Virus record (IMG/VR): IMGVR_UViG_3300027903_000007 | Location: 1 to 57,695 of that record | DNA: 57,695 nt | Direction: 5' to 3' (one strand) | Origin: a virus | Shown: positions 1 to 57,695 of the stretch, piece after piece | How the letters are laid out: every line of letters begins with the position of its first letter | Numbering within the stretch: position 1 is the first letter of the stretch | Program-made: the position numbers and the translations under genes | Notes under the pieces: generated by a model | Told to the model about the DNA's origin: nothing | The model's input: the letters and a program-made list of their open reading frames with translations, nothing else | Databases searched by the model: none

Positions 1-677
1 ATACATACGAAAGCACCGGGTTTCATTCGTTTGCGATGAGCATGAGCACATAACCACATAGAAGCATTAAATTCATTATAACTACTAAGATTACTGAGGT
101 CCTCTTGTTGATCACTGTACTTCTCCAAATTAAAATAGGGAGGACAGGTGATAGCACAGTCAAATAAGCCATCAATAGCAAGGAAACGACCATCTCCTTT
201 GACATAGGTTACCCCTTTGAGTTTTAGTCTTTTGAGAAGGGTTTCATTTTCTTCAATTTGTTTAGAGCGGATTTCAAATCCAGTGTATTTGTGGCCCATA
301 ATACTAGAGACAAGACCGCGAGGGGGACCCCCAGCAAAAGCATCCAGAATATGAGATCCAATGTTTCCTGCATATCTGACAATGATCATCTCCATGAGTG
401 GGGCTGGGAACACACTGTGAGTGCCTGTGTAGATGCTTTGGTGATCTTTTCTGAAAGACTGATCACGGGCACCACTATGGCCAGTTTCATCTGTCAACCT
501 GCGCCAATCACGAACCCGACGTTTGATGATTTCGTCAGTATTCCATACTGTGGTTGTTGTAGCAAACCAATCTTTCCCTTGAGCCGGGCGCACATATGCT
601 TGTTGTGGTGTTATCAGAAGTGGTTTTGAAGTAATTAGTGTTTTGCCACTATTTTTGTCAAATCTTTTGAACAGCAT
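1..677 (-). CDS. DNA methyltransferase, N-terminal part (gene runs off the left edge)
   Basis: The frame is open from an ATG at 677 to the window edge (about 225 codons) with no stop, so the C-terminus lies outside. Residues 110-121 read ILDAFAGGPPRG, the SAM-binding motif I of amino-methyltransferases, and residues 177-182 read TCPPYF, the motif IV (DPPY/SPPY) position. Motif I before motif IV fits a beta-class-like N6-adenine or N4-cytosine enzyme that methylates phage or host DNA, for example to evade restriction. The target is not visible. The start lies one base after the stop of the upstream HTH gene, so translation is probably coupled. Smaller ORFs at 23-205 and 258-629 are shadows of this gene. 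Confidence 0.85.
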   Translation of the reverse strand, partial: MLFKRFDKNSGKTLITSKPLLITPQQAYVRPAQGKDWFATTTTVWNTDEIIKRRVRDWRRLTDETGHSGARDQSFRKDHQSIYTGTHSVFPAPLMEMIIVRYAGNIGSHILDAFAGGPPRGLVSSIMGHKYTGFEIRSKQIEENETLLKRLKLKGVTYVKGDGRFLAIDGLFDCAITCPPYFNLEKYSDQQEDLSNLSSYNEFNASMWLCAHAHRKRMKPGAFVC

Positions 678-678
678 T

Positions 679-852
679 TTATACCAACTTTCGTCGAATG
701 TTATGGACAAAAGTTGATACTGTTGATTGGGAAATTCCAAATTGTTTTGCAAGGCTACCTTGTGTTTTACCTAAGTTATATAATTTTCGTATTTCAATAA
801 CATCTTGGGATACTTCATAATTTGAAAAATCAGCTATAGTTTTCCAAAGCAT
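679..852 (-). CDS. small helix-turn-helix protein
   Basis: This protein of about 57 residues (63 if the upstream ATG at 870 is used) is mostly one C-terminal helix-turn-helix, reading SLAKQFGISQSTVSTFVHNI. The HTH resembles those of resolvases and sigma region 4. The start at 852 leaves a one-base gap after the upstream stop; the ATG at 870 would overlap the upstream gene by 17 bases. It lies between a secreted-type protein and the methyltransferase in a tightly packed run. A role as DNA-binding regulator is inferred from the HTH only. Confidence 0.6.
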   Translation of the reverse strand: MLWKTIADFSNYEVSQDVIEIRKLYNLGKTQGSLAKQFGISQSTVSTFVHNIRRKLV

Positions 853-853
853 A

Positions 854-1129
854 TCAGTTATCCCAGTCATTAAAATAGCGACGCGAGGGAGGTGGCGGCA
901 ATCGGAAGGGCGGCATGCCGGGTGCTTCTCTTCTCACGTATGGGTCTCCCCATTTTGGACCCCCACAATCTCCATAGTAAATACATGGCACGTATTGAGG
1001 GCCATAGGGACGAGGGCGTGGTTCATAATCCCGACGATCCCTGCTCCACATTGGCGGTCCGGGGTATTGTGCTGTTGCAGGTACAGTGAAAATCACTAGC
1101 GTTGCTAGAGCTAGAGCATAACATTTCAT
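854..1129 (-). CDS. small exported proline/arginine-rich protein
   Basis: This is a 91-residue protein. Residues 1-20 form a classical Sec signal peptide with a hydrophobic core and a likely cut after ATA-Q. The mature part is rich in Pro, Arg, Tyr and Gly and has two cysteines, with no recognisable fold. Export to the periplasm or membrane is likely from the signal peptide; the function is unknown. An inverted repeat lies just upstream at 1161-1202. Confidence 0.65.
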   Translation of the reverse strand: MKCYALALATLVIFTVPATAQYPGPPMWSRDRRDYEPRPRPYGPQYVPCIYYGDCGGPKWGDPYVRREAPGMPPFRLPPPPSRRYFNDWDN

Positions 1130-1160
1130 GTAGTTTCCTTTTCTGATTAATACGCAAGTA

Positions 1161-1202
1161 GGGAGATTGGCAGTGACGGACGAGGTAACTTACCAATCTC
1201 CC
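1161..1202. other. stem-loop between two genes
   Basis: GGGAGATTGG (1161-1170) and CCAATCTCCC (1193-1202) form a perfect 10-bp stem with a 22-base loop between the genes at 854-1129 and 1238-1804. There is no T-run on either side, so it is not a classical intrinsic terminator. It may be an RNA-processing or attenuation hairpin. Confidence 0.5.
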
Positions 1203-1237
1203 TCTCATTGACCCCTCGGGGAAAGGGCCAATTCAGT

Positions 1238-1804
1238 TTAAGCCCTAAAAGGAGCGTGAAGTTCCTTCATTCTGGCTCTGTAGTTCTGTAACTGTTTTTG
1301 ATAGTTAGAGTCAGCAAGCATGGATTGACGATCTTGTTGACGCTGTTTTTGCCAAAGTTCGATGCGTTTTGTGTTGCCATCATACCAGACTTTGGCAGCC
1401 TCTAGCCACTCAGAATATGACTGCATGAACAGTTGTGGCGAATCTTCATCTTTTGAGAAACGCTCAACCATGCTTTCGATGGATTTCCAGTCCGGTTCAG
1501 AGCTGCCATAGCCCTTTAGAGGGCCATAGCAAAGTCTTTCCATTATCTCGTATGGAACACCTCGCATGCAGCCATAGGCAAGGTGGCTGTTACGGGCGTC
1601 TTGTTTTAGCTCAATGCGATGCCATCGGTGTGACCAAAAGTTATTTTCGGCATAGGATTGAGAAAGCACTGCTTTTTCTGTAAGTAATGCTTTTTGACGT
1701 TGCCGGGCAAATTTGGCTCGTGCTTTCCATTTTTCCTCCTGTCGCCTGATGTACGTCATTTCGGCAGCAAGAATGAACACTTTGACTTTCAGATGTGATC
1801 TCAT
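1238..1804 (-). CDS. hypothetical protein, charged and helical
   Basis: This 188-residue protein starts at an ATG with AGGA upstream. It is rich in Lys, Arg, Glu and Gln and looks mostly helical, with coiled-coil-like stretches at residues 15-50 and 135-185. A central segment around residues 75-95 (AYGCMRGVPYEIMER) is the only compact-looking part. I do not recognise a family. It follows the small basic gene at 1892-2035. Confidence 0.7.
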   Translation of the reverse strand: MRSHLKVKVFILAAEMTYIRRQEEKWKARAKFARQRQKALLTEKAVLSQSYAENNFWSHRWHRIELKQDARNSHLAYGCMRGVPYEIMERLCYGPLKGYGSSEPDWKSIESMVERFSKDEDSPQLFMQSYSEWLEAAKVWYDGNTKRIELWQKQRQQDRQSMLADSNYQKQLQNYRARMKELHAPFRA

Positions 1805-1891
1805 GTTTTGTTCCTAGAGGTTGGGGTTATATGAACTATTCTTAGGCCTCTAGGAGGCCCTCTTGGTAATCTACCAGAAGTGGATCATGAC

Positions 1892-2035
1892 TTATCTCTT
1901 TGCCTTGCGGTTCATAGAACCGGGTTGACGGTACGCTGCTGGATTATTTCCGTGTGGAAGTGATTTCAGTGTGTTGGAATGAGCAATCTTTCGCTCATTT
2001 AGTACTCTTTGCTTTCGTCGCAGTATCTTGCCCAT
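1892..2035 (-). CDS. small basic protein
   Basis: This is a 47-residue ORF (ATG 2035, TAA at 1894-1892) with AGGAAATACA directly before the ATG. It is strongly basic, starting MGKILRRKQR and ending MNRKAKR. It is too short for usual ORF cut-offs, but the ribosome site and its position in the minus-strand run support it. The function is unknown; nucleic-acid binding is only a guess from the charge. Confidence 0.55.
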   Translation of the reverse strand: MGKILRRKQRVLNERKIAHSNTLKSLPHGNNPAAYRQPGSMNRKAKR

Positions 2036-2052
2036 TGTATTTCCTGTTGTGA

Positions 2053-2119
2053 CGCTCGGTGGGGGAATTGAACCCCCACCACATGGGGTTAGAAATCCTG
2101 TGGCCCACCGAGGCCGAGC
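2053..2119 (-). other. tRNA-like structure, possibly a degenerate tRNA
   Basis: On the minus strand this segment ends in a textbook T-arm (GGGGG-TTCAATT-CCCCC) followed by ACCGAGC, which pairs with GCTCGGC at the 5' end except for one C-A mismatch. A central hairpin has a CCACA/TGTGG stem, and its midpoint reads TTCTAAC, which would place CUA at the anticodon position. The inner anticodon stem pairs poorly and there is no proper D-arm (67 nt in total). I cannot fold a canonical cloverleaf. It begins right after the stop of the VWA gene. Confidence 0.35.
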
Positions 2120-2728
2120 TTATTGCTTTTTGGCTTCATCCTTTTCTTGAGAAGACCAATCCATGGTGGCTCCAGTAGCAGCGTAGTCAGCACGTTTTTG
2201 GCTCATTTTTCCCATGGTGGCACTCAAGTTTCTTGTTGAAGAGTTCACACTCTGTCCACCAGCACTGCCATAACTGGTAGCTTGCATAGCGTTGTCGAAG
2301 TTGGCACCGAGGAAAATCACCTGCCAATCTTTGGCACGACAGTTATCCAAGAGTGCTTTAGCTTGAGGTACACTCAATTCTTTGCTGTCATTCTCCGCAC
2401 CATCTGTCATGATGATAAGGGCCAATTTGTCGTATTTCCCAGCTTCTGCCAATTGCACAATCTTTGCAGTTGCATCATTAAGCGGGGTCATGCCACGAGG
2501 CTCGGCATCTTTGTTACTTACAGGCTGCCATGTTTCTGGGGTGATCCGATCACGGATGATTTCAAATCGGAGCCCATTAACCCCATCAAAGGTAGCAAGA
2601 GTGACGCCAGTATCCACTTTTTTATCTGCTAGATCTTTGACGTAGGTATTGATGGCTCCAAGAGCTTCATCCCATTGGCTCGCCATAGAGCCAGATCGGT
2701 CAAGTAGAATAAAATCGTGTTGTAGCAT
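2120..2728 (-). CDS. von Willebrand factor A domain protein
   Basis: This 202-residue protein has a MIDAS metal-binding motif DRSGSM at residues 10-15, a central TPLNDA segment supplying the MIDAS threonine and a downstream MTDGAENDS. These make a near-complete cytoplasmic VWA domain, which usually mediates metal-dependent protein-protein contacts. No signal peptide or membrane anchor is visible. It is the second VWA-type gene in the window; the other (20587-21774) has a MoxR partner. The partner here is unknown. Confidence 0.85.
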   Translation of the reverse strand: MLQHDFILLDRSGSMASQWDEALGAINTYVKDLADKKVDTGVTLATFDGVNGLRFEIIRDRITPETWQPVSNKDAEPRGMTPLNDATAKIVQLAEAGKYDKLALIIMTDGAENDSKELSVPQAKALLDNCRAKDWQVIFLGANFDNAMQATSYGSAGGQSVNSSTRNLSATMGKMSQKRADYAATGATMDWSSQEKDEAKKQ

Positions 2729-2729
2729 G

Positions 2730-3500
2730 TTACTTCACTTTCTTTTTTACTGGTGTTGCTTTTGAGGTGGCTCTTTTACCAAGTTCATTTTTGTGTGTCA
2801 GCTTGATAATATGACCTTCCTTCTCCATCTTATGTCCGTTAGCAACACAGCGGGCCAAGATGTTATAATAGGTACCTCCCAGCTTAAGTTTGATTTCAGT
2901 TGCGGTGGCTCCTTGTTCAAATAAGGCTAAAGCTTTGGAGTTTTTGCTTCCTTCCATACAGCCCCATTTATCAAGGATAACGTCCTCGTCATTATGCAGT
3001 GGATGGACTCTATTAGGGGCTGATTTTTGAGGCTTCTTACGTTCTGGGCTTGGAACTTGTTTAGCAAATTTCTTACTTTTCTTTCTACTTTTTGGTTTTT
3101 CCTTCAGAATCTTTACTGGGGATGGTTCTTCAATTTCAGCTTCAACTTCTTCAGTTTCAGCCTCAACTTCTTCATCCTCAGTTTCAGGTTCATCATCTTC
3201 ATGAACTTCACCCGTTTCAGGATCAATATTTTCTTCGTTATCATCAGGACCTTCTGGGTCATCCTCACCTGTGGTGGGATCAAGATCATCGAAGTCAACT
3301 ATTTCTTCATTTTTTGAATTGTGGGCTTCAACTGCTGCATTTACCCAAAAGGCAGTTTCATCTGTCAGAGCGTCGAAGTCGTCATCAGTCAGCTTAGCTA
3401 CAGCATTCAGGATGGACTTTAGATAGTCCTGTCGATTGGCATATTTTTGACGTGCCTTGTAGCCGGTAGCTTCTATTAGCTCACGTTCAATGTCGTGCAT
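2730..3500 (-). CDS. acidic-linker protein with C-terminal HTH-like domain
   Basis: This 256-residue protein has three parts. An N-terminal helical region spans about residues 1-70. A very acidic Asp/Glu linker (about 70-130) is followed by a Lys-rich segment (130-165). A C-terminal domain carries WGCMEGSKNSKALALFEQGA and TEIKLKLGGTYYNIL, which look like a winged/HTH module. The same WGxxxGSxxSKAxAxxxxGA pattern occurs in the gene at 16380-16910. DNA binding is inferred. One base separates it from the VWA gene. Confidence 0.7.
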   Translation of the reverse strand: MHDIERELIEATGYKARQKYANRQDYLKSILNAVAKLTDDDFDALTDETAFWVNAAVEAHNSKNEEIVDFDDLDPTTGEDDPEGPDDNEENIDPETGEVHEDDEPETEDEEVEAETEEVEAEIEEPSPVKILKEKPKSRKKSKKFAKQVPSPERKKPQKSAPNRVHPLHNDEDVILDKWGCMEGSKNSKALALFEQGATATEIKLKLGGTYYNILARCVANGHKMEKEGHIIKLTHKNELGKRATSKATPVKKKVK

Positions 3501-3514
3501 TTTGCCCTCAAGAA

Positions 3515-4054
3515 TTAGGAGTTAGCGAAGTAGCTTCGCAATTCACCAACGGGGTCAGACATTGACAAAGAAAAGCGCCTTTTCAAGCGCATATTGTGAT
3601 TTTCTCTCTGAGACATTGTCCTAGTTGGTCTATCCAACTTGAGCCTAACTCTGCCTGTCGTCAAGGCCCGTAGAACTGTTTTTAGCTCATCGGGCAGTTC
3701 ATCAAGGAGCAATGCTAGATGCCCATAATTTGGGGTGCCCTCTAGGTGCAAGGCATCAACTATGTCATCAAGACATATATTCTGATCGATGACGGATTTT
3801 TCTTTCAATCTGGCCTTGTCAATGAACATTCTATTCAGTGAAGTTCTATACAAGGCAAAAAAATGCCGCATGTCATTTACAATAGGATATTTCTTTTCAA
3901 GGGTAAAAAATAACACCCTCGCATCTTGCATTATGTCACTGAATTCTTCTATTCTGTCAAAACGCCAGAGGTTTTTTCGAACCTGCTTTATGGTCCAATA
4001 TTCAACCTGTTTTGACCAGATGGGATGCCACGATAATTGAGCACGCTCTTTCAT
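3515..4054 (-). CDS. possible sigma-70 region 2-like protein
   Basis: About 179 residues from the ATG at 4054, preceded by AAAGGGG; a longer frame would use TTG at 4096. Segments such as VRKNLWRF, EEFSDIMQDAR and FFALYRTSLNRMFIDKAR resemble the helices of sigma factor region 2 (DNA melting and core binding). No region 4 is present. A separate region 4-like protein is encoded at 12528-12791, so the two could act together as a split phage sigma factor. The assignment is from pattern only. Confidence 0.5.
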   Translation of the reverse strand: MKERAQLSWHPIWSKQVEYWTIKQVRKNLWRFDRIEEFSDIMQDARVLFFTLEKKYPIVNDMRHFFALYRTSLNRMFIDKARLKEKSVIDQNICLDDIVDALHLEGTPNYGHLALLLDELPDELKTVLRALTTGRVRLKLDRPTRTMSQRENHNMRLKRRFSLSMSDPVGELRSYFANS

Positions 4055-4059
4055 GTGAT

Positions 4060-4098
4060 GCCCCTTTGATAAGGTATGGGGCAGTGAAATTGTCAAAG
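4060..4098 (-). promoter_or_regulatory. possible sigma-70 type promoter
   Basis: On the minus strand TTGACA (4096-4091) lies 17-18 bases before TTATC-type sequence, upstream of the ATG at 4054. The -35 matches the consensus but the -10 is poor. It could serve the sigma-like gene and genes to its left. Confidence 0.25.
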
Positions 4099-4121
4099 AG
4101 GTAGCACAGAAGTCAATACCA

Positions 4122-5240
4122 CTAGGGCTTGCGTGATAGCCGCCTCAAGAGAGCGTTATTTCGTGTCATGGTATTGGCTAAGGTATTTGCTCTGTTTAAA
4201 ACGCTCTGTGCGAGCGCAGACAATCTACCTCTGCCCCACCAACCTTGGAACAATTTAGTTCCAAGGTGGTCCAAATCTTCAGTTTCTAACTCACTGGGAT
4301 CATCATAACCATCGGGTAAGTTAGCCACTTTGGCACCCAGCCACTCAGCTAGATCATTGGCAGGTTTTTCTGCTCCATGATCGAACAGAATCCATGTCTC
4401 ATTAAAGTTTTTCTTAAGCGCTCGTAGTAGTGCTATTTGACTGATTGTACAGGATGTTCCAAAGGTGCAGGTAGCCCTGAAGAATATAGGATTGTAGCCT
4501 TTATGAGTGAAATTATGATTGTCTATTCTGATAGCATCAAAAGGGCCTTCAGTGATAATTAAGCGATCACCCCCATCCTTTAATTCATCGAAGTTGAATA
4601 TGAAAGCTTTAACGTCTTCAGAGCTGGCAAGATAGCGTGGGGCATTCAATGGTTTGCCCAGAGCACGACTGGTCCAACCAATCAATTCGTCACTGTGTCT
4701 GACGGGGATGATGATTCTATCTTTGTATCTCCCCGTAAGGGAACAACGAAGATCGTAGTGTTCAATGACGTCTTGAGGATTTTCATATCCACGGGATTGA
4801 AGGTATTCAAAGAAGCGGCGTGTAATGCCCCGTACCTTGATGCGGTTGAAGTCTTTAAATTGCGGCCCTAATTGCTGACGCTTAGCTTGCTTGGCTATGT
4901 CTTCGTCATGCTTAATAACACCCCTATTGTCAGCTTCAAGAACAGCTAGTGCTGCTTCCAATGTATCAGGATCACTATGACTATATTGCTTGACTATGAA
5001 GCCAGCTTGGGGACTGGAACAGCCAAGGATGGCTTTTATAAGGGTACGTGGAGATTTCCCACGATGCTCGGCATCACGGTGACAACCCCATTTGGATGTT
5101 TGAAGGTTAATTCCTAAGTGTTCTGAAGGGTCATCTTCACCACACATTGGACATTGGATGGATAGTTCACCGCGTTTAGTATTAGGCCCTCGGGTGACGT
5201 AATGAATATTGTTTTCATCTAGGAACCTCTGCCAATCCAT
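4122..5240 (-). CDS. DNA primase (zinc finger and Toprim domains)
   Basis: This 372-residue protein begins with a zinc-binding motif (CPMC at 30-33, further Cys/His around 53-59) like the N-terminus of T7 gp4/DnaG-type primases. A Toprim core carries TEGPFDA at 230-236 and a later acidic LFDHG. It would make RNA primers for replication with the DnaB-like helicase at 9857-11287. There is no helicase domain. Its C-terminal tail (NALLRRLSRKP and preceding residues) resembles the N-terminus of the capsid protein encoded at 47809. The start overlaps the upstream zinc protein gene by 26 bases. Confidence 0.85.
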   Translation of the reverse strand: MDWQRFLDENNIHYVTRGPNTKRGELSIQCPMCGEDDPSEHLGINLQTSKWGCHRDAEHRGKSPRTLIKAILGCSSPQAGFIVKQYSHSDPDTLEAALAVLEADNRGVIKHDEDIAKQAKRQQLGPQFKDFNRIKVRGITRRFFEYLQSRGYENPQDVIEHYDLRCSLTGRYKDRIIIPVRHSDELIGWTSRALGKPLNAPRYLASSEDVKAFIFNFDELKDGGDRLIITEGPFDAIRIDNHNFTHKGYNPIFFRATCTFGTSCTISQIALLRALKKNFNETWILFDHGAEKPANDLAEWLGAKVANLPDGYDDPSELETEDLDHLGTKLFQGWWGRGRLSALAQSVLNRANTLANTMTRNNALLRRLSRKP

Positions 5241-5451
5241 TTTGTTTTTCCCCCTTTTTCTTATAGTAGAATTTTAGTGCTGCTTTTATTATTCGGGCTT
5301 TGAACTCAGGATCTGTTTTATAGCGAAATCGCGTGTGCTCGGCGCGACAAGCTCTACACGCAGAGTATTTTTTACCTTTTGATTTGATCAAGATTGTGTT
5401 CTTGGTTGTGAAGACATGGCCTTTCTTACAACGGCGTTGTTTGCGTCGCAT
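5215..5451 (-). CDS. small zinc-ribbon-like protein
   Basis: This 78-residue very basic protein has C8-KKGH and C-RAC pairs followed by a Lys/Arg-rich helix. The arrangement resembles the N-terminal zinc module of phage HNH-type proteins, but no HNH core follows. It overlaps the primase start by 26 bases and the preceding gene's stop by 26 bases. The function is unknown; nucleic-acid binding is likely. Confidence 0.6.
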   Translation of the reverse strand: MRRKQRRCKKGHVFTTKNTILIKSKGKKYSACRACRAEHTRFRYKTDPEFKARIIKAALKFYYKKKGEKQNGLAEVPR

Positions 5452-5599
5452 TTAAGATAATTTCCTTTGCCTTAGCCAACAAGAGTGGCCTCATATCACC
5501 ACAAAGATGTGAATTTGCTGGATCAACTTGTTCAGCAAATTCATCTAGACAAGCTATTATTTCTTCCTTGGTGATAGGATATTCTACTGTATTTCTCAT
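5426..5599 (-). CDS. small hypothetical protein
   Basis: This 57-residue ORF starts at an ATG one base after the stop of the AAA ATPase gene, with AAGG about eight bases upstream, and overlaps the next gene start. It begins MRNTVEYPITKEEIIACLDE and is acidic and helical. No family is recognised. The tight junctions on both sides support translation. Confidence 0.6.
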   Translation of the reverse strand: MRNTVEYPITKEEIIACLDEFAEQVDPANSHLCGDMRPLLLAKAKEIILNATQTTPL

Positions 5600-5600
5600 A

Positions 5601-6704
5601 TTAGTGCCTTACCCCAAATCCAATTTTTCTTATTTCTGTTGTTTTGCCCTGATTGAATAGTTCAGCCAAGCTATAGCTGGGATCGGCCTTTTTGATAGGA
5701 GGGACCATCCCACCTGCTTTAGCAGCCGCTTGTGCCTCGGTATAGTTGAGCAATCTTGTATGCAGGACACCATAGCACCTGCCGGGCCGGATCAAGGCAT
5801 CATCTATGTTCTGAAAATCCAAGATATTGGTGGTGAACACCATTTTCTTGTTGGGTATTTTGATCAGACCATCTGAAATATTTAAGAATCTAGACATCAG
5901 CCTATTTCCATCTCGTTCCCGAGAAGTCAACACGGTATCGGCATCTTCAACAATCATGATGTCGCCGCCAAGTATATCCTCTGCTGGTACTTTTTCACCA
6001 TATGGTGTTGGTATGTTATCCCTATCTCCAAACAGAAAGGACTGAAATGGGCTATCGCGTTCCATCAAACGCTCATCGTAAATAATATGAGCGCTGAGTT
6101 TGTACTTTGTAATCAGATGCCGCAGCAGCGTCGTTTTGCCGGTTCCCGGTGGACCTGTTATTAAAAGCACGGACTCATTTGAATGCATGTAATCTTCAAG
6201 ATATTGTTCAGGATCTTCTAGACCTGGGTAATACTCCTTTAATATTTTATCTCCCATGGAAGGTAAATAAAACTCACGGGTATCCTCACCGTGCTTGCCA
6301 ATAAACCACCATTTGATGACTGGCATATGGTTTCGAGAAAAGTCTTCACTGATTTGCTGCAGGAGATGATCAAGAGCATCAGCTTGTGCTGTAATATCTA
6401 TTCTGTATTTACAAACGTCCCCGTGATCCTCAATATAGGCCCAAATCAGAACTGGTGATCTTTTTAAATGTCCAGTTATAACGATTGTGCGGTTATCAAG
6501 AGGCATTGTTATCCTAGCTTCGGTGAGATAGGATTTAAGCTTGAGTATCACGCTTCGTTTTGAGTTTATTTGAATGCTCAATGCCACTTCATACTTGCCA
6601 AAGAAAAAATCTCCTTCATTCTCAGCAAGAAATCGCTGACTGACTTGCTGCCACAAGCTCGCATCTTGGACACTAATTTGTTGCATTTCGTATATATTTT
6701 TCAT
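5601..6704 (-). CDS. AAA+ ATPase
   Basis: In this 367-residue protein the first 170 residues are a family-specific region without a known motif. The AAA+ core follows: Walker A GPPGTGKTT (184-192), Walker B IMIVEDAD (249-256), sensor 1 TTN (291-293) and an arginine-finger type RPGR (306-309). It belongs to the classical AAA fold (FtsH/p97/Bcs1-like shape) rather than a helicase family. Between primase and a SNF2 helicase it probably remodels replication or recombination complexes; this role is inferred. Its start overlaps the helicase stop by four bases (ATGA). Confidence 0.85.
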   Translation of the reverse strand: MKNIYEMQQISVQDASLWQQVSQRFLAENEGDFFFGKYEVALSIQINSKRSVILKLKSYLTEARITMPLDNRTIVITGHLKRSPVLIWAYIEDHGDVCKYRIDITAQADALDHLLQQISEDFSRNHMPVIKWWFIGKHGEDTREFYLPSMGDKILKEYYPGLEDPEQYLEDYMHSNESVLLITGPPGTGKTTLLRHLITKYKLSAHIIYDERLMERDSPFQSFLFGDRDNIPTPYGEKVPAEDILGGDIMIVEDADTVLTSRERDGNRLMSRFLNISDGLIKIPNKKMVFTTNILDFQNIDDALIRPGRCYGVLHTRLLNYTEAQAAAKAGGMVPPIKKADPSYSLAELFNQGKTTEIRKIGFGVRH

Positions 6705-8242
6705 AGTTTTTGTACGCCCTTCAAAAGTTGATCCAGCAATTTCTTGCCTTGCATGTTTGCATAGAAGATACGTTCATCCACGGTACCTTCCATGAATGGG
6801 TCTATGATCCAGACCGGCTTGGTTTGCCCCGCACGGTAGATCCTTTTTTCGCCCTGTTGGCGGTTGATAGGTGAATCTGGTTCTTCAAAAAAGAACATAT
6901 AATTCGCGTGTTGTAGGTTGAGGGAGGTGGAACCAGATTGGTCGTTAAGAACCAAGACGCGGCAGTTGTCATCGTCCCTAAACCGCTTGAGTTCACCAAG
7001 TACGTCTTTCTGCCCAGACCAGATTCGAGCATGTCGGATTTTTCGGGCCTTAAGGCGCTCGCTGATAAGGTGATTAGTGTGAACAAAATGATGGAAAACG
7101 ACCATCTTACTCTCTTGGCCCATGGCATCAATGTATTCCTCCAGTAGGTCCAGTTTGGGGTTAGTGTCAAATGATACTTTGATCTTGGCGTCATTTTGGC
7201 CGTCTACGGTCATAAAGCCAGATGCCAATTGTCTTAGCTGCATATAACTGACTTCTGCTGCTCGGGTGCCGCCTGCCTTCAAGGCAGCTATGAACTCCTC
7301 AGCTGCTTTGCTGACATACCCCTCTATGGCTGTAGGAAGTGGCACTTTCCGTTTGATATACCGCTTAGCGGGTAGATCATGCATCTCACTGGCAGCATAG
7401 TGAATGGAACTGTGTTTGATCACTTTATTAAGGAGTGGCATTTTTTTCTTATCAAAAACGTATTCGTCAAATTTGGTAAAGTAATTTCGCTTCTTGATAA
7501 AAAATGCTTCTTGGAATAGGCCTTTGGTTTCTCCTAACGTCTCGCCAAAATCAATCAAGTGAAACTGCGCCCAGATATCACCTACATCCTTGCCAAAAGG
7601 TGTGCCTGATAGGCCCATCCCGTATTCACAGCCCGCACTGACGGTTTGGCACATACGATAGGTGAGTGTTCTCAAATCTGAGCATTTGTGAATTTCATCC
7701 ACCACGAAGGTATCAAAACCTTCAAAGACTTTTCGGGTGTTTGCTGGGTCTATTGTCCATCCTTTTCTCTTAGGATGATCCTCTGCCAACATAGCCACAG
7801 CGCTTTGGTAGGCAATCACATAGACATCACCATCCCGCTCTTCAAGCATGCGTAAATTCTGGATAGTAGTGCCAAGCAACGGCACCAGCTTCAAAGCGGG
7901 CGTATGCTTCTTACATTCTTCTATCCACGTATCCACGGCTGATATGTAGGGTACAAAGACAATGGCTAGGGGCTTCTCACCCATCATCTTGCGTCTGAGG
8001 ATGGAAAATAGAACAATCAGTGTCTTGCCTCCACCCATATCTATATGGAGCATGAATCGCTTTAATTCAGTGACGAGCAAGAAACATACGAGCTGGTGTA
8101 GCCATAAATTATTAAAACCCGGTAGAAGTTTCACTTCTATCGAAAATTCTTTAAGTAAAATAGGTCGTCTAAGCTCCTTGAGCCAATCATGACTATCCAT
8201 TTGACGTTCAAGGAACTGTTTTACAACTTTCTTGTTAATCAT
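6701..8242 (-). CDS. SNF2/DEAD-type superfamily 2 helicase
   Basis: This 513-residue protein has motif I DMGGGKT at 68-74, DEIH motif II near residue 180, an SGTPFG motif III and a C-terminal lobe with motif VI QQGEKRIYRAGQ near residue 465. The RxxRxGQ-type motif is typical of SNF2-like ATPases. It is probably a dsDNA translocase in phage replication, recombination or transcription. All motifs look intact. It shares one base with the preceding gene (stop and start overlap at 8242). Confidence 0.9.
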   Translation of the reverse strand: MINKKVVKQFLERQMDSHDWLKELRRPILLKEFSIEVKLLPGFNNLWLHQLVCFLLVTELKRFMLHIDMGGGKTLIVLFSILRRKMMGEKPLAIVFVPYISAVDTWIEECKKHTPALKLVPLLGTTIQNLRMLEERDGDVYVIAYQSAVAMLAEDHPKRKGWTIDPANTRKVFEGFDTFVVDEIHKCSDLRTLTYRMCQTVSAGCEYGMGLSGTPFGKDVGDIWAQFHLIDFGETLGETKGLFQEAFFIKKRNYFTKFDEYVFDKKKMPLLNKVIKHSSIHYAASEMHDLPAKRYIKRKVPLPTAIEGYVSKAAEEFIAALKAGGTRAAEVSYMQLRQLASGFMTVDGQNDAKIKVSFDTNPKLDLLEEYIDAMGQESKMVVFHHFVHTNHLISERLKARKIRHARIWSGQKDVLGELKRFRDDDNCRVLVLNDQSGSTSLNLQHANYMFFFEEPDSPINRQQGEKRIYRAGQTKPVWIIDPFMEGTVDERIFYANMQGKKLLDQLLKGVQKL

Positions 8243-8529
8243 CAGTTGGGTCTAAGAATTTTCTTGGCGGTAGGCCCTAGCTGACCATTCTGATGGGCCT
8301 GTTTGACTATCTCATAGAAGTCAATCGGGGGCATGGGGAACATGCCTGCGTCTTGTATCCTGATTTGGCCTTCGTCCTCAAACATGCAAATGACAATGCA
8401 TGCCGTGGCGTGCAGTTTTCGAGTCAGCTGTTTGGCTTCCTTAGTCATTTTAACTAAGAGCTCAGCTTTGTCGCGTGCTGTCAGCTTTGGCAGCTTTTCG
8501 ATGATTAGTTTATCCGGATCATCAGTCAT
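8242..8529 (-). CDS. hypothetical protein
   Basis: This 95-residue protein has a charged helical N-terminus (TARDKAELLVKMTKEA), a short beta segment (ACIVICMFED) and a C-terminus ending KKILRPN. No family is recognised. It overlaps the helicase start by one base and the preceding gene by eight bases, so it belongs to the replication transcript. Confidence 0.65.
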   Translation of the reverse strand: MTDDPDKLIIEKLPKLTARDKAELLVKMTKEAKQLTRKLHATACIVICMFEDEGQIRIQDAGMFPMPPIDFYEIVKQAHQNGQLGPTAKKILRPN

Positions 8530-8770
8530 TGTAGTCTCCTTGAAGAATACGAATCATCCTGAGGCGAAGTTCTCTTTTTTCTGAGAACTTATGTGCCATC
8601 CATCTAAACATAGGTGGAAGGTCCTCCCATGTAGAGCCTGCATACTGTTCAAGACGACCGTCTGCATCAATCAACAGAAGTGCTAATGCAAACTTTTGAG
8701 CAGGAACGTCTGTATCAGCTTCTGCTAATTTGGCAGCGTCAATAGGATTTAGTGATCTTCGAATGTTCAT
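8522..8770 (-). CDS. hypothetical protein
   Basis: This is an 82-residue protein with alternating helices and a central acidic DADGRLEQYAGSTWEDLPP. No motif is recognised. It is coupled to both neighbours by overlaps, and AAAGTGAGGAAAG lies close to its ATG. Confidence 0.65.
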   Translation of the reverse strand: MNIRRSLNPIDAAKLAEADTDVPAQKFALALLLIDADGRLEQYAGSTWEDLPPMFRWMAHKFSEKRELRLRMIRILQGDYND

Positions 8771-8942
8771 CTTTCCTCACTTTAGCCAGTGCACGTTGCG
8801 CGGCTTTGATCTGTCCTTGCGTGTTCAAGCCCGCTATCCTGCGCTTGGCGCGCAGGATGCGCAACTCATGTAACCACCAATAGCGCAATTTGAAATATTC
8901 AGGTGTGCGCAGGGGTGGCCTAAGTCTGATCCTTTTTACCAA
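8739..8942 (-). CDS. small basic protein
   Basis: This 67-residue protein is rich in Arg and Lys (more than a quarter of residues), with an aromatic patch YFKLRYWWLHEL. It is probably nucleic-acid binding, judging only from composition. It overlaps the gene on each side. Confidence 0.55.
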   Translation of the reverse strand: MVKRIRLRPPLRTPEYFKLRYWWLHELRILRAKRRIAGLNTQGQIKAAQRALAKVRKDEHSKITKSY

Positions 8943-9399
8943 ACTTTACCTCCCACAATACTCGACCAACACCTCCGTTGCCAATTGCATCCCGCAAATA
9001 AGAATACTTCAAACTTGATTGAGCCCATGATTTTCTAGCTTTAAGTTCTTTAACGCGTACAAATCCAGCAGCTTTCAGGCTGCCTCCAGTTTCATCTTGT
9101 TGAGTATAAGTTATTACTCTTTGATAACCCATGGCTTTACATGCACGCATTGAAGCCCCATACAACATGGAATTAACATTCTTAGTTCCATCTGTGCAAG
9201 TGCGATTTATTTCAGCAGTTAATCCATCATCAAAATGACGGGCAATTGGTCGTCCTACCATTGCTACCCCAACAAGCTTGTCATTATTTTCTACACTTAT
9301 TGAGAATTTATGACCGCGTGGAGCCTTATTATGTCGATGCAATGCAGTGACAAAAGCACATGCTTTTCTGAATGTAATTGGGCGAATAACCAAACTCAT
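8920..9399 (-). CDS. XF1762-like (GNAT-fold) protein
   Basis: In this 159-residue protein the central segments KLVGVAMVGRP, MLYGASMRACKAMGYQR and ITYTQQDETGGSLKAAGF match the layout of the phage XF1762 family, which has a GNAT acetyltransferase-like fold. The family is common in phages and its substrate is unknown. It lies between a homing-type endonuclease gene and small basic genes. Confidence 0.75.
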   Translation of the reverse strand: MSLVIRPITFRKACAFVTALHRHNKAPRGHKFSISVENNDKLVGVAMVGRPIARHFDDGLTAEINRTCTDGTKNVNSMLYGASMRACKAMGYQRVITYTQQDETGGSLKAAGFVRVKELKARKSWAQSSLKYSYLRDAIGNGGVGRVLWEVKFGKKDQT

Positions 9400-9414
9400 T
9401 CTTCACTTTCACCA

Positions 9415-9876
9415 TCACGGCCATCGACCTAATTTACGATCAAGTGCCAAGCCTTTAATGCTTCTATTATGTAAAGTTGAATGATTAATACCAAGCTCGC
9501 GAGACCATTCAGCTAATGTTTGAGTTCTCCCCTTGAAAGTTATTCTTACATTATTCCTCCTGTTGTTTTCTTGTTGTACCCGAGTAGCCCACCGGCAATT
9601 AGTCTTATAATAGCCTTTGTTATTATTCTTTCTGTCTAAGGAAGTGCCAATTGGGCTTGGCCCCATATCTTTATAAAAGATTTCAAAAACTGACCACTGC
9701 GCACAAACTTTAATTCCACGTGCACCATAATTTATGTAACCGCTACACTTTGGATTATAACAGCGTCTGTGCATGGCATACCAAGCCATATATTCTCGTC
9801 TTGAACCAGTTGGATAACGTTTGTTCCAAGGAACACACCCCTTTTTCCTTCCAACCTTATGTTTCGTCTTCTTCAC
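9415..9876 (-). CDS. homing-type endonuclease (phage HNH-like family)
   Basis: About 153 residues from a GTG at 9876 preceded by GGGGG; an ATG at 9921 would overlap the DnaB gene by 65 bases. The core YGARGIKVCAQW, SLDRKNNNKGYY and NCRWATRVQQENNRRNN is the signature of a widespread phage selfish-endonuclease family, and a C-terminal helix-turn-helix (LAEWSRELGINHSTLHNR) probably reads DNA. It sits just behind the helicase gene and is AT-richer than its neighbours, as expected for a mobile gene. Confidence 0.75.
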   Translation of the reverse strand: MKKTKHKVGRKKGCVPWNKRYPTGSRREYMAWYAMHRRCYNPKCSGYINYGARGIKVCAQWSVFEIFYKDMGPSPIGTSLDRKNNNKGYYKTNCRWATRVQQENNRRNNVRITFKGRTQTLAEWSRELGINHSTLHNRSIKGLALDRKLGRWP

Positions 9877-11287
9877 CGTCTCTACCCCCTTTAGGGAGAT
9901 TGGACCAGTAGTTAGCACCATTCATTAACACACTGTCAACCACAAATGTTCCCATCGCGTAATTTTGTGAGACAATCAAGGTGATTTTGTCTTCATCATT
10001 TCGGCCCCCTGCTACATGGAGACGTGCCAAACCCATTTTATGCTCGGCTACCGTCTGATTATAGGTGATGATGACATCGGCGTGGGCAATTTTGCTCCAT
10101 GCCTCGGCCACATGGTCAGAACCTACATTTTTAGCTTTTTCAGAGAGGCGATTGCCTTGACTGACAACCGCCCCTGCCATATTGCGGGATACCAAGATAC
10201 CTCGGATATCTTTATAGATTTCATCTATGGACAAACGGTAGTTGTTTTTGTCCACATTCATAAGATCAGGATAATCAACAATAAGTAAATCAGGAATAAA
10301 ACGTTCATTAGACTCCAAATTATCCAGATAGGCTTCAAGTTTCCGAACAGTGAGATTACCAGTTGGGAACTGCTTGATAATAACATTATCGAGTAGACGA
10401 GGACCAAATTTGTCAATTTTCTTTTCCAGTCTTTTTCTTATATTCGGGTCATTCATAAATAGTTTGGGTTTTATCTCGATCTCATCTAACCCCACTAACC
10501 GACCTAGCTGGTCGCGTTCGAATTTAGTGACTATTTGCTTTTCGTTACGTTTAGACATGGCGAACAGCGCTTGCATGTAACGCTGTGCTGACCTATCCTC
10601 GGACATCTCGAGCGTGATATGCACGACCCGTAACCTGTGCAAGATGGCCATTTTGGCCAGTTGGATAAGCATCCATGTCTTACCACGCTTTGCAGCTGCA
10701 ATGTACAACCACAGTTCTTTACGGGTGGGGCCGAACCCTCGTTTGTCCAACTCAGGTATGCCTGTGGGAAAACAGTGGGTACCTTGGTCTAAGAAATCCA
10801 ATACCCGATCTCGATTTGATAGTCGGAGGCCGGGGTCAAACACAGATGCCACTTGATGGCGTGATGCACTAATTAGCTTTTCAGCTTCTTCAAGCGAATC
10901 ATCAGTATCGCGTTGCAGTGCTTTAGCCAGATCAACAGCTATGGTACGCAATGATTGTCGCTTGATGAAATTTTCTAACTGCCCCATGACATATGGGGCA
11001 TTAATGCTTTCAGATTGACTGTGAATACTTAGAAGTATGTCTTCATAAAGGCTGGCTTCACGAGGGTTCTTTTTGTTTTCAAGCTTGTCGGCCATCAGAT
11101 CAGCAATGTGATCCTTGGGAGCTTTCTTATAACGATCTACGTACTCATAGATACGCGGGGCAATGACCTTGAACGGTCCTCCCCAAAATTCAAGTTCAAT
11201 TAGGTTGCGTATAGTGGCGCAGTTAAGATCATCATAACAAAGGATTGTTATGAAGTTTTCTTGCAACGCCGAAAGAGAAACAGTCAT
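9857..11287 (-). CDS. DnaB-like replicative helicase
   Basis: This 476-residue RecA-fold protein has Walker A AAAKRGKTW at 197-205, an HITLEMS motif downstream, Walker B LLIVDYPDLM near residue 340 and SQGNRLSEKA further on, all characteristic of DnaB-family hexameric helicases. The N-terminal 150 residues are helical as in DnaB. It would unwind DNA at the fork with the primase encoded at 4122-5240. Its 3' end overlaps the homing gene. Confidence 0.85.
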   Translation of the reverse strand: MTVSLSALQENFITILCYDDLNCATIRNLIELEFWGGPFKVIAPRIYEYVDRYKKAPKDHIADLMADKLENKKNPREASLYEDILLSIHSQSESINAPYVMGQLENFIKRQSLRTIAVDLAKALQRDTDDSLEEAEKLISASRHQVASVFDPGLRLSNRDRVLDFLDQGTHCFPTGIPELDKRGFGPTRKELWLYIAAAKRGKTWMLIQLAKMAILHRLRVVHITLEMSEDRSAQRYMQALFAMSKRNEKQIVTKFERDQLGRLVGLDEIEIKPKLFMNDPNIRKRLEKKIDKFGPRLLDNVIIKQFPTGNLTVRKLEAYLDNLESNERFIPDLLIVDYPDLMNVDKNNYRLSIDEIYKDIRGILVSRNMAGAVVSQGNRLSEKAKNVGSDHVAEAWSKIAHADVIITYNQTVAEHKMGLARLHVAGGRNDEDKITLIVSQNYAMGTFVVDSVLMNGANYWSNLPKGGRDGEEDET

Positions 11288-11569
11288 TTATTTCCGATTG
11301 ACCAAAGCATCAAATGCAGCTTGTCCATCAGCACTGGCTGCCCATTCATCAGACTCTTCTGATGTAGCATCAAACTCACCATTAATCACTCGCTGCCGCA
11401 AAGCCAATGCGGCGGGTGTTCCGGCTACAAAAAGATCAGCTGCCAATCGCATTTCAGGGAAAGCAAGAGGGGATAGAAAGTCATGGTAATAGCCGGTTGC
11501 AGCCTTGACTGCCATCTCAGACAAATCAGCCTTACGCAGTTCATTTGCTAGGATATCTGTGGTATGCAT
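11288..11569 (-). CDS. conserved phage hypothetical protein
   Basis: About 93 residues from the ATG at 11569. The pattern ATGYYHDFLSPLAFPEMRLAAD followed by a Leu/Ala-rich helix and an acidic tail is familiar from many phage genomes, where it has no assigned role. The stop lies next to the helicase start. An in-frame upstream ATG at 11599 is less likely. Confidence 0.65.
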   Translation of the reverse strand: MHTTDILANELRKADLSEMAVKAATGYYHDFLSPLAFPEMRLAADLFVAGTPAALALRQRVINGEFDATSEESDEWAASADGQAAFDALVNRK

Positions 11570-11661
11570 AAGATGCTCTTTCTGATGGCTAGCCACCAAT
11601 CATATCCAAATGGCAGAATGCCAAAGAGGATAATTCCTGTAAGTGTAGTGCTTAAGATCAT
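11548..11661 (-). CDS. small single-span membrane protein
   Basis: This 37-residue ORF's ATG overlaps the upstream stop as TAATG and its end overlaps the next start by 22 bases. Residues 5-20 (TTLTGIILFGILPFG) form one membrane segment. AAGAAAAAGAG precedes the start. The coupling supports translation; the function is unknown. Confidence 0.45.
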   Translation of the reverse strand: MILSTTLTGIILFGILPFGYDWWLAIRKSILCIPQIS

Positions 11662-12167
11662 TATATACTCTTTTTCTTAAACATTTTAAGAATCATATGT
11701 CCCATGTTTGACTTCAGATAATCAGGGAAAGCATTGTCTACTATTTCATATATACGGGGCAGGTTATAGATCAATGCTCCAACGGATGGGGTGGCCCCTC
11801 GCTCCTTCAAATCATAAGCTATCAAACCAAATATCATTCTAAGAAAGCCTGTCTGGGTAATTTTGTTGCTATCCCATCCCTTGAAATACTTATTAAAGAA
11901 AATGATCAAACTGGGGAAGTTAGCTTCATAATGCTTGACAAGGGCTGGGGGTAGGCTGGAATAGGGCATGGGGCGGCTTATAGCGGCTGTCAGCGCTTCA
12001 AAAATGGTTTCAGGGGCCGTAGTAGCCCCATTTGAAACGTTGCTCACACGGCCCCCCAGCAAGGATATGGTTATAGCCTTAACTGCCTCCAAATCGGCAC
12101 GGTTCAGGTTTGGTAGTGCGGCAAGGATTTCATCCTTATAGATGTTGGTTGTATCTAACTTGGGCAT
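11661..12167 (-). CDS. hypothetical phage protein
   Basis: About 168 residues from the ATG at 12167 (MPKLDTTNIYKDEIL) with AAGAAAG upstream; the longer frame to 12338 would run through the HNH gene. It is mainly helical, with a hydrophobic C-terminal half (FLRMIFGLIAYDL) and a Lys-rich end. No family is recognised. It overlaps the HNH gene by 32 bases, which suggests the endonuclease gene inserted at its 5' edge. Confidence 0.6.
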   Translation of the reverse strand: MPKLDTTNIYKDEILAALPNLNRADLEAVKAITISLLGGRVSNVSNGATTAPETIFEALTAAISRPMPYSSLPPALVKHYEANFPSLIIFFNKYFKGWDSNKITQTGFLRMIFGLIAYDLKERGATPSVGALIYNLPRIYEIVDNAFPDYLKSNMGHMILKMFKKKSI

Positions 12168-12516
12168 TGGTAGTCTTTCTTTTGAACTCCCTGTAGTAGG
12201 TTCTATAGGCATCAACACAAAGCTGACATCTACAGTTCTGACGTCGATAATATTGAGGAGTCCCATGAACCGAAGCATGAACTTCTTTATGATGTTCAAT
12301 ACAACGAAGTTCACATTTACTAAGCTCGTCAAAAACATTCTTAGAGGAGTAGCGCTTTCCTATTGTAAAAGACTTCGATTTTGAATCTTTATGATGAAAT
12401 TGAAGTCTTTCGACGGAGCCACAAACAACACACTTCCCACCAAGCAATGCCATGAATTGCGTTTTGCGACGATAATAGTGACGTAATTGAGGGCTTTGTT
12501 CTTTCATCGTCGTCAT
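12136..12516 (-). CDS. HNH homing endonuclease
   Basis: This 126-residue protein has a classical HNH core: CVVCG, then LQFHHKD, then LRCIEHHKEVHA. The C-terminal part has the phage-typical HGT...Y..NCRCQLC...YRTYYREFKRK module that probably binds zinc and DNA. It is a free-standing mobile endonuclease lying between a hypothetical gene and a sigma region 4-like gene. Confidence 0.8.
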   Translation of the reverse strand: MTTMKEQSPQLRHYYRRKTQFMALLGGKCVVCGSVERLQFHHKDSKSKSFTIGKRYSSKNVFDELSKCELRCIEHHKEVHASVHGTPQYYRRQNCRCQLCVDAYRTYYREFKRKTTNAQVRYNQHL

Positions 12517-12527
12517 AACCAGCTTGG

Positions 12528-12791
12528 CTATGGAGCCTCAATATCATTCAGATTCTGTCTTAACAGATCAACCGTGCGCCACTCTAGTATCTTGAGGCGG
12601 GCACGATGCAATCGCGTCTTGACAGTACCTGTTGGGATATTTAACAGTTTGGCAACTTCACCATAGGTTTGGTCAGGATGATCTCTGACATAGAGTAAAA
12701 CTTCGTACTGTTTAGGAGAGCGGTATTTCAGGACCGTCAGATAAGGGGAGTCAGTTCCTTTCAGCACAAAGTATTTTTTGTTTCTATTCAT
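12528..12791 (-). CDS. sigma-70 region 4-like protein
   Basis: In this 87-residue protein, SPKQYEVLLYVRDHP followed by GEVAKLLNIPTGTVKTRL and HRARLKIL is a very good match to sigma factor region 4 (ECF style), which reads the -35 element. No region 2 is present. It could pair with the region 2-like protein encoded at 3515-4054 or act alone as a transcription factor. It overlaps the next gene by four bases. Confidence 0.75.
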   Translation of the reverse strand: MNRNKKYFVLKGTDSPYLTVLKYRSPKQYEVLLYVRDHPDQTYGEVAKLLNIPTGTVKTRLHRARLKILEWRTVDLLRQNLNDIEAP

Positions 12792-13057
12792 GTTTCCCTC
12801 AAGTAGACTTCATCGATTAATTTCAAGTACTCGGCAATAGGTATCCACTTGGTGGGGACGGCAAAGCCGGGTAGCCACCATCCTTCCATGGAATCAAGAT
12901 CAGGTACCAAGATAGACCATCCATCCCTGCTTCTGGCTATTCGGGCTACAATTCCTGGAAGTGTGGCATCTAGGGTAGCCCCCTGACTTCCATCCGCGGC
13001 GGCAATACCGCCAACAGCAAACAGGGGAAACATGGCACGTCGACTAAGCTTAGTCAT
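12788..13057 (-). CDS. small protein with Tat-like signal sequence
   Basis: This 89-residue protein has an N-terminus MTKLSRRAMFPLFAVGGIAA with the twin-arginine layout (SRRxMF, then a moderate hydrophobic stretch) and a possible cut after the small residues near 27. The rest (WSILVPDLDSMEGWWLPGF) is a small unknown domain. Export through the host Tat pathway is a prediction from the motif. It overlaps genes on both sides. Confidence 0.6.
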   Translation of the reverse strand: MTKLSRRAMFPLFAVGGIAAADGSQGATLDATLPGIVARIARSRDGWSILVPDLDSMEGWWLPGFAVPTKWIPIAEYLKLIDEVYLRET

Positions 13058-13322
13058 CAGGGCAGCCTTTCAGGTTTTTGAGGACGACTTGGTGCATAAT
13101 TTGGCGTACAAACTTGATCATGAGAGGCAATCTTAGGACTTTCTCAAATTTGAGCAGATGATGCAGGTAGATACGCTGTCTACCTGTTTCCATGGTAGCT
13201 AGATAGGCTCTGCTGATTCCTACCTTTTTAGCCAACTGGGCTTGTGTCATGCCCAGTTCTTCCCTTCGAGCAACGATTAATTTGCTCATCTTGATATAGA
13301 TCGGTTCTACTTGACGACTCAT
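13050..13322 (-). CDS. XRE-family helix-turn-helix regulator
   Basis: In this 90-residue protein, RREELGMTQAQLAKKVGIS then RAYLATMETGRQR is a standard Cro/CI-type HTH. No oligomerisation or peptidase domain follows, so it resembles a Cro-like repressor or antitoxin-like protein. It overlaps the first gene of the GPH-motif pair by four bases. Confidence 0.85.
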   Translation of the reverse strand: MSRQVEPIYIKMSKLIVARREELGMTQAQLAKKVGISRAYLATMETGRQRIYLHHLLKFEKVLRLPLMIKFVRQIMHQVVLKNLKGCPDD

Positions 13323-13579
13323 CTGAGCCCTTTTCTGATTTGATGGATTTTGAGCATTGTCTCCCTGTGTGGCCCTGCCAATGCTTTAAGCAGGTCTTTA
13401 AGTTCATCCGTCAGTGGAATAAACTTCCAATGGCCCAAATCACGGTAACTTACCCCAATAGCTCTAGCCAAGAGGTAAGCTGGATGCTCATATCCAGTTT
13501 CTTGGCTTCCGGGGGGTTTAGGCAGGCCAAAGGTATTTCGTGCTGGCTCCCAGTATTGGCGAAATTCATCGTGGGTCAT
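13319..13579 (-). CDS. GPH-motif small protein
   Basis: This 86-residue protein has an N-terminus DEFRQYWEPARN, a central LGHWKFIPLTDELK and a C-terminal LAGPHRETMLKIHQIR. It is a close paralogue of the next gene and shares the C-terminal GPHxxT motif with ten other genes in this window. The function is unknown. The ATG overlaps the upstream stop. Confidence 0.7.
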   Translation of the reverse strand: MTHDEFRQYWEPARNTFGLPKPPGSQETGYEHPAYLLARAIGVSYRDLGHWKFIPLTDELKDLLKALAGPHRETMLKIHQIRKGLR

Positions 13580-13833
13580 ACTTTCCTCTTACGTTTGATT
13601 TGATAAATCTTGAGCATGGTCTCTCTGTGAGGGCCAGTAATGCCTAGAAGTATGATCTTTAACTCAGGGGTAAGATGGATAAGCTTCCAGTCCCCTGCAT
13701 TGAGATAGTTGATCCCTAGCTTTTTACCTAACTTCATAGAGTGATCGAATCCATGCACGTCATCATCTTCACCCCTACTTGCAAGTGCTATCCTTGCTGG
13801 AAGCCAATATTGAGTAAATTCATCGTCTGTCAT
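13576..13833 (-). CDS. GPH-motif small protein
   Basis: This 85-residue protein (DEFTQYWLPARI, GDWKLIHLTPELK, ITGPHRETMLKIYQIK) is a tandem duplicate of the gene at 13319-13579. It has AAGGAAG before its ATG and is the first gene of this minus-strand run, next to the long gene-free stretch at 13834-14518. The function is unknown. Confidence 0.7.
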   Translation of the reverse strand: MTDDEFTQYWLPARIALASRGEDDDVHGFDHSMKLGKKLGINYLNAGDWKLIHLTPELKIILLGITGPHRETMLKIYQIKRKRKV

Positions 13834-14468
13834 CTATGGAAGCTTCCTTTCAGCAGACAGTACAAGCTATAGTCGAGATCATTGTCTAATCCTGAAGGTG
13901 GTGAATGGGCATAGCTTTGCCTACGACAAGACAAAGCTAGTTCTGAAGTATGGAGCCAGAACACAGACAGTTTCAAGATAACCTACTTCCATAGAAGTAG
14001 GACAAGTAAGCCGGGATTGTGCTGTCGGCTTTTCTATCTTGATCATTCAATGCGGGAAAATCATACTTCCACCAAACTGTTAATGGAAGTAACTTCCTGA
14101 AGGTGTGCAGCGGTGCAGAGCCTTCTCCTGATCACGCCTCACGGCGGGACCTTAAGGTAGAAGTGGATGCCCTTCCACAGATTCACCCACGGTCTTGATC
14201 CCATGGAGTCGGCCCAAACGGAGGGCTGGCTATGGCCAGCTAACTTTGTTACCGAAGTGATCTGGACTCGGGGGCGGAGGTTGGGTTATTTAGACCCTAG
14301 CTGCCGCGAGCAGCGAATCTCAGATACTTGGTAGAAGCAAGTTTTCTGACGAAGCCGTTCAGCTTGTAACTGGGCGGCTTCACACTTCGTAGCCCTCTTC
14401 ATTATTCTTGTCAAATTGGGTTATTTGATCTGAACGCAACCCTAAAGCTTCCTTGCTTTGTTTAAGGC
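13834..14468. other. gene-free stretch with hairpins
   Basis: No convincing coding frame is seen on either strand. It contains several inverted repeats, for example CCTACTTC-CATA-GAAGTAGG (13981-14000) and a GAAGCCG/CGGCTTC pair near 14345-14385. It separates two minus-strand transcription units and probably holds the promoter and leader for the GPH pair and replication genes. I could not pick a clear promoter. Confidence 0.3.
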
Positions 14469-14498
14469 AAAAAAAACCGAGGGCGGTTAAGCCCTCGG
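14469..14498 (-). terminator. rho-independent terminator
   Basis: On the minus strand CCGAGGGC-TTAACC-GCCCTCGG forms a perfect 8-bp GC-rich stem directly followed by eight Ts. It lies 20 bases after the stop of the gene at 14519-14860 and ends that unit. Confidence 0.9.
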
Positions 14499-14518
14499 CT
14501 CTCTTAGTTGCTGCTGGT

Positions 14519-14860
14519 TTAAACAGTGATCCTCTCGTCACTTGGCTCGTCGATGTCACTCTCATTGTTGAACAGGGCCTGCAGGAACGCGTCATCATTC
14601 AGGCTGTTCTTGTCGACTTCGCCGGTATCAGCTGCCTTTAACACTTTGGCCGCATTGGCGCTGCTGACGTCGTCGTCCATGGCCGCCAGTGAATCCACGC
14701 AGTCATCAATGGCTGACTTTTCCTCGTCCGAGATCAGCTTGGCCTTGTGAAGTTCTGCCACTGTGCGGTGCTTGGTCTTGTCATAGCCGTTCTCTGCCGT
14801 CAGCTTGAACGAAAGATGGGGCATATGGCGGTCAATCACCCTTTTCAGAAGCTTTGACAT
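14519..14860 (-). CDS. acidic hypothetical protein
   Basis: This 113-residue protein has a basic start (MSKLLKRVIDRHMPHL) followed by a long acidic, Ala/Ser-rich helical part. AGGAAGAG precedes the ATG and a strong terminator follows the stop. No family is recognised. The ORF at 14380-14598 in another frame crosses the terminator and is not a gene. Confidence 0.65.
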   Translation of the reverse strand: MSKLLKRVIDRHMPHLSFKLTAENGYDKTKHRTVAELHKAKLISDEEKSAIDDCVDSLAAMDDDVSSANAAKVLKAADTGEVDKNSLNDDAFLQALFNNESDIDEPSDERITV

Positions 14861-14949
14861 GTGGTTCTCTTCCTGTTTTAGAGCTCCTCAGTTTGATCAA
14901 AAGTGAGCGCTCAAACCCACTTTTGCATATGGCGGGTGCCGCCATATTT

Positions 14950-15339
14950 CTATTGGCCATTAGGCCAAAACTTGAACCTATCAGCCTGCCCTAGCTGTAT
15001 GAGCCTAACATGGGCAACGGTAGCGCCATGTGGCCCAGCCAATGCCCTAAGCATGCTTTGCCTAGCTGCATCACGGGGCCTGCTACCGCGCTTAATAGCC
15101 ACATAAACAGCGCTGGCGGCATTGCTACGGCCTTGGTCATTATAAGTGTTATATCCCAAGCAGATTCTGAGAGCCGTAGCTGGGCCGCGCCTATAGCCGG
15201 GCCGGACCCACATTATAGTAACCATATCGGCGCGAATTGTTTTGTGTGTTTTTCTTTCGATAATAGCCATGGCTGGCATATTGAGCATCGCAGCTCTCCA
15301 GAGCGCGCGCCAATATTTTGGCTCGTGGGTCATTCTCAT
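14950..15339 (-). CDS. GPH-motif protein, basic variant
   Basis: This 129-residue protein is Arg/Ala-rich. Near the C-terminus LRALAGPHGATVAHVRLIQ matches the GPH motif shared by eleven other genes. The N-terminal part is not recognisably related to the other members. Its base composition (GCGC-rich) differs from the neighbouring genes, which suggests separate acquisition. A hairpin (ATATGGCGG/CCGCCATAT) lies at its stop. Confidence 0.55.
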   Translation of the reverse strand: MRMTHEPKYWRALWRAAMLNMPAMAIIERKTHKTIRADMVTIMWVRPGYRRGPATALRICLGYNTYNDQGRSNAASAVYVAIKRGSRPRDAARQSMLRALAGPHGATVAHVRLIQLGQADRFKFWPNGQ

Positions 15340-15507
15340 GAAAATTTCCTAAAAGAGGAAGGGTCTGCGGACCGGGAAAACAGGAGGAGAATCCTAAAAA
15401 CCCGATCCGCACCCTTGCTAAGTCAGTCCTAGAGGATACTGACCGCAAACTGCATGGTGGTCACTCATTCAAAGCTTAGAGCAAAACAAATTTCGCTTCA
15501 ACACTCT

Positions 15508-15750
15508 TCATGGCACTGTTTTGACAAAAGCTGATTGTTCCCCTACCACGGCATAAATCAGGTATTTGCCGCCACCAATAGTTTGTTTGGTCTTTGCTGA
15601 AGCTTCAGCCGCTACAAGCGTTGGCGCTTCATCCCTTGCATAGTGACCAACACCATCTTTTTTGACTACGGTAAAGTAGTCGGCATTTTCAGTGAACCAT
15701 GCATCACGTTCTTGATACGTTTGGAAATCAGGTAGCAGTTTGGGTTTCAT
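15508..15750 (-). CDS. small hypothetical protein
   Basis: About 80 residues from the ATG at 15750, which overlaps the upstream stop as ATGA and has AAAAGG upstream. It contains WFTENADYFTVVKKDG and an AEASAKTKQTIGGGKYLIY segment that suggests a small alpha/beta fold. No family is recognised. Confidence 0.6.
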   Translation of the reverse strand: MKPKLLPDFQTYQERDAWFTENADYFTVVKKDGVGHYARDEAPTLVAAEASAKTKQTIGGGKYLIYAVVGEQSAFVKTVP

Positions 15751-15941
15751 GGTTGAACCTTTTGACATCCAGGTTGGTCGTTTTCGTCAAAGACAAATTC
15801 ATGTACTGCGTAAGGTGGCCCGTTCATCCAGCCTTCTAAAAATTGGATAGCGATGATGGTGCGGGTTCCAATATCAGTGACACGCCAAATATGATTGTCA
15901 CAGATAAAATCTGTACCGATTACAAATTCTGAATGGTTCAT
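15747..15941 (-). CDS. small hypothetical protein
   Basis: About 64 residues from the ATG at 15941 (MNHSEFVIGTDFICDN) with AAAGGA upstream. It is beta-rich, with conserved-looking Trp and Phe. The ATG overlaps the stop of the membrane protein upstream, and the stop overlaps the next ATG. A longer frame to 16007 is less likely. Confidence 0.6.
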   Translation of the reverse strand: MNHSEFVIGTDFICDNHIWRVTDIGTRTIIAIQFLEGWMNGPPYAVHEFVFDENDQPGCQKVQP

Positions 15942-16114
15942 GACAGAATCCTTTTCGCAACATAGAGAACCGGCCATAGCCCAAGTATCATGGCAATCCA
16001 TGCCCAAGGGTCAGGGGAAAGGCCACTTAACATTCCCATTCCAATTAGAACCCATGAAGCAGCAAAAGATATTACTGCTACCAGATCCCATGGATGTTTT
16101 ACGTTTTTGGCCAT
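15938..16114 (-). CDS. small two-span membrane protein
   Basis: This 58-residue ORF begins MAKNVKHPWDLVAVISF. Two hydrophobic stretches (about residues 11-30 and 36-52) are separated by GLSPDPW. GAGGAG lies 10-12 bases upstream and an ATGA overlap couples it to the next gene. The size and topology are holin-like, but there is no lysis gene nearby, so it is listed only as a membrane protein. Confidence 0.6.
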   Translation of the reverse strand: MAKNVKHPWDLVAVISFAASWVLIGMGMLSGLSPDPWAWIAMILGLWPVLYVAKRILS

Positions 16115-16275
16115 GATAGTTCTATCTCCTCATTGGTTGGTGGTGGAACTGGTTTAAGATTGAGAAGGTAGTCTTTGACCATCCTCTCACTTACTATTTG
16201 AGAGATGGACATTTTGCCAGCTCTGTTACGTTCGACGTTGATCTCTTGAAGATCAAAGTTTATCCATTGGGGCAT
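16099..16275 (-). CDS. small hypothetical protein
   Basis: This 58-residue ORF starts at an ATG with a strong AGGAGAAAAT site directly upstream. It begins MPQWINFDLQEINVERNRAG and contains SISQIVSERMVKDYLLNL, then a proline run. It overlaps the membrane protein gene by 16 bases. No family is recognised. Confidence 0.6.
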   Translation of the reverse strand: MPQWINFDLQEINVERNRAGKMSISQIVSERMVKDYLLNLKPVPPPTNEEIELSWPKT

Positions 16276-16299
16276 ATTTTCTCCTGAAAATTGGACAAA

Positions 16300-16337
16300 T
16301 AAAAAAGGCCCTCGCAGGCATCACAGCTGCGAGGGCC
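16300..16337 (-). terminator. rho-independent terminator
   Basis: On the minus strand GGCCCTCGCAG and CTGCGAGGGCC form a perfect 11-bp stem with a 9-base loop, followed by six Ts. It ends the unit containing the gene at 16380-16910. Confidence 0.9.
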
Positions 16338-16379
16338 AAGTCAAGCCGGGTGGGAGGAAACGAGTTCCCGACTTGTAAC

Positions 16380-16910
16380 TTAAACTTTTGCTACTTTAAG
16401 AAAGTATCTTGTGATGGGGCGTTGGCCTTTACGTTGCTCCTTAACACGTTCGACCTTGGCACCATTTTCCTCGAGGGAGTTGAGAACGTTCAGTTGAACA
16501 CTCCCAACTACAGCCTTTACTTCTTCCAGAGATGCACCGCTCTTACGAGCGTACATGGCTACAGCTTTGGATTTGGCACTTCCTTTACGAAATCCCCAAA
16601 TATCCCGTTCTACCTTGCTTTCAGCCTTTGGCTTGGCAGCCTTTACCTTATTATGGGCTTTTGCTGCCCTTACTGTGGCTTTAGGTGCGTTTTTTGCCTT
16701 AGCTAGGGCTTTGGCAGTAGCCTTTTTCACGGGCTTACCAGTGGCCTTTACAGGGGCGTGGTCTTGACCATTATTTTTATCGCTGGCTTTGGTCCGAGCC
16801 GGGCGAGACTCAACTACGCTATCTGCTGCCATGAGCATAAACTCTGCTTTGTTATTGGCATCCCTTATTAAAAATTCAGGAATATCCAAAGGGTGTGTGA
16901 TTTTTATCAC
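16380..16910 (-). CDS. Ala/Lys-rich protein with C-terminal HTH-like domain
   Basis: In this 176-residue protein the middle (about 50-100) is a histone H1-like run of Ala, Lys and Pro, typical of non-specific DNA binding. The C-terminal part carries WGFRKGSAKSKAVAMYARK and SGASLEEVKAVVGS, the same layout as the C-terminus of the gene at 2730-3500. A role in DNA compaction or regulation is inferred. A strong terminator follows. Confidence 0.65.
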   Translation of the reverse strand: MIKITHPLDIPEFLIRDANNKAEFMLMAADSVVESRPARTKASDKNNGQDHAPVKATGKPVKKATAKALAKAKNAPKATVRAAKAHNKVKAAKPKAESKVERDIWGFRKGSAKSKAVAMYARKSGASLEEVKAVVGSVQLNVLNSLEENGAKVERVKEQRKGQRPITRYFLKVAKV

Positions 16911-16973
16911 TTAAACTTCCTTATAAGGGCTGTCAAGTGTTGTCAGATTATTTCACAAGATATAATCTTTGCT

Positions 16974-17005
16974 AAGGCAGGTAGAAGGTGGACTCACCTG
17001 CCTTA
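16974..17005. other. stem-loop
   Basis: AAGGCAGGT and ACCTGCCTT form a 9-bp stem with about a 13-base loop, just after the stop of the small membrane gene at 17024-17200. There is no clear T-run, so termination is uncertain. Confidence 0.4.
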
Positions 17006-17023
17006 ATAGTTTGGTTGTCAAGT

Positions 17024-17200
17024 CTAATCGTGGGGCCACAATCCATTTACGAGATGATAGGTTCCTATACCTATCAGGATAAAATCGAATACCCAATAAG
17101 GCATGATCCTTATGCCAAAAAGAATCTCCCCAAAGTAGTAGGAAGGGTCTGGCAAAAGAGCTATCAAGATGCATAGTGCCCCCACGATTAGTTCAGCCAC
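17024..17200 (-). CDS. small membrane protein (GTG start)
   Basis: This 58-residue ORF starts at a GTG at 17200, with AAAGGAAAG six bases upstream, overlapping the stop of the previous gene. The sequence MAELIVGALCILIALLP then IMPYWVFDFILIGIGTY predicts two membrane spans. It is easily missed because of the GTG start; the other frame here (73 codons) has no supporting features. Confidence 0.55.
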   Translation of the reverse strand: MAELIVGALCILIALLPDPSYYFGEILFGIRIMPYWVFDFILIGIGTYHLVNGLWPHD

Positions 17201-17381
17201 TAGGCTTTCCTTTCAGGTCTTCATGACGAAGGCGTGCACCTTTGCCAAGGCTTCCGATCATTTCGGCTAGATTAGTGGTGATGTTGATGGTGATATCTTC
17301 AACCTCAATTTCAAGATAAGGTTTGCCGTCAGTACCATCGACAATTTTTATAGAGGCAACCCCGTGGATTTTAACCACCAT
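17193..17381 (-). CDS. small hypothetical protein
   Basis: About 62 residues from the ATG at 17381 with GGAGGAA upstream; a GTG three bases later gives better spacing. It reads as strongly beta-stranded (YLEIEVEDITINITTNLAE). The longer frame to 17651 is a shadow of the upstream gene. It overlaps the upstream stop by 11 bases. Confidence 0.6.
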   Translation of the reverse strand: MVVKIHGVASIKIVDGTDGKPYLEIEVEDITINITTNLAEMIGSLGKGARLRHEDLKGKPSG

Positions 17382-17661
17382 TTCCTCCGAACTTGCGCTT
17401 AACTGCTGCGCGAGCTTCAGGGGTGATGGGGATGCTGTCCAAACCCAATGCTGCGTAGGTTGCAGCAAGGGTGCAGAGCTGGGGACGTTTGACCTTTTTG
17501 GTCCACCAATTGGCGGTGGTCCCAGCAGGCACGGAGCTCTTTTTCGAAAGATCCGAGTTGGACAGGCCTTGTTCACGTTTGATGCTCCACGCCAACCCAA
17601 CAGCTGGGTCTTGATCGGTGAAGTAGTACCTCGAGTACTTGATAAAGCCACGCTTAGCCAT
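17371..17661 (-). CDS. small putative DNA-binding protein
   Basis: In this 96-residue protein, AWSIKREQGLSNSDLSKKSS followed by VPAGTTANWW looks like an XRE-type HTH with a replaced recognition helix. The rest is helical and basic. It is preceded by a two-hairpin leader copy with TTGAGGAGAA just before the ATG. A role as regulator is inferred. Confidence 0.6.
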   Translation of the reverse strand: MAKRGFIKYSRYYFTDQDPAVGLAWSIKREQGLSNSDLSKKSSVPAGTTANWWTKKVKRPQLCTLAATYAALGLDSIPITPEARAAVKRKFGGNGG

Positions 17662-17671
17662 TTAATCGATT

Positions 17672-17735
17672 CTCCTCAATTTGAAGCATGAGCGCTTCTC
17701 ACTGCCCCTTGTAAGGGGCAGGACAGAAATGCTCT
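17672..17735 (-). repeat. two-hairpin leader element, copy 1
   Basis: Minus strand: stem CTGCCCCTT-ACA-AGGGGCAG, then GTGAGAAGC-GCTCAT-GCTTC, then TTGAGGAGAA and the start codon of the gene at 17371-17661. The spacer and loop positions match the other copies, but the stem sequence differs. Confidence 0.75.
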
Positions 17736-17739
17736 CATA

Positions 17740-18093
17740 TTATATGACAGTCCACAAGCCCCGTTCTTTCAATTTCAGAACTTTCTCGGTTTTCAAGGCT
17801 TGGGTGTAGTACCCAATTCCCCCTTCAGATCCTCCTGCTTGTTTCATCAGGGTTCGGAGTTGGCTTGTGGGAAGATCAGTTCCTTTGGTAAATTGGCGCA
17901 CCAGCTCGGTAAATTTCTCTTTGATGCCACGAGCTCCAGATGCTGGTTTGATGGTGCCTTTATCTACCACTGCATTGATCACGGGGCGTGGCACGTCCAT
18001 CTTGACAACAAGACCGGCTGAAGCCCGGAGTAGCTTGGACAGGTTCTTGCCATCAACAAATACGTTTTGAATTACGAAAAGATCGTCACTCAT
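17740..18093 (-). CDS. hypothetical protein
   Basis: This 117-residue protein is basic, with an N-terminal MSDDLFVIQNVFVDGKNL and a C-terminal LKTEKVLKLKERGLWTVI. There is no known motif; a winged-helix-like C-terminal hairpin is possible. AGGAGAAAAAGGC precedes the ATG. A partial leader element and a plus-strand homing-type gene lie upstream. Confidence 0.65.
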   Translation of the reverse strand: MSDDLFVIQNVFVDGKNLSKLLRASAGLVVKMDVPRPVINAVVDKGTIKPASGARGIKEKFTELVRQFTKGTDLPTSQLRTLMKQAGGSEGGIGYYTQALKTEKVLKLKERGLWTVI

Positions 18094-18098
18094 GCCTT

Positions 18099-18163
18099 TT
18101 TCTCCTATTAATGAAGCATTAGTGCTTCAAGAAGCAAGTAACTTGTGTTACGTGTTTCTTGAA
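18099..18163. promoter_or_regulatory. leader-element half plus inverted repeat before a plus-strand gene
   Basis: The first part is the GAAGC-type hairpin of the leader (GAAGCA...TGCTTC). It runs into an inverted repeat, TTCAAGAAGCA (18126-18136) and TGTTTCTTGAA (18153-18163), which faces the plus-strand homing-type gene at 18181. A very similar repeat precedes the paralogue at 28804. Confidence 0.6.
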
Positions 18164-18180
18164 ATACTAAGGAAGTGAGT

Positions 18181-18627
18181 ATGAGTAGATTGAAATCTAA
18201 AAGATATCTTTTAAGTGATCATAAGGCGCATGCTAAAAGCCGTGACATTGAATTTTTCTTTACTTATGAAGAGTGGCTTGCTTGGTGGGTAGAACAATTG
18301 GGGCCTGAATGGAAAAGCTTGCGTGGCAGGAAACGTGGTCAATATGTGATGGCAAGATTTGGTGACAAAGGACCTTATTTAAAAGACAATGTTAAGTGTA
18401 TTACACATGGGCAAAATGTTAAAGATGCTGCAAATAAAGGTGGTAAGGGAGTTGGACATAAATTGAATGCTCAACAAGTGAAATTGATATTTGCTTCTAA
18501 AGAAACTCAGCGTGTATTAGCTGTGAAATATGGAGTAAGTGAACGGTTAATTCGCCTGATAAAAAATAAACAGGTTTGGTTAACCGTTCTGCAGTCTTTA
18601 CAATCAGATAACATTGGTATTACTTGA
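18181..18627 (+). CDS. homing-type DNA-binding/endonuclease paralogue A
   Basis: About 148 residues from the ATG at 18181 with AAGGAAG upstream. The segments EFFFTYEEWLAWWVEQLGPEW, GQYVMARFGDKGPY and NVKCITHGQN define a phage selfish-gene family related to HNH/AP2-type homing proteins; a C-terminal HTH (VLAVKYGVSERLIRLIKNK) probably reads DNA. It lies on the plus strand in a minus-strand region, inserted within a leader repeat, and its end overlaps the ParB-like gene by 24 bases. Paralogues are at 28804 and 33717. The catalytic activity is not proven. Confidence 0.65.
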   Translation: MSRLKSKRYLLSDHKAHAKSRDIEFFFTYEEWLAWWVEQLGPEWKSLRGRKRGQYVMARFGDKGPYLKDNVKCITHGQNVKDAANKGGKGVGHKLNAQQVKLIFASKETQRVLAVKYGVSERLIRLIKNKQVWLTVLQSLQSDNIGIT

Positions 18628-19449
18628 GGATATTACTTCCAACTTTGGAAGTGGCTCAGGCCTGTCACCTTGGTTTCGCCAATTTAACATTCTGATTTCG
18701 GTGTTGTGATAAGCGGCATTCGCTGCCTTGATCATTAAGGCAATGGTCGTTATCGGATCTTTACGTTTCACCTTATCGGAGCTGAAATACATCCTGAGCC
18801 TAAAGAACGGATCATTGATGGTCACACCAGCTGGATTTTCCAACGTGAATACCATTCGCTCTGCAAGCTCTGGTGATCGGTTGGTCAGAATGTAATAGAA
18901 AAATCCAACCAATGATGGGTTGGCTAATCCACGTAATTGCATCACGCGGCTTACAGCCCGTTCCATGCCGGGGTTGTTTATGTAAGCCATCTCAATGTCT
19001 GAGTTTTCAATACGGTTGATGGGAGCCTGATATTTTTCAAGCGTGCCACGCTGCCATCGCAGCAACCATTGGAGAGCAGCAGAAGTAATGGCCCTGTGCT
19101 TGGTTGCCCCATTGAGGGCTAATACATCAGCGCCATTGCGGGGTTTCCGCAAGGTGTCAATAGTGGCAAACGCTTCTCTTTCTACGCCTTTGACAATGAT
19201 TGTTTCAATGGCGATTTTGGATTCTACAACGGCCCATAAGCGGTGCTGACCGTCTAAAATGTCACCATTAACTGAAAACTTAATGGTGTCTCCGTTGAAA
19301 CGCCATTTGCCTTCGATGATTTGAGCAGCAAGTCGCTTGACGTGCTGATCGTTTAAAGGCCGATTGAGTGTGTTGTGCTCAAGCAGCCTGACTGCTTCTT
19401 CAGGCGTCAGAATTATTCTCTTCAGATCGCCTTGACTTATTCCACTCAT
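18604..19449 (-). CDS. ParB-like domain protein
   Basis: In this 281-residue protein, residues of the type NRPLNDQHVKRLAAQI and GDILDGQHRLWAVVES form the ParB/Srx N-terminal fold, in which DGQHR is the nucleotide-binding (or nuclease) motif. The C-terminal two thirds are helical. Phage proteins of this kind regulate transcription or modify nucleotides. It is the first of three neighbouring ParB/HTH-type genes. Confidence 0.75.
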   Translation of the reverse strand: MSGISQGDLKRIILTPEEAVRLLEHNTLNRPLNDQHVKRLAAQIIEGKWRFNGDTIKFSVNGDILDGQHRLWAVVESKIAIETIIVKGVEREAFATIDTLRKPRNGADVLALNGATKHRAITSAALQWLLRWQRGTLEKYQAPINRIENSDIEMAYINNPGMERAVSRVMQLRGLANPSLVGFFYYILTNRSPELAERMVFTLENPAGVTINDPFFRLRMYFSSDKVKRKDPITTIALMIKAANAAYHNTEIRMLNWRNQGDRPEPLPKLEVISSSNTNVI

Positions 19450-19936
19450 TTGTGAATTCCTCTATCCATTTAGTTGTGTTGTGTAAGTGCATATTGATGA
19501 CTCGTTTACGGCCATTATTGCCCATCACAACTCGGATTAGTTCTTTAGGGTGAGGGAGCTCAGAAAATGTGCGTAGGGCTGGGCCAAACTTGGCCCAAAG
19601 AGCTTTATCAGTTGCAAGGGTTACAAGATGATTTGTACTTAATGTTTTTCCTACGCGTTTTCGTAATTCCTCCTTAATTTCAGGTGATATTTTTTTGCGA
19701 ATTTTGTCGGCTAGAGGCCGTACACCGATTTTGCCACTTCGAACATCCTCTATATCTTGGGAAGTTCCAAACTCAAGGACGGTTCTTGCCTGAGTAACTG
19801 AAGATCGTGAAACCCCAAATTGGGCAGCAGCAGCAGTTGCATGCAGTCCACTTTCTTTGAACGAAAGTTCCGCTGCTTCAAGAGCTTTTTGCGATGCGTT
19901 ATAGTGTGCCAAGTTTCTGCCTCTTGCTTTAAGCAT
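19400..19936 (-). CDS. HTH protein, ParB-associated type
   Basis: In this 178-residue protein, AAAAAQFGVSRSSVTQARTV then VRSGKIGVRPLADKIRKK has the form of the HTH/linker found downstream of ParB nuclease domains. The C-terminus KKRVINMHLHNTTKWIEEF is unassigned. It overlaps the ParB-like gene by 50 bases and touches the next gene, so the three are probably co-translated. It could supply the DNA-binding part for the separate ParB-fold proteins. Confidence 0.65.
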   Translation of the reverse strand: MLKARGRNLAHYNASQKALEAAELSFKESGLHATAAAAQFGVSRSSVTQARTVLEFGTSQDIEDVRSGKIGVRPLADKIRKKISPEIKEELRKRVGKTLSTNHLVTLATDKALWAKFGPALRTFSELPHPKELIRVVMGNNGRKRVINMHLHNTTKWIEEFTNEWNKSRRSEENNSDA

Positions 19937-20313
19937 TAAGTCACCTCGAAGGTTCCGGGGAATTTCATGACTGCCGTGTAGGCAGCATAAAATTCAGCTT
20001 CGATGCGAATGAAAGAAGCTTTTGTTTTATTAATGAAATGCCGATAGGCACGGTGATCTCCATCCAGCACAAAATTGCTTTGTGTAATGAGCAATGGCTT
20101 TGTGAGTATGTGTTCAGGGATACTCATTGCCTTTTGAATATCCACTTCTTGGTGAAGCTTGAGCAGTGTGGGTTCGATGAACCCAGCACTAAAAGTCATT
20201 CCTTGTTCACCTAGAAACACAAATAAGTCAGTATATTGCTTGTCGTTGACTTGTGGCATCTTACTTCGGTTGATCAATGGGTAGACATCCATTGGTACAA
20301 ATTGCAGGCTCAT
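19936..20313 (-). CDS. ParB-fold protein, small
   Basis: In this 125-residue protein, ILTKPLLITQSNFVLDGDHRAYRHF carries the DGDHR version of the ParB/Srx nucleotide-binding motif. The N-terminal half is unassigned. It has the AGGAGGAGAAAA site from a leader copy. It is probably a partner of the HTH protein encoded immediately downstream. Confidence 0.65.
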   Translation of the reverse strand: MSLQFVPMDVYPLINRSKMPQVNDKQYTDLFVFLGEQGMTFSAGFIEPTLLKLHQEVDIQKAMSIPEHILTKPLLITQSNFVLDGDHRAYRHFINKTKASFIRIEAEFYAAYTAVMKFPGTFEVT

Positions 20314-20315
20314 TT

Positions 20316-20374
20316 TCTCCTCCTGTTAGAGCAAGGTTGCTCACCACTGCATGGGCCGCAGGACGTGAACATTG
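20316..20374 (-). repeat. two-hairpin leader element, copy 2
   Basis: Minus strand: CTGCGGCCCATGCAG, then GAGCAA-CC-TTGCTC, then TAACAGGAGGAGAAAA before the start of the gene at 19936-20313. Its second stem is GAGC/GCTC rather than GAAGC/GCTTC, so both strands of the stem have changed together. Confidence 0.7.
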
Positions 20375-20584
20375 CTAGCTTAGGTTTGCTATGTCAGACC
20401 AATTACGATATGTTTCTTGTGCGTTCCAACACGTGTCAAGACACGCCAGAAGTGCCTTAACGTACATATCAATTCTGGCAGGGTCACATTTAACTATTCG
20501 TGCATATTGCAAGTCAGAAGAAGCGTTGTGCAATGCACGTTGAGCTAGCTTAACGGAACGTAATAAATACTCATTACTGTTCAT
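20375..20584 (-). CDS. small helical protein
   Basis: This 69-residue protein is all helical, with Asn, Ala and Cys (LLRSVKLAQRALHNASSDLQ). No family is recognised. It is tightly coupled to the VWA/metallopeptidase gene upstream. Confidence 0.6.
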   Translation of the reverse strand: MNSNEYLLRSVKLAQRALHNASSDLQYARIVKCDPARIDMYVKALLACLDTCWNAQETYRNWSDIANLS

Positions 20585-20586
20585 GT

Positions 20587-21774
20587 TTAACCTCCACTTG
20601 TTGAGACAAGGATAGGATAACCAAATGGTACCTTATCCGCTACTGTATGGAAGTGGTTTTCGTGGGTGAACACCGCCCATAGTGTGGGGATGCCGGGATC
20701 TTCACCAAAATCATTCACTTCAAGGTCGGTGAGATAAATGATGCAGCTGGCATCAGGAATATTCTCACGGATGTACTTGAAAGTGTCACTAAAAGCAGTG
20801 CCACCTCCTCCACCTTTTAAGGGCTCAGGTTTTACAATGTCGCCCATCACGTAATGGAAAACATCATGGGCGCGGGTGTCAGCATAGATGACGGTCAATT
20901 GATCTGCCGTGCCTTGATCCAAGGAACCAGCTACTTCACTGAGCATTTCCTTGAACATTTTGTCATTGATACTGCCAGAATCATCCACGGCAAATACCAA
21001 ATGGCTGAGCCTGTCAGACACAACACCGGGCAATAGGGTGCCTATGGCAGTGCTGCGTCGGCTGATCCGCGCCCAAGAAGGCTCTTTGGACAGGGATTGG
21101 TCAATGAAGTTCCATGTCAAATCTTTCCATGAAACCTTTGGCCTATCTAACTCAGCAATCAGATGTCGTAGGATACCGGGCACGTTGCCAATACCGTTAG
21201 CTTTCATAACGGCTATGGCTGATCGCACGGCTTTATCCCAAACGTGTTTGGTTTGTTCTTCACCCGCTTGACCGTTTGGGGCATCCATTACACTTCCAAT
21301 GTCCCATCCGTCTTTATTTACATAGAACTCGATTTCAATTTTGGGAAACGAATCATAGATTTCTTCAGAGGTCATGCCTCTGTACTTTTCGTTAATGCAG
21401 CATTTAAAGTTTTTGCCACTGATCATGACGTCGTGGATCAAAGTGAAGCCTGAATCTTTCAGATCCAAATTGATCACGTAGTCACAGGCCGCATTCCATG
21501 GCCCGTGCTGCCGTTCTTGGCGTCTTGAGAAGTGTTTTAGGCAGCAGTGCATGACCTCATGGCATATCAGGAACTCACATTGCCTATCATCGAGTTGCTT
21601 GATGAAATCAGGATTGTAGTACAATGACACGCCATCCACTGCGCCAGTAGGTATGCTATAGTCTTCAACCAGCCGTAGTTGCATGGCTAGAAAGCCAAAG
21701 AAACCGTTACTGACTAACAGGTTTGTGCGGCCACGGATGATGTCATCATAAGCTTTGCGGTCTTTGATTTGCAT
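20587..21774 (-). CDS. putative metallopeptidase-VWA protein (DUF2201-like)
   Basis: In this 395-residue protein the N-terminal half has a zinc-binding HEVMH (72-76) in LICHEVMHCCLKH, and the C-terminal third has a VWA-like fold with a MIDAS-type DDSGS and later TDLEVND. This arrangement is that of DUF2201 proteins, usually encoded with a MoxR AAA ATPase, and such a gene is at 22284-23333. The pair may act as a chaperone-like remodelling system; the phage target is unknown. All motif residues appear intact. Confidence 0.8.
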   Translation of the reverse strand: MQIKDRKAYDDIIRGRTNLLVSNGFFGFLAMQLRLVEDYSIPTGAVDGVSLYYNPDFIKQLDDRQCEFLICHEVMHCCLKHFSRRQERQHGPWNAACDYVINLDLKDSGFTLIHDVMISGKNFKCCINEKYRGMTSEEIYDSFPKIEIEFYVNKDGWDIGSVMDAPNGQAGEEQTKHVWDKAVRSAIAVMKANGIGNVPGILRHLIAELDRPKVSWKDLTWNFIDQSLSKEPSWARISRRSTAIGTLLPGVVSDRLSHLVFAVDDSGSINDKMFKEMLSEVAGSLDQGTADQLTVIYADTRAHDVFHYVMGDIVKPEPLKGGGGGTAFSDTFKYIRENIPDASCIIYLTDLEVNDFGEDPGIPTLWAVFTHENHFHTVADKVPFGYPILVSTSGG

Positions 21775-21776
21775 TT

Positions 21777-21905
21777 ATCTCCTCCTGTTTGAAGCATAGT
21801 GCTTCACTAAGAGGCTGGAGTAGAGGTAGGTCAAGAACTTGCTCCAGCCGATCCCCTACGTTGCCAAAAGGCGGACGTCTTACAGGGACATCTCTTAAGG
21901 CAGCA
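21777..21905 (-). repeat. leader element, copy 3 (extended)
   Basis: Minus strand end: GAAGCACTATGCTTC then AAACAGGAGGAGATAA before the start of the gene at 20587-21774. The upstream hairpin is larger here (GGCTGGAG...CTCCAGCC), and the gap is about 130 bases with no coding frame I accept. Confidence 0.55.
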
Positions 21906-22271
21906 CTAGCGTATCTCGAACGATACCCGTTCATCGTCGTTAGGCTTCGTGTAAGCAGCAAATACTGAAGGTTTATCAGTTTTTAGTGCTTCTTGATCAA
22001 GCCGATTAGTGGGGACGATTTGCAGCACGGCTTTGAATTGATGACCCGGTACTTCGCCTGCCGTGTGATTGAGATGATCTTTGATATAGATCTTGATTTC
22101 CTTGTCGAACTTCTCAATGGTTTTGGCAGCAGCTCTGAAGCGGGCTGCTACGTCGATCTTGTCAGCGGTAGTCATCCGCTCCGTGTCTCTCACAATGGTT
22201 TCCATGATGTCTGACAGATAGTCAAGGTCTTCAACTAACTGTTTACGATCATTTTTCGAATATGGTTTCAT
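21906..22271 (-). CDS. hypothetical protein of the MoxR/VWA group
   Basis: In this 121-residue protein, the helical N-terminus (KQLVEDLDYLSDIMETIVRD) is followed by a basic AAKTIEKFDKEIKIYIKDHL and a beta-rich C-terminus. It lies between the VWA and MoxR genes, each preceded by a TCTCCTCCTG-type (AGGAGGAGA) site. No family is recognised. Confidence 0.65.
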   Translation of the reverse strand: MKPYSKNDRKQLVEDLDYLSDIMETIVRDTERMTTADKIDVAARFRAAAKTIEKFDKEIKIYIKDHLNHTAGEVPGHQFKAVLQIVPTNRLDQEALKTDKPSVFAAYTKPNDDERVSFEIR

Positions 22272-22283
22272 GCTCTCCTCCTG

Positions 22284-23333
22284 TTAGATGCGCAAGGTCT
22301 TGTTAGTTCTTGCCCATTTGACAAATGCCTGTGTTTCACACAGGGATTGATCCCGTTTGGTGGCATCCAAGATAACTACGGTGCTGAAATCAGCACCAAA
22401 GTGATCACGGTTTATATATTTCATTATTTGTGCCATGTTAGCAGTGGTCATATTTCTTGCCAGCAACGAGCTCAGGGCAAATCGTGAAGCTGGCTCTTCA
22501 GGAATTAATGTACTCATTGGATCTTTGATGACGTCTTCAAAGTCAGGTAAGTTCAGGGCAGTGAAGAAGGTTTCAACATCTGTTGCGGCTCCTTCACCAA
22601 CGATGCCTGACAACAGTCTGAAGCGCAGCGATCCATCCTTGGTGAATACTTTGGATGCTTGTGTCCAAGACCGTGGCGTTGGGAATGCCAACAAATCAGC
22701 TCCAGCCATTGAGAATAACATTTCAGGTCTCCACTTGATGTACCCCATCAAAAGCGGGTTGACATCGTTTAGATTGGCCCAGCGTAGCCAAGCTTCATAA
22801 TCAGGCCGGATGTGAATGTGTGCAAAACGGTTGGCAAGTGCCGTAGAAATAGACTGTGCAGCTGCACGGTCTTCCCTGCGATTACCTGCTGCCATAGGCC
22901 ACCAGCCGGGTGGCAATTTGAAGTCACCAATTTGGCGATCCAAAATCACACGATAGATACATGATTGTAAGTTACGTGGGGCATCACTAAGTTCATCGAA
23001 TGCAATGATACCACGTTTACCATCACGCTTTTCTTCAGGCCAAAAAGTAGCGCGTAGCCAAACGGCTACACGATTTTCAAGGTCAGGCACAGGAATACCT
23101 GTCAAGTCTTCAGGCAACATGGTGCTGACACGGACATCAATGAAGCCAGTTTTGTCTTCATCTTTGTCTTCATCAGCAAGTTGATGCATGATGGCTGATT
23201 TTCCGAGGCCCGGCGGTGAATGCAGGTAAAGAGGAATATCCTCTTCCCTGAAAATTCGAGCTAGCTCTTTCGCACCTTCAATAGTTTCAGTGCGAACCGC
23301 CGTGACCCCGGTGGTAACTTGGGTTTCAGACAT
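22284..23333 (-). CDS. MoxR-like AAA+ ATPase
   Basis: This 349-residue protein has Walker A PPGLGKS at 40-46, Walker B IIAFDELSDA near 118-127, a following APRNLQSCIYRVILDRQ and sensor AAGNRREDRAAA, as in the MoxR branch. MoxR ATPases work with VWA-domain partners; the metallopeptidase-VWA gene at 20587-21774 is the obvious one. The complex may activate or dismantle a protein assembly during infection (inferred). Confidence 0.85.
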   Translation of the reverse strand: MSETQVTTGVTAVRTETIEGAKELARIFREEDIPLYLHSPPGLGKSAIMHQLADEDKDEDKTGFIDVRVSTMLPEDLTGIPVPDLENRVAVWLRATFWPEEKRDGKRGIIAFDELSDAPRNLQSCIYRVILDRQIGDFKLPPGWWPMAAGNRREDRAAAQSISTALANRFAHIHIRPDYEAWLRWANLNDVNPLLMGYIKWRPEMLFSMAGADLLAFPTPRSWTQASKVFTKDGSLRFRLLSGIVGEGAATDVETFFTALNLPDFEDVIKDPMSTLIPEEPASRFALSSLLARNMTTANMAQIMKYINRDHFGADFSTVVILDATKRDQSLCETQAFVKWARTNKTLRI

Positions 23334-23337
23334 ATTT

Positions 23338-23397
23338 TCTCCTCCTGTGAAGCATGGCGCTTCTCATATGGCAGCACTGCTGCCATAGATAGAAACG
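23338..23397 (-). repeat. two-hairpin leader element, copy 4
   Basis: Minus strand: TATGGCAGCAGTGCTGCCAT, then GAAGCGCCATGCTTC, then ACAGGAGGAGAAAATATG. It fills the whole gap between the gene at 23398-23769 and the MoxR gene. Confidence 0.75.
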
Positions 23398-23769
23398 TCA
23401 GCTGATATCATCATCTTTGGTGGCTTCAGTGCCGTTGCCATCGCCGATGATGGTGGTGAACATATTGCTGTGCACTGTGCGAGCACGAGCTAATGCGTTG
23501 CTGAAGCGATGCCTGTTACCGACAAACATGCTGTGGTTTTCGCCATAAACGATATTTCTGATTATCGGAGGCAAGTTGATCACGTTGTTATCGGCATGCA
23601 GTTCATACATGCCATCAAAGCGAACATATTGGTGACCGCGATCCCTGAGGTACTGAGCAATGGCACATTGCCATGGATCACTTGCGTCGTAAGAGCCAGT
23701 TTTGGTTTCAAGCCAGTTGATCAAGTCTTGAATGTCGTCAACTGTAGCTTCTTTCTCAATATAAGGCAT
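23398..23769 (-). CDS. hypothetical protein
   Basis: In this 123-residue protein an acidic, helical N-terminus (EATVDDIQDLINWLETKTG) is followed by a mixed segment with several His and Arg residues (NRHRFSNALARARTVH). No family is recognised. It is preceded and followed by leader copies, so it belongs to the MoxR/VWA unit. Confidence 0.65.
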   Translation of the reverse strand: MPYIEKEATVDDIQDLINWLETKTGSYDASDPWQCAIAQYLRDRGHQYVRFDGMYELHADNNVINLPPIIRNIVYGENHSMFVGNRHRFSNALARARTVHSNMFTTIIGDGNGTEATKDDDIS

Positions 23770-23772
23770 GAA

Positions 23773-23844
23773 ATTCTCCTCCTGTTTGATGCATCAGTGC
23801 ATCTTTAAACGCATCTTGTGAGATGCGTTCCGTAGCTGCACTAA
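23773..23844 (-). repeat. two-hairpin leader element, copy 5
   Basis: Minus strand: CGCATCT...AGATGCG stem, then GATGCA-CTGA-TGCATC, then AAACAGGAGGAGAATTTC before the start of the gene at 23398-23769. The second stem is GATGC/GCATC, a compensatory change from the usual GAAGC/GCTTC. Confidence 0.75.
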
Positions 23845-24714
23845 TCATTTCATGTAGCCTTGAACCTTTTTCAGGATGGCATCGGCCTTGCTGATGGTGA
23901 CAGCCCTCAGCTTGGCATCGGTTCGTAACATCACAGGTGATGCCACCAGATCAGCGGTTAGCCGCTTTTCTAGTTCAGTGATGCGTGGGTCGTTAGTGAT
24001 ATTAAGGATAGGCAACACGCGGGTTAGCTCAAAGATATTCTGCACGATTGAGTCCCGTATGATTGAATCTGCTCGCTTTCCAGCTTGAGGCTGATAGGCA
24101 CGCAGTTTTTCTACCATATGAAGGACCAGCTCTTCAATTCGCTTGAATATATCATCCATGGCGTTTTGAAGGCGTTGGTTAGTGCGTGTTTCAATATCTT
24201 TGACGATGGCCTTGCTGGCATCATTGCCAAGTTTAGCACGGAAATCATTAGCTTCTGGCACTGAATTGATTTCTACATCAAAGTCGAATTTTTCTTTGAT
24301 TTCATCAAGGCTCGGGTAATCCTCAGCATCAAACATTTTGCCGAGACGTACTGAGCCGTCTTTGATGTAATCATTTCGCATGGTCAAAAATTCTTTGATT
24401 TGAGCTTCTGCCTTACGTCGGCAATCTTGCATCAAGGCCACATAGTTGATGTAACCAGCGCTGGCTAAAATTCGCGTGCCATCGTCTTCCCATGGTAATG
24501 TGAGAAGCTTGTGGGTTTTGCGAGCTTTGGTATGGGCTTGTGAAACACCTTTTAGGAAACTAGAAGCGACGAGACGTTTGTTATAGCGGCCGGCTTCTTT
24601 GTCTGCCTTGTAGCTTTCATTGACGTCTTCAGTGATTTCTTTATCAAGCATCATGCCTGACCAAGATGATATGCGCAATGTAACCAGCATTGCACGTTCT
24701 GCTAAGTTACTCAT
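23845..24714 (-). CDS. DUF3150-like protein
   Basis: In this 289-residue protein the N-terminus LVTLRISSWSGMMLDKEITED with AGRYNKRLV and LPWEDDGTRIL resembles DUF3150, a family that travels with MoxR ATPases and VWA proteins in phages. It is entirely helical and has no catalytic motif. It is probably a subunit or substrate adaptor of the MoxR/VWA system; identity is from memory of the family pattern. Confidence 0.65.
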   Translation of the reverse strand: MSNLAERAMLVTLRISSWSGMMLDKEITEDVNESYKADKEAGRYNKRLVASSFLKGVSQAHTKARKTHKLLTLPWEDDGTRILASAGYINYVALMQDCRRKAEAQIKEFLTMRNDYIKDGSVRLGKMFDAEDYPSLDEIKEKFDFDVEINSVPEANDFRAKLGNDASKAIVKDIETRTNQRLQNAMDDIFKRIEELVLHMVEKLRAYQPQAGKRADSIIRDSIVQNIFELTRVLPILNITNDPRITELEKRLTADLVASPVMLRTDAKLRAVTISKADAILKKVQGYMK

Positions 24715-24717
24715 GTT

Positions 24718-24781
24718 CTCCTCCTGTTTGAAGCTGAATGCTTCTCACTGCGGCTCTTAAGCCGCAGGACAGAAACATTCA
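24718..24781 (-). repeat. two-hairpin leader element, copy 6
   Basis: Minus strand: TGAATGTTTCTGTC, stem CTGCGGCT-TAAG-AGCCGCAG, GTGAGAAGC-ATTCA-GCTTC, then AAACAGGAGGAGAACATG. The first TGA is the stop codon of the 39-codon gene upstream. This copy is almost identical to copy 12 (27357-27420). Confidence 0.8.
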
Positions 24782-24898
24782 CCAACTGGACCAATCCCAG
24801 TAAAGTGCGCGAGCACTTCTAGCTAAAAGTTTGTCAAGCCATTTAAAAGGATTGTATCTTTGGATTTTGGACCAAGGTTCAGGAGGTCGATCACTCAT
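24779..24898 (-). CDS. very small hypothetical protein
   Basis: This 39-residue ORF's ATG lies inside the last codons of the upstream gene (overlap of eight bases), and its TGA is the first codon of a leader element, as for other genes here. It is rich in Trp and basic residues (MSDRPPEPWSKIQRYNPFKW). There is no ribosome site of its own, so it would rely on coupling. Confidence 0.45.
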   Translation of the reverse strand: MSDRPPEPWSKIQRYNPFKWLDKLLARSARALYWDWSSW

Positions 24899-25391
24899 CG
24901 GTTTGATTGATCACACCAGCATTCATTTTGAGATGCTCAGCAGCCATCTTTCGCATGCGGGTAGCTACTGCCAATTCAGCAATGGCTCCTGTGCGTTGAT
25001 AAATAGGATATTTGTCGCTGTTGAAGAGCTCAAATGCTTGCTCTTCAGCAAGATCGAAGAGTTGCATGGCAGCATTCCAATTGTCTACCGTGAACAAAGC
25101 CGTGGTCATCACGGGCACCAGCCTGCCGTCTCTTATTTGGTACGTGAGACCTTCTTTTTTGAAGGCTCCGCTGAGGACAAACAGGCCAAAGGCACAGGCC
25201 TGTGTTCCACAATTTACTGGGATTACAGTATCCTCTTTGTATTGCTTGATTTGGGGTACCTGAGAGAAGGGTTTAGAAAGGTCCACACTCGCATCAGCAG
25301 CCCAGACGTTGAGATTGAATTTGATTCCTTCTGGATTGACTGCATCTGCCTCAAGCAGTTCGGCACCTCTTAACATGAGATCTGTTCTCAT
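24891..25391 (-). CDS. conserved phage hypothetical protein
   Basis: In this 166-residue protein, NVWAADASVDLSKPFSQVPQ and NCGTQACAFGLFVLSGAF suggest a compact alpha/beta fold, with GTQACAFG like a small-molecule or metal-binding loop. No function is recognised. The start has AGGAGGAGAAAA from a leader copy. Confidence 0.7.
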   Translation of the reverse strand: MRTDLMLRGAELLEADAVNPEGIKFNLNVWAADASVDLSKPFSQVPQIKQYKEDTVIPVNCGTQACAFGLFVLSGAFKKEGLTYQIRDGRLVPVMTTALFTVDNWNAAMQLFDLAEEQAFELFNSDKYPIYQRTGAIAELAVATRMRKMAAEHLKMNAGVINQTDE

Positions 25392-25395
25392 AATT

Positions 25396-25459
25396 TTCTC
25401 CTCCTGTTAGAGCAAGATTGCTCACCACAGAAGCCCGTGGGCTTCTGGACGTCAGCAAT
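25396..25459 (-). repeat. two-hairpin leader element, copy 7
   Basis: Minus strand: stem CAGAAGCCC-ACG-GGGCTTCTG, GTGAGCAATCTTGCTC, then TAACAGGAGGAGAAAA and the start of the gene at 24891-25391. The second stem is GAGCAA/TTGCTC. Confidence 0.75.
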
Positions 25460-25560
25460 CATGAATCTGAGTAATAGACCCACACAATGAATGTGTAGCG
25501 GATCCAGATAATGGACCGTAAATAGATGCGTCGTATATGACGACGCAAAGGCCGTTTCAT
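25459..25560 (-). CDS. very small basic hydrophobic protein
   Basis: This 33-residue ORF starts at an ATG with AGGAAACACA directly upstream, beginning MKRPLRRHIRRIYLRSIIWI. It has a basic head and a single possible membrane segment rich in Trp and Tyr. Its TGA touches the leader element. The function is unknown. Confidence 0.5.
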   Translation of the reverse strand: MKRPLRRHIRRIYLRSIIWIRYTFIVWVYYSDS

Positions 25561-25568
25561 TGTGTTTC

Positions 25569-25775
25569 CTACTTGATGTCGTCAATGACGAGGATGAACT
25601 GTTTGGGGTTTGTTATCCCCAATGCCTTCAGGGCAGCTTTGCGCAAGTAGACAGGGCCTATGACTTGACCGTCATTGTCATTTTTCCTTGGCTGCCCCGC
25701 ATCATCAACTTCCTGATAACGCATTGCACCGGGGGTATCATTTTTCCACACAAAGTTCAATTGAATCTTGGCCAT
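25569..25775 (-). CDS. small hypothetical protein
   Basis: In this 68-residue protein, MAKIQLNFVWKNDTPGAMRY at the start and YLRKAALKALG then FILVIDDIK at the end suggest a small alpha/beta single-domain protein of the kind encoded next to phage replication genes. It has an AGGAGGAGAAAA ribosome site. No family is recognised. Confidence 0.65.
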   Translation of the reverse strand: MAKIQLNFVWKNDTPGAMRYQEVDDAGQPRKNDNDGQVIGPVYLRKAALKALGITNPKQFILVIDDIK

Positions 25776-25779
25776 GATT

Positions 25780-25845
25780 TTCTCCTCCTGTTTGAAGCAA
25801 AATGCTTCTCACAGCAGCCCTTAGGCTGCTGGACAGAAACATTCA
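25780..25845 (-). repeat. two-hairpin leader element, copy 8
   Basis: Minus strand: TGAATGTTTCTGTC, stem CAGCAGCC-TAAG-GGCTGCTG, GTGAGAAGCATTTTGCTTC, then AAACAGGAGGAGAAAATC and ATG. The opening TGA is the stop of the gene at 25843-25998. This copy can serve as reference for the family. Confidence 0.8.
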
Positions 25846-25998
25846 GTTGAATGTATTGATGATGCGCTCAAGCGGTGACAATTTAGAATTTTCACCTTCC
25901 TTGAGCCAACGTCGCCAATCCTTGGCAGTTTTGGGTGGTGACAGAGCTTTGATGATTTTGGCTCGCACTTTTTTGCTGAGTTTGTGCTTCTTTGCCAT
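25843..25998 (-). CDS. small basic protein
   Basis: This 51-residue ORF starts MAKKHKLSKKVRAKIIKALS. It overlaps the upstream stop as TAATG and ends in the TGA that opens leader copy 8. Its last residues (TFN) match those of the gene at 26947. It is strongly basic. The function is unknown. Confidence 0.55.
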   Translation of the reverse strand: MAKKHKLSKKVRAKIIKALSPPKTAKDWRRWLKEGENSKLSPLERIINTFN

Positions 25999-26192
25999 TA
26001 CACAGGCTCTTTGATATTGGGAAAGCCGATGATGATATCGGCGTCATCCCAGCCTTTGAACCATTCAGTGGCAGCTATAAGGTCACTGACACCGACTTCG
26101 ATCTTGTTTTGCCCATAGGGGACGGCGGCACGAGGGGCACCAGCTATACGAGCTTGTACACCTTTTAGCCATGGGTCTGTTCTATTGTTCAT
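25998..26192 (-). CDS. small hypothetical protein
   Basis: About 64 residues from the ATG at 26192 (MNNRTDPWLKGVQARIAGAP), 8-10 bases after AGGAGGAG. It contains DLIAATEWFKGWDDADIIIG. The longer frame to 26237 would run through the leader element and is rejected. No family is recognised. Confidence 0.6.
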   Translation of the reverse strand: MNNRTDPWLKGVQARIAGAPRAAVPYGQNKIEVGVSDLIAATEWFKGWDDADIIIGFPNIKEPV

Positions 26193-26195
26193 GTT

Positions 26196-26261
26196 TCTCC
26201 TCCTGTTTGAAGCATGAGCGCTTCTCACAGCCCCCATAAAGGGGCTGGACAGAAATGCTCA
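26196..26261 (-). repeat. two-hairpin leader element, copy 9
   Basis: Minus strand: TGAGCATTTCTGTC, stem CAGCCCC...GGGGCTG, GTGAGAAGCGCTCATGCTTC, then AAACAGGAGGAGAAACATG. The opening TGA is the stop of the upstream membrane gene. Confidence 0.8.
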
Positions 26262-26456
26262 GAAGTCTTCGTAGTTTCGATGTTTGTTCTCACCCTTTAC
26301 AGGCTCATCAGGACTCAGCATGCATCCGACATGCCAGCCGATGTATCCTGCAATGACAGTTGCGATGATTGTGAGTACAGGATCGATTTGGCAAGCTGCA
26401 AATGTTGCAAATACAGCAATGCCAGTAGCACTTCCGACTTTGGTTTCAAGTTTCAT
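26259..26456 (-). CDS. small membrane protein
   Basis: This is a 65-residue protein from the ATG at 26456. MKLETKVGSATGIAVFATFA and VLTIIATVIAGYIGWHVG give two membrane spans, and the tail is charged. The longer frame upstream is a shadow crossing a leader copy. AGGAGGAG precedes the ATG by four bases. The function is unknown. Confidence 0.6.
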   Translation of the reverse strand: MKLETKVGSATGIAVFATFAACQIDPVLTIIATVIAGYIGWHVGCMLSPDEPVKGENKHRNYEDF

Positions 26457-26460
26457 AACA

Positions 26461-26526
26461 ACTCCTCCTGTTTGAAGCATAATGCTTCTCACTACCCCCC
26501 TTAGGGGGCAGGACAGAAGCATTTCA
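26461..26526 (-). repeat. two-hairpin leader element, copy 10
   Basis: Minus strand: TGAAATGCTTCTGTC, stem CTGCCCCC...GGGGGTAG with one G-T pair, GTGAGAAGCATTATGCTTC, then AAACAGGAGGAGTTG before the ATG. Confidence 0.75.
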
Positions 26527-26712
26527 CACCGTAGGATCAAGTGCGAACAGCAGGTTGGTGAGAAATGTCGCATGCATTTCATAATCAGGATGATAACAAT
26601 GCACAGTCCAGATCCCAATTGCCGAACAGATCAAAATAGTGCGGTAGTAGTGCCGCTTGACTTTGATTCTATGGATCGGGCAATGAATTTTGGATATTTT
26701 GAAGCCTCTCAT
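26524..26712 (-). CDS. small protein with one membrane segment
   Basis: About 62 residues from the ATG at 26712, with GGAGAAG upstream that is itself the end of the preceding gene. The N-terminus is basic (MRGFKISKIHCPIHRIKVKR), followed by a hydrophobic ILICSAIGIWTVHCY. The stop opens leader copy 10. The function is unknown. Confidence 0.5.
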   Translation of the reverse strand: MRGFKISKIHCPIHRIKVKRHYYRTILICSAIGIWTVHCYHPDYEMHATFLTNLLFALDPTV

Positions 26713-26716
26713 TGGC

Positions 26717-26881
26717 TTACTTCTCCAACTGAGCAGTGACGGCTTTATCTGCCGCAGCTGCATAGATTTTCTCCCGGATGTTTTTGGTGAGGTTCAATTC
26801 AAAGTCGATATCGACAATTGAAATCAAGCCAACCAGAACCACCGCGAAAACTACTTTCAGTTGTTTGAGTGGGTCATCCAT
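26717..26881 (-). CDS. small membrane-anchored protein
   Basis: This is a 54-residue ORF starting MDDPLKQLKVVFAVVLVGLI with one N-terminal membrane span and a soluble helical tail (NIREKIYAAAADKAV). AGGAGGAGAAAC directly precedes the ATG. It ends four bases before the next start. The function is unknown. Confidence 0.6.
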   Translation of the reverse strand: MDDPLKQLKVVFAVVLVGLISIVDIDFELNLTKNIREKIYAAAADKAVTAQLEK

Positions 26882-26883
26882 GT

Positions 26884-26949
26884 TTCTCCTCCTGATTGAA
26901 GCAAAATGCTTCTCACTGCCACCCTTAGGTGGCAGGACAGAAACATTCA
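26884..26949 (-). repeat. two-hairpin leader element, copy 11
   Basis: Minus strand: TGAATGTTTCTGTC, stem CTGCCACC-TAAG-GGTGGCAG, GTGAGAAGCATTTTGCTTC, AATCAGGAGGAGAAAC and ATG. The stem differs from copy 8 on both strands while the loop TAAG is kept. Confidence 0.8.
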
Positions 26950-27144
26950 GTTGAATGTGGAGGCATTTTCACTTGGGGCTAGAAGCTCAGCAATCCACCA
27001 ATCTTTGTAGAGAGTGTTTTTATTTCTTAATTGGTAGTTTACAGCCTCTTGTTCCGCTTCAAATGGGCCAATGTAGCGAAAGCCATAGACTGGGCTTCCG
27101 CTAATAATGAAGTATTTCATTGGAGGTCTTCTAGAGTTGGCCAT
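26947..27144 (-). CDS. small hypothetical protein
   Basis: In this 65-residue protein (an internal ATG at 27120 is an alternative start), MKYFIISGSPVYGFRYIGPF looks like a small beta-strand domain, followed by EAEQEAVNYQLRN. The frame overlaps the end of the preceding gene by 14 bases. No family is recognised. Confidence 0.55.
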   Translation of the reverse strand: MANSRRPPMKYFIISGSPVYGFRYIGPFEAEQEAVNYQLRNKNTLYKDWWIAELLAPSENASTFN

Positions 27145-27244
27145 GAGTGTAAGCGGCTGTTAGCACCAGCGCAAACAACAGGATGAATCCCAGCATTATA
27201 AGACCATTAGTTGGCAGGCCTTCATCTTCAGGTTCGTATTGCAT
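27131..27244 (-). CDS. very small membrane protein
   Basis: This 37-residue ORF from the ATG at 27244 follows GGAGG that lies in the stop region of the preceding gene. It has an acidic head (MQYEPEDEGLPTNG) and one membrane span (LIMLGFILLFALVLTAAY). A longer frame to 27418 is a shadow. Confidence 0.55.
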   Translation of the reverse strand: MQYEPEDEGLPTNGLIMLGFILLFALVLTAAYTHGQL

Positions 27245-27246
27245 GA

Positions 27247-27348
27247 TTAACCTCCACAGTTGCGCAGTAGATGCGCGTAAGGCACGAAGAAAGTGACACC
27301 CAATGCGAAAGCTATGATCAATGCAACAGCTGTGAACTTTGCTAACAT
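27247..27348 (-). CDS. very small membrane or exported protein
   Basis: This 33-residue ORF reads MLAKFTAVALIIAFALGVTF followed by a short polar tail. The sequence is a signal-anchor. AGGAGGAGAA from a leader copy precedes the ATG. The function is unknown. Confidence 0.55.
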   Translation of the reverse strand: MLAKFTAVALIIAFALGVTFFVPYAHLLRNCGG

Positions 27349-27356
27349 TTCCACGT

Positions 27357-27420
27357 TCTCCTCCTGATTGAAGCTGAATGCTTCTCACTGCGGCTCTTAA
27401 GCCGCAGGACAGAAACATCA
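27357..27420 (-). repeat. two-hairpin leader element, copy 12
   Basis: Minus strand: TGATGTTTCTGTC, stem CTGCGGCT-TAAG-AGCCGCAG, GTGAGAAGC-ATTCA-GCTTC, AATCAGGAGGAGAACG. It is nearly the same sequence as copy 6, which points to recent duplication or conversion. Confidence 0.8.
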
Positions 27421-27693
27421 GGTATCATCGATATCAAAGTGATCGACTGTTTCAGCAGCCAAATCTTCCTTGCGGTCACCAACAAGAAGCCAGCCATTGC
27501 CGTCATCACTGGGGTCATAAAGAACGTATGCTCCCGGTATCACCGCAACACGGGCTTTGAGGTTTGAAAGAACTTTGGCTTCGTCGACGCCTGAGTTCAT
27601 ATCTTCAGGCGTTAATGCATTGAAACAATCACGCGAGACCAACCGATAGCCTAACGCTTTAACCATGGTCTCATTTGCTTGATCATCTGTCAT
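27418..27693 (-). CDS. small hypothetical protein
   Basis: About 91 residues from the ATG at 27693, overlapping the upstream stop as TAATG. It contains LVSRDCFNALTPEDM and VIPGAYVLYDPSDDGNGWLL; the second part looks like a beta-hairpin. No family is recognised. The stop opens leader copy 12. Confidence 0.6.
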   Translation of the reverse strand: MTDDQANETMVKALGYRLVSRDCFNALTPEDMNSGVDEAKVLSNLKARVAVIPGAYVLYDPSDDGNGWLLVGDRKEDLAAETVDHFDIDDT

Positions 27694-27887
27694 TAGGCTG
27701 CGTACCAGAGCCACGGTTCAATTCTGGCAATTTGCTCTTGTCGATGAATGAGGTACAGCTGCTGAATGGCTTGAAAGGAAGGCCAGTAGCGTACTCTTTT
27801 ATAACGTTCATGTTTGCTCCAACCCAAAGACACAGGTGGCGGAATGTCTGGGTTGACATCATGGCTAAGCTTATGAGATCCACTCAT
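27693..27887 (-). CDS. small hypothetical protein
   Basis: In this 64-residue protein, SLGWSKHERYKRVRYWPSFQ gives a basic aromatic centre and the end is RIEPWLWYAA. It is coupled to both neighbours by overlaps. A second frame at 27683-27883 is a shadow. Confidence 0.55.
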   Translation of the reverse strand: MSGSHKLSHDVNPDIPPPVSLGWSKHERYKRVRYWPSFQAIQQLYLIHRQEQIARIEPWLWYAA

Positions 27888-28075
27888 CTAACCCTCCGCT
27901 TGAGTGAAGGAATTTCCGTGAAGGAAATCTCGTTCTTGATCAAGCCAATGGCTTCATCAAAAGCGTTGATCCACGGTTCGTGGTTGGGGATATCTTTACC
28001 ACGGTTGATCTTTGCCATGGTAAGTCGCACATCGTCTAATATCCCCAATGCGCATGCTATTGCTATCTTACTCAT
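27884..28075 (-). CDS. small helical protein
   Basis: About 63 residues from the ATG at 28075 (MSKIAIACALGILDDVRLTM), with AGGAGGAGAAAA upstream. It is helical with a basic end (SLKRRVR). Its stop overlaps the next ATG. No family is recognised. Confidence 0.6.
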   Translation of the reverse strand: MSKIAIACALGILDDVRLTMAKINRGKDIPNHEPWINAFDEAIGLIKNEISFTEIPSLKRRVR

Positions 28076-28078
28076 GAT

Positions 28079-28143
28079 TTTCTCCTCCTGTTGAAGCATA
28101 ATGCTTCTCACAGCAGCCCTTAGGCTGCTGGACAGAAACATTA
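28079..28143 (-). repeat. two-hairpin leader element, copy 13
   Basis: Minus strand: TAATGTTTCTGTC, stem CAGCAGCC-TAAG-GGCTGCTG, GTGAGAAGCATTATGCTTC, AACAGGAGGAGAAAATC and ATG. Confidence 0.8.
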
Positions 28144-28296
28144 GTCATAGGATGACGGGATGATAGGTAACTTCATGCGGTCATTCCATATAGTGCTGCG
28201 TTGTGACTTGGCCATCTCCATTTCAAACCGCTCTTCAGCAGCTGCCATTTCAATGACTATCCCTGTCACCAAAATGATCACGGTGATGCGGATCAT
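28141..28296 (-). CDS. very small membrane-anchored protein
   Basis: This 51-residue ORF has an ATG that overlaps the DoxX-like stop as ATGA and a TAA that opens leader copy 13. One N-terminal hydrophobic segment (MIRITVIILVTGIVI) is followed by a charged helix (AAAEERFEMEMAKSQ). The function is unknown. Confidence 0.55.
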   Translation of the reverse strand: MIRITVIILVTGIVIEMAAAEERFEMEMAKSQRSTIWNDRMKLPIIPSSYD

Positions 28297-28718
28297 TTGA
28301 AGATCAAGCCATCTAAGCCGTATGGCCCACCGCCTGATAATACCAACTCAATCAGGATGAGGGCGTACAGAACCTCAGGGAGGTACAGCACGTCATCCAG
28401 ATAGTCAGCCTTGTCAAGTGGCTTCCAGCCACCAATGCGTTTCAGGCCATCGGTGAATGTTGCACCACAACAGATGATGAACAATCCGAAGGCTGCTACG
28501 GGTGTGAAGAGCCCCCATAGTAACGCAATACCTCCCAAGAATTCAGCTATTGGTACAAACCAACTGTTGAATTTGGGTTCGGGGATATGATCATCCATCA
28601 TGGTTTGAGCCACAGTGGCATGACGCACTGGATTAAATAGCTTGTGATAGCCCGATATACTGAAAAATACCCCCATGCCTATTCGCAGTATTGTGATGCC
28701 GATTAAAGGTAGCTCCAT
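28293..28718 (-). CDS. DoxX-like integral membrane protein
   Basis: About 141 residues from the ATG at 28718. Four membrane spans are visible (for example ITILRIGMGVFFSISGYHKL, then FVPIAEFLGGIALLWGLF and VAAFGLFIICCGATF), with the R-x(n)-GxxK and PxAExxGG-type layout of the DoxX family. DoxX proteins are bacterial quinone- or thiol-related membrane proteins; one in a phage is unusual. It may alter host membrane physiology; this is inference. Confidence 0.7.
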   Translation of the reverse strand: MELPLIGITILRIGMGVFFSISGYHKLFNPVRHATVAQTMMDDHIPEPKFNSWFVPIAEFLGGIALLWGLFTPVAAFGLFIICCGATFTDGLKRIGGWKPLDKADYLDDVLYLPEVLYALILIELVLSGGGPYGLDGLIFK

Positions 28719-28721
28719 TTT

Positions 28722-28784
28722 TCTCTCCTCCTGTTGAAGCAAAATGCTTCAAGAAACATATTTGTTTGTGGTATGCTTCTTGAA
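28722..28784. promoter_or_regulatory. split leader element (copy 14) with inverted repeat
   Basis: The minus strand carries GAAGCATTTTGCTTC then AACAGGAGGAGAGAAA before the DoxX-like gene. Beyond the hairpin comes TTCAAGAAACA (28748-28758) with TTCTTGAA (28777-28784), facing the plus-strand gene at 28804. The other half of the leader (a CTACGGAGAGGG hairpin and GAAACATTCA) is on the far side of that gene at 29050-29093, so the gene splits the element. Confidence 0.65.
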
Positions 28785-28803
28785 ACATTAGTGAGAATTT
28801 AAA

Positions 28804-29103
28804 ATGGTTCAAACTCCGAAACGAGCTTTTCAATATCATCGCAATAACGCGAGAAGACGGAAAATTGAATTTAACTTTACATTTGAAGAATGGGTTAAAT
28901 GGTGGGAGACTAATTTAGGGCTTGATTGGTATTTAAAACGTGGATGCAAATCAGGGCAGTACGTAATGGCTAGGAAGCGAGATAGAGGTGCTTATGAAGT
29001 AGAGAATGTTAAATGTATTCTTTGTAATTTAAATAATCTTGAAAGTATGTACGGAGAGGGTAGGAATCACCCTCTCCGTAGGAGAAACATTCAGTCGCCG
29101 TGA
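28804..29103 (+). CDS. homing-type DNA-binding/endonuclease paralogue B
   Basis: In this 99-residue protein, EFNFTFEEWVKWWETNLGLDW, GQYVMARKRDRGAY and NVKCILCNLNN align with the paralogues at 18181 and 33717. It is short: the C-terminal HTH of paralogue A is missing, so it may be truncated. It is on the plus strand against the local direction and overlaps the end of the minus gene at 29091-29258. Confidence 0.6.
   Translation: MVQTPKRAFQYHRNNARRRKIEFNFTFEEWVKWWETNLGLDWYLKRGCKSGQYVMARKRDRGAYEVENVKCILCNLNNLESMYGEGRNHPLRRRNIQSP
29050..29093 (-). repeat. second half of split leader element
   Basis: Minus strand: TGAATGTTTCTCC, then TACGGAGAGGG-TGATTCCTA-CCCTCTCCGTA. The opening TGA is the stop of the gene at 29091-29258, as for other leader copies. 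The hairpin also forms the 3' end of the plus-strand gene. Confidence 0.6.
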
Positions 29104-29258
29104 TGGCCTCTCAACCCCATACGCTCTTCCATGAGGTCAGCCACGTAATTGGTGACGTTTACCAAGTCTCTCATCTTGATGGCCACATAGAGCGAGGCAA
29201 GCGACACAATGAGCGTTGTGGCTGTGGCCAAGGCCAGCAGGATCATATCGACTACCAT
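29091..29258 (-). CDS. small membrane-anchored protein
   Basis: This 55-residue ORF has one N-terminal membrane span (MVVDMILLALATATTLIVSL) followed by a helical tail with an acidic part (VADLMEERMGLRGHH). It starts six bases after the stop of the gene at 29264. The function is unknown. Confidence 0.6.
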   Translation of the reverse strand: MVVDMILLALATATTLIVSLASLYVAIKMRDLVNVTNYVADLMEERMGLRGHHGD

Positions 29259-29263
29259 GATGG

Positions 29264-29740
29264 TCAGTCTATTGCGTCGATGACGCCGACCGCGTCATTA
29301 GCTTCGAAAACTGATTCTTCAGCATCAAGCCCTTCCATGAAGCCTGCTGCTGCTGTGCCCTTCTGGCCGTTATCGTTCAGCGTGTATTCACCATTGTCGA
29401 CAAAGTAGGTGAACATGGTTGTCTGAATGACTTCGTTGACAGCTTCTCGCCATTCACCATCTTTGATGATGTTGACCCCTACGCCGACCGAGTCACGACC
29501 ATCAGCAGCCACTGTAGCAACAACGTTTTTGCCGATGTTGATGTCTTGGAAATTGACTGTGACAGTGCAGTCACCCCAAGCTGGGCCATGCCGGAGGGCA
29601 ATGGCATTGCCGAGGTTGCTAACGCGCCAGTCGTCGCCAATGCTGAGTTCGTCCAGACCTACTGTAAATTCATCACTACTCCATGTCAGGGTTGGTGTGG
29701 ACAGGGTCTTTTCGGGATCGCCTACTTTATAGAATATCAT
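29264..29740 (-). CDS. hypothetical protein, beta-rich
   Basis: About 158 residues from the ATG at 29740 (MIFYKVGDPEKTLSTPTLTW), with AGGAGGAGATATT upstream. It is acidic and predominantly beta, with DDWRVSNLGNAIALRHG. No family is recognised. The longer frame crosses a leader element and is rejected. Confidence 0.65.
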   Translation of the reverse strand: MIFYKVGDPEKTLSTPTLTWSSDEFTVGLDELSIGDDWRVSNLGNAIALRHGPAWGDCTVTVNFQDINIGKNVVATVAADGRDSVGVGVNIIKDGEWREAVNEVIQTTMFTYFVDNGEYTLNDNGQKGTAAAGFMEGLDAEESVFEANDAVGVIDAID

Positions 29741-29744
29741 AATA

Positions 29745-29812
29745 TCTCCTCCTGTTGAAGCAGGATTGCTTCTCACAGCATCCCATAGGATGCTGGACAG
29801 AAACATTCATCA
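29745..29812 (-). repeat. two-hairpin leader element, copy 15
   Basis: Minus strand: TGAATGTTTCTGTC, stem CAGCATCC-TATG-GGATGCTG, GTGAGAAGCAATCCTGCTTC, AACAGGAGGAGATATT and ATG. It is another co-varied first stem. Confidence 0.8.
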
Positions 29813-30016
29813 TTTAACTCGTAACTTCCATGGTCTTCGGGGTACTTCCGCAGGAGTGAGCCTGCGCTTTCGCTCCAGTTCAGTTTCTTGAGCTACAGCG
29901 GTTGCTATGGCAGCTCGGCATTGGTCACAGCTGACTCTCTTCTTCAGATGATACTTGTACTTGAACCATGTACCGCAATGCCTGCAATATTTACTACGGG
30001 TCGAGCCTCTAAGCAT
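29810..30016 (-). CDS. small zinc-ribbon protein
   Basis: In this 68-residue protein, YCRHCGTWFKYKYHLKKRVS followed by CDQC gives a four-cysteine zinc ribbon, and the rest is a basic helix. It is probably nucleic-acid binding. It begins two bases after the stop of the metallopeptidase-like gene. Confidence 0.65.
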   Translation of the reverse strand: MLRGSTRSKYCRHCGTWFKYKYHLKKRVSCDQCRAAIATAVAQETELERKRRLTPAEVPRRPWKLRVK

Positions 30017-30018
30017 TC

Positions 30019-30519
30019 TTACCTCTCTTCAAACGCAAAGCGTGAAACGTCAAGGACATACCCAACTTCGTGACGCTCAAGAGCATCAATAGAATGTTTG
30101 TGCAGTTTTGGTTGAAGTTCAAAGGCTTCCCTTTCCCATGGAAGATCTTTGTAAGCCACGTCAGAAGTACAAATGAATTTTGGGAAATACTGACCGCACC
30201 AGTTGCACCCTCCTTCTTGCTCTTGCACATCTGAAAGATCACCGCGCAAGTATTGAGCGATGTGAGTTGTTTCATGGCCAAGCACTGAGATGCCTTCAAA
30301 CAGATTGAATCCGTTTGCATTGAGTACGACCATGAAGTAGTCGGATGTTAAGCATCCCATTGACCCTAGATGATTTTTGGGGCCAATGTTTGCGCGACGT
30401 ACAGCTACGGTGCAATCACGTTCTGTGATGCCAAGATGCTTACAGTTCGACTTGAATGTTTTTGTTAGGATGGTTTTTTCCTTTTGAGTGAAACCATCAT
30501 CAAAAAGAATGGTTGGCAT
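30019..30519 (-). CDS. putative zinc metallopeptidase-like protein
   Basis: About 166 residues from the ATG at 30519 with AGGAGGAGAAAA upstream. LFEGISVLGHETTHIAQYLRG carries the zinc-metallopeptidase motif HExxH with helix context, and a later GCNWCGQYF pair may bind zinc. It is likely a small SprT/eCIS1901-like or minigluzincin-type peptidase. The substrate is unknown. The N-terminal part (ILFDDGFTQKEKTIL) is not assigned. Confidence 0.65.
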   Translation of the reverse strand: MPTILFDDGFTQKEKTILTKTFKSNCKHLGITERDCTVAVRRANIGPKNHLGSMGCLTSDYFMVVLNANGFNLFEGISVLGHETTHIAQYLRGDLSDVQEQEGGCNWCGQYFPKFICTSDVAYKDLPWEREAFELQPKLHKHSIDALERHEVGYVLDVSRFAFEER

Positions 30520-30522
30520 GAT

Positions 30523-30585
30523 TTTCTCCTCCTGTTTGATAATCATGATGATCATCGGAGGTGACAGCAACAAAGACATTCAGCT
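30523..30585 (-). repeat. leader element, copy 16 (divergent)
   Basis: The minus strand ends in AAACAGGAGGAGAAAATC before the ATG at 30519, preceded by GATGATCATCATGATTATC in place of the usual GAAGC hairpin. It is the last copy at the upstream end of this unit. Confidence 0.5.
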
Positions 30586-30929
30586 GCACTCATTTGGGGG
30601 AATGAGTCGGGGTATTTGCAGCTTTGTTCCCTATCGCTTCAGGGGGCTTGGTGGAAAAGCGATAGTTGCCTGAGCACTGTCACCACCGATAATCAAAGGT
30701 GATGAAAGGAGCTGGCCCGTAGGCCAACCCCCTTCACCTTTGTAAACAGAAGGAGGAGATATTTCACCAATGCCCATTTATGCGCAAAGCAAACTTTACC
30801 GGCAGCTGCATTAGGTTTGGGCAAACAGATAACAAGTTGATTGGTTTGCCGTTGCGTTTGAGGGGTATTAATAACTCAGGGGTAGTTTCAGAATAGAGTG
30901 TAGTGATGCTGTGTAATTGCATTCATGCT

Positions 30930-31794
30930 GCACATCCAAGCTTTAGTGCCGTTGCTTTATTTGCAGTTGGATGACCTGCCTACGTACCCGCGCCGAACCT
31001 AAACGGTTACAGCGGCTGTAGGTGTGGAACCCTACGAGAATTATACTTATAGGTCAGTTTGTGCGGCATTGAGTTAAGAACCCATGCCAAACGCGCCTAG
31101 CAGCCCTTAGTGGTGCCCTTGCTGAAAAGGGCTAGTACCCTAGCTAAAATTTGAAATAGCTCATTATGAGCCATTTGTGGCCCGCCTAAGGGCTATTTTA
31201 GCGTTGTAATACCGTGACTTACATTTTGACATGCAAAACCTGCCGAATTTAGTTTTAAACAGGTTTGCACATGAATGCTAATTCTTCAGCTGCTTTACTT
31301 GAGGCAAAATGGTGCATTGGTGACCGTGGCCCATGCTGGCATGTTCGGGTTTGTCAACCGTTAGCGCCTTTTATTATGCGCCTATGGCTTTACACCGTGC
31401 GCCGCATATGGCGGCATCATGCTAGCTTGCGCATGTTTCAGCGCGGGCTCAATCCGGGGCAGGTATGCTTTCACTGCTAGTGCCAGTTTGACCGGGGTAG
31501 GCTTCAATGGAAGCGCTTGTTTGTGCAGCGCCGTCATAGTGACATAAGCCTTGACCATGTAACCAGCGGGCTTGATTTGCCCTTTTCCTTTGGGGCTTAG
31601 GGCTGAGGAGCGCCGTAGCGTTCAGCTTGTAACCTTCATAGCTTAGGGGTGAGGACTGACCAGATTCACCTTGTCACCTTAGCAGCCTAGAGTTCCTGCG
31701 TTTATTGGCCGGTTTAGTGTCACGCCTTAGTGCACTCCTATTGCGGCTGGCTCACCGCGCCAGCTAAGCCTTTGAAGGGCTTAGCTGACTTTTT
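30930..31794 (+). ncRNA. candidate large structured RNA
   Basis: The plus strand shows long-range complementarity: AGCCCTTAG (31102-31110) with CTAAGGGCT (31186-31194), and GCTAAAAT (31143-31150) with ATTTTAGC (31195-31202). Together these are pseudoknot-like. Local hairpins include GTAGG...CCTAC near 31018-31036. A perfect terminator hairpin with T5 closes the segment. The 5' end is not defined. Large ornate phage RNAs such as GOLLD or ROOL are possible relatives, but I cannot test this. Confidence 0.3.
31761..31794 (+). terminator. rho-independent terminator, plus strand
   Basis: CAGCTAAGCC-TTTGAAG-GGCTTAGCTG is a perfect 10-bp stem followed by ACTTTTT. It implies a plus-strand transcript through the gene-free region to its left. 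Confidence 0.6.
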
Positions 31795-31901
31795 GCGCCA
31801 CCTGAATTCGTGCCGTGAACAGGCGCAAATCAGGCAGCAGTGCCCAACACTAACCCGGTCAAAATGTGTGCAAAGCCAGAAGTTACGCTTCTTCACAAGT
31901 T

Positions 31902-32162
31902 TTATGGAGGTGATGTTTCCGCTTTATCCCTGATCAAAAGCATTTTATAGATGGTGAGACCATGAGGGCCGGATAGAGCGCGACAGATTTCAATATCTCT
32001 AAATGTAAAATTGGTTTTCATATCCGCTAAATTCTTATATCCTAGAAGCTCACACAAAGTAACTGGATTCATGTTTCCTTGACCTAAATATGGATCAAGA
32101 TTACTATAGACCCTGATTCGTAATTCTGCATTTTCATCTCGTTGGTCCTGTGTCAGTTTCAT
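31902..32162 (-). CDS. GPH-motif small protein
   Basis: In this 86-residue protein the C-terminal part ICRALSGPHGLTIYKMLLIR is the shared motif, and the central LCELLGYKNLADMKTNFTF matches the LLGY/LLDY segment of the neighbours. It is the last gene of a four-gene array in which stop and start codons overlap. The function is unknown. Confidence 0.7.
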   Translation of the reverse strand: MKLTQDQRDENAELRIRVYSNLDPYLGQGNMNPVTLCELLGYKNLADMKTNFTFRDIEICRALSGPHGLTIYKMLLIRDKAETSPP

Positions 32163-32451
32163 TGACCTTATCCTTCCATTTGATCACCAGCATTTTGTAG
32201 ATGGTAAAGCCATGCGGCCCACATAGCAGTTTTAAGATGTGAGTTGATTCATCTGTCCATTCTTCAGTCATTTGTTTAATATCCTTGTATCCAAGGATAT
32301 TGGCTATGTGTCGATGTGATGGATGTGGAAATGGATTAACTAGAACAGAATCAATCAATCCTTTGGATTTCCATTCCCAAAGTCGACCATTTAAATGAGT
32401 GTAAGGGATACTGCCTAGCATATACCAATCCTCTTTGAAAAGTGGACTCAT
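32134..32451 (-). CDS. GPH-motif small protein
   Basis: About 105 residues from the ATG at 32451, which overlaps the dioxygenase stop as ATGA. It contains HIANILGYKDIKQM and LKLLCGPHGFTIYKMLVIK. It is a paralogue of the other array members with a longer N-terminus. The function is unknown. Confidence 0.7.
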   Translation of the reverse strand: MSPLFKEDWYMLGSIPYTHLNGRLWEWKSKGLIDSVLVNPFPHPSHRHIANILGYKDIKQMTEEWTDESTHILKLLCGPHGFTIYKMLVIKWKDKVNETDTGPTR

Positions 32452-33359
32452 GTGAACCACATCCTGATCAATTTGCGGTCTTTGTCGATGACATTGCTGT
32501 TGCGTCTGTGGATGTATTGGTATTGATCAAAGATCAAGGTATCACCAGCTGACCATGAATAGGGCACGGCGCATTTATCCAAGGCAATGTAGAGGGCCTG
32601 CAGCGCATCCGTGATTTCACGGATAGAAGGCTGTTCATGAAGTGATAAGCCCGGCAAGGCACTGACATGCCCGCGTGAAGCCAATAGCATTCCTTTGATA
32701 TTAAAAAGAGGATGGGCATAAATGCCATTATGTCCAATATAATGAGATTGTAGCTTGTCAACGGTATTTAGATGTTTTTGGCTTAGCAAATATTGGACTT
32801 CAACGACATGAGACAACTCGGTTTCAGCTAATCCGCAACCGGCATCCAAGCAATGCAACAGCACGTATTGAGGTGGCACGGGATGATACAATCCATCTGA
32901 ATGCCAATCAAAGTATTCAGTACGGTTAGAATAATCGTTGGGATTGTCTTGATGCATGGCAATAGTGTAATCCAAACCAGTGGTTTGCTTGATATGTTTC
33001 GATAGAATTGTAGCCCATTTATTGGGATCAAAATCAGGCAGATTGCAGTAGAATGGAGTTTTAAACAATTGATAATGGCTCATGTTTGTAACCTTTTGAT
33101 CAACACAGGATTTCTTTAAAACCAGTATTTTATAGATAGTAGGACCATGAGGACCACATAACAATTCGAGCTTTTCACGGTCTTCTTCCCGGAAGTTATA
33201 CATCATGATCTCACCATTGGGGTAATCCAGCAGCCAAGCTAGATGGGTATAGGCCGGATCATCTCCCATTCCAATGTTGATTATAGGGACTTTTTCGACA
33301 ACACCCCAATCTATTAACAATTCAGCGACTTGTATTCGCATCTCCCATGTGGCGATCAT
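32448..33359 (-). CDS. GPH-motif domain fused to TauD/TfdA-like dioxygenase
   Basis: In this 303-residue protein, residues 1-82 form a complete GPH-motif domain (LLDYPNGE, then LELLCGPHGPTIYKILVL). Residues 93-303 look like an Fe(II)/2-oxoglutarate dioxygenase: metal-binding HSD at 153-155, distal His 284 in YIHRR and Arg 299 in LIRMW for the co-substrate. An internal ATG at 33083 with AAAAGG upstream could start the dioxygenase alone, so one or two products are possible. Substrate candidates are DNA bases, amino acids or small acids; nothing visible decides. The ATG overlaps the upstream stop. Confidence 0.75.
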   Translation of the reverse strand: MIATWEMRIQVAELLIDWGVVEKVPIINIGMGDDPAYTHLAWLLDYPNGEIMMYNFREEDREKLELLCGPHGPTIYKILVLKKSCVDQKVTNMSHYQLFKTPFYCNLPDFDPNKWATILSKHIKQTTGLDYTIAMHQDNPNDYSNRTEYFDWHSDGLYHPVPPQYVLLHCLDAGCGLAETELSHVVEVQYLLSQKHLNTVDKLQSHYIGHNGIYAHPLFNIKGMLLASRGHVSALPGLSLHEQPSIREITDALQALYIALDKCAVPYSWSAGDTLIFDQYQYIHRRNSNVIDKDRKLIRMWFT

Positions 33360-33613
33360 CTTACTAGCATCATTTTGAAAATGGTCACACCATGAGGTGG
33401 ACAGAGCATTTTGAGACGATCAATGTCGGATGAAGATAAGTGCTGGATGCAGTTTAGTTCAAAGGTGTTGAGATGGCCTAGAGTAGACCAAATTAACTGA
33501 TCTAAATCGTCCGCGGAACTGGTATTTATCTTCATCCCGGATACTAGACCAGCATCAGTTCTAAGATAGGACCAAGCACGGTAGAATATGGCGTGTTTGT
33601 CTTCTTTATTCAT
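33356..33613 (-). CDS. GPH-motif small protein
   Basis: In this 85-residue protein the C-terminal LKMLCPPHGVTIFKMMLVR is the shared motif with GPH changed to PPH. It contains WSTLGHLNTFELNC at the LLGY position. It is the first gene of the four-gene array, and a plus-strand homing-type gene begins beyond its start. Confidence 0.7.
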   Translation of the reverse strand: MNKEDKHAIFYRAWSYLRTDAGLVSGMKINTSSADDLDQLIWSTLGHLNTFELNCIQHLSSSDIDRLKMLCPPHGVTIFKMMLVR

Positions 33614-33716
33614 GGAAGAGACCTTTCATTTGAAAATAGCGGCCTTTTATTATCACCTGAAACAAAAACCAAATACCAGTAGAAGTTGGTGTATCTCAGC
33701 AAACAGAGGTCGAGGT

Positions 33717-34166
33717 ATGAAAACAGCGTATTATGATCAAAAGAGTAATGCCAAGAAGCGTGGAATAGCCTTTGAGTTTACATATGAAGATTAGTTAGCT
33801 TGGTGGATAGAACAGTTAGGGCCTGATTGGTTCACAAAGCGTGGATGCAAAGCAGGACAATATGTAATGGCTTGCAACTATGACAGAGGAGCATATAAAC
33901 GTGGAAATGTGAAAGCTATAACTATTGAGGAAAATACGGCGCGTTATAATAGACGACGTAAATTAGTTAGTACTAGAGGATGGAAGTGTCTTTCAGATGA
34001 GGTGGTTAAAGGTGTCTACCTTGATCCAAATGATTATCTTACAATTGCTAGAAAGTACAAGATTACAAAGCATAAGATTCAGTGTATCAAGAGGAAACAT
34101 TATTATAGGAAGATAACTGATGCAGTGGATGCAATCTGCATTATCAAGGAGAATGGAGATTGTTAG
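33717..34166 (+). pseudogene. homing-type paralogue C interrupted by an amber codon
   Basis: The ATG at 33717 follows GAGGTCGAGGT. The reading frame is FEFTYED, TAG at 33792-33794, then LAWWIEQLGPDW, GQYVMACNYDRGAY and NVKAITIEEN. The paralogues at 18181 and 28804 have Trp (TGG) at the TAG position, so one base change explains the stop. Downstream the frame stays open to 34166, including a C-terminal HTH-like end. It is either a recent pseudogene or is read through by a suppressor. Confidence 0.7.
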
Positions 34167-34458
34167 ATTAGGTTGATTGCGGGATAATGAATGTAGATAA
34201 ATGTTACATGGACATGGGATGCGACTAAGAACAAGAAGATTGAATCATGCTTCGTCAGATGAGCATAAAGATTAAGACGAGGAAAACGATTTTAGTCGTC
34301 TTAATAAAGTGATTCTTCGTCAGATGAGCTTGAAATTGAAGATGAGCCATTTCTGAGTTGTCGTCTTAATAGGTGGAAGCTTCTTCGACTTAATAGTCTT
34401 CTTCTTCAAGTGAAGAAGAAGACTATTAAGTCACCTGAGGAAGTCACAGGTATCAGGA
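34167..34458. repeat. repeat-rich gene-free segment with perfect 21-bp palindrome arms
   Basis: The segment holds two copies of CTTCGTCAGATGAGC and two of GTCGTCTTAATA, an inverted pair TTAAGACGA/TCGTCTTAA (34272-34304), and a perfect 21-bp inverted repeat at 34387-34407 and 34412-34432 with loop AAGT. No coding frame is seen. It may be a protein-binding array, an origin-type element or processed RNA. Confidence 0.6.
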
Positions 34459-34487
34459 TAAAACAAAAGCGAGGCAATTGCCCCGCT
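34459..34487 (-). terminator. rho-independent terminator
   Basis: On the minus strand AGCGGGGC-AATT-GCCTCGCT (one G-T pair) is followed by TTTTGTTTT. It lies eight bases after the stop of the 35-codon gene and ends the unit that starts at 35379. Confidence 0.8.
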
Positions 34488-34494
34488 CCTGCTC

Positions 34495-34602
34495 TCATCG
34501 TCGCACTTGCAAAGTTTGCTGCAATAGCCATGGCTGAGTGCTAAACCATTTCACAGCCGCCAGCCAATTGCGCCAGCTAGTCACATGCGCGTCATGTTGC
34601 AT
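34495..34602 (-). CDS. very small basic protein
   Basis: This 35-residue ORF has an ATG that overlaps the end of the preceding gene (ATGCAACATGA) and a TGA that is followed by the terminator. It is Trp- and Gln-rich (MQHDAHVTSWRNWLAAVKWF). Coupling and the terminator support it; the function is unknown. Confidence 0.45.
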   Translation of the reverse strand: MQHDAHVTSWRNWLAAVKWFSTQPWLLQQTLQVRR

Positions 34603-34741
34603 CATTCAAACCTTCAATCAGTTTTGCTGCAAGCCGTGTTAACAAGCGCGGTTTGCGCGGTGGTAGTGAAGCCTGCGCTAGTTCAAGCTCATTTTGAACT
34701 AGCATTAGCAATAGCCAAAGTTCAGTTTCACTTAAACGCAT
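34592..34741 (-). CDS. small helical protein
   Basis: In this 49-residue ORF, MRLSETELWLLLMLVQNELE is an amphipathic helix, followed by a basic PPRKPRLLTRLAAKL. GAGGG precedes the ATG by about nine bases. It lies between the 193-residue gene and the terminator. No family is recognised. Confidence 0.5.
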   Translation of the reverse strand: MRLSETELWLLLMLVQNELELAQASLPPRKPRLLTRLAAKLIEGLNDAT

Positions 34742-34797
34742 TGCTTTGCCCTCAAAGTAATGCCGCCCGCATTGGCGCGGGCGGCGGTTGACTTACA

Positions 34798-35379
34798 TCA
34801 CAGTTGGTTGTTGGGCAAGTCAGTGACATGATTTTCAGCATGTTCAACTAACTCATGCACCGCGTCACTTGATGGGCCAAGTGCAGCACCATCAAGCTCA
34901 TTAGCCGGTACGGGCGTGACATGGCCCGCCTTGGGCTTGCGCGCCTTGCTGGCAGGCTTTTTGACCTTGGCCTTGCCTTTGGGCTGGTCAGTTTCAGCTT
35001 GACCAGCAGCCACCTTAGCCGCATCAGCCTTAGCCACGCGCTCAATGCGTTGTTTGCCTTTTGCCGTGACTTCATTGCGGTACACCTTGTGACCATTGTC
35101 AGCCAATGGCGCAGGCATTTCACGCAAAAAAGCATCAGCAATCAAACCACGCATTTTGTTCAGTTGCGGCGCACCGCAAGCCATCACAATTTGGCTACCA
35201 GTTGCACCGCAGTCACGCGTTGACATGGCAATGGCCAAGGCCTGCTTACCGGGGCGGCACCCAAGCCCGTGAACGCTGGCCAGCTGATCAACTGTAGGCT
35301 TAGGGCCTAACAGTTTCAGCTGCCAGTTTTTGAACAACGGGGCGTAATGGGTTGCGGCGTTGGTTTCAGTGTTTGACAT
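34798..35379 (-). CDS. Ala/Lys-rich protein with HTH-like domain
   Basis: In this 193-residue protein, a central STRDCGATGSQIVMACGAP then NKMRGLIADAFLREMPAPLA resembles the C-terminal HTH-like module of the genes at 2730 and 16380 (GA-x-x-x-I/E, G, N-x-x). A Lys/Ala/Pro tract follows (about 115-160). The composition is GCGC-rich, unlike its neighbours. An operator-like palindrome and a promoter are visible upstream at 35510-35543. A regulator role is inferred. Confidence 0.6.
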   Translation of the reverse strand: MSNTETNAATHYAPLFKNWQLKLLGPKPTVDQLASVHGLGCRPGKQALAIAMSTRDCGATGSQIVMACGAPQLNKMRGLIADAFLREMPAPLADNGHKVYRNEVTAKGKQRIERVAKADAAKVAAGQAETDQPKGKAKVKKPASKARKPKAGHVTPVPANELDGAALGPSSDAVHELVEHAENHVTDLPNNQL

Positions 35380-35509
35380 GATATTGACCTTTGAAGTTTT
35401 GACATAGTTGAACCGCTTACCCGTGACCTGCCCGTTTCAATGGGCACACTGTGAGGTATGGGGGCCTGAGCCCCAACGCTGCTATATGCAACGCCGCGTC
35501 AACAATGCA

Positions 35510-35543
35510 AACATATACCCTCTCACAATGTTTGTCAACATTG
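35510..35543 (-). promoter_or_regulatory. promoter with overlapping palindrome
   Basis: Minus strand TTGACA (35538-35533) and TATGTT (35515-35510) with a 17-base spacer. The -35 is centred in CAATGTT-TGTC-AACATTG (35526-35543), a 7-bp palindrome suited to repressor binding. A second partial copy (TATGTTTGCATTGTTGAC) lies downstream. It probably drives the gene at 34798-35379. Confidence 0.5.
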
Positions 35544-35788
35544 CAAACATAAATAAACAGAATATTTGATCAATTAATGTTACAAGCTATGCACGCAAAC
35601 ATGCATATCATCCACCGCAACTCAAGTGAGTTTGTCAGGTAAGTCGTTCACTGGACGAAGCAAGGTAAGAGGATCATCTATGGAAGTAAGAGGAGGAAAT
35701 TACAGGAGTAGATAAACTGAGGAAAAGAGGTAGATGATAAGATGGTCCCCCTCCCCCCATGGCAAGGGCATGTCCTCCACTTACAGTA

Positions 35789-36000
35789 GATAGTAAAAAA
35801 TCCCAATACTTCCACGGAAGTAAGAAGGTTGAATCCTCTCCGTGGTATGCTATCGATTTATTTAAGTTACTTCCATGGATAGTAGAAGTACGAATCCTCT
35901 CCGTGGTATGGATAGTAAAAAATCTCGATGCTTCCACGGATACAAGAAACTTGTATCTAGATAGATCAAATTTATTCAAGCTGCTTCCACATGTAGTCCT
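35789..36000. repeat. degenerate 61-bp tandem repeat
   Basis: GATAGTAAAAAATC begins at 35789 and again at 35911 (122 bases apart). GAATCCTCTCCGTGGTATG occurs at 35831 and 35892 (61 bases apart). ACTTCCAYGG-type words recur at the same phase. The period of 61 bases holds for about 3.5 units. The layout is iteron-like. Confidence 0.6.
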
Positions 36001-36014
36001 ATATATGCACATGT

Positions 36015-36296
36015 TCAATCATCTTGGTTCTTTGTGGAAGCTTCTAGCCGTTGCAGGGCATACATGGTCAGTAAAGTAGCAATATGAGGAGATTGCAGTA
36101 TCTGATAGCGGTATACCCCCATGGGACTTAGTTTGACTATATCTCGTTGATACAAATAGGGGTAGGTATCTGGTGCTAAATACTCCTTGAAACAGGGGCA
36201 CACTTCCATCAAATGTTGAGGTAGCATGAGCACATGCTTCCAGTAGATGCCAGAAGCTTCTATAAATTCAACTCGAGTGATTTTTCTAGCTTCCAT
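36015..36296 (-). CDS. GPH-motif family member, divergent
   Basis: In this 93-residue protein the C-terminal YQILQSPHIATLLTMYALQR keeps the PH and T of the motif. The N-terminal half contains several Pro and Cys (LPQHLMEVCPCFKEYLAP). It is the last gene of a five-gene array on the minus strand. The function is unknown. Confidence 0.6.
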   Translation of the reverse strand: MEARKITRVEFIEASGIYWKHVLMLPQHLMEVCPCFKEYLAPDTYPYLYQRDIVKLSPMGVYRYQILQSPHIATLLTMYALQRLEASTKNQDD

Positions 36297-36564
36297 GTTG
36301 GGCTATCCAGATTGCCAGCAAGGTGACTGAATATGGATTGGATAGCCATTGATGGTGGCGGTATCCATCCGGGGTCAATTCAATCAGCATGGGATAATGG
36401 CTATGCTTGAACGGGATAGGGATGGCATCCTTAAAAGGTACGGTTGGCATGAACAACCTGAAGTCAGGCGCTTGTTTTATCTTCAGCGCCTTAACCATAC
36501 TGTCGTATTGAGCCATCGCCGCGAAGTAACCTGACCTGCTGATGCACGGATTATCTTTAATCAT
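36286..36564 (-). CDS. GPH-motif family member, divergent
   Basis: About 92 residues from the ATG at 36564, which overlaps the upstream stop as ATGA. The C-terminal HHQWLSNPYSVTLLAIWIAQ has NPY in place of GPH. The central FKDAIPIPFKHSHYPMLIEL is basic/aromatic. It is assigned to the family mainly by position and the TLLxI end. Confidence 0.55.
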   Translation of the reverse strand: MIKDNPCISRSGYFAAMAQYDSMVKALKIKQAPDFRLFMPTVPFKDAIPIPFKHSHYPMLIELTPDGYRHHQWLSNPYSVTLLAIWIAQHGS

Positions 36565-36839
36565 GGTATCTTTCCTTGCCATCCTGTTTTGGCTTTAAAG
36601 ACTTTCAACAAGGCGTAGTGGTGTGGGCTGGCCAGTATCATGATCTTGTTATAGGTTGGTTCAGTCACTTTCCATCTCCAACCGTATCGTGAGTCAGCCA
36701 CAAGCTTATGCTTTCCAATGAATGTGCTGAAGCGATGCGGGCCTTGGTGCAGAGAGGCGGTTTTGCCACCGTTCATGACTTTGTTCCAGTTATGTACAGC
36801 GTTAAGTACTTCTGACCCGTTAATGAAATATTCTGTCAT
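36561..36839 (-). CDS. GPH-motif family member
   Basis: In this 92-residue protein the C-terminal YNKIMILASPHHYALLKVFK is the shared motif (SPH). The N-terminal half has SLHQGPHRFSTFIGKHKL, a second PH. The stop overlaps the next start. The function is unknown. Confidence 0.6.
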   Translation of the reverse strand: MTEYFINGSEVLNAVHNWNKVMNGGKTASLHQGPHRFSTFIGKHKLVADSRYGWRWKVTEPTYNKIMILASPHHYALLKVFKAKTGWQGKIP

Positions 36840-36843
36840 TTGA

Positions 36844-37116
36844 TCACTTAATCATGTTCCGCGCTTTGTACATGGCTAACAGGGTTTTGTAGTGTGGGCC
36901 GTTCAATGCCTTGATCTTGCGGGCTGATTCTTCAGATACTTTAATGTCAAATCGATCCCTGCCCCACCATGTGACCACTTTTAGTTTTTCGACTTGTTCC
37001 TCTTCACCAAGAAATTTCAGGTAGTGCCACATGGAAATGGATTTTAGTCCATGGAACTCATACCAACGTTCTGCTGCTATTTTTAGTTCTTGTATTGTTA
37101 TGCTCATTGTTTTCAT
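36844..37116 (-). CDS. GPH-motif family member
   Basis: This is a 90-residue protein (an ATG at 37107 is an alternative start). The C-terminal ARKIKALNGPHYKTLLAMYK is a clear motif. The N-terminus IQELKIAAERWYEFHGL has the same WYEF/YWEP-type aromatic start as the genes at 13319 and 13576. Confidence 0.65.
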   Translation of the reverse strand: MKTMSITIQELKIAAERWYEFHGLKSISMWHYLKFLGEEEQVEKLKVVTWWGRDRFDIKVSEESARKIKALNGPHYKTLLAMYKARNMIK

Positions 37117-37366
37117 CTAGCATCCTTAGTTCAAGCATCCTCATGATGGTATTGAAATACGGCCCACCTAATACATCCAATTTTCTTTGGATCTCTGGAT
37201 TAGTGATGTCAACAATGAAATTTCTATCTTGCCAGAAATCATTCCATGGATCATCAAGCAGGACTGCCAGCATTCGGTAGGGTAGTGGATTGGGTCTGGG
37301 ATCAACCCCAAGCCATCTTTCTATGATGTAATCTAAGAGATCTTTGTAGTAAGTGAGGTCTGTCAT
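37058..37366 (-). CDS. GPH-motif family member
   Basis: In this 102-residue protein, PYRMLAVLLDDPWNDFW and IQRKLDVLGGPYFNTIMRML give the family layout with GPY for GPH. It has an extra charged tail (NNEHNNTRTKN). It is the first gene of the five-gene array; the promoter region shared with the rightward operon lies just upstream. It overlaps the next gene by 59 bases. Confidence 0.65.
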   Translation of the reverse strand: MTDLTYYKDLLDYIIERWLGVDPRPNPLPYRMLAVLLDDPWNDFWQDRNFIVDITNPEIQRKLDVLGGPYFNTIMRMLELRMLDENNEHNNTRTKNSSRTLV

Positions 37367-37374
37367 CTGTTGCC

Positions 37375-37402
37375 CTTGATTGTTGTGGGGTATAGTATAC
37401 TG
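37375..37402. promoter_or_regulatory. possible divergent promoter region
   Basis: GTATAGTATAC (37391-37401) contains TATAGT and TATACT on the plus strand and TATACT on the minus strand, in the only gap between the leftward GPH array and the rightward head operon. A plus-strand TTGCCC-type -35 lies 15-17 bases upstream. This is the expected start of structural transcription. Confidence 0.4.
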
Positions 37403-37462
37403 GCACTTTGTGGATTCTTCAGCTGGAAGTTATTCAATCCTTAAATGAAAGGTGGAGTGAAA

Positions 37463-37630
37463 ATGGCAAAGCATTCAAAAGCTCATCCCGGATTCGCAGC
37501 AGTTGAGAAAAAGATAGGTCAAAATCCAAAGATCAGAAATCCCGGTGCTGTGCTGGCTGCTGCAAGCCGTGGTGCTTCAAAAGCAGCGCACAAGGCCAAT
37601 CCCCGATTGAACAAGGTGAGGGGGAAGTAA
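37463..37630 (+). CDS. small basic phage protein
   Basis: About 55 residues from the ATG at 37463, with GGTGGAG upstream (an ATG at 37445 is possible). It begins MAKHSKAHPGFAAVEKKIGQ and ends in a basic helix. Proteins of this type lie at the start of head operons of many podoviruses; the function is unknown. It is the first gene of the rightward unit. Confidence 0.65.
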   Translation: MAKHSKAHPGFAAVEKKIGQNPKIRNPGAVLAAASRGASKAAHKANPRLNKVRGK

Positions 37631-37631
37631 T

Positions 37632-37790
37632 ATGCCTAGTAAATCCTTAAAACAGAAAAAATTCATGTCTGCTGCTGCGCATAGCCCTGCTTTTGCCAAG
37701 AAGGCTGATATCCCAGTTAAGGTAGCAAAAGAGTTTCACAATGCTGATAAAGGTAAGTATGGATACAAGCCTAAGGCAAAGGCTAAATAA
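37632..37790 (+). CDS. small basic phage protein
   Basis: This is a 52-residue ORF. KQKKFMSAAAHSPAFAKKAD then VAKEFHNADKGKYGY follows a pattern seen in small phage proteins next to terminase genes. GGGGAAGTAAT precedes the ATG. It is probably DNA-binding or a minor head component; this is inference. Confidence 0.65.
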   Translation: MPSKSLKQKKFMSAAAHSPAFAKKADIPVKVAKEFHNADKGKYGYKPKAKAK

Positions 37791-37796
37791 TTCTAT

Positions 37797-37879
37797 TTCG
37801 CCCGGTGTATTTGTAGGCTCTCTACCGTCGCTATGGAGAGAGTGAGCTCTCAGTGATGTTGGCTTGGGCATCGGGCGAA
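37797..37879 (+). ncRNA. structured RNA element with alternative stems
   Basis: TTCGCCCGGTG (37797-37807) and CATCGGGCGAA (37869-37879) form an 11-bp closing stem with one G-T pair. Inside, AGAGAG (37837-37842) can pair with CTCTCT (37818-37823), while the overlapping GAGAG can pair with CTCTC (37847-37851). These pairings exclude each other, as in a switch. It lies between a small gene and the tRNA, and no T-arm is present, so it is not a tRNA. Confidence 0.4.
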
Positions 37880-37887
37880 TCCTAAAT

Positions 37888-37962
37888 GCCGGTTTAGCAC
37901 AGTGGAAGTGCATCTCATTTGTAACGAGAAGGTCGTGGGTTCAAATCCTACAACCGGCACCA
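37888..37962 (+). tRNA. tRNA-Thr (anticodon UGU), CCA encoded
   Basis: Full cloverleaf: acceptor GCCGGTT/AACCGGC, D-stem GCAC/GTGC, anticodon loop TTTGTAA with TGT at 37920-37922, T-arm GTGGG-TTCAAAT-CCTAC and discriminator A followed by CCA. The anticodon stem has one A-C mismatch at the loop end. It would read ACA codons. Confidence 0.93.
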
Positions 37963-38035
37963 AACCACCTTGACTTAAGTAAGGAAGAACAATTATCTTG
38001 CTGGTCGTGTTCATAGGCTTACCAAGGCTTCGAAA

Positions 38036-38263
38036 ATGTCCAGTGATTTCGTTACAGGTGAAGTTAAATGGTTTAGTTCTGAGAAAGGTTATGGCTTTGC
38101 TCTTGTTGAGGGCAAAGACATTTTTATCCACAGTAAGCGTTTAAGAGAATCTGGTTTCTGTAAAGATGCAACGAGTGTGGCTTTGGAAACTGGTGACAAG
38201 TTGAAGTTCAAAATTGAATCTGGGCCAAAGGGCGCTTTTGCTATAGACATTTCAAAGGGGTAG
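38036..38263 (+). CDS. cold-shock domain protein
   Basis: In this 75-residue protein, GEVKWFSSEKGYGFALVEGK contains RNP1 (KGYGFA) and DIFIHSKRL is RNP2, the two nucleic-acid binding strands of CspA-type proteins. The length is close to that of CspA (about 70). It would bind single-stranded RNA or DNA as a chaperone or antiterminator. It precedes the head genes in the same direction. Confidence 0.9.
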   Translation: MSSDFVTGEVKWFSSEKGYGFALVEGKDIFIHSKRLRESGFCKDATSVALETGDKLKFKIESGPKGAFAIDISKG

Positions 38264-38266
38264 ATC

Positions 38267-38791
38267 ATGACTGCACCCGGTTTGAATGAAATCAGTACTA
38301 CAACTCTTAGGAATAGGAAAATGGATAAGAAGCTCGGTGCAAAAGCTACGGCTGATATTCATAAGAGTGGTACGCATGTTCCTGATAAGGATTTTGGTAC
38401 AAAGAAAAAAGAAAGTAAAGCAGCAGGGACTGGTAAACCCGAAAAGGGCAGCCTTGCTTCAGCAGCAGCTGGAACTGATGCTACTGAGAAAAAAAGTTGG
38501 GGTGGCTCACCTGAAGATTGGGTGAGTGACTACCGTGAGTCCAAACGTAAAGGTATTTCATCTGATCAGTGGGAAGATTCTGCATCTGATAGGCTTTCAG
38601 ACAATGCCGGTGAGCGTAAAATGAAAGCTGAATCTGAGAAATCAGAAGCACCTGAATATAAATCCGGTGGTGGTGCTTTCACTAACAAGCCTAAAACTTC
38701 TCATGGCTTTGGCCATACCGCAGTCAATCATGACGGGCATCATCGAATGAGTGGTCATTCTGGTGCGCATAGAATTGGCAAAAAACGTTAA
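38267..38791 (+). CDS. head-operon protein with capsid-like N-terminus
   Basis: This 174-residue protein is low-complexity, rich in Lys, Ser, Gly and Glu. The N-terminus GLNEISTTTLRNRKM matches the capsid protein N-terminus (NLSEIVTTTLRNRTG). The C-terminus HRMSGHSGAHRIGKKR is shared with the next two genes. It is probably disordered with short interaction motifs; a minor head or packaging-associated role is inferred. Confidence 0.6.
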   Translation: MTAPGLNEISTTTLRNRKMDKKLGAKATADIHKSGTHVPDKDFGTKKKESKAAGTGKPEKGSLASAAAGTDATEKKSWGGSPEDWVSDYRESKRKGISSDQWEDSASDRLSDNAGERKMKAESEKSEAPEYKSGGGAFTNKPKTSHGFGHTAVNHDGHHRMSGHSGAHRIGKKR

Positions 38792-38807
38792 CCTAAAGGA
38801 ACAGATC

Positions 38808-39110
38808 ATGCCTACACAAATTAGAGCCCCATTACCATCTAAAGATGGTCATAAGACCCAGCCTCAAGGGCATGGTATTGGAATTCCAAAGAATGTAGTT
38901 GATAATTTGCCTAAGGGCGGTGGTGCTGGCGTACATGAGTCTCAGCCGCATGGTCATAGCCTTGGCATTCCTCAAAGTGGTACTTCTACGAAGAGTACTG
39001 GAGCCACAAGCCCCGGCAATAGTGCGGGCATTTTTAAGTCTTCTACAGGTAGTGTGTTGCGTAATTCAGGTGTAAGTGGAGCTCACAGATTAGGGTGTAG
39101 GAAGAAATGA
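38808..39110 (+). CDS. small protein with GAHR motif C-terminus
   Basis: About 100 residues from the ATG at 38808 with AAAGGAACAG upstream. It has two copies of a QPxGHxxGIP-type repeat (TQPQGHGIGIPKN and SQPHGHSLGIPQS). The C-terminus NSGVSGAHRLGCRKK is related to the neighbours. It is low-complexity; the function is unknown. Confidence 0.6.
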   Translation: MPTQIRAPLPSKDGHKTQPQGHGIGIPKNVVDNLPKGGGAGVHESQPHGHSLGIPQSGTSTKSTGATSPGNSAGIFKSSTGSVLRNSGVSGAHRLGCRKK

Positions 39111-39412
39111 AAAGGCGTATCAGAACACAACCGTCTAATCCTTATTACAGTGATGAACCGGCTGTATCCAAAGGTTTGATTGCCGATAAAGCACCTGTTC
39201 AAAATGCTTCACTTGGCAACAAGCCTAACAAGATCGTCGACAAAAAGCCGGGCAAGATGTCAGGTGTTGCTAATTTCACTAGCAAGGGTAAACCTCGTGC
39301 TGGTTCTTTCGCTAAGTTGCCTACGTTCGGTACTAAGGCAAAACAACCGGCTCAACTTCGTATGAGTGGGCATGCCGGTGCTCACAGGATTGGTGCAAAG
39401 CTTAAAATTTAG
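39107..39412 (+). CDS. small basic protein with GAHR motif C-terminus
   Basis: In this 101-residue protein the C-terminus LRMSGHAGAHRIGAKLKI matches that of the gene at 38267. The rest is Lys/Pro/Gly-rich and basic. It overlaps the previous gene by four bases. The function is unknown. Confidence 0.6.
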   Translation: MKRRIRTQPSNPYYSDEPAVSKGLIADKAPVQNASLGNKPNKIVDKKPGKMSGVANFTSKGKPRAGSFAKLPTFGTKAKQPAQLRMSGHAGAHRIGAKLKI

Positions 39413-39424
39413 TGGAGTGATTTA

Positions 39425-39964
39425 ATGACTTTGGAAGTGCATGTATCTCAGTTTTGGAATGGTGCTGATCAGGCAGCATTTGAAAACTCTGTCCAAGAAT
39501 ATGTCAATTCACTGCATGCCTTTAACATGGTGGTAGGCAAACCCCGTCCGACGGCTCACCCTCTTGTTGAGAGGGCAATTAAAAGGGTTCAAAAGCAAGG
39601 ATTCCCAGATCAGTATGTGGCTGATTATGTGGTTATTGATGATACACCACCTCCACCCTCTCTTGAGGATAAGAAAAATAAACTTATGTCTGAATTGAGG
39701 GCAGCTGAAGCCGTTGCTATGAACAGTGTGCTTCCTCATCGTAAGACACGATTGGTACATCTCAATAGTAATAAAGCTTTAACAGTTTCTGAAGAGCAAC
39801 GTACTGATGAACATAAAAAAGATATTGAATTACTTGAAAAGATTAAAGCTTTCAATGAGAAAATTATGAGGATTGCTGCTCAAGCAGAATCGGACATTGA
39901 TGATTTGACTGAACAGACAATAGATAGTTGGCAACCTCCGACATTTGAGTTAATTAATGGTTAA
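39425..39964 (+). CDS. helical hypothetical protein
   Basis: In this 179-residue protein the N-terminal part (HVSQFWNGADQAAFENSVQE) is followed by a long coiled-coil-like helix from about residue 80. GGAGTGATTTA precedes the ATG. It overlaps the small terminase-like gene by eight bases. No family is recognised. Confidence 0.65.
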   Translation: MTLEVHVSQFWNGADQAAFENSVQEYVNSLHAFNMVVGKPRPTAHPLVERAIKRVQKQGFPDQYVADYVVIDDTPPPPSLEDKKNKLMSELRAAEAVAMNSVLPHRKTRLVHLNSNKALTVSEEQRTDEHKKDIELLEKIKAFNEKIMRIAAQAESDIDDLTEQTIDSWQPPTFELING

Positions 39965-40556
39965 GATAATTAAATTACCAATGCCTCAAGTTGTTCCTCG
40001 TGTTGGAAATTATTTAGGTAGACCAGGTCCAACAACAAGCCAAAAGAAGTTAAAATCTTTGCGCAGGCATGCAGTCCCACCGGGGGGTATTTTGAATCCT
40101 TATGGCTGTTATGGTAATACGCGCAAGCAACGTTATAGGATTACTTGGTTTGGCTTGAAACTCAAACCTGCCCTGAGGGAGGAAGCATTGAAGAGGAACA
40201 GAATTAAACTTCAACAAAAGAAAGCGATTCAGCTTGAGTTGCATGAACTGCAAGCTTTAGCTCGTGAGAATGCTACGGCGGCAATGCACACTCTTGTTGA
40301 GATTATGAAGAATAAGCGTGCACCCGAGGCAAATAGAATTGCTGCATCAGCAGTTGTTCTTGATCGTGGTTATGGGAAAGCTTCCCAAGTGAGTATAACT
40401 GCAAGTGTCACCAATGGCAAAGCTGATAACCTCGATTCAACCGAACTCGACAAGCGAATTAGCCGAGCTCTCAAGAGAGTTGAGGATCTTACAAACCGAA
40501 CGCCAAAAGCGGGAACGGGCCAAAAACGACCTGTTAACCTACGCCTCTATAATTAA
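39957..40556 (+). CDS. terminase small subunit-like protein
   Basis: In this 199-residue protein, ARENATAAMHTLVEIMKNKR, then APEANRIAASAVVLDRGYGK is the signature seen in DNA-packaging proteins directly upstream of large terminases. The N-terminal part is basic. It overlaps the large terminase by 152 bases. It probably recognises the packaging site. Confidence 0.7.
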   Translation: MVKIIKLPMPQVVPRVGNYLGRPGPTTSQKKLKSLRRHAVPPGGILNPYGCYGNTRKQRYRITWFGLKLKPALREEALKRNRIKLQQKKAIQLELHELQALARENATAAMHTLVEIMKNKRAPEANRIAASAVVLDRGYGKASQVSITASVTNGKADNLDSTELDKRISRALKRVEDLTNRTPKAGTGQKRPVNLRLYN

Positions 40557-42882
40557 TATCCCTAGTGGCCCGCTGCGGGAGGAGAATGAAGACGAGGTCG
40601 AACAGTTTCGACCTCGTAAGCATTTGTTCGGTGCGCATCATTTGCTCTGGCTTGATTGTCTTCAGCAAGTTGAAGATGGCAAGATAAAGCGGCTGATGGG
40701 GTTGCTGCCTCCCGGCAGTGGCAAATCAATTTATACTTCAGTTGTTTTTCCAACTCATGTCATGGGACGTTTTAAAGGCTCATCCATCATTGTGGCGAGC
40801 TATGGTTCAGAACTGCCGCGTAAGTTTGGCAGACGTGCCCGCTCAATAGTTCAACAGCCAATTTATAATCGTATTTTTGGCACTTTGCTTTCTGATGAAA
40901 GCAAAGCAGCTGATGAATGGGCGCTTAAGAATAGCAGTGAGTGGATGGGGGCTGGTATCTTGACCGGCATTACTGGTAACCGCGCTGACGGCATTGTGTG
41001 GGACGATTTGATCAAAGGTCGTGAACAGGCTGATTCTGAAGTTATCAGGCAAAAAACATGGGAAGCTTATGGTGATGATCTTCTCACACGTAAGAAACCC
41101 CAAGCTTGGGAAATTGGCGTTACCTGTATGGCAGGAGACACTCAAGTATTGATGGGTAATGGCGCTAATAAGAATTTGCGTGATATTAAGTGTGGTGATT
41201 GTGTTGCTTCTTACTATGAAGGGAAAATTGTTACTTCAAAAGTTTTAAACTGGAGAAATTGTGGTCCTGATAACGTCTTTACTATAAAGACGTTATCAGG
41301 CATTACCGTCGAGGCAAATGCGAGGCATCCGTTTCTCGTTTGCGAAAACGGAGTGTCAACATGGATAAGAACGAAAGACTTACGCCCGGGCCACAGAATG
41401 CTCCGGGTCAATGGGGAAAGTGGAAAGGTAAAACTTGCATCACAGAAGGATGCAACAAGCCAGTTTCAGCACGCGGCTTCTGTGTCACACACTACAATAG
41501 AAAGCGATGGGCTGATGGCGTTCGGCCACCATCAACAGGCGCTGTTTCAGTTCATAATGCGCATCTCAAACATAGGTATGGAATTACTGCTGAGGATTAT
41601 GACCGCATACTTGCGGAGCAAAACGGCCGTTGCGCGATATGCCGTTGTTCAAACCCCAAGACCCCAAGACGCTGGAGACGGCAATTCGTCCCAGATCATT
41701 GCCACGACAGTGGGCGGTTCAGGAGCCTTCTTTGCAATTCCTGCAATATGGTCGTCGGCTACGCTAACACCGCAGAGAATGCGCAAGCCATTGCGGACTA
41801 TCTCCGACTTCACGACGGATCCGATAGCTGAGATTACATATTCAGGCATTGAGGAAGTCTTTGATGTCCAGATCGATGGGACTGAGAATTTTATAGCAAA
41901 TGGGCTAATTTCTCATAACACGAGATGGCACGAAGATGATCCAGCGGGGCGCATCCTACCCGAAAATTATGGTGGGCAAAGTGGGTTATTGCAATGTCGA
42001 GATGGTAATGAATGGTACGTTGTATGCCTTCCTGCTGAGTGCGAACGCACTGATGATATTTTGGGACGAAAAATAGGTGAGATACTTTGGCCTGAATGGT
42101 TTACGGAGGAAATGTTTAGAGCACCTAAACGCATTCCACGTACTTGGTCGTCCCTGTATCAGCAGCGCCCAGCTCCTGACACCGGCATATTGTTTAAATC
42201 TGAATGGCTGAAATCATATGAGCAAAATCCACGCACAGGATACCCAGTAAATTTTGAGCCCGGTGATCTTAACATTTATGGTGCCAGTGATTATGCGGTA
42301 ACTAAAGATCGTGAGAATTACACGGTTCATATCGTGGTGGGGGTGGATAATAAAAGTAATATTTACATTCTTGATCTTTGGCGTAAGCAAGAGAGTTCAG
42401 ATGTTTGGGTTGAGAAATTTTGTGATTTGGTCAAATTTTGGAAGCCTATAGGGTGGGCTGAAGAAACAGGTCAGATCAATAAAGGTGTTGGCCCGTTCCT
42501 TGTAAAACGTATGCGTGAACGACAGGCATATGTCGCTCGTGCGCAATTTCCATCTACTAAGTCAAAGGCTCAGCGTGCTCAGAGTATCATTGGTCGTATG
42601 GCACAAAATGGACTTTATTGTCCTTTTGGTGCATCTTGGTTTGCTGAGTTCAGAAGGGAACTACTTTTGTTTGATGCGGGTACTTTTGATGATCAAGTGG
42701 ATGCCTTGAGTTTGATAGGGATGGTGTTAGATAGAATGATCTCAGCTGACAGTTCTTCTCAAGTTAAGGAAGAACCGAAAGTATTTTCTACTTTTCCCGG
42801 TTTGTGTACAGTTACTTTGGAAGATTTGTTTGAAGCTAATGAGATGCGTAATACCACGACTGGTATTTTAAGGATACATTAA
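40405..42882 (+). CDS. terL: terminase large subunit with in-frame intein
   Basis: This is an 825-residue precursor; the start is GTG at 40405 or ATG at 40414. ATPase domain: Walker A LLPPGSGKS (100-108), Walker B GIVWDD (196-201), coupling motif TRWHEDD (506-512). Nuclease domain: GASDYAV, WAEETGQ and FDDQVDAL supply the acidic residues. A 265-residue intein (241-505) sits exactly before TRWHEDD, so excision restores GVT-TRWHEDD and a protein of about 560 residues. It packages DNA into the prohead. Splicing is therefore probably needed for packaging. Confidence 0.92.
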   Translation: MSPMAKLITSIQPNSTSELAELSRELRILQTERQKRERAKNDLLTYASIINIPSGPLREENEDEVEQFRPRKHLFGAHHLLWLDCLQQVEDGKIKRLMGLLPPGSGKSIYTSVVFPTHVMGRFKGSSIIVASYGSELPRKFGRRARSIVQQPIYNRIFGTLLSDESKAADEWALKNSSEWMGAGILTGITGNRADGIVWDDLIKGREQADSEVIRQKTWEAYGDDLLTRKKPQAWEIGVTCMAGDTQVLMGNGANKNLRDIKCGDCVASYYEGKIVTSKVLNWRNCGPDNVFTIKTLSGITVEANARHPFLVCENGVSTWIRTKDLRPGHRMLRVNGESGKVKLASQKDATSQFQHAASVSHTTIESDGLMAFGHHQQALFQFIMRISNIGMELLLRIMTAYLRSKTAVARYAVVQTPRPQDAGDGNSSQIIATTVGGSGAFFAIPAIWSSATLTPQRMRKPLRTISDFTTDPIAEITYSGIEEVFDVQIDGTENFIANGLISHNTRWHEDDPAGRILPENYGGQSGLLQCRDGNEWYVVCLPAECERTDDILGRKIGEILWPEWFTEEMFRAPKRIPRTWSSLYQQRPAPDTGILFKSEWLKSYEQNPRTGYPVNFEPGDLNIYGASDYAVTKDRENYTVHIVVGVDNKSNIYILDLWRKQESSDVWVEKFCDLVKFWKPIGWAEETGQINKGVGPFLVKRMRERQAYVARAQFPSTKSKAQRAQSIIGRMAQNGLYCPFGASWFAEFRRELLLFDAGTFDDQVDALSLIGMVLDRMISADSSSQVKEEPKVFSTFPGLCTVTLEDLFEANEMRNTTTGILRIH
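41125..41919 (+). mobile_element. intein in terminase large subunit
   Basis: It begins with Cys (CMAGDTQVLM, block A) and ends with FIANGLISHN before Thr (blocks F/G, with the Asn needed for cleavage). Block B is EANARHPFLV with its His. These are the residues of a class 1 splicing intein. There is no in-frame endonuclease: the middle third (about 41410-41815) translates to low-information sequence because the DNA there encodes an HNH protein in another frame. Confidence 0.9.
41361..41831 (+). CDS. HNH endonuclease (endonuclease VII-like) nested out of frame in the intein
   Basis: About 156 residues from the ATG at 41361, with GGAG seven bases upstream (an ATG at 41340 also exists). It is offset by two bases from the terminase frame. 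Features are C..GC..PVSARGFC, then YGITAEDYDRILAEQNGRC and CRCSN, then PDHCHDSGRFRSLLCNSCN and a following NTAENAQAIADYL; this is the zinc and catalytic layout of T4 endonuclease VII-type HNH proteins. It probably promotes intein mobility while the flanking protein splices. It starts inside the N-terminal and ends inside the C-terminal splicing region. Confidence 0.85.
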   Translation: MDKNERLTPGPQNAPGQWGKWKGKTCITEGCNKPVSARGFCVTHYNRKRWADGVRPPSTGAVSVHNAHLKHRYGITAEDYDRILAEQNGRCAICRCSNPKTPRRWRRQFVPDHCHDSGRFRSLLCNSCNMVVGYANTAENAQAIADYLRLHDGSDS

Positions 42883-45441
42883 ATGGACGTGGAACTTGAT
42901 CCACTGGCTGGGCCTGATGGTGGACGTAAGTCTGAACGCAAAGCTTTCTTCTGGTGTGACCAAATTGAAAAGATAGGCAAGGATAAAGGTTACCTTAATT
43001 TTATTAAACGTGGTCACAAGATTGAAGCTCGTTACCGCGATGAACGTAGTCGCGTTGACGAAGAGTCACGACGTCGATATAATTCACTCTGGTCCAATGT
43101 AGAGATTCTGAAGCCAGCCATTTATGGCAAGACCCCCACACCTCTTGCTGAGCGTAAGTTTGGTGACAAAGATCCTGTTGCTCGTGGTGCTGCTCAAATC
43201 CTTGAGCGCGCGTTGCGCAATGAAATAGAAATATGTGGCTTCCACGAAGCCATGAACCAAGCAGTTAGTGATTATTTGTTGCCGGGTCGTGGCACATTGT
43301 GGGTTCGTTACGAACCTCAGATTGAGGCAGGCATCTCACTGCCTAATGAAGACAGCATTGATATGAAGGATAGTAAGGAGCAATCGACTGAGTCGAGTGC
43401 TACTGATGGTGAAGATCTTGCGCCTGAGAATCAAGATGCTGAGGATAAGGATCAGGACGGTAATACGTCTGAAGAGGATCCAGCTACAGAGAAATTGGAA
43501 TCTACAGGGGACCAAATTGTTCGTGAGTCTACCCCGGTTGATTACATTCATTGGGAAGATTTTCTTATCTTTCCAGCCCAAGCACGAACTTGGGCTGAGG
43601 TAGTGGCAATTGGTAAACGTGTGTTCCTCACTTATGAGCAAATGCGTGATCGCTTTGGTAGAGAGATTGCCAAGGCAATCCCGCTTGAGAAGGATGAACG
43701 TCAAAAGGATCGTTACGAAAACACAAATGCTGAAAATGAGGTTAAAGGCGAGATATATGAAATTTGGAGCAAGCAGGACCGTACAGTTTATTGGGTAGCT
43801 TCGGGTTATGATTATCTTCTTGATCGAAAAGACGATCCGTTAAATTTGGAAAATTTCTTTCCAGTGCCACGTCCTATCATTGCTAACCAAACTACTGGCA
43901 CGATGCTTCCAGTTGCTGATTATATTCAGTATCAGGATCAGGCTACTCAAATAGACGAACTGAGCCAGCGCATAGCCATGCTCACCCGAGCTTGTAAGGT
44001 TGTTGGTACCTATAATGCTGCTGCGAAGGGCATTCAGAGGCTTTTGAATGAATCTCTTGAGAATGAATTGATCCCAGTTGATGACTGGGCAATGTTTGCT
44101 GGGGATAAGGGCGGTGTTGCTGGGCAAATGTCTTTCATGCCTCTGAAGGAGATCATTGGTGTTCTCAATGAATTAATGTCTATAAAGGAAAAGCAAATTG
44201 AGGAGATGGACAGACTTACTGGTATTAATGATTTGATGCGGGGCACAACGGATGCACGAGAAACATTGGGTGGTCAAAGGCTGAAGTCTAATAACACAGG
44301 AACACGTTTGACGAGTCGACAGAATGAGGTTGCACGCTTTGCCCGTGACACTGTGCGGATCATGGCAGATATTATGGCTCAGCATTTTTCGCCTCAGTCA
44401 TTGGTGGAAGCTTCTGGCGCAATGTATGAGGAAGGTCTTGGCATAGATCAAGATAAATTGCAGGCTTTGCAGAACCAACCACCTGCCCCTGCTTTATCAG
44501 CTCCGGGTGTTCCACCTTCTATGTCCGGAGCAGGTCCGGGCATGCAGCCTGCGGCGGCTTCTATGGGGCAACCTGCCGCTCCTCCTATGCCGCCGCAGGC
44601 TGGTCAGAATGTAGTTCCGTTCCCCAAATCCCCGATGTTGGCTCCTCCGGGTGGCCCTCCGGGGGCTCCTCCCAGTATGCCCATAACAGCCCCACTTGTA
44701 GCGCCGGGCTTGCCTATGCCTCCTCCGCCTGATCCAATGCAAATATTGCTTCAGGAGGCCTCACAGCGCATTGAGTCGGCCATCAAATTGATTCGTGATG
44801 AGCGTTTTCGCGGATTTCGGGTTGATATCGAGATAGATTCGACGATTTACGGTGATGCGACTCAAGAAAAGGTTGATCGCACTGAATTTATTTCAGAAGT
44901 TACGAAATATCTTCAAACTGCCATGGAAATGGCAACCCAAGTACCTGAAATTTTACCACTTTTAGGCAAATTGCTGCAATTTGGCGTGCGTGGCTTCCGT
45001 GTTGGCCGGGATCTTGAGTCCTCTATTGAAGAATTCTGTGATCAGTCAATCAAAATTGCTAAACAGAAACAAGCACAGGCTGCTTCTCAACCAAATCCGG
45101 AGCAAATCAAGGCGAATGCACAGGCTCAGCAAGCACAAGCTTCTTCACATGCAGCAGAAGTGCGTTCTCAGGCCGATATTGCTAAATCTCAGAATACTAT
45201 TAAGACTGAAGAACTTAAGGCCCAATCGAGTCAGCAACAGGCTCAAGCTGAGGTTATACGTCAGAAAGAAGAAAGTGCTGGTGAACAAGCAAATAACCAA
45301 GCTGACCTGATCATGAAGCAAATGGATGTGCGTATGCGTGAGATGGAGATGCAAATGGAGGCGATGCGTATGCGTGCTGAGGCTATGAAGCCAATTGAAC
45401 CAACTAAACCAGAGTCAGTGGCAGGTGGAGTAGGGTCATGA
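42883..45441 (+). CDS. portal protein (P22-like)
   Basis: In this 852-residue protein the core (about 20-520) contains RRYNSLWSNVEILKPAIYGKT, VDYIHWEDFLIFPA and EMDRLTGINDLMRGTTDARE, typical of podovirus portal proteins. An acidic insertion lies at about 150-205. A Pro/Gly/Ala linker (about 535-615) and a long Gln/Ala coiled-coil C-terminus (from 700) follow. It starts directly after the terminase stop. It forms the dodecameric DNA channel at the capsid vertex. Confidence 0.88.
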   Translation: MDVELDPLAGPDGGRKSERKAFFWCDQIEKIGKDKGYLNFIKRGHKIEARYRDERSRVDEESRRRYNSLWSNVEILKPAIYGKTPTPLAERKFGDKDPVARGAAQILERALRNEIEICGFHEAMNQAVSDYLLPGRGTLWVRYEPQIEAGISLPNEDSIDMKDSKEQSTESSATDGEDLAPENQDAEDKDQDGNTSEEDPATEKLESTGDQIVRESTPVDYIHWEDFLIFPAQARTWAEVVAIGKRVFLTYEQMRDRFGREIAKAIPLEKDERQKDRYENTNAENEVKGEIYEIWSKQDRTVYWVASGYDYLLDRKDDPLNLENFFPVPRPIIANQTTGTMLPVADYIQYQDQATQIDELSQRIAMLTRACKVVGTYNAAAKGIQRLLNESLENELIPVDDWAMFAGDKGGVAGQMSFMPLKEIIGVLNELMSIKEKQIEEMDRLTGINDLMRGTTDARETLGGQRLKSNNTGTRLTSRQNEVARFARDTVRIMADIMAQHFSPQSLVEASGAMYEEGLGIDQDKLQALQNQPPAPALSAPGVPPSMSGAGPGMQPAAASMGQPAAPPMPPQAGQNVVPFPKSPMLAPPGGPPGAPPSMPITAPLVAPGLPMPPPPDPMQILLQEASQRIESAIKLIRDERFRGFRVDIEIDSTIYGDATQEKVDRTEFISEVTKYLQTAMEMATQVPEILPLLGKLLQFGVRGFRVGRDLESSIEEFCDQSIKIAKQKQAQAASQPNPEQIKANAQAQQAQASSHAAEVRSQADIAKSQNTIKTEELKAQSSQQQAQAEVIRQKEESAGEQANNQADLIMKQMDVRMREMEMQMEAMRMRAEAMKPIEPTKPESVAGGVGS

Positions 45442-45728
45442 CCACTCATGAAATTAGAGAATATATAGAATCTAAAATTGTTCCTCCTTTTAAGATTGTT
45501 ATGGGCAACGGGATGGCTACTCCGTCTGGTGTTTTTTATTGGGATGCTAACTTTGATGCCATTGCAATCCTGATTGGAAGGTATGACAACAACAATGTGA
45601 CTTGTCTGTCAATTTCTAGTCTTGAGCAATTACAAGCTAGGAATGATACTGAACTTAAAAAGCGGCTTGATGCTCGTTTTGATCAAGTCATGAAAACATG
45701 GGAAATGTATCTGGAGCAAGCAAAATGA
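45438..45728 (+). CDS. small hypothetical protein
   Basis: This 96-residue protein has GVFYWDANFDAIAILIGRYD and a helical C-terminus (LKKRLDARFDQVMKTWEMYL). It overlaps the portal stop by four bases and the next start as ATGA. No family is recognised; it lies within the head module. Confidence 0.65.
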   Translation: MTTHEIREYIESKIVPPFKIVMGNGMATPSGVFYWDANFDAIAILIGRYDNNNVTCLSISSLEQLQARNDTELKKRLDARFDQVMKTWEMYLEQAK

Positions 45729-46072
45729 TCTATCGGCGTAGCTTTCTTAAAGGAATGTCAGCTTTGTTTATTGCTCCGGCAATTATCAGGGCTGAGAGTT
45801 TAATGCCAATCAAGGAGTATATGCCTGCGGTGCCTGCGTGGTGCCCTGAAGGTTGGCTTCCGCTTGATGGTCGCGAGATAAGCAGGAAGTTTTATCCAGA
45901 TCTTTATGCAGCTTTTCAACGTACAAGATTGCCGTTGATGATCCCAGAGTATGAAGACTCAAATGGTTTTAAAACCGTTATATCTTATAAGAATCTTATT
46001 CGTCCTAATGGGAAGTTGATGTTAGCAGGCGCTTACCACCCCTTGTATGTTCCTAAGGAACTTGATGTATGA
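45725..46072 (+). CDS. Tat-signal protein with tail-collar-like domain
   Basis: In this 115-residue protein the N-terminus MIYRRSFLKGMSALFIAPAI is a near-perfect twin-arginine signal (RRSFLKG plus a hydrophobic stretch, cut near RAES). The following CPEGWLPLDGREISRKFYPD and LYAAF resemble the phage tail-collar fold (GW..LDG...S...YP.LF). A head-module gene with an export signal is odd. It could be a host-targeted or envelope-acting form of a collar domain. Confidence 0.7.
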   Translation: MIYRRSFLKGMSALFIAPAIIRAESLMPIKEYMPAVPAWCPEGWLPLDGREISRKFYPDLYAAFQRTRLPLMIPEYEDSNGFKTVISYKNLIRPNGKLMLAGAYHPLYVPKELDV

Positions 46073-46371
46073 CAATTTTTGTTTATCGCAACGGCAAGCT
46101 CGTTGACAAGAACAAAGCAGGACCAAAGAATGAGAAGCTTGGTACGGCATCTTTTGTCATTAGTGACGAGATGGACGCTACGAGACATATGGCAACGGGC
46201 GAATATCTTACGAGTAAGGCAAAGTTCAGACAAGCGACTCGAGATGCGGGCTGCATAGAAATCGGCAACGAAACATCAACGCTCTTGAAGCCACGTCAAA
46301 AGATAGAACTAGATCGTGGGGCTCGACGTGAAGCGATTCAGCGCGCAGTCTATGATTTGCGTAATCGTTAG
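46069..46371 (+). CDS. conserved phage hypothetical protein
   Basis: In this 100-residue protein, FVISDEMDATRHMATGEYLT then KFRQATRDAGCIEIGNE is a pattern found in podovirus head modules between portal and scaffold. The C-terminus is a basic helix. The function is unknown. Confidence 0.7.
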   Translation: MTIFVYRNGKLVDKNKAGPKNEKLGTASFVISDEMDATRHMATGEYLTSKAKFRQATRDAGCIEIGNETSTLLKPRQKIELDRGARREAIQRAVYDLRNR

Positions 46372-46409
46372 TTGTATGGGTCGCACTAGCTGCCCAAAAG
46401 GAGAGTGAT

Positions 46410-47681
46410 ATGTTGAATTCTTTTACACGTCATTTTAATGAGACTGTATTCCGTGGCCCCGATAATGAAGGCGGTAGCGGTGATGGTTTGGAAAATGTTT
46501 CTGACGGTGGTGGTGACGGTGGTGATGCTGGTGGCACAGATGGTGCTGATGGCGGTGGCGAGGATGAATCGCAAAAGCCGCTTTCAGTGCGGGAGCAACT
46601 CAAGGCGTCGATTGAAGAAGTAAGGGCTGACGAAGAGAGCAAAACCAAGACACCTAAAAAGGATGCTAAAACAGGCAAATTTCAAGCTGCACCTAAATCC
46701 GGTGAAGCGCTCCCAGAAGGAGGGGAAGTACCCCCGGCAGTTACTTCCGCTGCTGCTCCTGCGGACTTGCCCCCGGAGGCGAAGGCTGAATGGGATAAGA
46801 CCCCACCTGCTGTGCAGGCGGCTTTTATAAAGCGTGGTCAGGATATGGCTGCTGGGGTCGAGCAGCTAAAGCAACGCTATAATTTGATTGATCAGGCGAT
46901 TGCCCCGCACAATGATGCCTTGCGGCAAATGAATGCTACTCCAGCGGACGCTGTTAACCGCATGTTTCTGTGGTTTAAAGCGTTGGCAGGAAGTCCTGCG
47001 CAATCCTTCCCTGCCCTTGCAAAAAGCATGGGCATTGACTGGACTAAATTAGTTGGTCCAGCTGCTCCTGCTGCTGGTATTGCCCCCGCGCCAGCGGCGG
47101 GAGCTGAAGGAGCGGGTGGTGCTCCCCCGGTTACCGAGATACCAGCACCTGTTAAGGAATACATCGGTAATCTTGAGCAGCAGCTTCAACAGTTGTCGGG
47201 TGTTGTGAACCAAATTGGTGGTCAGTTTGGAAATATGCAGCAATCTTTCCAGGTACAAAGTGAAGCCAAGACCAGAGAAAACCTTAGTATTTGGGCAAAA
47301 GACAAGCCTCACTTTGAAGAAGTTCGTCAAGATATGGCAAAGTTGATAGAGACTCAGGTAGTGCCTTTGAAGGCAAACGGTGAAGTTGATCTGGACACTG
47401 CCTACGAACGTGCTATCTATTTTAACCCTGAAGTGCGGAAGAAGGTTCTTGCTGAACAACAGCAAGCAGACCTTGCAGCCCGACAGCAGACGCAGGATGC
47501 GGCTACAACCGCTCAGCAGACGCAAGTTGGGAAAGCCCGCAAGGCCGCTGTTTCGCTTCCTGCCTCTTCCACCCCCGGAGCCACACAAGGCAACAGGGCT
47601 GTGGTTACCAAGAAGCCCGGTCAAAAGACATCAGTACGAGATGACCTTAGGCTAGCTATTCAGCAGCTTAGGGAACAATAA
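46410..47681 (+). CDS. putative scaffolding protein
   Basis: In this 423-residue protein, an acidic Gly/Asp tract (15-50) is followed by Lys-rich and Ala/Pro-rich linkers, a helical middle (about 190-330) and a Gln/Ala-rich C-terminus ending KTSVRDDLRLAIQQLREQ. The position between portal and major capsid and the helical, acidic composition fit a scaffold. AGGAGAGTGAT precedes the ATG. There is no protease motif. Confidence 0.7.
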   Translation: MLNSFTRHFNETVFRGPDNEGGSGDGLENVSDGGGDGGDAGGTDGADGGGEDESQKPLSVREQLKASIEEVRADEESKTKTPKKDAKTGKFQAAPKSGEALPEGGEVPPAVTSAAAPADLPPEAKAEWDKTPPAVQAAFIKRGQDMAAGVEQLKQRYNLIDQAIAPHNDALRQMNATPADAVNRMFLWFKALAGSPAQSFPALAKSMGIDWTKLVGPAAPAAGIAPAPAAGAEGAGGAPPVTEIPAPVKEYIGNLEQQLQQLSGVVNQIGGQFGNMQQSFQVQSEAKTRENLSIWAKDKPHFEEVRQDMAKLIETQVVPLKANGEVDLDTAYERAIYFNPEVRKKVLAEQQQADLAARQQTQDAATTAQQTQVGKARKAAVSLPASSTPGATQGNRAVVTKKPGQKTSVRDDLRLAIQQLREQ

Positions 47682-47714
47682 GCGTAGAGTGGTTTCGACG
47701 TGCTAAGAATATGA

Positions 47715-47741
47715 AAGCTGGGGCTTTCACAAGAAGCCCCG
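47715..47741 (+). other. stem-loop before the capsid gene
   Basis: GGGGCTT-TCACAAG-AAGCCCC lies between the scaffold and capsid genes. No T-run follows. It may be an RNA-processing site or attenuator that sets capsid expression. Confidence 0.45.
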
Positions 47742-47808
47742 CCTCATCCTCCAGCGGTTACCATTAGGTTGGGCGTTGCGTTTTCAACCATAACCCGGAG
47801 ATATGACA

Positions 47809-48846
47809 ATGGCAGTAGGTTTTCCAAACCTGTCTGAAATTGTTACCACGACTCTGCGCAATCGTACTGGCGAGCTTGCGGACAATATGTCCCGTAATAA
47901 CGCGGCGCTGTTGCGTCTCAGCAAGCGTGGTAACGTTAAAACCTTCAGCGGTGGCCGTACCATCGTTCAAGAACTTAATTATGCTGATAACCAGACCTAT
48001 CAATGGTATTCGGGCTATCAAACTTTGAATATTGCACCCAGCCAAGTTTTCACGGCTGCGGAATATCCGATTCGTCAGTCAGCGGTTGCTGTTTCAATCA
48101 GCGGTTTGGAAGAACTCCAGAACTCTGGTGAGGAAGCGATCATCGATCTTCTTGAGTCCCGCATCATGAATGCGGAAGATACTTTCATGAACGGTCTGTC
48201 ACAAGGTATTTATGGTGACGGTACTGTGACTGGCTCAGTTGGTGGCTTGCAACTTCTTGTTGCAGCCGCTCCTACTACTGGCGTGGTAGGCGGCATTGAT
48301 CGTTCGCAGTGGACCTTCTGGCAGAATCAAACTTGGTCAGCTGCTACCAACGGCAACACTGTTCTTTCTTCTGCTTCTATCCTTCAGCAAATGGACGCCC
48401 TTTGGGTGACCCTGATTCGTGGCCGGGACTTCCCGGACTTGATCATTGCTGACAATACTACGTATCGTTATTATCTGAACGCACTGCAAGCAATTCAGCG
48501 CATTCAGATTGAAAACAGCGCACCGGATATGGCTGAGTCTGGTTTCCAGAGTCTTAAATATCTGAATGCTGACGTGGTGCTGGATGGTGGCTTCCAAGGC
48601 TTTGCTGCGGATCCATTGCCGCCTCAGATCAGTTCTTCTACTTCGGCGCTCGGTGGTGCCCCTGCTACCACAATGTACTTCCTTAATACCAAGTACCTTA
48701 TGTGGCGGCCCCATGCTCGCCGTAACATGGTCCCTCTTGATCCGGATCGTTTTTCGGTCAACCAAGACGCCATGGTTCGTTTGATTGGCTGGGCAGGCAA
48801 TATGACCTTATCCAACGCTTTTCTCCAAGGGGTGCTCACCGCTTGA
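47809..48846 (+). CDS. major capsid protein
   Basis: About 346 residues from the ATG at 47809 (CCGGAG upstream). NLSEIVTTTLRNRTGELADN then MSRNNAALLRLSKRGNVK is the typical N-terminus of podovirus P22/N4-like coat relatives. The body has the usual capsid signature FSGGRTIVQELNYADN and TVLSSASILQQMDALW. It builds the icosahedral shell. A hairpin follows the stop. Confidence 0.85.
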   Translation: MAVGFPNLSEIVTTTLRNRTGELADNMSRNNAALLRLSKRGNVKTFSGGRTIVQELNYADNQTYQWYSGYQTLNIAPSQVFTAAEYPIRQSAVAVSISGLEELQNSGEEAIIDLLESRIMNAEDTFMNGLSQGIYGDGTVTGSVGGLQLLVAAAPTTGVVGGIDRSQWTFWQNQTWSAATNGNTVLSSASILQQMDALWVTLIRGRDFPDLIIADNTTYRYYLNALQAIQRIQIENSAPDMAESGFQSLKYLNADVVLDGGFQGFAADPLPPQISSSTSALGGAPATTMYFLNTKYLMWRPHARRNMVPLDPDRFSVNQDAMVRLIGWAGNMTLSNAFLQGVLTA

Positions 48847-48852
48847 AGAATA

Positions 48853-48884
48853 ATGAGGGGTACGCTTAACTGTGTGCCCCTCAT
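48853..48884 (+). other. stem-loop after the capsid gene
   Basis: ATGAGGGG and CCCCTCAT form an 8-bp stem with a 16-base loop five bases after the capsid stop. There is no T-run, so it is more likely an RNA-stabilising or partial-termination hairpin. Confidence 0.5.
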
Positions 48885-48936
48885 GCTGTGGTGTAAAAGA
48901 TGGATAACGCGTACCTACATGCAATGTTGATGTTCT

Positions 48937-49419
48937 ATGCAGCTATCTATGGCCCAACTACCTTTGATAGCAGATTCGGTCATTGGGAATCGCTTAGCGC
49001 TAGATCTATCCCTGCAATCGCTCATCCTGAGCCAGTTAGAAAGGCAATTGGATGTAAGTGTAAACCTGCTAAACCAAGGGTATTCGTTGATACTCGCAGA
49101 GTCAGTAGAGGACAACATGCAAGAAGTGAAGGACCTAGCTGCTGGCATGAGGGGGTTGATGGCGGGCTTGAGAAAACTCAATGTGGACGCCAAGAACCGA
49201 CTAACTTCCGAGGTCACCCGCGCACAGGTCAACGCACAAAAGGCAATGTCGCTGGCTACTGAATTAAGTGACGCCAATAGGGAGGTCGAGGATTTCCTTG
49301 GGGAGTCAGGATCAAATTTCCCTCCCTCAGAGGACTCAGATACCCCGCCTGCCGTTACTTTGCTAAAGCCTGATATAAATGGTGTTTCTTTACATCCAGA
49401 TACACTTAAGGGAAAGTAA
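48937..49419 (+). CDS. helical head-module protein
   Basis: About 160 residues (an ATG at 48949 is also possible). It is long and helical (LSLQSLILSQLERQLDVSVN, then KKLNVDAKNRLTSEVT-like segments) with an acidic Pro-rich tail. A competing frame at 48900-49262 is less protein-like. It could be a head-completion or decoration-associated protein; the position is the only evidence. Confidence 0.6.
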   Translation: MQLSMAQLPLIADSVIGNRLALDLSLQSLILSQLERQLDVSVNLLNQGYSLILAESVEDNMQEVKDLAAGMRGLMAGLRKLNVDAKNRLTSEVTRAQVNAQKAMSLATELSDANREVEDFLGESGSNFPPSEDSDTPPAVTLLKPDINGVSLHPDTLKGK

Positions 49420-49725
49420 ATGGCCGTTCTTTATGTGACTGAATTTAATACTATTGGTGGCGGCGGCAACCATCCTATTTCTGGTGCGCAGTACCCTGCG
49501 GTTGCGGAACAAACAGTTGTAATTACAAGTCCTTCTACACAATCGGCAGCTTTTAATAAGAATACTACTTTTATTCGAGTCCACAATGACGTTATTTGCT
49601 CAATTGAAATTGGGGCAAATCCAACTGCGTCTCTTACTACTGCACGTATGGCAGCCGGTCAAACTGAATATTTCTCTATACCGCCGAACTTAAACTTTAA
49701 AATAGCTGTGATTACCAACACATGA
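49420..49725 (+). CDS. small beta-rich structural protein
   Basis: In this 101-residue protein, FNKNTTFIRVHNDVICSIEI and GQTEYFSIPPNLNFKIAVIT are alternating strands, similar to small head-decoration or stopper-like phage proteins. It starts directly after the previous stop. No family is named. Confidence 0.65.
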   Translation: MAVLYVTEFNTIGGGGNHPISGAQYPAVAEQTVVITSPSTQSAAFNKNTTFIRVHNDVICSIEIGANPTASLTTARMAAGQTEYFSIPPNLNFKIAVITNT

Positions 49726-49737
49726 GGATGTTTTGAT

Positions 49738-50439
49738 ATGATGGGAGCAGCTGGCGGTCTAGGTACCAGCAACACTTCTGATGCAGCCAATCTTGCAACG
49801 AGTGCTTCGGCACTTAGTGCACTAGCGTCATTGTTGGAGGTTGTGTCTGATCCAGCAGCAGCTAAGGCAATGCTTAAGGAGCTTAATTCAAAGAGTGCCG
49901 AAATTCAAAATCTTCTTGATCAGGTGAAGCTTCAATATCAAAATATCGAAGCCATGCATAAGGATGTATATACAAATCAGGTAAAAGTTGATGCTAGCCT
50001 CAAAGAACTGGATGCTAAAGATGGCAATTTGCGCGCTCGTGAAGCAGACGTTGCTGGTAAGCTTGAGTCGCTTCAAAGCCGTGAAGATTCATTTTTGAAG
50101 GCTAAGCAAAGCTTTGACCAAATCAAGAAACAGAAGGAAACAGAGCATGCAGAGCGTGCGGCTGTCTTGTCTAAGGCTGAAAGTGATAATGCGGCTAAAT
50201 TGGCTGCAATGATTGCTGATGCTGAAGGAGCTTTTGTTGAACGTAGGATTGCGCTTGAAGTTGATCTTGATAAACTGAAAGAAGAGTATAAGGCCAAAGT
50301 AGAAGGTGCTGACAAGCTTCATGCGGAAGCTGCTGAAGCACATAAGAAGGTATCAACAACTTTGGCTGATGCTGAAGCTAAAAAGAAATTCTATGAAGGA
50401 CGTGTAGCTTCGCTTAAACAGTTGATACAAGAGGGTTAA
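49738..50439 (+). CDS. coiled-coil protein
   Basis: In this 233-residue protein, after an Ala/Ser-rich start, residues 40-230 are one long heptad-type coiled coil (EIQNLLDQVKLQYQNIEAMH and on). It may be a minor structural or assembly protein. No enzymatic motif is seen. Confidence 0.7.
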   Translation: MMGAAGGLGTSNTSDAANLATSASALSALASLLEVVSDPAAAKAMLKELNSKSAEIQNLLDQVKLQYQNIEAMHKDVYTNQVKVDASLKELDAKDGNLRAREADVAGKLESLQSREDSFLKAKQSFDQIKKQKETEHAERAAVLSKAESDNAAKLAAMIADAEGAFVERRIALEVDLDKLKEEYKAKVEGADKLHAEAAEAHKKVSTTLADAEAKKKFYEGRVASLKQLIQEG

Positions 50440-50440
50440 A

Positions 50441-50593
50441 ATGGCGAAACAGGATAAATCAGGCAATTGTAAATTGTGTGGTATTTGGCGACATGTTTTA
50501 TGTCGAGATCATATGACTAAGATGGATGCGCAACGTTTGGGTAGGATGGGTGCTGCTGCAAGATGGCATTTTAAAACGGAGCGATTGTCATGA
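50441..50593 (+). CDS. very small zinc-finger-like protein
   Basis: In this 50-residue ORF, CKLCGIWRHVLCRDHM has four potential zinc ligands (C, C, C, H), followed by MDAQRLGRMGAAARWHF. The ATG lies one base after the previous stop, and its stop overlaps the next ATG as ATGA. No function is known. Confidence 0.6.
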   Translation: MAKQDKSGNCKLCGIWRHVLCRDHMTKMDAQRLGRMGAAARWHFKTERLS

Positions 50594-50940
50594 GTCGACA
50601 AATGGGATATTTGATGGTTGACCACCGTGCTTCTCCGGGACTTCCTGAAGATATTGCAAGGCAGGTTGGTTATGTCCCGGAGCTCTGCCGCGAAGGTAAG
50701 ATGTTTGAAGCTGACACTTTGACTTGTGCACATTGCAAGGGGGTGGTTGTCAAGAATCCATTTCGTGTAAGAGAGCGTAACTACTGCACCAAGTGTTCTG
50801 GTCATTACATTTGCGATGGTTGCGCTTATTTGGCATCGTTATCAGATTATGTTCATGTAGACTTCGAAAAGGTTGTCGAAGACATTAAAAAGCAGACAAT
50901 CATTATGGGTAGCCCTGACACTTTGACTGGAGAACAATAA
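50590..50940 (+). CDS. conserved zinc-binding phage protein
   Basis: In this 116-residue protein, MVDHRASPGLPEDIARQVGY, FEADTLTCAHCKGVVVKNPF and YCTKCSGHYICDGC form a conserved podovirus protein with about eight zinc-ligand cysteines. Its genes lie between capsid and tail genes in related phages; the role is unknown. Confidence 0.75.
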   Translation: MSRQMGYLMVDHRASPGLPEDIARQVGYVPELCREGKMFEADTLTCAHCKGVVVKNPFRVRERNYCTKCSGHYICDGCAYLASLSDYVHVDFEKVVEDIKKQTIIMGSPDTLTGEQ

Positions 50941-51233
50941 TGGCACTTCAATTTGCTTCTATAGTTACATTTGCTGGCATTGATACGACAGGTCCAGGAG
51001 TTTGTTCTTTAACTACTGTTAATAGATCACCATCTGGTCCAAGAGCACATGAGCCGGGTATGGTATTAGGTACGGTGCTGGATCTTACAACAAACAACGG
51101 TATCACACAGCAGTTCTTGCTTTCTCAAAGTTGGTTGAATTCAGATGAAAAAGTTGCTCAGTATGGGCTGTACCAACTTGTTGGATTCAATAATGTTGGT
51201 AAGCAGTGCTTAGCTGTGTTCATGATTGCATAG
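50940..51233 (+). CDS. small structural-type protein
   Basis: This 97-residue beta-rich protein (ASIVTFAGIDTTGPGVCSLT, then SWLNSDEKVAQYGLYQLVGF) has an ATG that overlaps the previous stop. No family is recognised; it is probably a minor virion protein by position. Confidence 0.6.
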   Translation: MALQFASIVTFAGIDTTGPGVCSLTTVNRSPSGPRAHEPGMVLGTVLDLTTNNGITQQFLLSQSWLNSDEKVAQYGLYQLVGFNNVGKQCLAVFMIA

Positions 51234-51257
51234 TTTCATAAGAAAGGAAAATAGATC

Positions 51258-51779
51258 ATGTCTAAGCGCATCTTTCAGGTTTCTTCGTTTACCCCGACAC
51301 AACAAGCTGACAGCGCATCTCAGTTAACAGCTGGTACTTGGGCTACGCTTAAGGCTGGCTCGGCGACTGATATTTTGAAAATTGGTAAGGTGTTGCTGGA
51401 AGGTCAGGCTTCGTCATCGGCAGTTACAGCAACTATGTTGGCCCGTTCTTCAACTCTTGCTGCTACACCAACTGCGCTTGCACTACCGAATACTGATGGC
51501 CCTGCAAATATTGCAGCTACAGCAGTGACGACAGCACCAGTTCCTGCGGTAGCTGCGACAACGGGGCCAATTAGGCAACCAGCAGTTACAATCCCGCGTC
51601 TTAATCTGACCTTTAATGCTTTCGGTGGCATTATTCAGTGGCAGACTAATCCGGGATCAGAAGAGGAATGGGTATCGGTAGGTACTGCTACCACCAGCAA
51701 CTCTGAAACGATCTTGTCTTCAGCTAACGTTGGTGCTGCTGGCTTGATTGGTGCCAATATCTTCTATGAAGTGCTGTAA
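51258..51779 (+). CDS. virion-type beta protein
   Basis: This 173-residue protein is rich in Ala, Thr, Ser and Val, with a C-terminal LNLTFNAFGGIIQWQTNPGS followed by a strand ending YEVL. AAAGGAAAATAG precedes the ATG. It is likely a structural component; the specific role is unknown. Confidence 0.6.
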   Translation: MSKRIFQVSSFTPTQQADSASQLTAGTWATLKAGSATDILKIGKVLLEGQASSSAVTATMLARSSTLAATPTALALPNTDGPANIAATAVTTAPVPAVAATTGPIRQPAVTIPRLNLTFNAFGGIIQWQTNPGSEEEWVSVGTATTSNSETILSSANVGAAGLIGANIFYEVL

Positions 51780-51789
51780 GGAATAGTAG

Positions 51790-52170
51790 ATGGCTGCCGC
51801 AACTCAGCAAACTCAAGCTATTGCTGTCGCTAATCAATTGATTGGTTTATCGACTGCATTGATATCGATTTATCAGCAAATGGTGGTGCTCGATGCAGCT
51901 TGGACGGATCAGGGCACTGCTAATGTGTTGAATGCGATGGGTACGGTGGCTTTGAATACGGATGGTTCAACGGGTACGGCTGATGTTACGCCAAATGTCA
52001 CTCACCCGCTTAGTCCTGCGCTATATTCAAATTTGTCGCGTTCATTATCTGCAAATCAAATTACGTCACTTAAGACTATTTTGGATAACATTGTGACTTA
52101 TGTTAATGGTAGCGCGGTGAGCGCGACTGCTAGTGCGCGAAGTATTCTTAATACTACTGTTGGTGGCTAA
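51790..52170 (+). CDS. virion-type protein
   Basis: In this 126-residue protein, a helical N-terminus (TQAIAVANQLIGLSTALISI) is followed by NAMGTVALNTDGSTGTADVT and a second helix. It is a typical small Ala/Thr-rich phage structural protein. The exact role is unknown. Confidence 0.6.
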   Translation: MAAATQQTQAIAVANQLIGLSTALISIYQQMVVLDAAWTDQGTANVLNAMGTVALNTDGSTGTADVTPNVTHPLSPALYSNLSRSLSANQITSLKTILDNIVTYVNGSAVSATASARSILNTTVGG

Positions 52171-52172
52171 GT

Positions 52173-52634
52173 ATGGCTACTAATTTCCTTTGGGGTCCGG
52201 TTGGCACCGTCATCCATTTGCTGACGACTGAGCTTAATACACTTGGTGCGGCTGGTGGTACTGCTTATGGTCCTGAAGTCGGTGGCGCGAATAGTGCACA
52301 GCGTGGGATGCTTTATTTGCATATTGCATCAAGTTCATTGGCATTTGTATCGTCATCTTTTGTCAGTGTTTATTTAGTGCCATCAACTACTACTGCTTCT
52401 GGTGCTACGTATCCGACATATACCTCTGGTGCGACTCCTACATATTCTGGCAATGGTTTCGTTGGTAATATTAATATCAATCCGAAAACGCAGGCTGCGA
52501 ACGTAGTTGATGAAGTATTGCCCGGTATCATCATTCCTGCTGGATTTTTTAAATGTATTTTAATTAATAGTTCTTTGGCCTTACCTGCTTCTGGTAACAC
52601 TTTGGATCTTTATCCAACGCCAACACAATACTAA
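52173..52634 (+). CDS. virion-type beta protein
   Basis: This 153-residue protein is mainly beta with Gly/Thr/Ser-rich loops (PSTTTASGATYPTYTSGATP). LPGIIIPAGFFKCILINSSL at the C-terminus is like small tail-associated proteins of podoviruses. The start is two bases after the previous stop. Confidence 0.6.
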   Translation: MATNFLWGPVGTVIHLLTTELNTLGAAGGTAYGPEVGGANSAQRGMLYLHIASSSLAFVSSSFVSVYLVPSTTTASGATYPTYTSGATPTYSGNGFVGNININPKTQAANVVDEVLPGIIIPAGFFKCILINSSLALPASGNTLDLYPTPTQY

Positions 52635-52637
52635 TTA

Positions 52638-53861
52638 ATGTCTCAGTTCCCTTCAAACCCTAGGCAAGGCCCAGCCAAACCCTACGCATCCATTCCGCGT
52701 ATTGATTGGACGCATCCGCTAGCGGATTCACTGATCTTTTACGCCTATGACGCAGGTGGGGTGATCTATGATCTGGTAAGTGGTGGTGGCTCAGGTAAGA
52801 TAACCACATCCACAACTCACATTACCAGAACAATTTCTAAAGAAGGCTATGGTCTTAAATACCCCGGCACAGCTACTTCCGATAGCGTCTCCCTTCCTCT
52901 AGCCAGCAAAGCCACTCAAGGATTTACAAACACCGCACCCTTCTCCGCTGCGGTAGGAGTTTTTGGCAGTGTAGGTGTCAATAATGGTTACTTCACGTCA
53001 ACCGGGGATGCCACAACTGATGTCGCCGGGTTCACTGTGCAGGCTACTACTTTTGGGTTCAACTTTAATAACGGTGGTTCTCAAGTTGCTTTCAATACAG
53101 CGGTTTCAGCTAACAATTACCACACTGGTGTGGCAGTTGCGACTTCATCCACCGCTGCAACGTTATACTTTGATGGAAAGCTTGATCACTCTGTCACTGC
53201 AATAACCACTACCAATGCGACTACTAGCCAACAGGTTAACTTCAATAGCGGCACTGCTAGTAGCGTGAACTTTGGCGGTGGTTGGAATGGATTCGTCCAC
53301 TACTGGGCTGGTTGGAATCGCGTCCTATCCGCAGCTGAAGCAGGGTTACTTCATTCTGACCCATATTGTTTCCTAATCTATCCCGAGGATGAAGTTTTCA
53401 ATACGCTGGTTGGTGTAGTAGCTGCTGCTGCCGCACTTCCATTTAACACTTTATGGGTGCCGGTTACCCAACCATTAGTACCTTTCCCGCAACTACAGCC
53501 TTATAATAACCAACTATTTAAAAATCCTATTCCATTTGGTCCTTATGACTATAGTGTTGGCCCGTGGCGTGTTCATCAAACTCAAATTGATTTGTCACGT
53601 CCTACTAATCTCAATCTATTCAAGAATAATATTCCATTTTTTAATTTTGAAGGGTTAACAAGTGCAAAAAATGTTGCCAATTTAATATCAATCTTGCAGC
53701 CTTATAATCAGAACCTTTATACAGTTACAGCACAAGTCCCATTTACTCAGACAGATTGGTCGAAGTCATTTAATTTATCGCTTCCGATACAGCCAGCACA
53801 GCCCTATAATCAATCGCTCTATGCTGTTACCATCACGTTAATGGGACAGGCATGGATATAG
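52638..53861 (+). CDS. LamG-like protein with NLF/PYN repeats
   Basis: In this 407-residue protein, residues about 25-260 look like a conc-A/LamG jelly-roll (FYAYDAGGVIYDLVSGGG, YHTGVAVATSSTAATLYFDG, WAGWNRVLSAAEAGLLHSDP), a glycan-binding fold in phage tail proteins. The C-terminal 140 residues hold four of the repeats found in the next gene (for example NQLFKNPIPFGPYDY and YNQNLYTVTAQVPFTQTDW). It is probably a tail-fibre or head-fibre adhesin. Confidence 0.75.
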   Translation: MSQFPSNPRQGPAKPYASIPRIDWTHPLADSLIFYAYDAGGVIYDLVSGGGSGKITTSTTHITRTISKEGYGLKYPGTATSDSVSLPLASKATQGFTNTAPFSAAVGVFGSVGVNNGYFTSTGDATTDVAGFTVQATTFGFNFNNGGSQVAFNTAVSANNYHTGVAVATSSTAATLYFDGKLDHSVTAITTTNATTSQQVNFNSGTASSVNFGGGWNGFVHYWAGWNRVLSAAEAGLLHSDPYCFLIYPEDEVFNTLVGVVAAAAALPFNTLWVPVTQPLVPFPQLQPYNNQLFKNPIPFGPYDYSVGPWRVHQTQIDLSRPTNLNLFKNNIPFFNFEGLTSAKNVANLISILQPYNQNLYTVTAQVPFTQTDWSKSFNLSLPIQPAQPYNQSLYAVTITLMGQAWI

Positions 53862-53864
53862 CAC

Positions 53865-56360
53865 ATGACGGTAAGCTTTGACGCACAAAGCGCTGCGGAT
53901 ACCACGGGTGCTGCAGCAACGTCGTTTAGCGACAGTACTAATCTAACGATTGGTAACGGGCTGAAGCGTGCTCTAACAGTACTGGTTTCATGGTCAACGT
54001 CTACCGCCCCAACTGGAATCAGTATTTCGTGGAATGGTGTTGCACTTACACAGCTGATTATTCACTCAGCTACGTCGGGCAGTACAGAGGCTATCTATGG
54101 GTTGCTTAATCCAGACTCAGGCACCAATACGCTTGCGGGATCATGGACAGGTGCCCGTGATTTTTATGTGTGTGGCGTATCTTGGAGCGGTGTGGATCAA
54201 ACAGATAATACAACTGCATTTTTAACCAATTTTGGTATTGGGACAAGTGCCAATGCAACTATAACCATAGCATCGCCACCAGTCAGTGATGCCGTCTTAG
54301 CTTTCTTTGCTGTGGCAGCGACTATTACCAGCGTGACAGCTGGCACTACTCCGGGAACTCAAGTTTTCTTAGATAATACGCAAACATCCTTTAAATCTGG
54401 TGCGGTATGGAATCCCGGCACAGGTGCTAATATTACTTTGTCGGCTGCCAATACATCGGCTGCTTGGGTAGCGACTAGAGTTAGACTTGTTGCTGCACCG
54501 GATACAGTAAAACCACGTGAAGCAGTTCTCACAAAGTTATTCCAATGGGTATATGCCCCAGCATTTCAGCCTTATAATCAGTCTCTGTATTCTGTTGTAT
54601 CACAAGCACCATTTTTTCAGACAGATTGGTCGAAGCCATTTGTATTGCCACAACTGTCACCACAGCCAGTTGTGTACAATCTCAATCTGTTCACGAACCC
54701 AATTCCATTTGGGCCATATGACTATAGTCTCGGTGCTTATAGAGTGCCCCCGCTGCGTCCTGATGCGACGCAACCAGTAAATCCAAATATTTTTACCAAT
54801 CCCATTCCTTTTGCGAAATTTGACTATCCGCCAGTGGAACAACCCCCTTGGTCACCACCACAAGCTGTTCCATATAATATTAATGTTTTTACTAATTTTC
54901 TTCCATTTGGTCCATTTGATTGGAGTAAGCCTTTTAACTTGCCCCCTGAACGGCCTGTTCCGTCACGTGGGCTGAATATTAATCTATTTACCAATCCTAT
55001 TCCTTTTGCACAGTTTGATTGGAGCCATCCATTTGTTCCGGAACCATATTTTCCGGCACCTGTACAAGCGCTTAATTTGCAGCTGTTTACCAATCCTATT
55101 CCAATCTTTAATTTTATTTTGCAACCTCTAACTGAGCCATCTTTCTTTGCACCATCAACACTTTATAATGTACCGCTTTATACGGTTACAGTAGTTGCTG
55201 CTCCGTTTGCGCAATATGATTGGCCGGTTGCAAAGACACCGCGTCCACAGGTGGATGTTACTAAGCCACTTAACCCTAATATATTTACTAATCCGTTTCC
55301 TTTTACCCCAATTGATTATTCGGCAATAACCCCGCGTATTCCGCGTGCGCCAGATCAGGTTTATTATAATCTCAATGTTTACACGGTTGTCGTAACTGCT
55401 GCACCATTTGTTCCTATTGACTATTCAAAGTCATTTTTTCCACGGGTGTTACCACCTGATCCGGTGTCAGTGAATATTGAACTGTTTACTAATCCTATTC
55501 CATTTTTTAATTTTGATTTGAAGGGTGTTAGCAAGCCAGTTGGAACACCTGATCTTTCAGTCCCCTATAATGTTAATTTGTATGCTATTACTGTAACGTA
55601 TCAAGAACGTGGGGCGTTAATTATGCGCCCCTATCCATTGCGTCCAACGCCTCCTGACGTAACACAGTCTACTAACATTAATCTGTTTACCAATCTTATT
55701 CCTGTTTTAAATTACGATACATCTATTACGGCCAGAATCAAGGGTTTTTCGGATACAACTATTCCGTACAATGTTAATTTGTATGGTATTGTCACCGTAC
55801 AGGTGCCGTTTGCGCAATATGACTGGTCTGTTGGAAGATTTCCACGTCTGCCACAGGTGGGTGCACAGCCCGGTAACCCCAACTTGTTTACTAATCCCAT
55901 TCCTATCTTCAACTTAGATACGTCTACTACGTACAGGATCAAAGGATTTTCAGATACCACCATTCCGTATAATGTTAACGTCTATGGTATTGTTACTGTG
56001 CAAATTCCATTTGCACAGTATGATTGGCCAAAACCATTTGCGCCTCGTCCCTCGCTTGCGCATGCGCAAGTAACTAACCCTAGTTTATTCACCAATCCAA
56101 TTCCATTTGCTAAGTTTGATTGGCCGAGGCAAATAAATGTTCCACAGGTACCATTTGATCGTTCGCTTCAAACTAACCTGAATTTGTTCAAGAACGTTAT
56201 TCCGTTTAATCAAAATCAGTATCCAAATCCACGTCCCATCAGGCTAGGGCCAATTCCCTTGCCGCCTTACAATCAGAACCTTTACACAGCCACTGTGGCT
56301 GGTACAACTGTTCACATCGTTAAGTTCATTGGCAACATGGGTCACTTCATGATCCGTTAA
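53865..56360 (+). CDS. large repeat protein (about 18 NLFTNPIPF/PYNxNLY repeats)
   Basis: In this 831-residue protein, an N-terminal beta domain (about 1-215, Gly/Thr/Ser-rich with ISISWNGVALTQLI) is followed by about 18 units of 30-38 residues. Two types alternate. Type A is N-x-NLFTNPIPF-xxx-D(W/Y), and type B is PYNxNLYxVxVxxAPFxQxDW, each with a Pro-rich tail. Late units are nearly identical (two end IKGFSDTTIPYNVN), which suggests recent duplication. It is probably an extended fibre or surface protein. The last unit is degenerate. Confidence 0.75.
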   Translation: MTVSFDAQSAADTTGAAATSFSDSTNLTIGNGLKRALTVLVSWSTSTAPTGISISWNGVALTQLIIHSATSGSTEAIYGLLNPDSGTNTLAGSWTGARDFYVCGVSWSGVDQTDNTTAFLTNFGIGTSANATITIASPPVSDAVLAFFAVAATITSVTAGTTPGTQVFLDNTQTSFKSGAVWNPGTGANITLSAANTSAAWVATRVRLVAAPDTVKPREAVLTKLFQWVYAPAFQPYNQSLYSVVSQAPFFQTDWSKPFVLPQLSPQPVVYNLNLFTNPIPFGPYDYSLGAYRVPPLRPDATQPVNPNIFTNPIPFAKFDYPPVEQPPWSPPQAVPYNINVFTNFLPFGPFDWSKPFNLPPERPVPSRGLNINLFTNPIPFAQFDWSHPFVPEPYFPAPVQALNLQLFTNPIPIFNFILQPLTEPSFFAPSTLYNVPLYTVTVVAAPFAQYDWPVAKTPRPQVDVTKPLNPNIFTNPFPFTPIDYSAITPRIPRAPDQVYYNLNVYTVVVTAAPFVPIDYSKSFFPRVLPPDPVSVNIELFTNPIPFFNFDLKGVSKPVGTPDLSVPYNVNLYAITVTYQERGALIMRPYPLRPTPPDVTQSTNINLFTNLIPVLNYDTSITARIKGFSDTTIPYNVNLYGIVTVQVPFAQYDWSVGRFPRLPQVGAQPGNPNLFTNPIPIFNLDTSTTYRIKGFSDTTIPYNVNVYGIVTVQIPFAQYDWPKPFAPRPSLAHAQVTNPSLFTNPIPFAKFDWPRQINVPQVPFDRSLQTNLNLFKNVIPFNQNQYPNPRPIRLGPIPLPPYNQNLYTATVAGTTVHIVKFIGNMGHFMIR

Positions 56361-56372
56361 TTGGGTACTTCT

Positions 56373-56972
56373 ATGACAACTTTAGACCCAGCAAACAAAG
56401 CTGTGCAAGTGACTTTGAGCAACGCGAATTTAACAGCCGTATCATCAACAATTGGTAGAACTGTTTATTCCACTACAACAAAGACGGTCGGTAAATGGTT
56501 TTTTGAAGTAACCACAACAAATGATGGCTCAGGAAATAATGAATTTGGCATAGGTTCTGTTACAAATCAGAACGTCAATGCATTTCTTGAATCTTCTGGT
56601 GGTGTTGGATTCACTTATGCTGGTGGTGGTGTTTGGAATGATAACGGAGGAGGTGGGGGCACTTCTAATACATATACTCCTGGTGCAACTTTTACAGCAA
56701 GTGTTTGTCTTGATCTAGATATTAATCTACTTTATCTTATTGTTGATGGAACACATAAAGTATGGGGGGATGCTGATACATCCACTGGAGGGGTTTCATT
56801 GACTCCGGATGCTGCTGGGTTTTTTGCCGGTCTTGTTCCTATAAGTGGGGGTGCTAGTCTTACTATAAATTTTGGTGCTACAGCTTTTGTTGCGGCAATT
56901 CCAGTTGGTTTTAGTTCTTGGGATGTTCAAGTAGCACCCCCAACAACATTGCTGCCTCAAGCCTTGTTATGA
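56373..56972 (+). CDS. SPRY/B30.2-like virion protein
   Basis: About 199 residues from the ATG at 56373 (a TTG at 56361 is possible). GRTVYSTTTKTVGKWFFEVT, then EFGIGSVTNQNVNAFL and LYLIVDGTHKVWGD then AGFFAGLVPISGGASLTINF match the SPRY domain order. SPRY-type domains in phages are found in tail-associated proteins. It could mediate host binding. Confidence 0.7.
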   Translation: MTTLDPANKAVQVTLSNANLTAVSSTIGRTVYSTTTKTVGKWFFEVTTTNDGSGNNEFGIGSVTNQNVNAFLESSGGVGFTYAGGGVWNDNGGGGGTSNTYTPGATFTASVCLDLDINLLYLIVDGTHKVWGDADTSTGGVSLTPDAAGFFAGLVPISGGASLTINFGATAFVAAIPVGFSSWDVQVAPPTTLLPQALL

Positions 56973-57106
56973 TCTTGACGAAGTCCTTTACTTCTTATAG
57001 AAGTCATATTGGTGAAACCAATCACCCACTTCTTCGTGCGTGTCCTTGGAAACCAATTCATGGACTATAGATTTTAGAATTCCAACTCACACATGAGGAG
57101 CCTTAA
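56973..57106. other. intergenic hairpins
   Basis: ATTGGT-GAA-ACCAAT (about 57007-57021) is nested between ACGAAGT and ACTTCTTCGT. GAGGAGCC precedes the ATG at 57107. It probably separates two fibre transcripts; no promoter is clear. Confidence 0.35.
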
Positions 57107-57691
57107 ATGGCCGTAGGTCCCGCAATTTATAGCACCACGAATATGGAAGGTGTTGATATCAATCAGGTGTTCATCTTGAACGTTACCGGCACCCCTGAAA
57201 TTCCACGTCCTCCGTTTAGTCCCGGTCAGTTGGCTTGGGGTACGGATGGTTCAGAATGGGTGTTTTGTACTGCTAGCATTACCATCCCAGCTGGTTCAGT
57301 TGTTGTTGTAAGTCCTATTCCAGCATCTTGGTCTGTTGCCTTGATTGGTGGTGCTACTGTTACTGGTACTGCTGTTCCGTTTGGTCAGTTTGTTGGCGTG
57401 GTTGGTGGTTCTCAAGGCAGCATGCTTGTTCCTGCCCCAGCTGCTCCGCAAACTGGTACTTTCTTTTGGGTACAGGTTGCAGGTAACTGCCCGAATATCA
57501 GGTCTGCTGCTGCAGTTACTTTTGGTGCTCCACTTTTTGATGTTGCAGCGACTGCCGGAGTTGTGGGTCTAACCCCCGGTGCTAACAGCGGTTATGCGAT
57601 TACAGGCATGGTTCTTAGCCAAGCAGCTGGTTCTGTGGCTGGTCCAAATACTGGGATTTTGAATAACCCAACTATTGGTGCTGCGACTTAA
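57107..57691 (+). CDS. virion/fibre-type beta protein
   Basis: This 194-residue protein is Gly/Val/Thr/Pro-rich and beta (SVALIGGATVTGTAVPFGQF, SGYAITGMVLSQAAGSVAGP), like small phage tail or head-fibre proteins. TGAGGAG lies upstream. It ends four bases from the window edge. The role is inferred from position. Confidence 0.6.
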   Translation: MAVGPAIYSTTNMEGVDINQVFILNVTGTPEIPRPPFSPGQLAWGTDGSEWVFCTASITIPAGSVVVVSPIPASWSVALIGGATVTGTAVPFGQFVGVVGGSQGSMLVPAPAAPQTGTFFWVQVAGNCPNIRSAAAVTFGAPLFDVAATAGVVGLTPGANSGYAITGMVLSQAAGSVAGPNTGILNNPTIGAAT

Positions 57692-57695
57692 TATT

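Follow-up and report, generated by a model that had tools for sequence, protein, structure and literature searches.

Almost every small gene block of a soil-phage lineage is preceded by an RNA module of about 60 letters in which one strand is common to two mutually exclusive helices, and we give about an even chance to the reading that this module is an intercistronic RNA-processing site, likely cut by RNase III and giving end-protected mRNAs. In the window, i.e., the whole stretch of 57,695 nucleotides of viral DNA analysed here, 16 copies plus one variant leader were found, all on the minus strand, and the number per genome reaches about 20 (10–20 per genome). The elements are ordered X, hairpin 1 (h1), X′, X″, ACAGGAGGAG, and ATG. 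X is the flank after the upstream stop codon (e.g., AATGTTTCT) and pairs with X′ (AGAAGCATT), which doubles as the 5′ arm of hairpin 2 (h2, i.e., X′:X″), so that X:X′ and X′:X″ exclude each other. A first-pass annotation of the same DNA had reported repeated, covarying two-hairpin leaders on this strand; the copies, both hairpins, and the quoted stems are present, but the competing third helix, X:X′, had been missed, and TGAATGTTTCTGTC, taken there for a mere constant flank, is a strand of this helix and pairs with the 5′ arm of hairpin 2. This competing partner beside the upstream stop codon is the most informative feature of the module.

Thirteen copies are canonical: module 1 (29746..29808, SD at 29753, 65.0 bits with the covariance model, comprising X, h1, X′, X″, and SD), module 3 (28082..28142, SD at 28089, 69.2 bits), module 4 (27358..27419, SD at 27365), module 5 (26886..26947, SD at 26893), module 6 (26462..26523, SD at 26469), module 7 (26197..26260, SD at 26204; X GAGCATTTCT, X′ AGAAGCGCTC), module 8 (25782..25843, SD at 25789), module 9 (25398..25459, SD at 25405; X ATTGCTGAC, X′ GTGAGCAAT, X″ TGCTC), module 10 (24718..24779, SD at 24725), module 12 (23339..23399, SD at 23346), module 14 (20317..20376, SD at 20324; X GTTCAC, X′ GTGAGC), module 16 (17671..17734, SD at 17678), and module 11 (23776..23844, SD at 23783; X TTAGTGCA, X′ GATGCACTGA, X″ TGCATC). 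Modules 4 and 10 have the same h1 stem, CTGCGGCT/AGCCGCAG. Three further copies are structural variants. Module 2 (28725..28792, SD at 28732) has one continuous 18-bp X:X′ helix without a separate h1, and module 15 (18100..18170, SD at 18107) has a 15-bp X:X′ with one mismatch and a short 5-bp upper stem; both adjoin an opposite-strand gene. In module 13 (21779..21908, SD at 21786), X (TAGTGCT, 21902–21908, stop codon included) and X′ (AGCACTA, 21797–21803) flank a larger structured RNA, after which X″ and SD follow. The 17th leader, before the first gene of the cluster (30526..30590, SD at 30533), differs from the module: it runs CACCTCC, hairpin, ACAGGAGGAG, its CCTCC is predicted to pair with SD, and its layout recurs in two related contigs (L082 and L078). 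No copies came to light in the rest of the window, the series ending at 30.6 kb.

Most modules stand at the boundaries of gene units, each roughly one to three genes long, where the module-bearing gaps measure 61–75 nt and SD is 8 nt long. At most of the remaining junctions, the genes overlap or leave almost no gap, and SD is weak or absent. Among the 74 copies with a clear upstream open reading frame, the stop codon adjoins or falls inside X in 84% (median distance −2.5 nt). The h1 loop, described in the first-pass annotation as a constant TAAG type, is often UNNG-like (TAAG, TACG, TATG, CACG) and not constant, and the linker between h1 and X′ differs among families (TG, CA, AA, TC, AG). In most copies, 2–7 nt separate X″ from an unmasked ACAGGAGGAG, and the start codon follows. 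Direct inspection of the sequence agreed with the earlier remark that no T-run follows hairpin 2: CAAACAGGAGGAG comes next, i.e., the arrangement is not that of an intrinsic terminator. Two translational candidates were rejected. For a leader peptide, X often has an ATG whose reading frame can continue through to the following gene, but X also reads AGCAT, AATAC, or ATAGT, and changes in h1 freely alter the would-be peptide. For translational bypassing, X and X″ come close to being direct repeats, but the spacing between SD and start codon varies and a strong SD comes after.

Conservation of the RNA structure, as claimed in the first-pass annotation, is strongly supported. In a gapless alignment of 27 sequences, 96.8% of cells pair, compared to 75.5% in shuffles and at most 60% with a slid partner; double changes occur at 13 of the 17 pairs, and the covariation score lies well above chance (0.61 vs. 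0.20). The additional helix was assessed on 95 candidate copies gathered from eight related viral contigs. Own X:X′ duplexes average −8.9 kcal/mol vs. −5.4 kcal/mol with partners swapped (0 of 20,000 permutations), and the preference persists in the 39 copies without GAAGC (−8.2 vs. −4.8 kcal/mol). For X′:X″, the values are −8.0 vs. −5.7, and −8.0 vs. −4.8 in the minority families (0 of 20,000 permutations each). Both helices are hence maintained by covariation. The copies do not stem from one recent duplication, since in other contigs the same architecture is built from wholly different stems. A DNA-level recombination cassette shuffling small genes between genomes, which would fit near-identical copies within one genome and the h1 stem shared by two of them, is extremely unlikely: what homologous recombination depends on is identical sequence rather than compensatory changes of base pairs, and families wholly unlike in sequence have kept the pairing. 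The recombination hotspots proposed earlier were dropped on the same ground, and gene shuffling at modules may be a by-product.

With X:X′ formed, X-h1-X′ folds as a single hairpin in 83 of 83 curated copies; its 5′ arm measures 21.6 ± 1.5 nt, it has 15–22 bp (17–19 true pairs in most copies), and 57 of the 83 carry a 3/2 internal loop in mid-stem. In the most frequent class, this loop is followed after 0–1 nt by the 5′ arm of h2. The joined hairpin thus spans some two helical turns and is usually interrupted by an asymmetric internal loop, as an RNase III signal is, and its intercistronic location in a phage gene cluster is that of T7-type processing signals. By computed energy, 86% of copies favour the joined state, the mean advantage being 2.4 kcal/mol. 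Where h1 is lost or shortened (SD at 28732 and 18107), the length is held by the 18- or 15-bp X:X′.

The case for processing rests on the module's anatomy with its three helices, the mutual exclusion and the covariation of X:X′ and X′:X″, the near-constant hairpin length, the unit-boundary position, the energy preference, and an X″ that avoids SD; from these, we infer cleavage, its position, the enzyme, and the protective effect as follows. In the nascent transcript, X would pair with X′ to give the two-turn hairpin, and a double-strand-specific endonuclease, most likely host RNase III, would cut between h1 and X′, on the 3′ side of the hairpin and in the internal loop or close to it. After this cut, the stable h1 would form the 3′ end of the upstream mRNA, and X′, freed from X, would refold with X″ into a hairpin at the very 5′ end of the downstream mRNA, before the RBS. 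One long transcript could in this way give rise to several mRNAs of roughly one to three genes, each protected at its 3′ and 5′ ends. RNA processing and mRNA stabilisation had been listed among the possible roles in the first-pass annotation and, once the third helix is included, fit the anatomy best.

RNase III cleaves T7 early mRNA to give mono- and dicistronic mRNAs (PMC4858673), and the module may bring about a similar division. The T7 signals (R0.3, R0.5, R1, R1.1, R1.3) and the module are both intercistronic and numerous per genome, and both combine a strong upper stem, an asymmetric internal loop, and a lower stem, with a stop codon upstream and SD/ATG downstream; the T7 site positions used in this comparison we take to be those of Dunn and Studier (1983). 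There is no sequence relationship, the internal loop is 3/2 in the module and larger (4/5) in T7, the lower stem of the module is longer and covaries, and X′ has a second dedicated partner, X″, that would yield a 5′-terminal hairpin, not a regular feature of T7 sites. Several points speak against processing, the smaller internal loop among them. The 17–19 true pairs lie close to the minimum for E. coli RNase III, and longer dsRNA is required by certain RNase III enzymes (PMC6121014). X would be melted by any ribosome standing at the stop codon, and cutting would therefore have to occur ahead of or between ribosomes. Such a site can evidently work without a hand-off to X″, as those of T7 do. 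No phage-encoded RNase III was found in these genomes, a search of them for a T7-type RNAP gave no match (nor did its control), and bacterial genomes searched for portal relatives as a host clue yielded none. If the module is a processing site, a second phage lineage, unrelated in sequence to T7, would mature its operon by two-turn hairpins, with an added strand hand-off capping the new 5′ end, and would offer many natural variants for testing RNase III rules and for gene insulation in synthetic operons.

It is improbable that end protection and insulation are the only role, with h1 and h2 passively stabilising the 3′ and 5′ ends left by a different nuclease, either RNase E or one of the phage, that cuts in the GTGA linker, and with X:X′ as a minor aid. 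Stem-loops at mRNA ends do protect against decay (PMC7509114), and h1 is paired in 100% of the cells of alignment A1, as this reading would have it; however, the compensatory changes in X:X′ across families, the near-constant total hairpin length, and the two copies that drop or shorten h1 yet keep X:X′ are left unexplained, and the linker sequence is not fixed between families.

The main rival of the processing site is a ribosome-operated bistable switch, in which a terminating ribosome covers X, frees X′ for X″, and alters downstream translation (translational coupling). The stop codon adjoining or inside X in most copies fits it, and with X blocked in silico, hairpin 2 became more probable (0.80 instead of 0.18) and SD more accessible (mean 0.63 instead of 0.51); upstream ribosomes unfolding RNA are a known coupling mechanism (PMC12548453). 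However, the closeness of stop codon and X is also expected from a compact genome, genes needing coupling already overlap, copies adjoining opposite-strand genes keep X:X′ without a co-directional stop codon nearby, and SD becomes hardly more accessible in minority families (0.59 to 0.62), so this switch appears rather unlikely. Masking of SD in the joined state, at which folds in the GAAGC family had hinted, was rejected: X″ pairs with SD less than shuffled X″ does (−2.0 vs. −2.7; minority families −0.8 vs. −1.6), and the pairing is nearly lost outside that family. The earlier suggestion of phage-controlled translation is unsupported in this form. Tentatively, the module can also be regarded as a general self-resetting RNA switch, at about 10–20 per genome, in which X′ would pass from X to X″ through the terminating ribosome or the cut itself, and a unit would be matured or activated only after its upstream neighbour had been transcribed and translated.

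The module was detected only in this viral lineage and is without a counterpart catalogued in Rfam: a scan of the whole window against Rfam 15 matched only a tRNA, the module lying nowhere near the gathering score of any family. Covariance model R1 had no match in the T7 genome (L091), isolate phages gave no megablast match to the region and only short weak matches to the module (E from 0.6), and viral contigs outside the lineage scanned for AAACAGGAGGAGAAAATG contained single SD matches but no module. It is very unlikely that the module works on RNA polymerase from within the nascent RNA, through pausing or put-like antitermination, with X-h1-X′ being read on emergence and X″ providing the reset. 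Co-transcriptional folding would follow the required order, and polarity in a long operon could be counteracted by many such copies, but there is no T-run or terminator partner, the copies stand at translation-unit boundaries rather than before terminators, and no Rfam family matches.

Several known elements bear comparison with the module. HK022 put antiterminator RNAs are two stem-loops in a phage leader RNA, but they have few copies per genome, no strand exchange, and other positions. N4 virion-RNAP promoters were compared by a PF00940 search, which was without match, as was its control; the module stems vary freely, unlike a sequence-read promoter. The T4 intercistronic CUUCGG hairpins place stable tetraloops between phage genes, and UNNG-type loops are common in the module too, but almost every copy of the module also contains one more hairpin and a third strand that competes for pairing. 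In ermC-type translational attenuators and trp-type leaders, one strand has two exclusive partners between which a ribosome could choose; the module shares the two mutually exclusive pairings with ermC-type attenuators but has no fourth strand masking SD. Few natural RNA elements offer up to about 20 independent covarying copies per genome with a strand common to two exclusive helices, and the module gives concrete predictions on mRNA ends in uncultivated phages.

Reading of the minus strand between 17.7 and 29.8 kb located the module, an RNA element of about 60 nt with the order X, hairpin 1 (h1), X', X'', SD and ATG, at 13 canonical sites and in three structural variants, bearing out the repeated leader described in the first-pass annotation. 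The leader of the cluster's first gene at 30.5 kb is unlike the module: here (30526-30590, minus) the order is CACCTCC, hairpin, SD, and in the predicted fold CCTCC is paired to the SD, unlike in the other leaders; the same layout was seen in the viral stretches L082 (near 5880, plus) and L078 (near 2881, minus). The window (57,695 bases, 45% G+C, a whole viral record) encodes terminase and portal on its plus strand, with the helicase and primase genes lying on the minus strand. Its portal is distant from those of isolate phages (about 24–36% identity, e.g., Myxococcus phage Mx8 and Bradyrhizobium phage ppBjS10J-1), and portal relatives are present in 48 viral contigs. Modules of the same kind were found by pattern scan and protein searches in seven further contigs (G001, 93 kb; G002, 65 kb; G003, 35 kb; G004, 21 kb; G006, 29 kb; G008, 93.5 kb; G020, 28 kb), across which the SD context ACAGGAGGAG is invariant and hairpin sequences can differ entirely.

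The upstream stop codon abuts or lies within X in 84% of the 74 copies with a clear upstream open reading frame. In a junction map based on automatic, imperfect gene calls, module junctions in the cluster measured 61–75 nt and ended with an 8-nt SD, whereas most other junctions were overlapping or near-contiguous with a weak or absent SD; the modules thus delimit units of about one to three genes. At one junction, 22284/22271, a full SD stands 12 nt past the preceding gene without a module.

X, conserved directly 3' of the upstream stop codon, is complementary to X', the 5' arm of hairpin 2, whose second partner is X'', just 5' of the SD. Examples of X/X' are AATGTTTCT/AGAAGCATT, ATTGCTGAC/GTGAGCAAT and GTTCAC/GTGAGC; distant contigs provide GATTTCATC/GATGCAATC and GATACA/TGTATC. 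Each copy's X was duplexed with its own X' or with those of other copies (20,000 permutations). In 95 copies chosen on the two hairpins alone, own duplexes averaged −8.9 kcal/mol vs −5.4 when swapped (standard deviation 0.22), and in 39 copies without the common GAAGC −8.2 vs −4.8 kcal/mol; own values were reached in 0 of 20,000 permutations in both cases. A second test used fixed windows independent of any fold of the arms, on 83 copies prefiltered on X:X' energy, and gave −7.9 vs −5.4 for X:X' (copies without GAAGC, −6.8 vs −4.3) and −8.0 vs −5.7 for X':X'' (−8.0 vs −4.8), with 0/20,000 each.

The proposed conservation of RNA structure is strongly supported by A1, a gapless alignment of 27 copies: the structure of X:X' plus h1 scored 0.612 for covariation vs a shuffle mean of 0.202 and at most 0.140 for slid structures, with 96.8% of cells paired and double changes in 13 of 17 pairs. 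RNAalifold, unaided, recovered a nearly identical structure. A covariance model built from A1 recovered copies on the coding strand of small-gene clusters; the T7 genome and three relatives that lack the module (G013, G021 and G005) gave no match. Since the model misses the most diverged families (all G020 copies and all but one in G001), its copy count is a lower bound.

X, h1 and X' together fold as one hairpin in 83/83 curated copies (5' arm 21.6 ± 1.5 nt; 15–22 pairs), with a 3/2 asymmetric mid-stem internal loop in 57 of them, of variable sequence (GTC/TG 40 times; ACG/AA, ACA/CA, ACC/TC and others). In 86% of copies this joined state has a lower computed energy than the fold with two separate hairpins. 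In two copies adjoining opposite-strand genes, h1 is lost (18 bp continuous) or shortened (15 bp + 5 bp) at roughly unchanged total length. Three opposite-strand genes lie amid the minus-strand genes (18175-18627, 28804-29103 and 33867-34166, plus; no match in a Pfam search); the first two adjoin modules with a continuous or near-continuous X:X' helix, as if inserted there.

RNase III substrates span at least two helical turns (PMC2956633), T7 R1.1 has an asymmetric internal loop (PMC6121014), and in T7, mono- and dicistronic mRNAs arise from the early transcript through host RNase III (PMC4858673). The module's anatomy matches these substrate rules in its two-turn length and asymmetric internal loop. 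Compared with T7-type signals, it agrees in shape and place and differs in sequence. At the positions we take to be the T7 processing sites (NC_001604), T7 shares with the module a strong upper stem and internal loop and is cut on the loop's 3' side; its downstream product, so placed, has no regular 5' hairpin, whereas the module is predicted to give one. The module probably acts in the manner of an RNase III processing signal of the T7 type, with a strand hand-off added: a cut would free X' for capture by X'', leaving a 5'-terminal hairpin 2–7 nt 5' of the SD in most copies. Cut, enzyme and protective effect are all inferred. The module is a member of no known family, and a literature search, largely without subscription journals, found no paper describing it.

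The main alternative is that a ribosome ending translation at the upstream stop codon would cover X and so shift X' to X''. Blocking X in silico raised the probability of hairpin 2 from 0.18 to 0.80; SD accessibility rose only from 0.51 to 0.63, and hardly at all in families without GAAGC, and X'' avoids pairing with the SD. The earlier suggestion of translation control, taken as SD masking, is therefore not upheld: ribosomes likely influence which fold forms as a matter of physics, and there is no sign of selection for SD unmasking. Processing and ribosome switching are compatible, as translation up to the stop codon would delay cutting.

Among the small genes, two encode a DoxX-family membrane protein (28293-28718, minus) and a TauD-like dioxygenase (32448-33359, minus), unusual phage cargo. 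The MoxR-type ATPase and DUF2201/VWA pair (20587-23333, minus) is kin to N4-like phage genes; the portal belongs to a different lineage. The module before the VWA/DUF2201 gene encloses a larger RNA structure that looks like a three-way junction (21797-21908, minus), also seen in the viral stretches L075 (about 400-560, minus), L082 (about 13650-13790, plus) and L016 (about 4090-4230, plus). One hairpin loop keeps TTTGACCYACCTCT (TTCTTGACC in the window) on a covarying stem; the whole RNA had no match in Rfam and is possibly a regulatory RNA in its own right. Opposite the small-gene strand, a conserved AACAGGAGGAGAATCC.AAAAACCC with a GC-rich fold and no start codon after it occurs at 15382 (plus) and in other viral stretches (L083:303, minus; L081:11945, L074:13978 and L084:2481, plus).

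Follow-up and report, generated by a model that had tools for sequence, protein, structure and literature searches.

A terminase intein with an overlapping, out-of-frame HNH gene that is probably its separately encoded homing endonuclease

The terminase gene in the window (the whole stretch of DNA analysed, 57,695 nucleotides of the virus record IMGVR_UViG_3300027903_000007) contained an intein, within which an HNH endonuclease gene was read out of frame. We consider it very likely that this intein is mobile and that its homing endonuclease is encoded by an overlapping gene of its own instead of an in-frame domain. The HNH protein, a putative DNA cutter, probably spreads the insert. This reading is based on the anatomy of the element, its conservation, the pattern of selection, the joint transfer of intein and HNH and the repeated loss of the HNH, while splicing is predicted from the literature on a homologue. 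The features are listed in Table 1.

Table 1. Coordinates of the terminase, the intein and the nested HNH gene in the window
Feature	Position	Strand	Basis or remark
Terminase large subunit ORF with intein	40405..42882	+	Single uninterrupted frame, 825 codons from GTG
Intein, 265 residues	41125..41919	+	Pfam PF14890, TIGR01443, TIGR01445; clean empty site in relatives
N-terminal Hint piece, residues 1-97	41125..41415	+	Block-B NxxH (N65, H68), invariant columns, AlphaFold
Putative ribosome-binding site GGAG	41350..41353	+	7 bases 5′ of HNH start codon; sequence
HNH endonuclease gene, 156 residues	41361..41831	+	Frame +2 relative to intein; PF02945 3.4e-18
Intein linker, residues 98-225	41416..41799	+	HNH gene read out of frame; low pLDDT, near-neutral evolution
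Zinc-finger-like motif C26-C31-C41-H44 of HNH protein	41436..41495	+	Invariant columns
Endonuclease VII domain (CxxC, DHCH, CxxCN) of HNH protein	41562..41807	+	PF02945, residues 68-149
C-terminal Hint piece, residues 226-265	41800..41919	+	AlphaFold

Both intein-flanking halves of the terminase ORF matched the PHROG terminase large subunit, and the portal gene was the next gene after it. The true start of the terminase is uncertain and may lie downstream of the GTG. The window had a two-arm layout, in which the long ORFs of positions 1-35400 were mostly on the minus strand, among them a DnaB-like helicase (9857-11287) and another helicase (6701-8242), and those of positions 38200-57691, with terminase and portal after 38 kb, were mostly on the plus strand.

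The sequence-only reading had proposed a full intein in the terminase frame, from Cys 241 to Asn 505 with a block-B His and a +1 Thr, and both the coordinates and the profile matches agree with it. The intein occupied codons 241-505, immediately 5′ of the Thr in a TRWH motif, and possessed the residues of a class-1 intein: the N-terminal Cys1, the block-B His68, the penultimate His264, the terminal Asn265 and the +1 Thr. In block B, Asn65 stood where Thr is usual. The Pfam Intein_splicing profile was matched at 3.4e-14, and TIGR01443 and TIGR01445 exceeded the cut-off. The ends of the intein were conserved across the family, with Cys in 129 of 130 inteins and the final Asn and the +1 Thr in all 130, and the terminases of Microcystis phage Mwe-JY13 and Pseudanabaena phage Pan3 (L060, L061) possessed a clean empty site. 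In the AlphaFold model, two confident Hint pieces (residues 1-97 and 226-266) were joined by a disordered 128-residue linker (98-225), pLDDT being about 94-98 over residues 1-90, about 30 in the linker and above 90 from residue 231. The model superposed on mini-inteins of solved structure, such as 4o1r (TM by target 0.88), and the intein is predicted from it to have the Hint fold.

The nested gene had been described as an endonuclease VII-type HNH offset by two bases, with a GGAG-ATG start at 41361 and an end at 41831, and its coordinates and the Endonuclease_7 match bear this out. Its ATG overlapped the intein's invariant Trp codon (41362-41364). Among the catalytic and zinc columns of the protein, C91, C94, D112, H113, C125, C128 and N129 were invariant and H115 nearly so. 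The N-terminal part gave a weak match to Zf_WRKY19, under the cut-off. The HNH model was fairly confident (mean pLDDT 85). Foldseek searches with it gave weak matches to Hpy99I and T4 endonuclease VII, by contrast with the clear sequence match to the latter (2.5e-9). The inteins of L006, L029, L059 and L126 were longer (about 890-950 bp), and the HNH nested in them had an additional N-terminal segment rich in cysteine, which may be a second zinc finger.

Relatives of the window's intein were sought in viral contigs, bacterial genomes and phages, taking the best 80 matches per collection scan. All scans pooled, at least 167 distinct inteins of this family were found, and in at least 151 of them the HNH was intact and in frame +2; the rest comprised 14 mini-inteins, a single one-base shift (L022) and one apparent in-frame LAGLIDADG (L355). 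These counts are lower bounds, and the ratio of intact to mini-inteins is not readable as a frequency. The claim of a nested, out-of-frame homing endonuclease was thereby strongly supported in its recurrence, and likewise in the selection, structure and joint transfer observed in relatives. The matches from bacterial genomes came from Pseudomonadota, Actinomycetota, Chloroflexota and others and presumably stem from prophages or from viral contigs within bins. In none of the 10 intein-bearing phage records examined was the HNH annotated as a separate gene; that of Vincenzo notes only a homing endonuclease in the intein.

The recurrence also bears on the view that the offset is a sequencing or assembly error, or that a decaying intein formerly had its HNH in frame. 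L022 does show a one-base shift, but the same offset was present in at least 151 distinct loci, whose sources were isolate phages, metagenomes and bacterial genomes, and among the matches listed none other than L022 had its HNH in the intein frame. Sequencing error is ruled out by this recurrence, and the view as a whole is extremely unlikely. In L022 (1942-2740), most of the HNH fell in the N-terminal intein frame and the C-terminal intein was out of frame. It is either a natural mutant or an assembly error (a single contig, shared with L077 and L297). L355 (1786-2844) was a related terminase intein without HNH and with an apparent in-frame LAGLIDADG, called by eye from its motif, which would be the canonical architecture within the same family. 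The terminase of L233 (1460-3736) carried two inteins, a mini-intein of the window's family (2501-2944) and an intein-like insert upstream (about 1928-2365). In the tree, nested HNHs were split from nearly all free-standing HNHs with support of 100/98; only L045, a partial row on a long branch, departed from this. The topology is consistent with a single nesting event but does not prove one.

The start of the HNH gene was strongly constrained in position: in 127 of 130 loci it lay 236, 239 or 242 bases past base 1 of the intein Cys codon. These 127 starts were ATG (101), GTG (25) or TTG (1), each formed from the last base of one intein codon and the TG of the invariant Trp codon. Where the intein codon at the start was four-fold degenerate, its last base was A in 13 cases, G in 5, T in 1 and C in none, against a roughly even spread at four-fold sites elsewhere in those inteins. 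The GG at -11/-10 of the putative ribosome site was present in about 95% of the 127 loci, though by a simple pattern a clear GGAG-like site was absent in about a third of loci. Ribosomal frameshifting is common among phages and the two frames overlap directly, and the HNH could in principle be made in this way, as a fusion with the N-terminal intein and with no start of its own. However, the start codon and ribosome site were conserved, and the nearest HNH-frame stop lay a median of 15 nt 5′ of the start (no more than 30 nt in 73 of 127 loci). Since such stops lie close upstream in most loci, we reject a frameshift fusion as very unlikely.

The sequence-only reading had put the chance of an open intein frame at 0.2%, a figure that rests on a random-DNA null and does not hold once the HNH protein and its codons are given. 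In codon shuffles of the window that preserved the HNH protein, the intein frame was open in about 11%, so that the window by itself supports selection only weakly. The claim that selection keeps this frame open was not borne out by the window sequence alone, but it was by comparison of relatives. None of the 130 distinct inteins with an in-register HNH was interrupted, whereas synonymous shuffles would leave only 28.6 open; the 130 loci held no intein-frame stops against 185 expected from the shuffles, and 1491 in the unused third frame. As these loci share ancestry they are not independent trials, although they have diverged (median HNH identity 49%). Thirteen free-standing HNH homologues had 64 stops in the equivalent frame, about five each, and in none was it open. 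In these, 6 of 21 Met residues preceded Ile, Met, Thr, Asn or Lys, against 0 of 49 in nested HNHs. The codons for all five residues begin with A and therefore force an intein-frame stop after Met.

Comparison of dN/dS-type ratios in both frames, as had been proposed earlier, was made by counting substitutions in 14 independent close pairs. In the overlap, substitutions accumulated at the second position of intein codons, where the HNH frame has its wobble base (436, versus 107 and 169 at the other two positions), whereas outside it they accumulated at intein position 3 (189, against 60 and 35). N/S was 0.24 in the HNH frame, 0.72 in the overlapped intein frame once the HNH effect was allowed for, and 0.17 in the intein outside the overlap. 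Thus, the HNH frame is under purifying selection and the overlapped intein frame is near neutral save for staying open. Only 4 substitutions were scored as intein stops (24.8 expected), and as all the compared sequences are open, these must be compensated by neighbouring differences. Selection on linker composition was also considered and is ruled out, as linker hydropathy was the same as in shuffled controls and wobble T was not avoided. HNH genes are common in phage introns, and the insert might be taken for an RNA intron that carries one. This is hardly credible, since an Rfam search gave no group I or II match, the protein-splicing motifs outside the overlap are under the purifying selection described above, and the frame was never interrupted.

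The intein and its HNH transfer jointly between unrelated terminases. Their distances were correlated (0.48, or 0.44 allowing for TerL), and the correlations with TerL were lower, at 0.26 for the intein and 0.29 for the HNH. In the pairs L013/L016 and L095/L104, inteins 84-90% identical resided in terminases that were merely 30-35% identical. The insertion that holds the HNH is thus mobile: some homologues lack it and have empty sites, and unrelated hosts share it. The 14 mini-inteins (L037, L050, L233, L265-L268, L271-L273, L275, L277, L278 and L340) had lost most of the HNH through in-frame deletions with differing end points, and nearly all retained the start of the HNH gene, along with remnants of its N- or C-terminal part that could still be recognised. 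They fit the known homing cycle, which leads through fixation to loss and in which the endonuclease is dispensable but splicing is not. Relatives with a broken HNH and a retained intein had earlier been held to speak against the nested arrangement; they do exist, but they are decayed copies, so the arrangement stands. The same observations bear on a role for the HNH as a partner of the terminase, kept for the benefit of the phage and not for homing, for instance in resolving branched DNA ahead of packaging, like T4 endonuclease VII. The protein belongs to the endonuclease VII sequence family and the host gene encodes the packaging motor, as this role would suggest. However, the HNH was found only within the intein, intein-free terminases lacked it, it was repeatedly deleted while intein and terminase remained intact, and it travelled with the intein as a unit between unrelated terminases. 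A partner role is therefore improbable.

For a mobile intein with a separate endonuclease, we infer internal initiation, cleavage and homing. The terminase mRNA would be translated across the entire intein, and the two Hint pieces would fold around the disordered linker and splice the terminase. Ribosomes would also start at the internal GGAG...ATG and produce a free 156-residue HNH nuclease, which would cut intein-free terminase genes near the TRWH codons, and the element would be copied in during repair. Over the HNH, the intein frame would be kept solely because a stop would destroy the terminase, while the HNH frame would be maintained by homing and repeatedly lost through in-frame deletions.

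Canonical large inteins likewise have a homing endonuclease between the N- and C-terminal splicing blocks of a Hint domain. However, their LAGLIDADG or HNH domain is in frame, as it apparently is in L355 at the same terminase motif, whereas here the endonuclease is outside the intein polypeptide (frame +2 in at least 151 intact cases). Split inteins whose halves flank a free-standing endonuclease gene were reportedly described by Dassa in 2009. In these the endonuclease is likewise a separate protein, but here host gene and intein form one continuous ORF. The TerL6-f intein in gp6 of the mycobacteriophage Chandler spliced readily in a reporter assay (PMC5050341). It belongs to the window's family (L056), being inserted in the terminase before TRWH with a nested HNH in frame +2. 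The main text of that paper reports endonuclease domains only for TerL1-b and TerL1-c and does not mention the nested HNH of TerL6-f.

The closest published case is the ShiLan domain, which, like the Pacc40 insertion, is an out-of-frame HNH in a phage methylase gene with a disjunct distribution that suggests homing (PMC11855218). As in the window, the host frame stays open through the insertion that contains the HNH. In ShiLan-type insertions neither splicing domains nor a ribosome site were detected (PMC11855218), unlike the window, where the intein is complete and both the start and the ribosome site of the HNH are conserved. The earlier claim of novelty may hold for nesting inside an intein, of which ShiLan is no precedent, but not for an out-of-frame HNH in a phage insertion. 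For overlapping reading frames, PMC11855218 cites Gosselin, Arsenault and Gogarten 2025 (bioRxiv 2025.01.02.630785), on non-canonical actinobacteriophage inteins, in which the actinophage members may already be described. By its title that work concerns actinobacteriophages only, whereas most loci in our census came from other phages.

We judge it evenly balanced whether these elements form a separate, widespread class of mobile intein with an overprinted, independently translated endonuclease, which would have arisen by one ancient nesting, spread by homing via terminases across phages of several bacterial phyla, decayed repeatedly to mini-inteins and been described previously, if at all, only in actinophages. 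They represent another combination of intein and endonuclease, in which the proteins are physically separate and yet inseparable at the DNA level. They provide about 150 natural dual-coding cases, viral and prophage, in which selection acts on the two frames with clearly unequal strength. They also offer a natural set of HNH deletions and predicted inteins whose disordered linkers exceed 120 residues. Such nested genes are overlooked by annotation.
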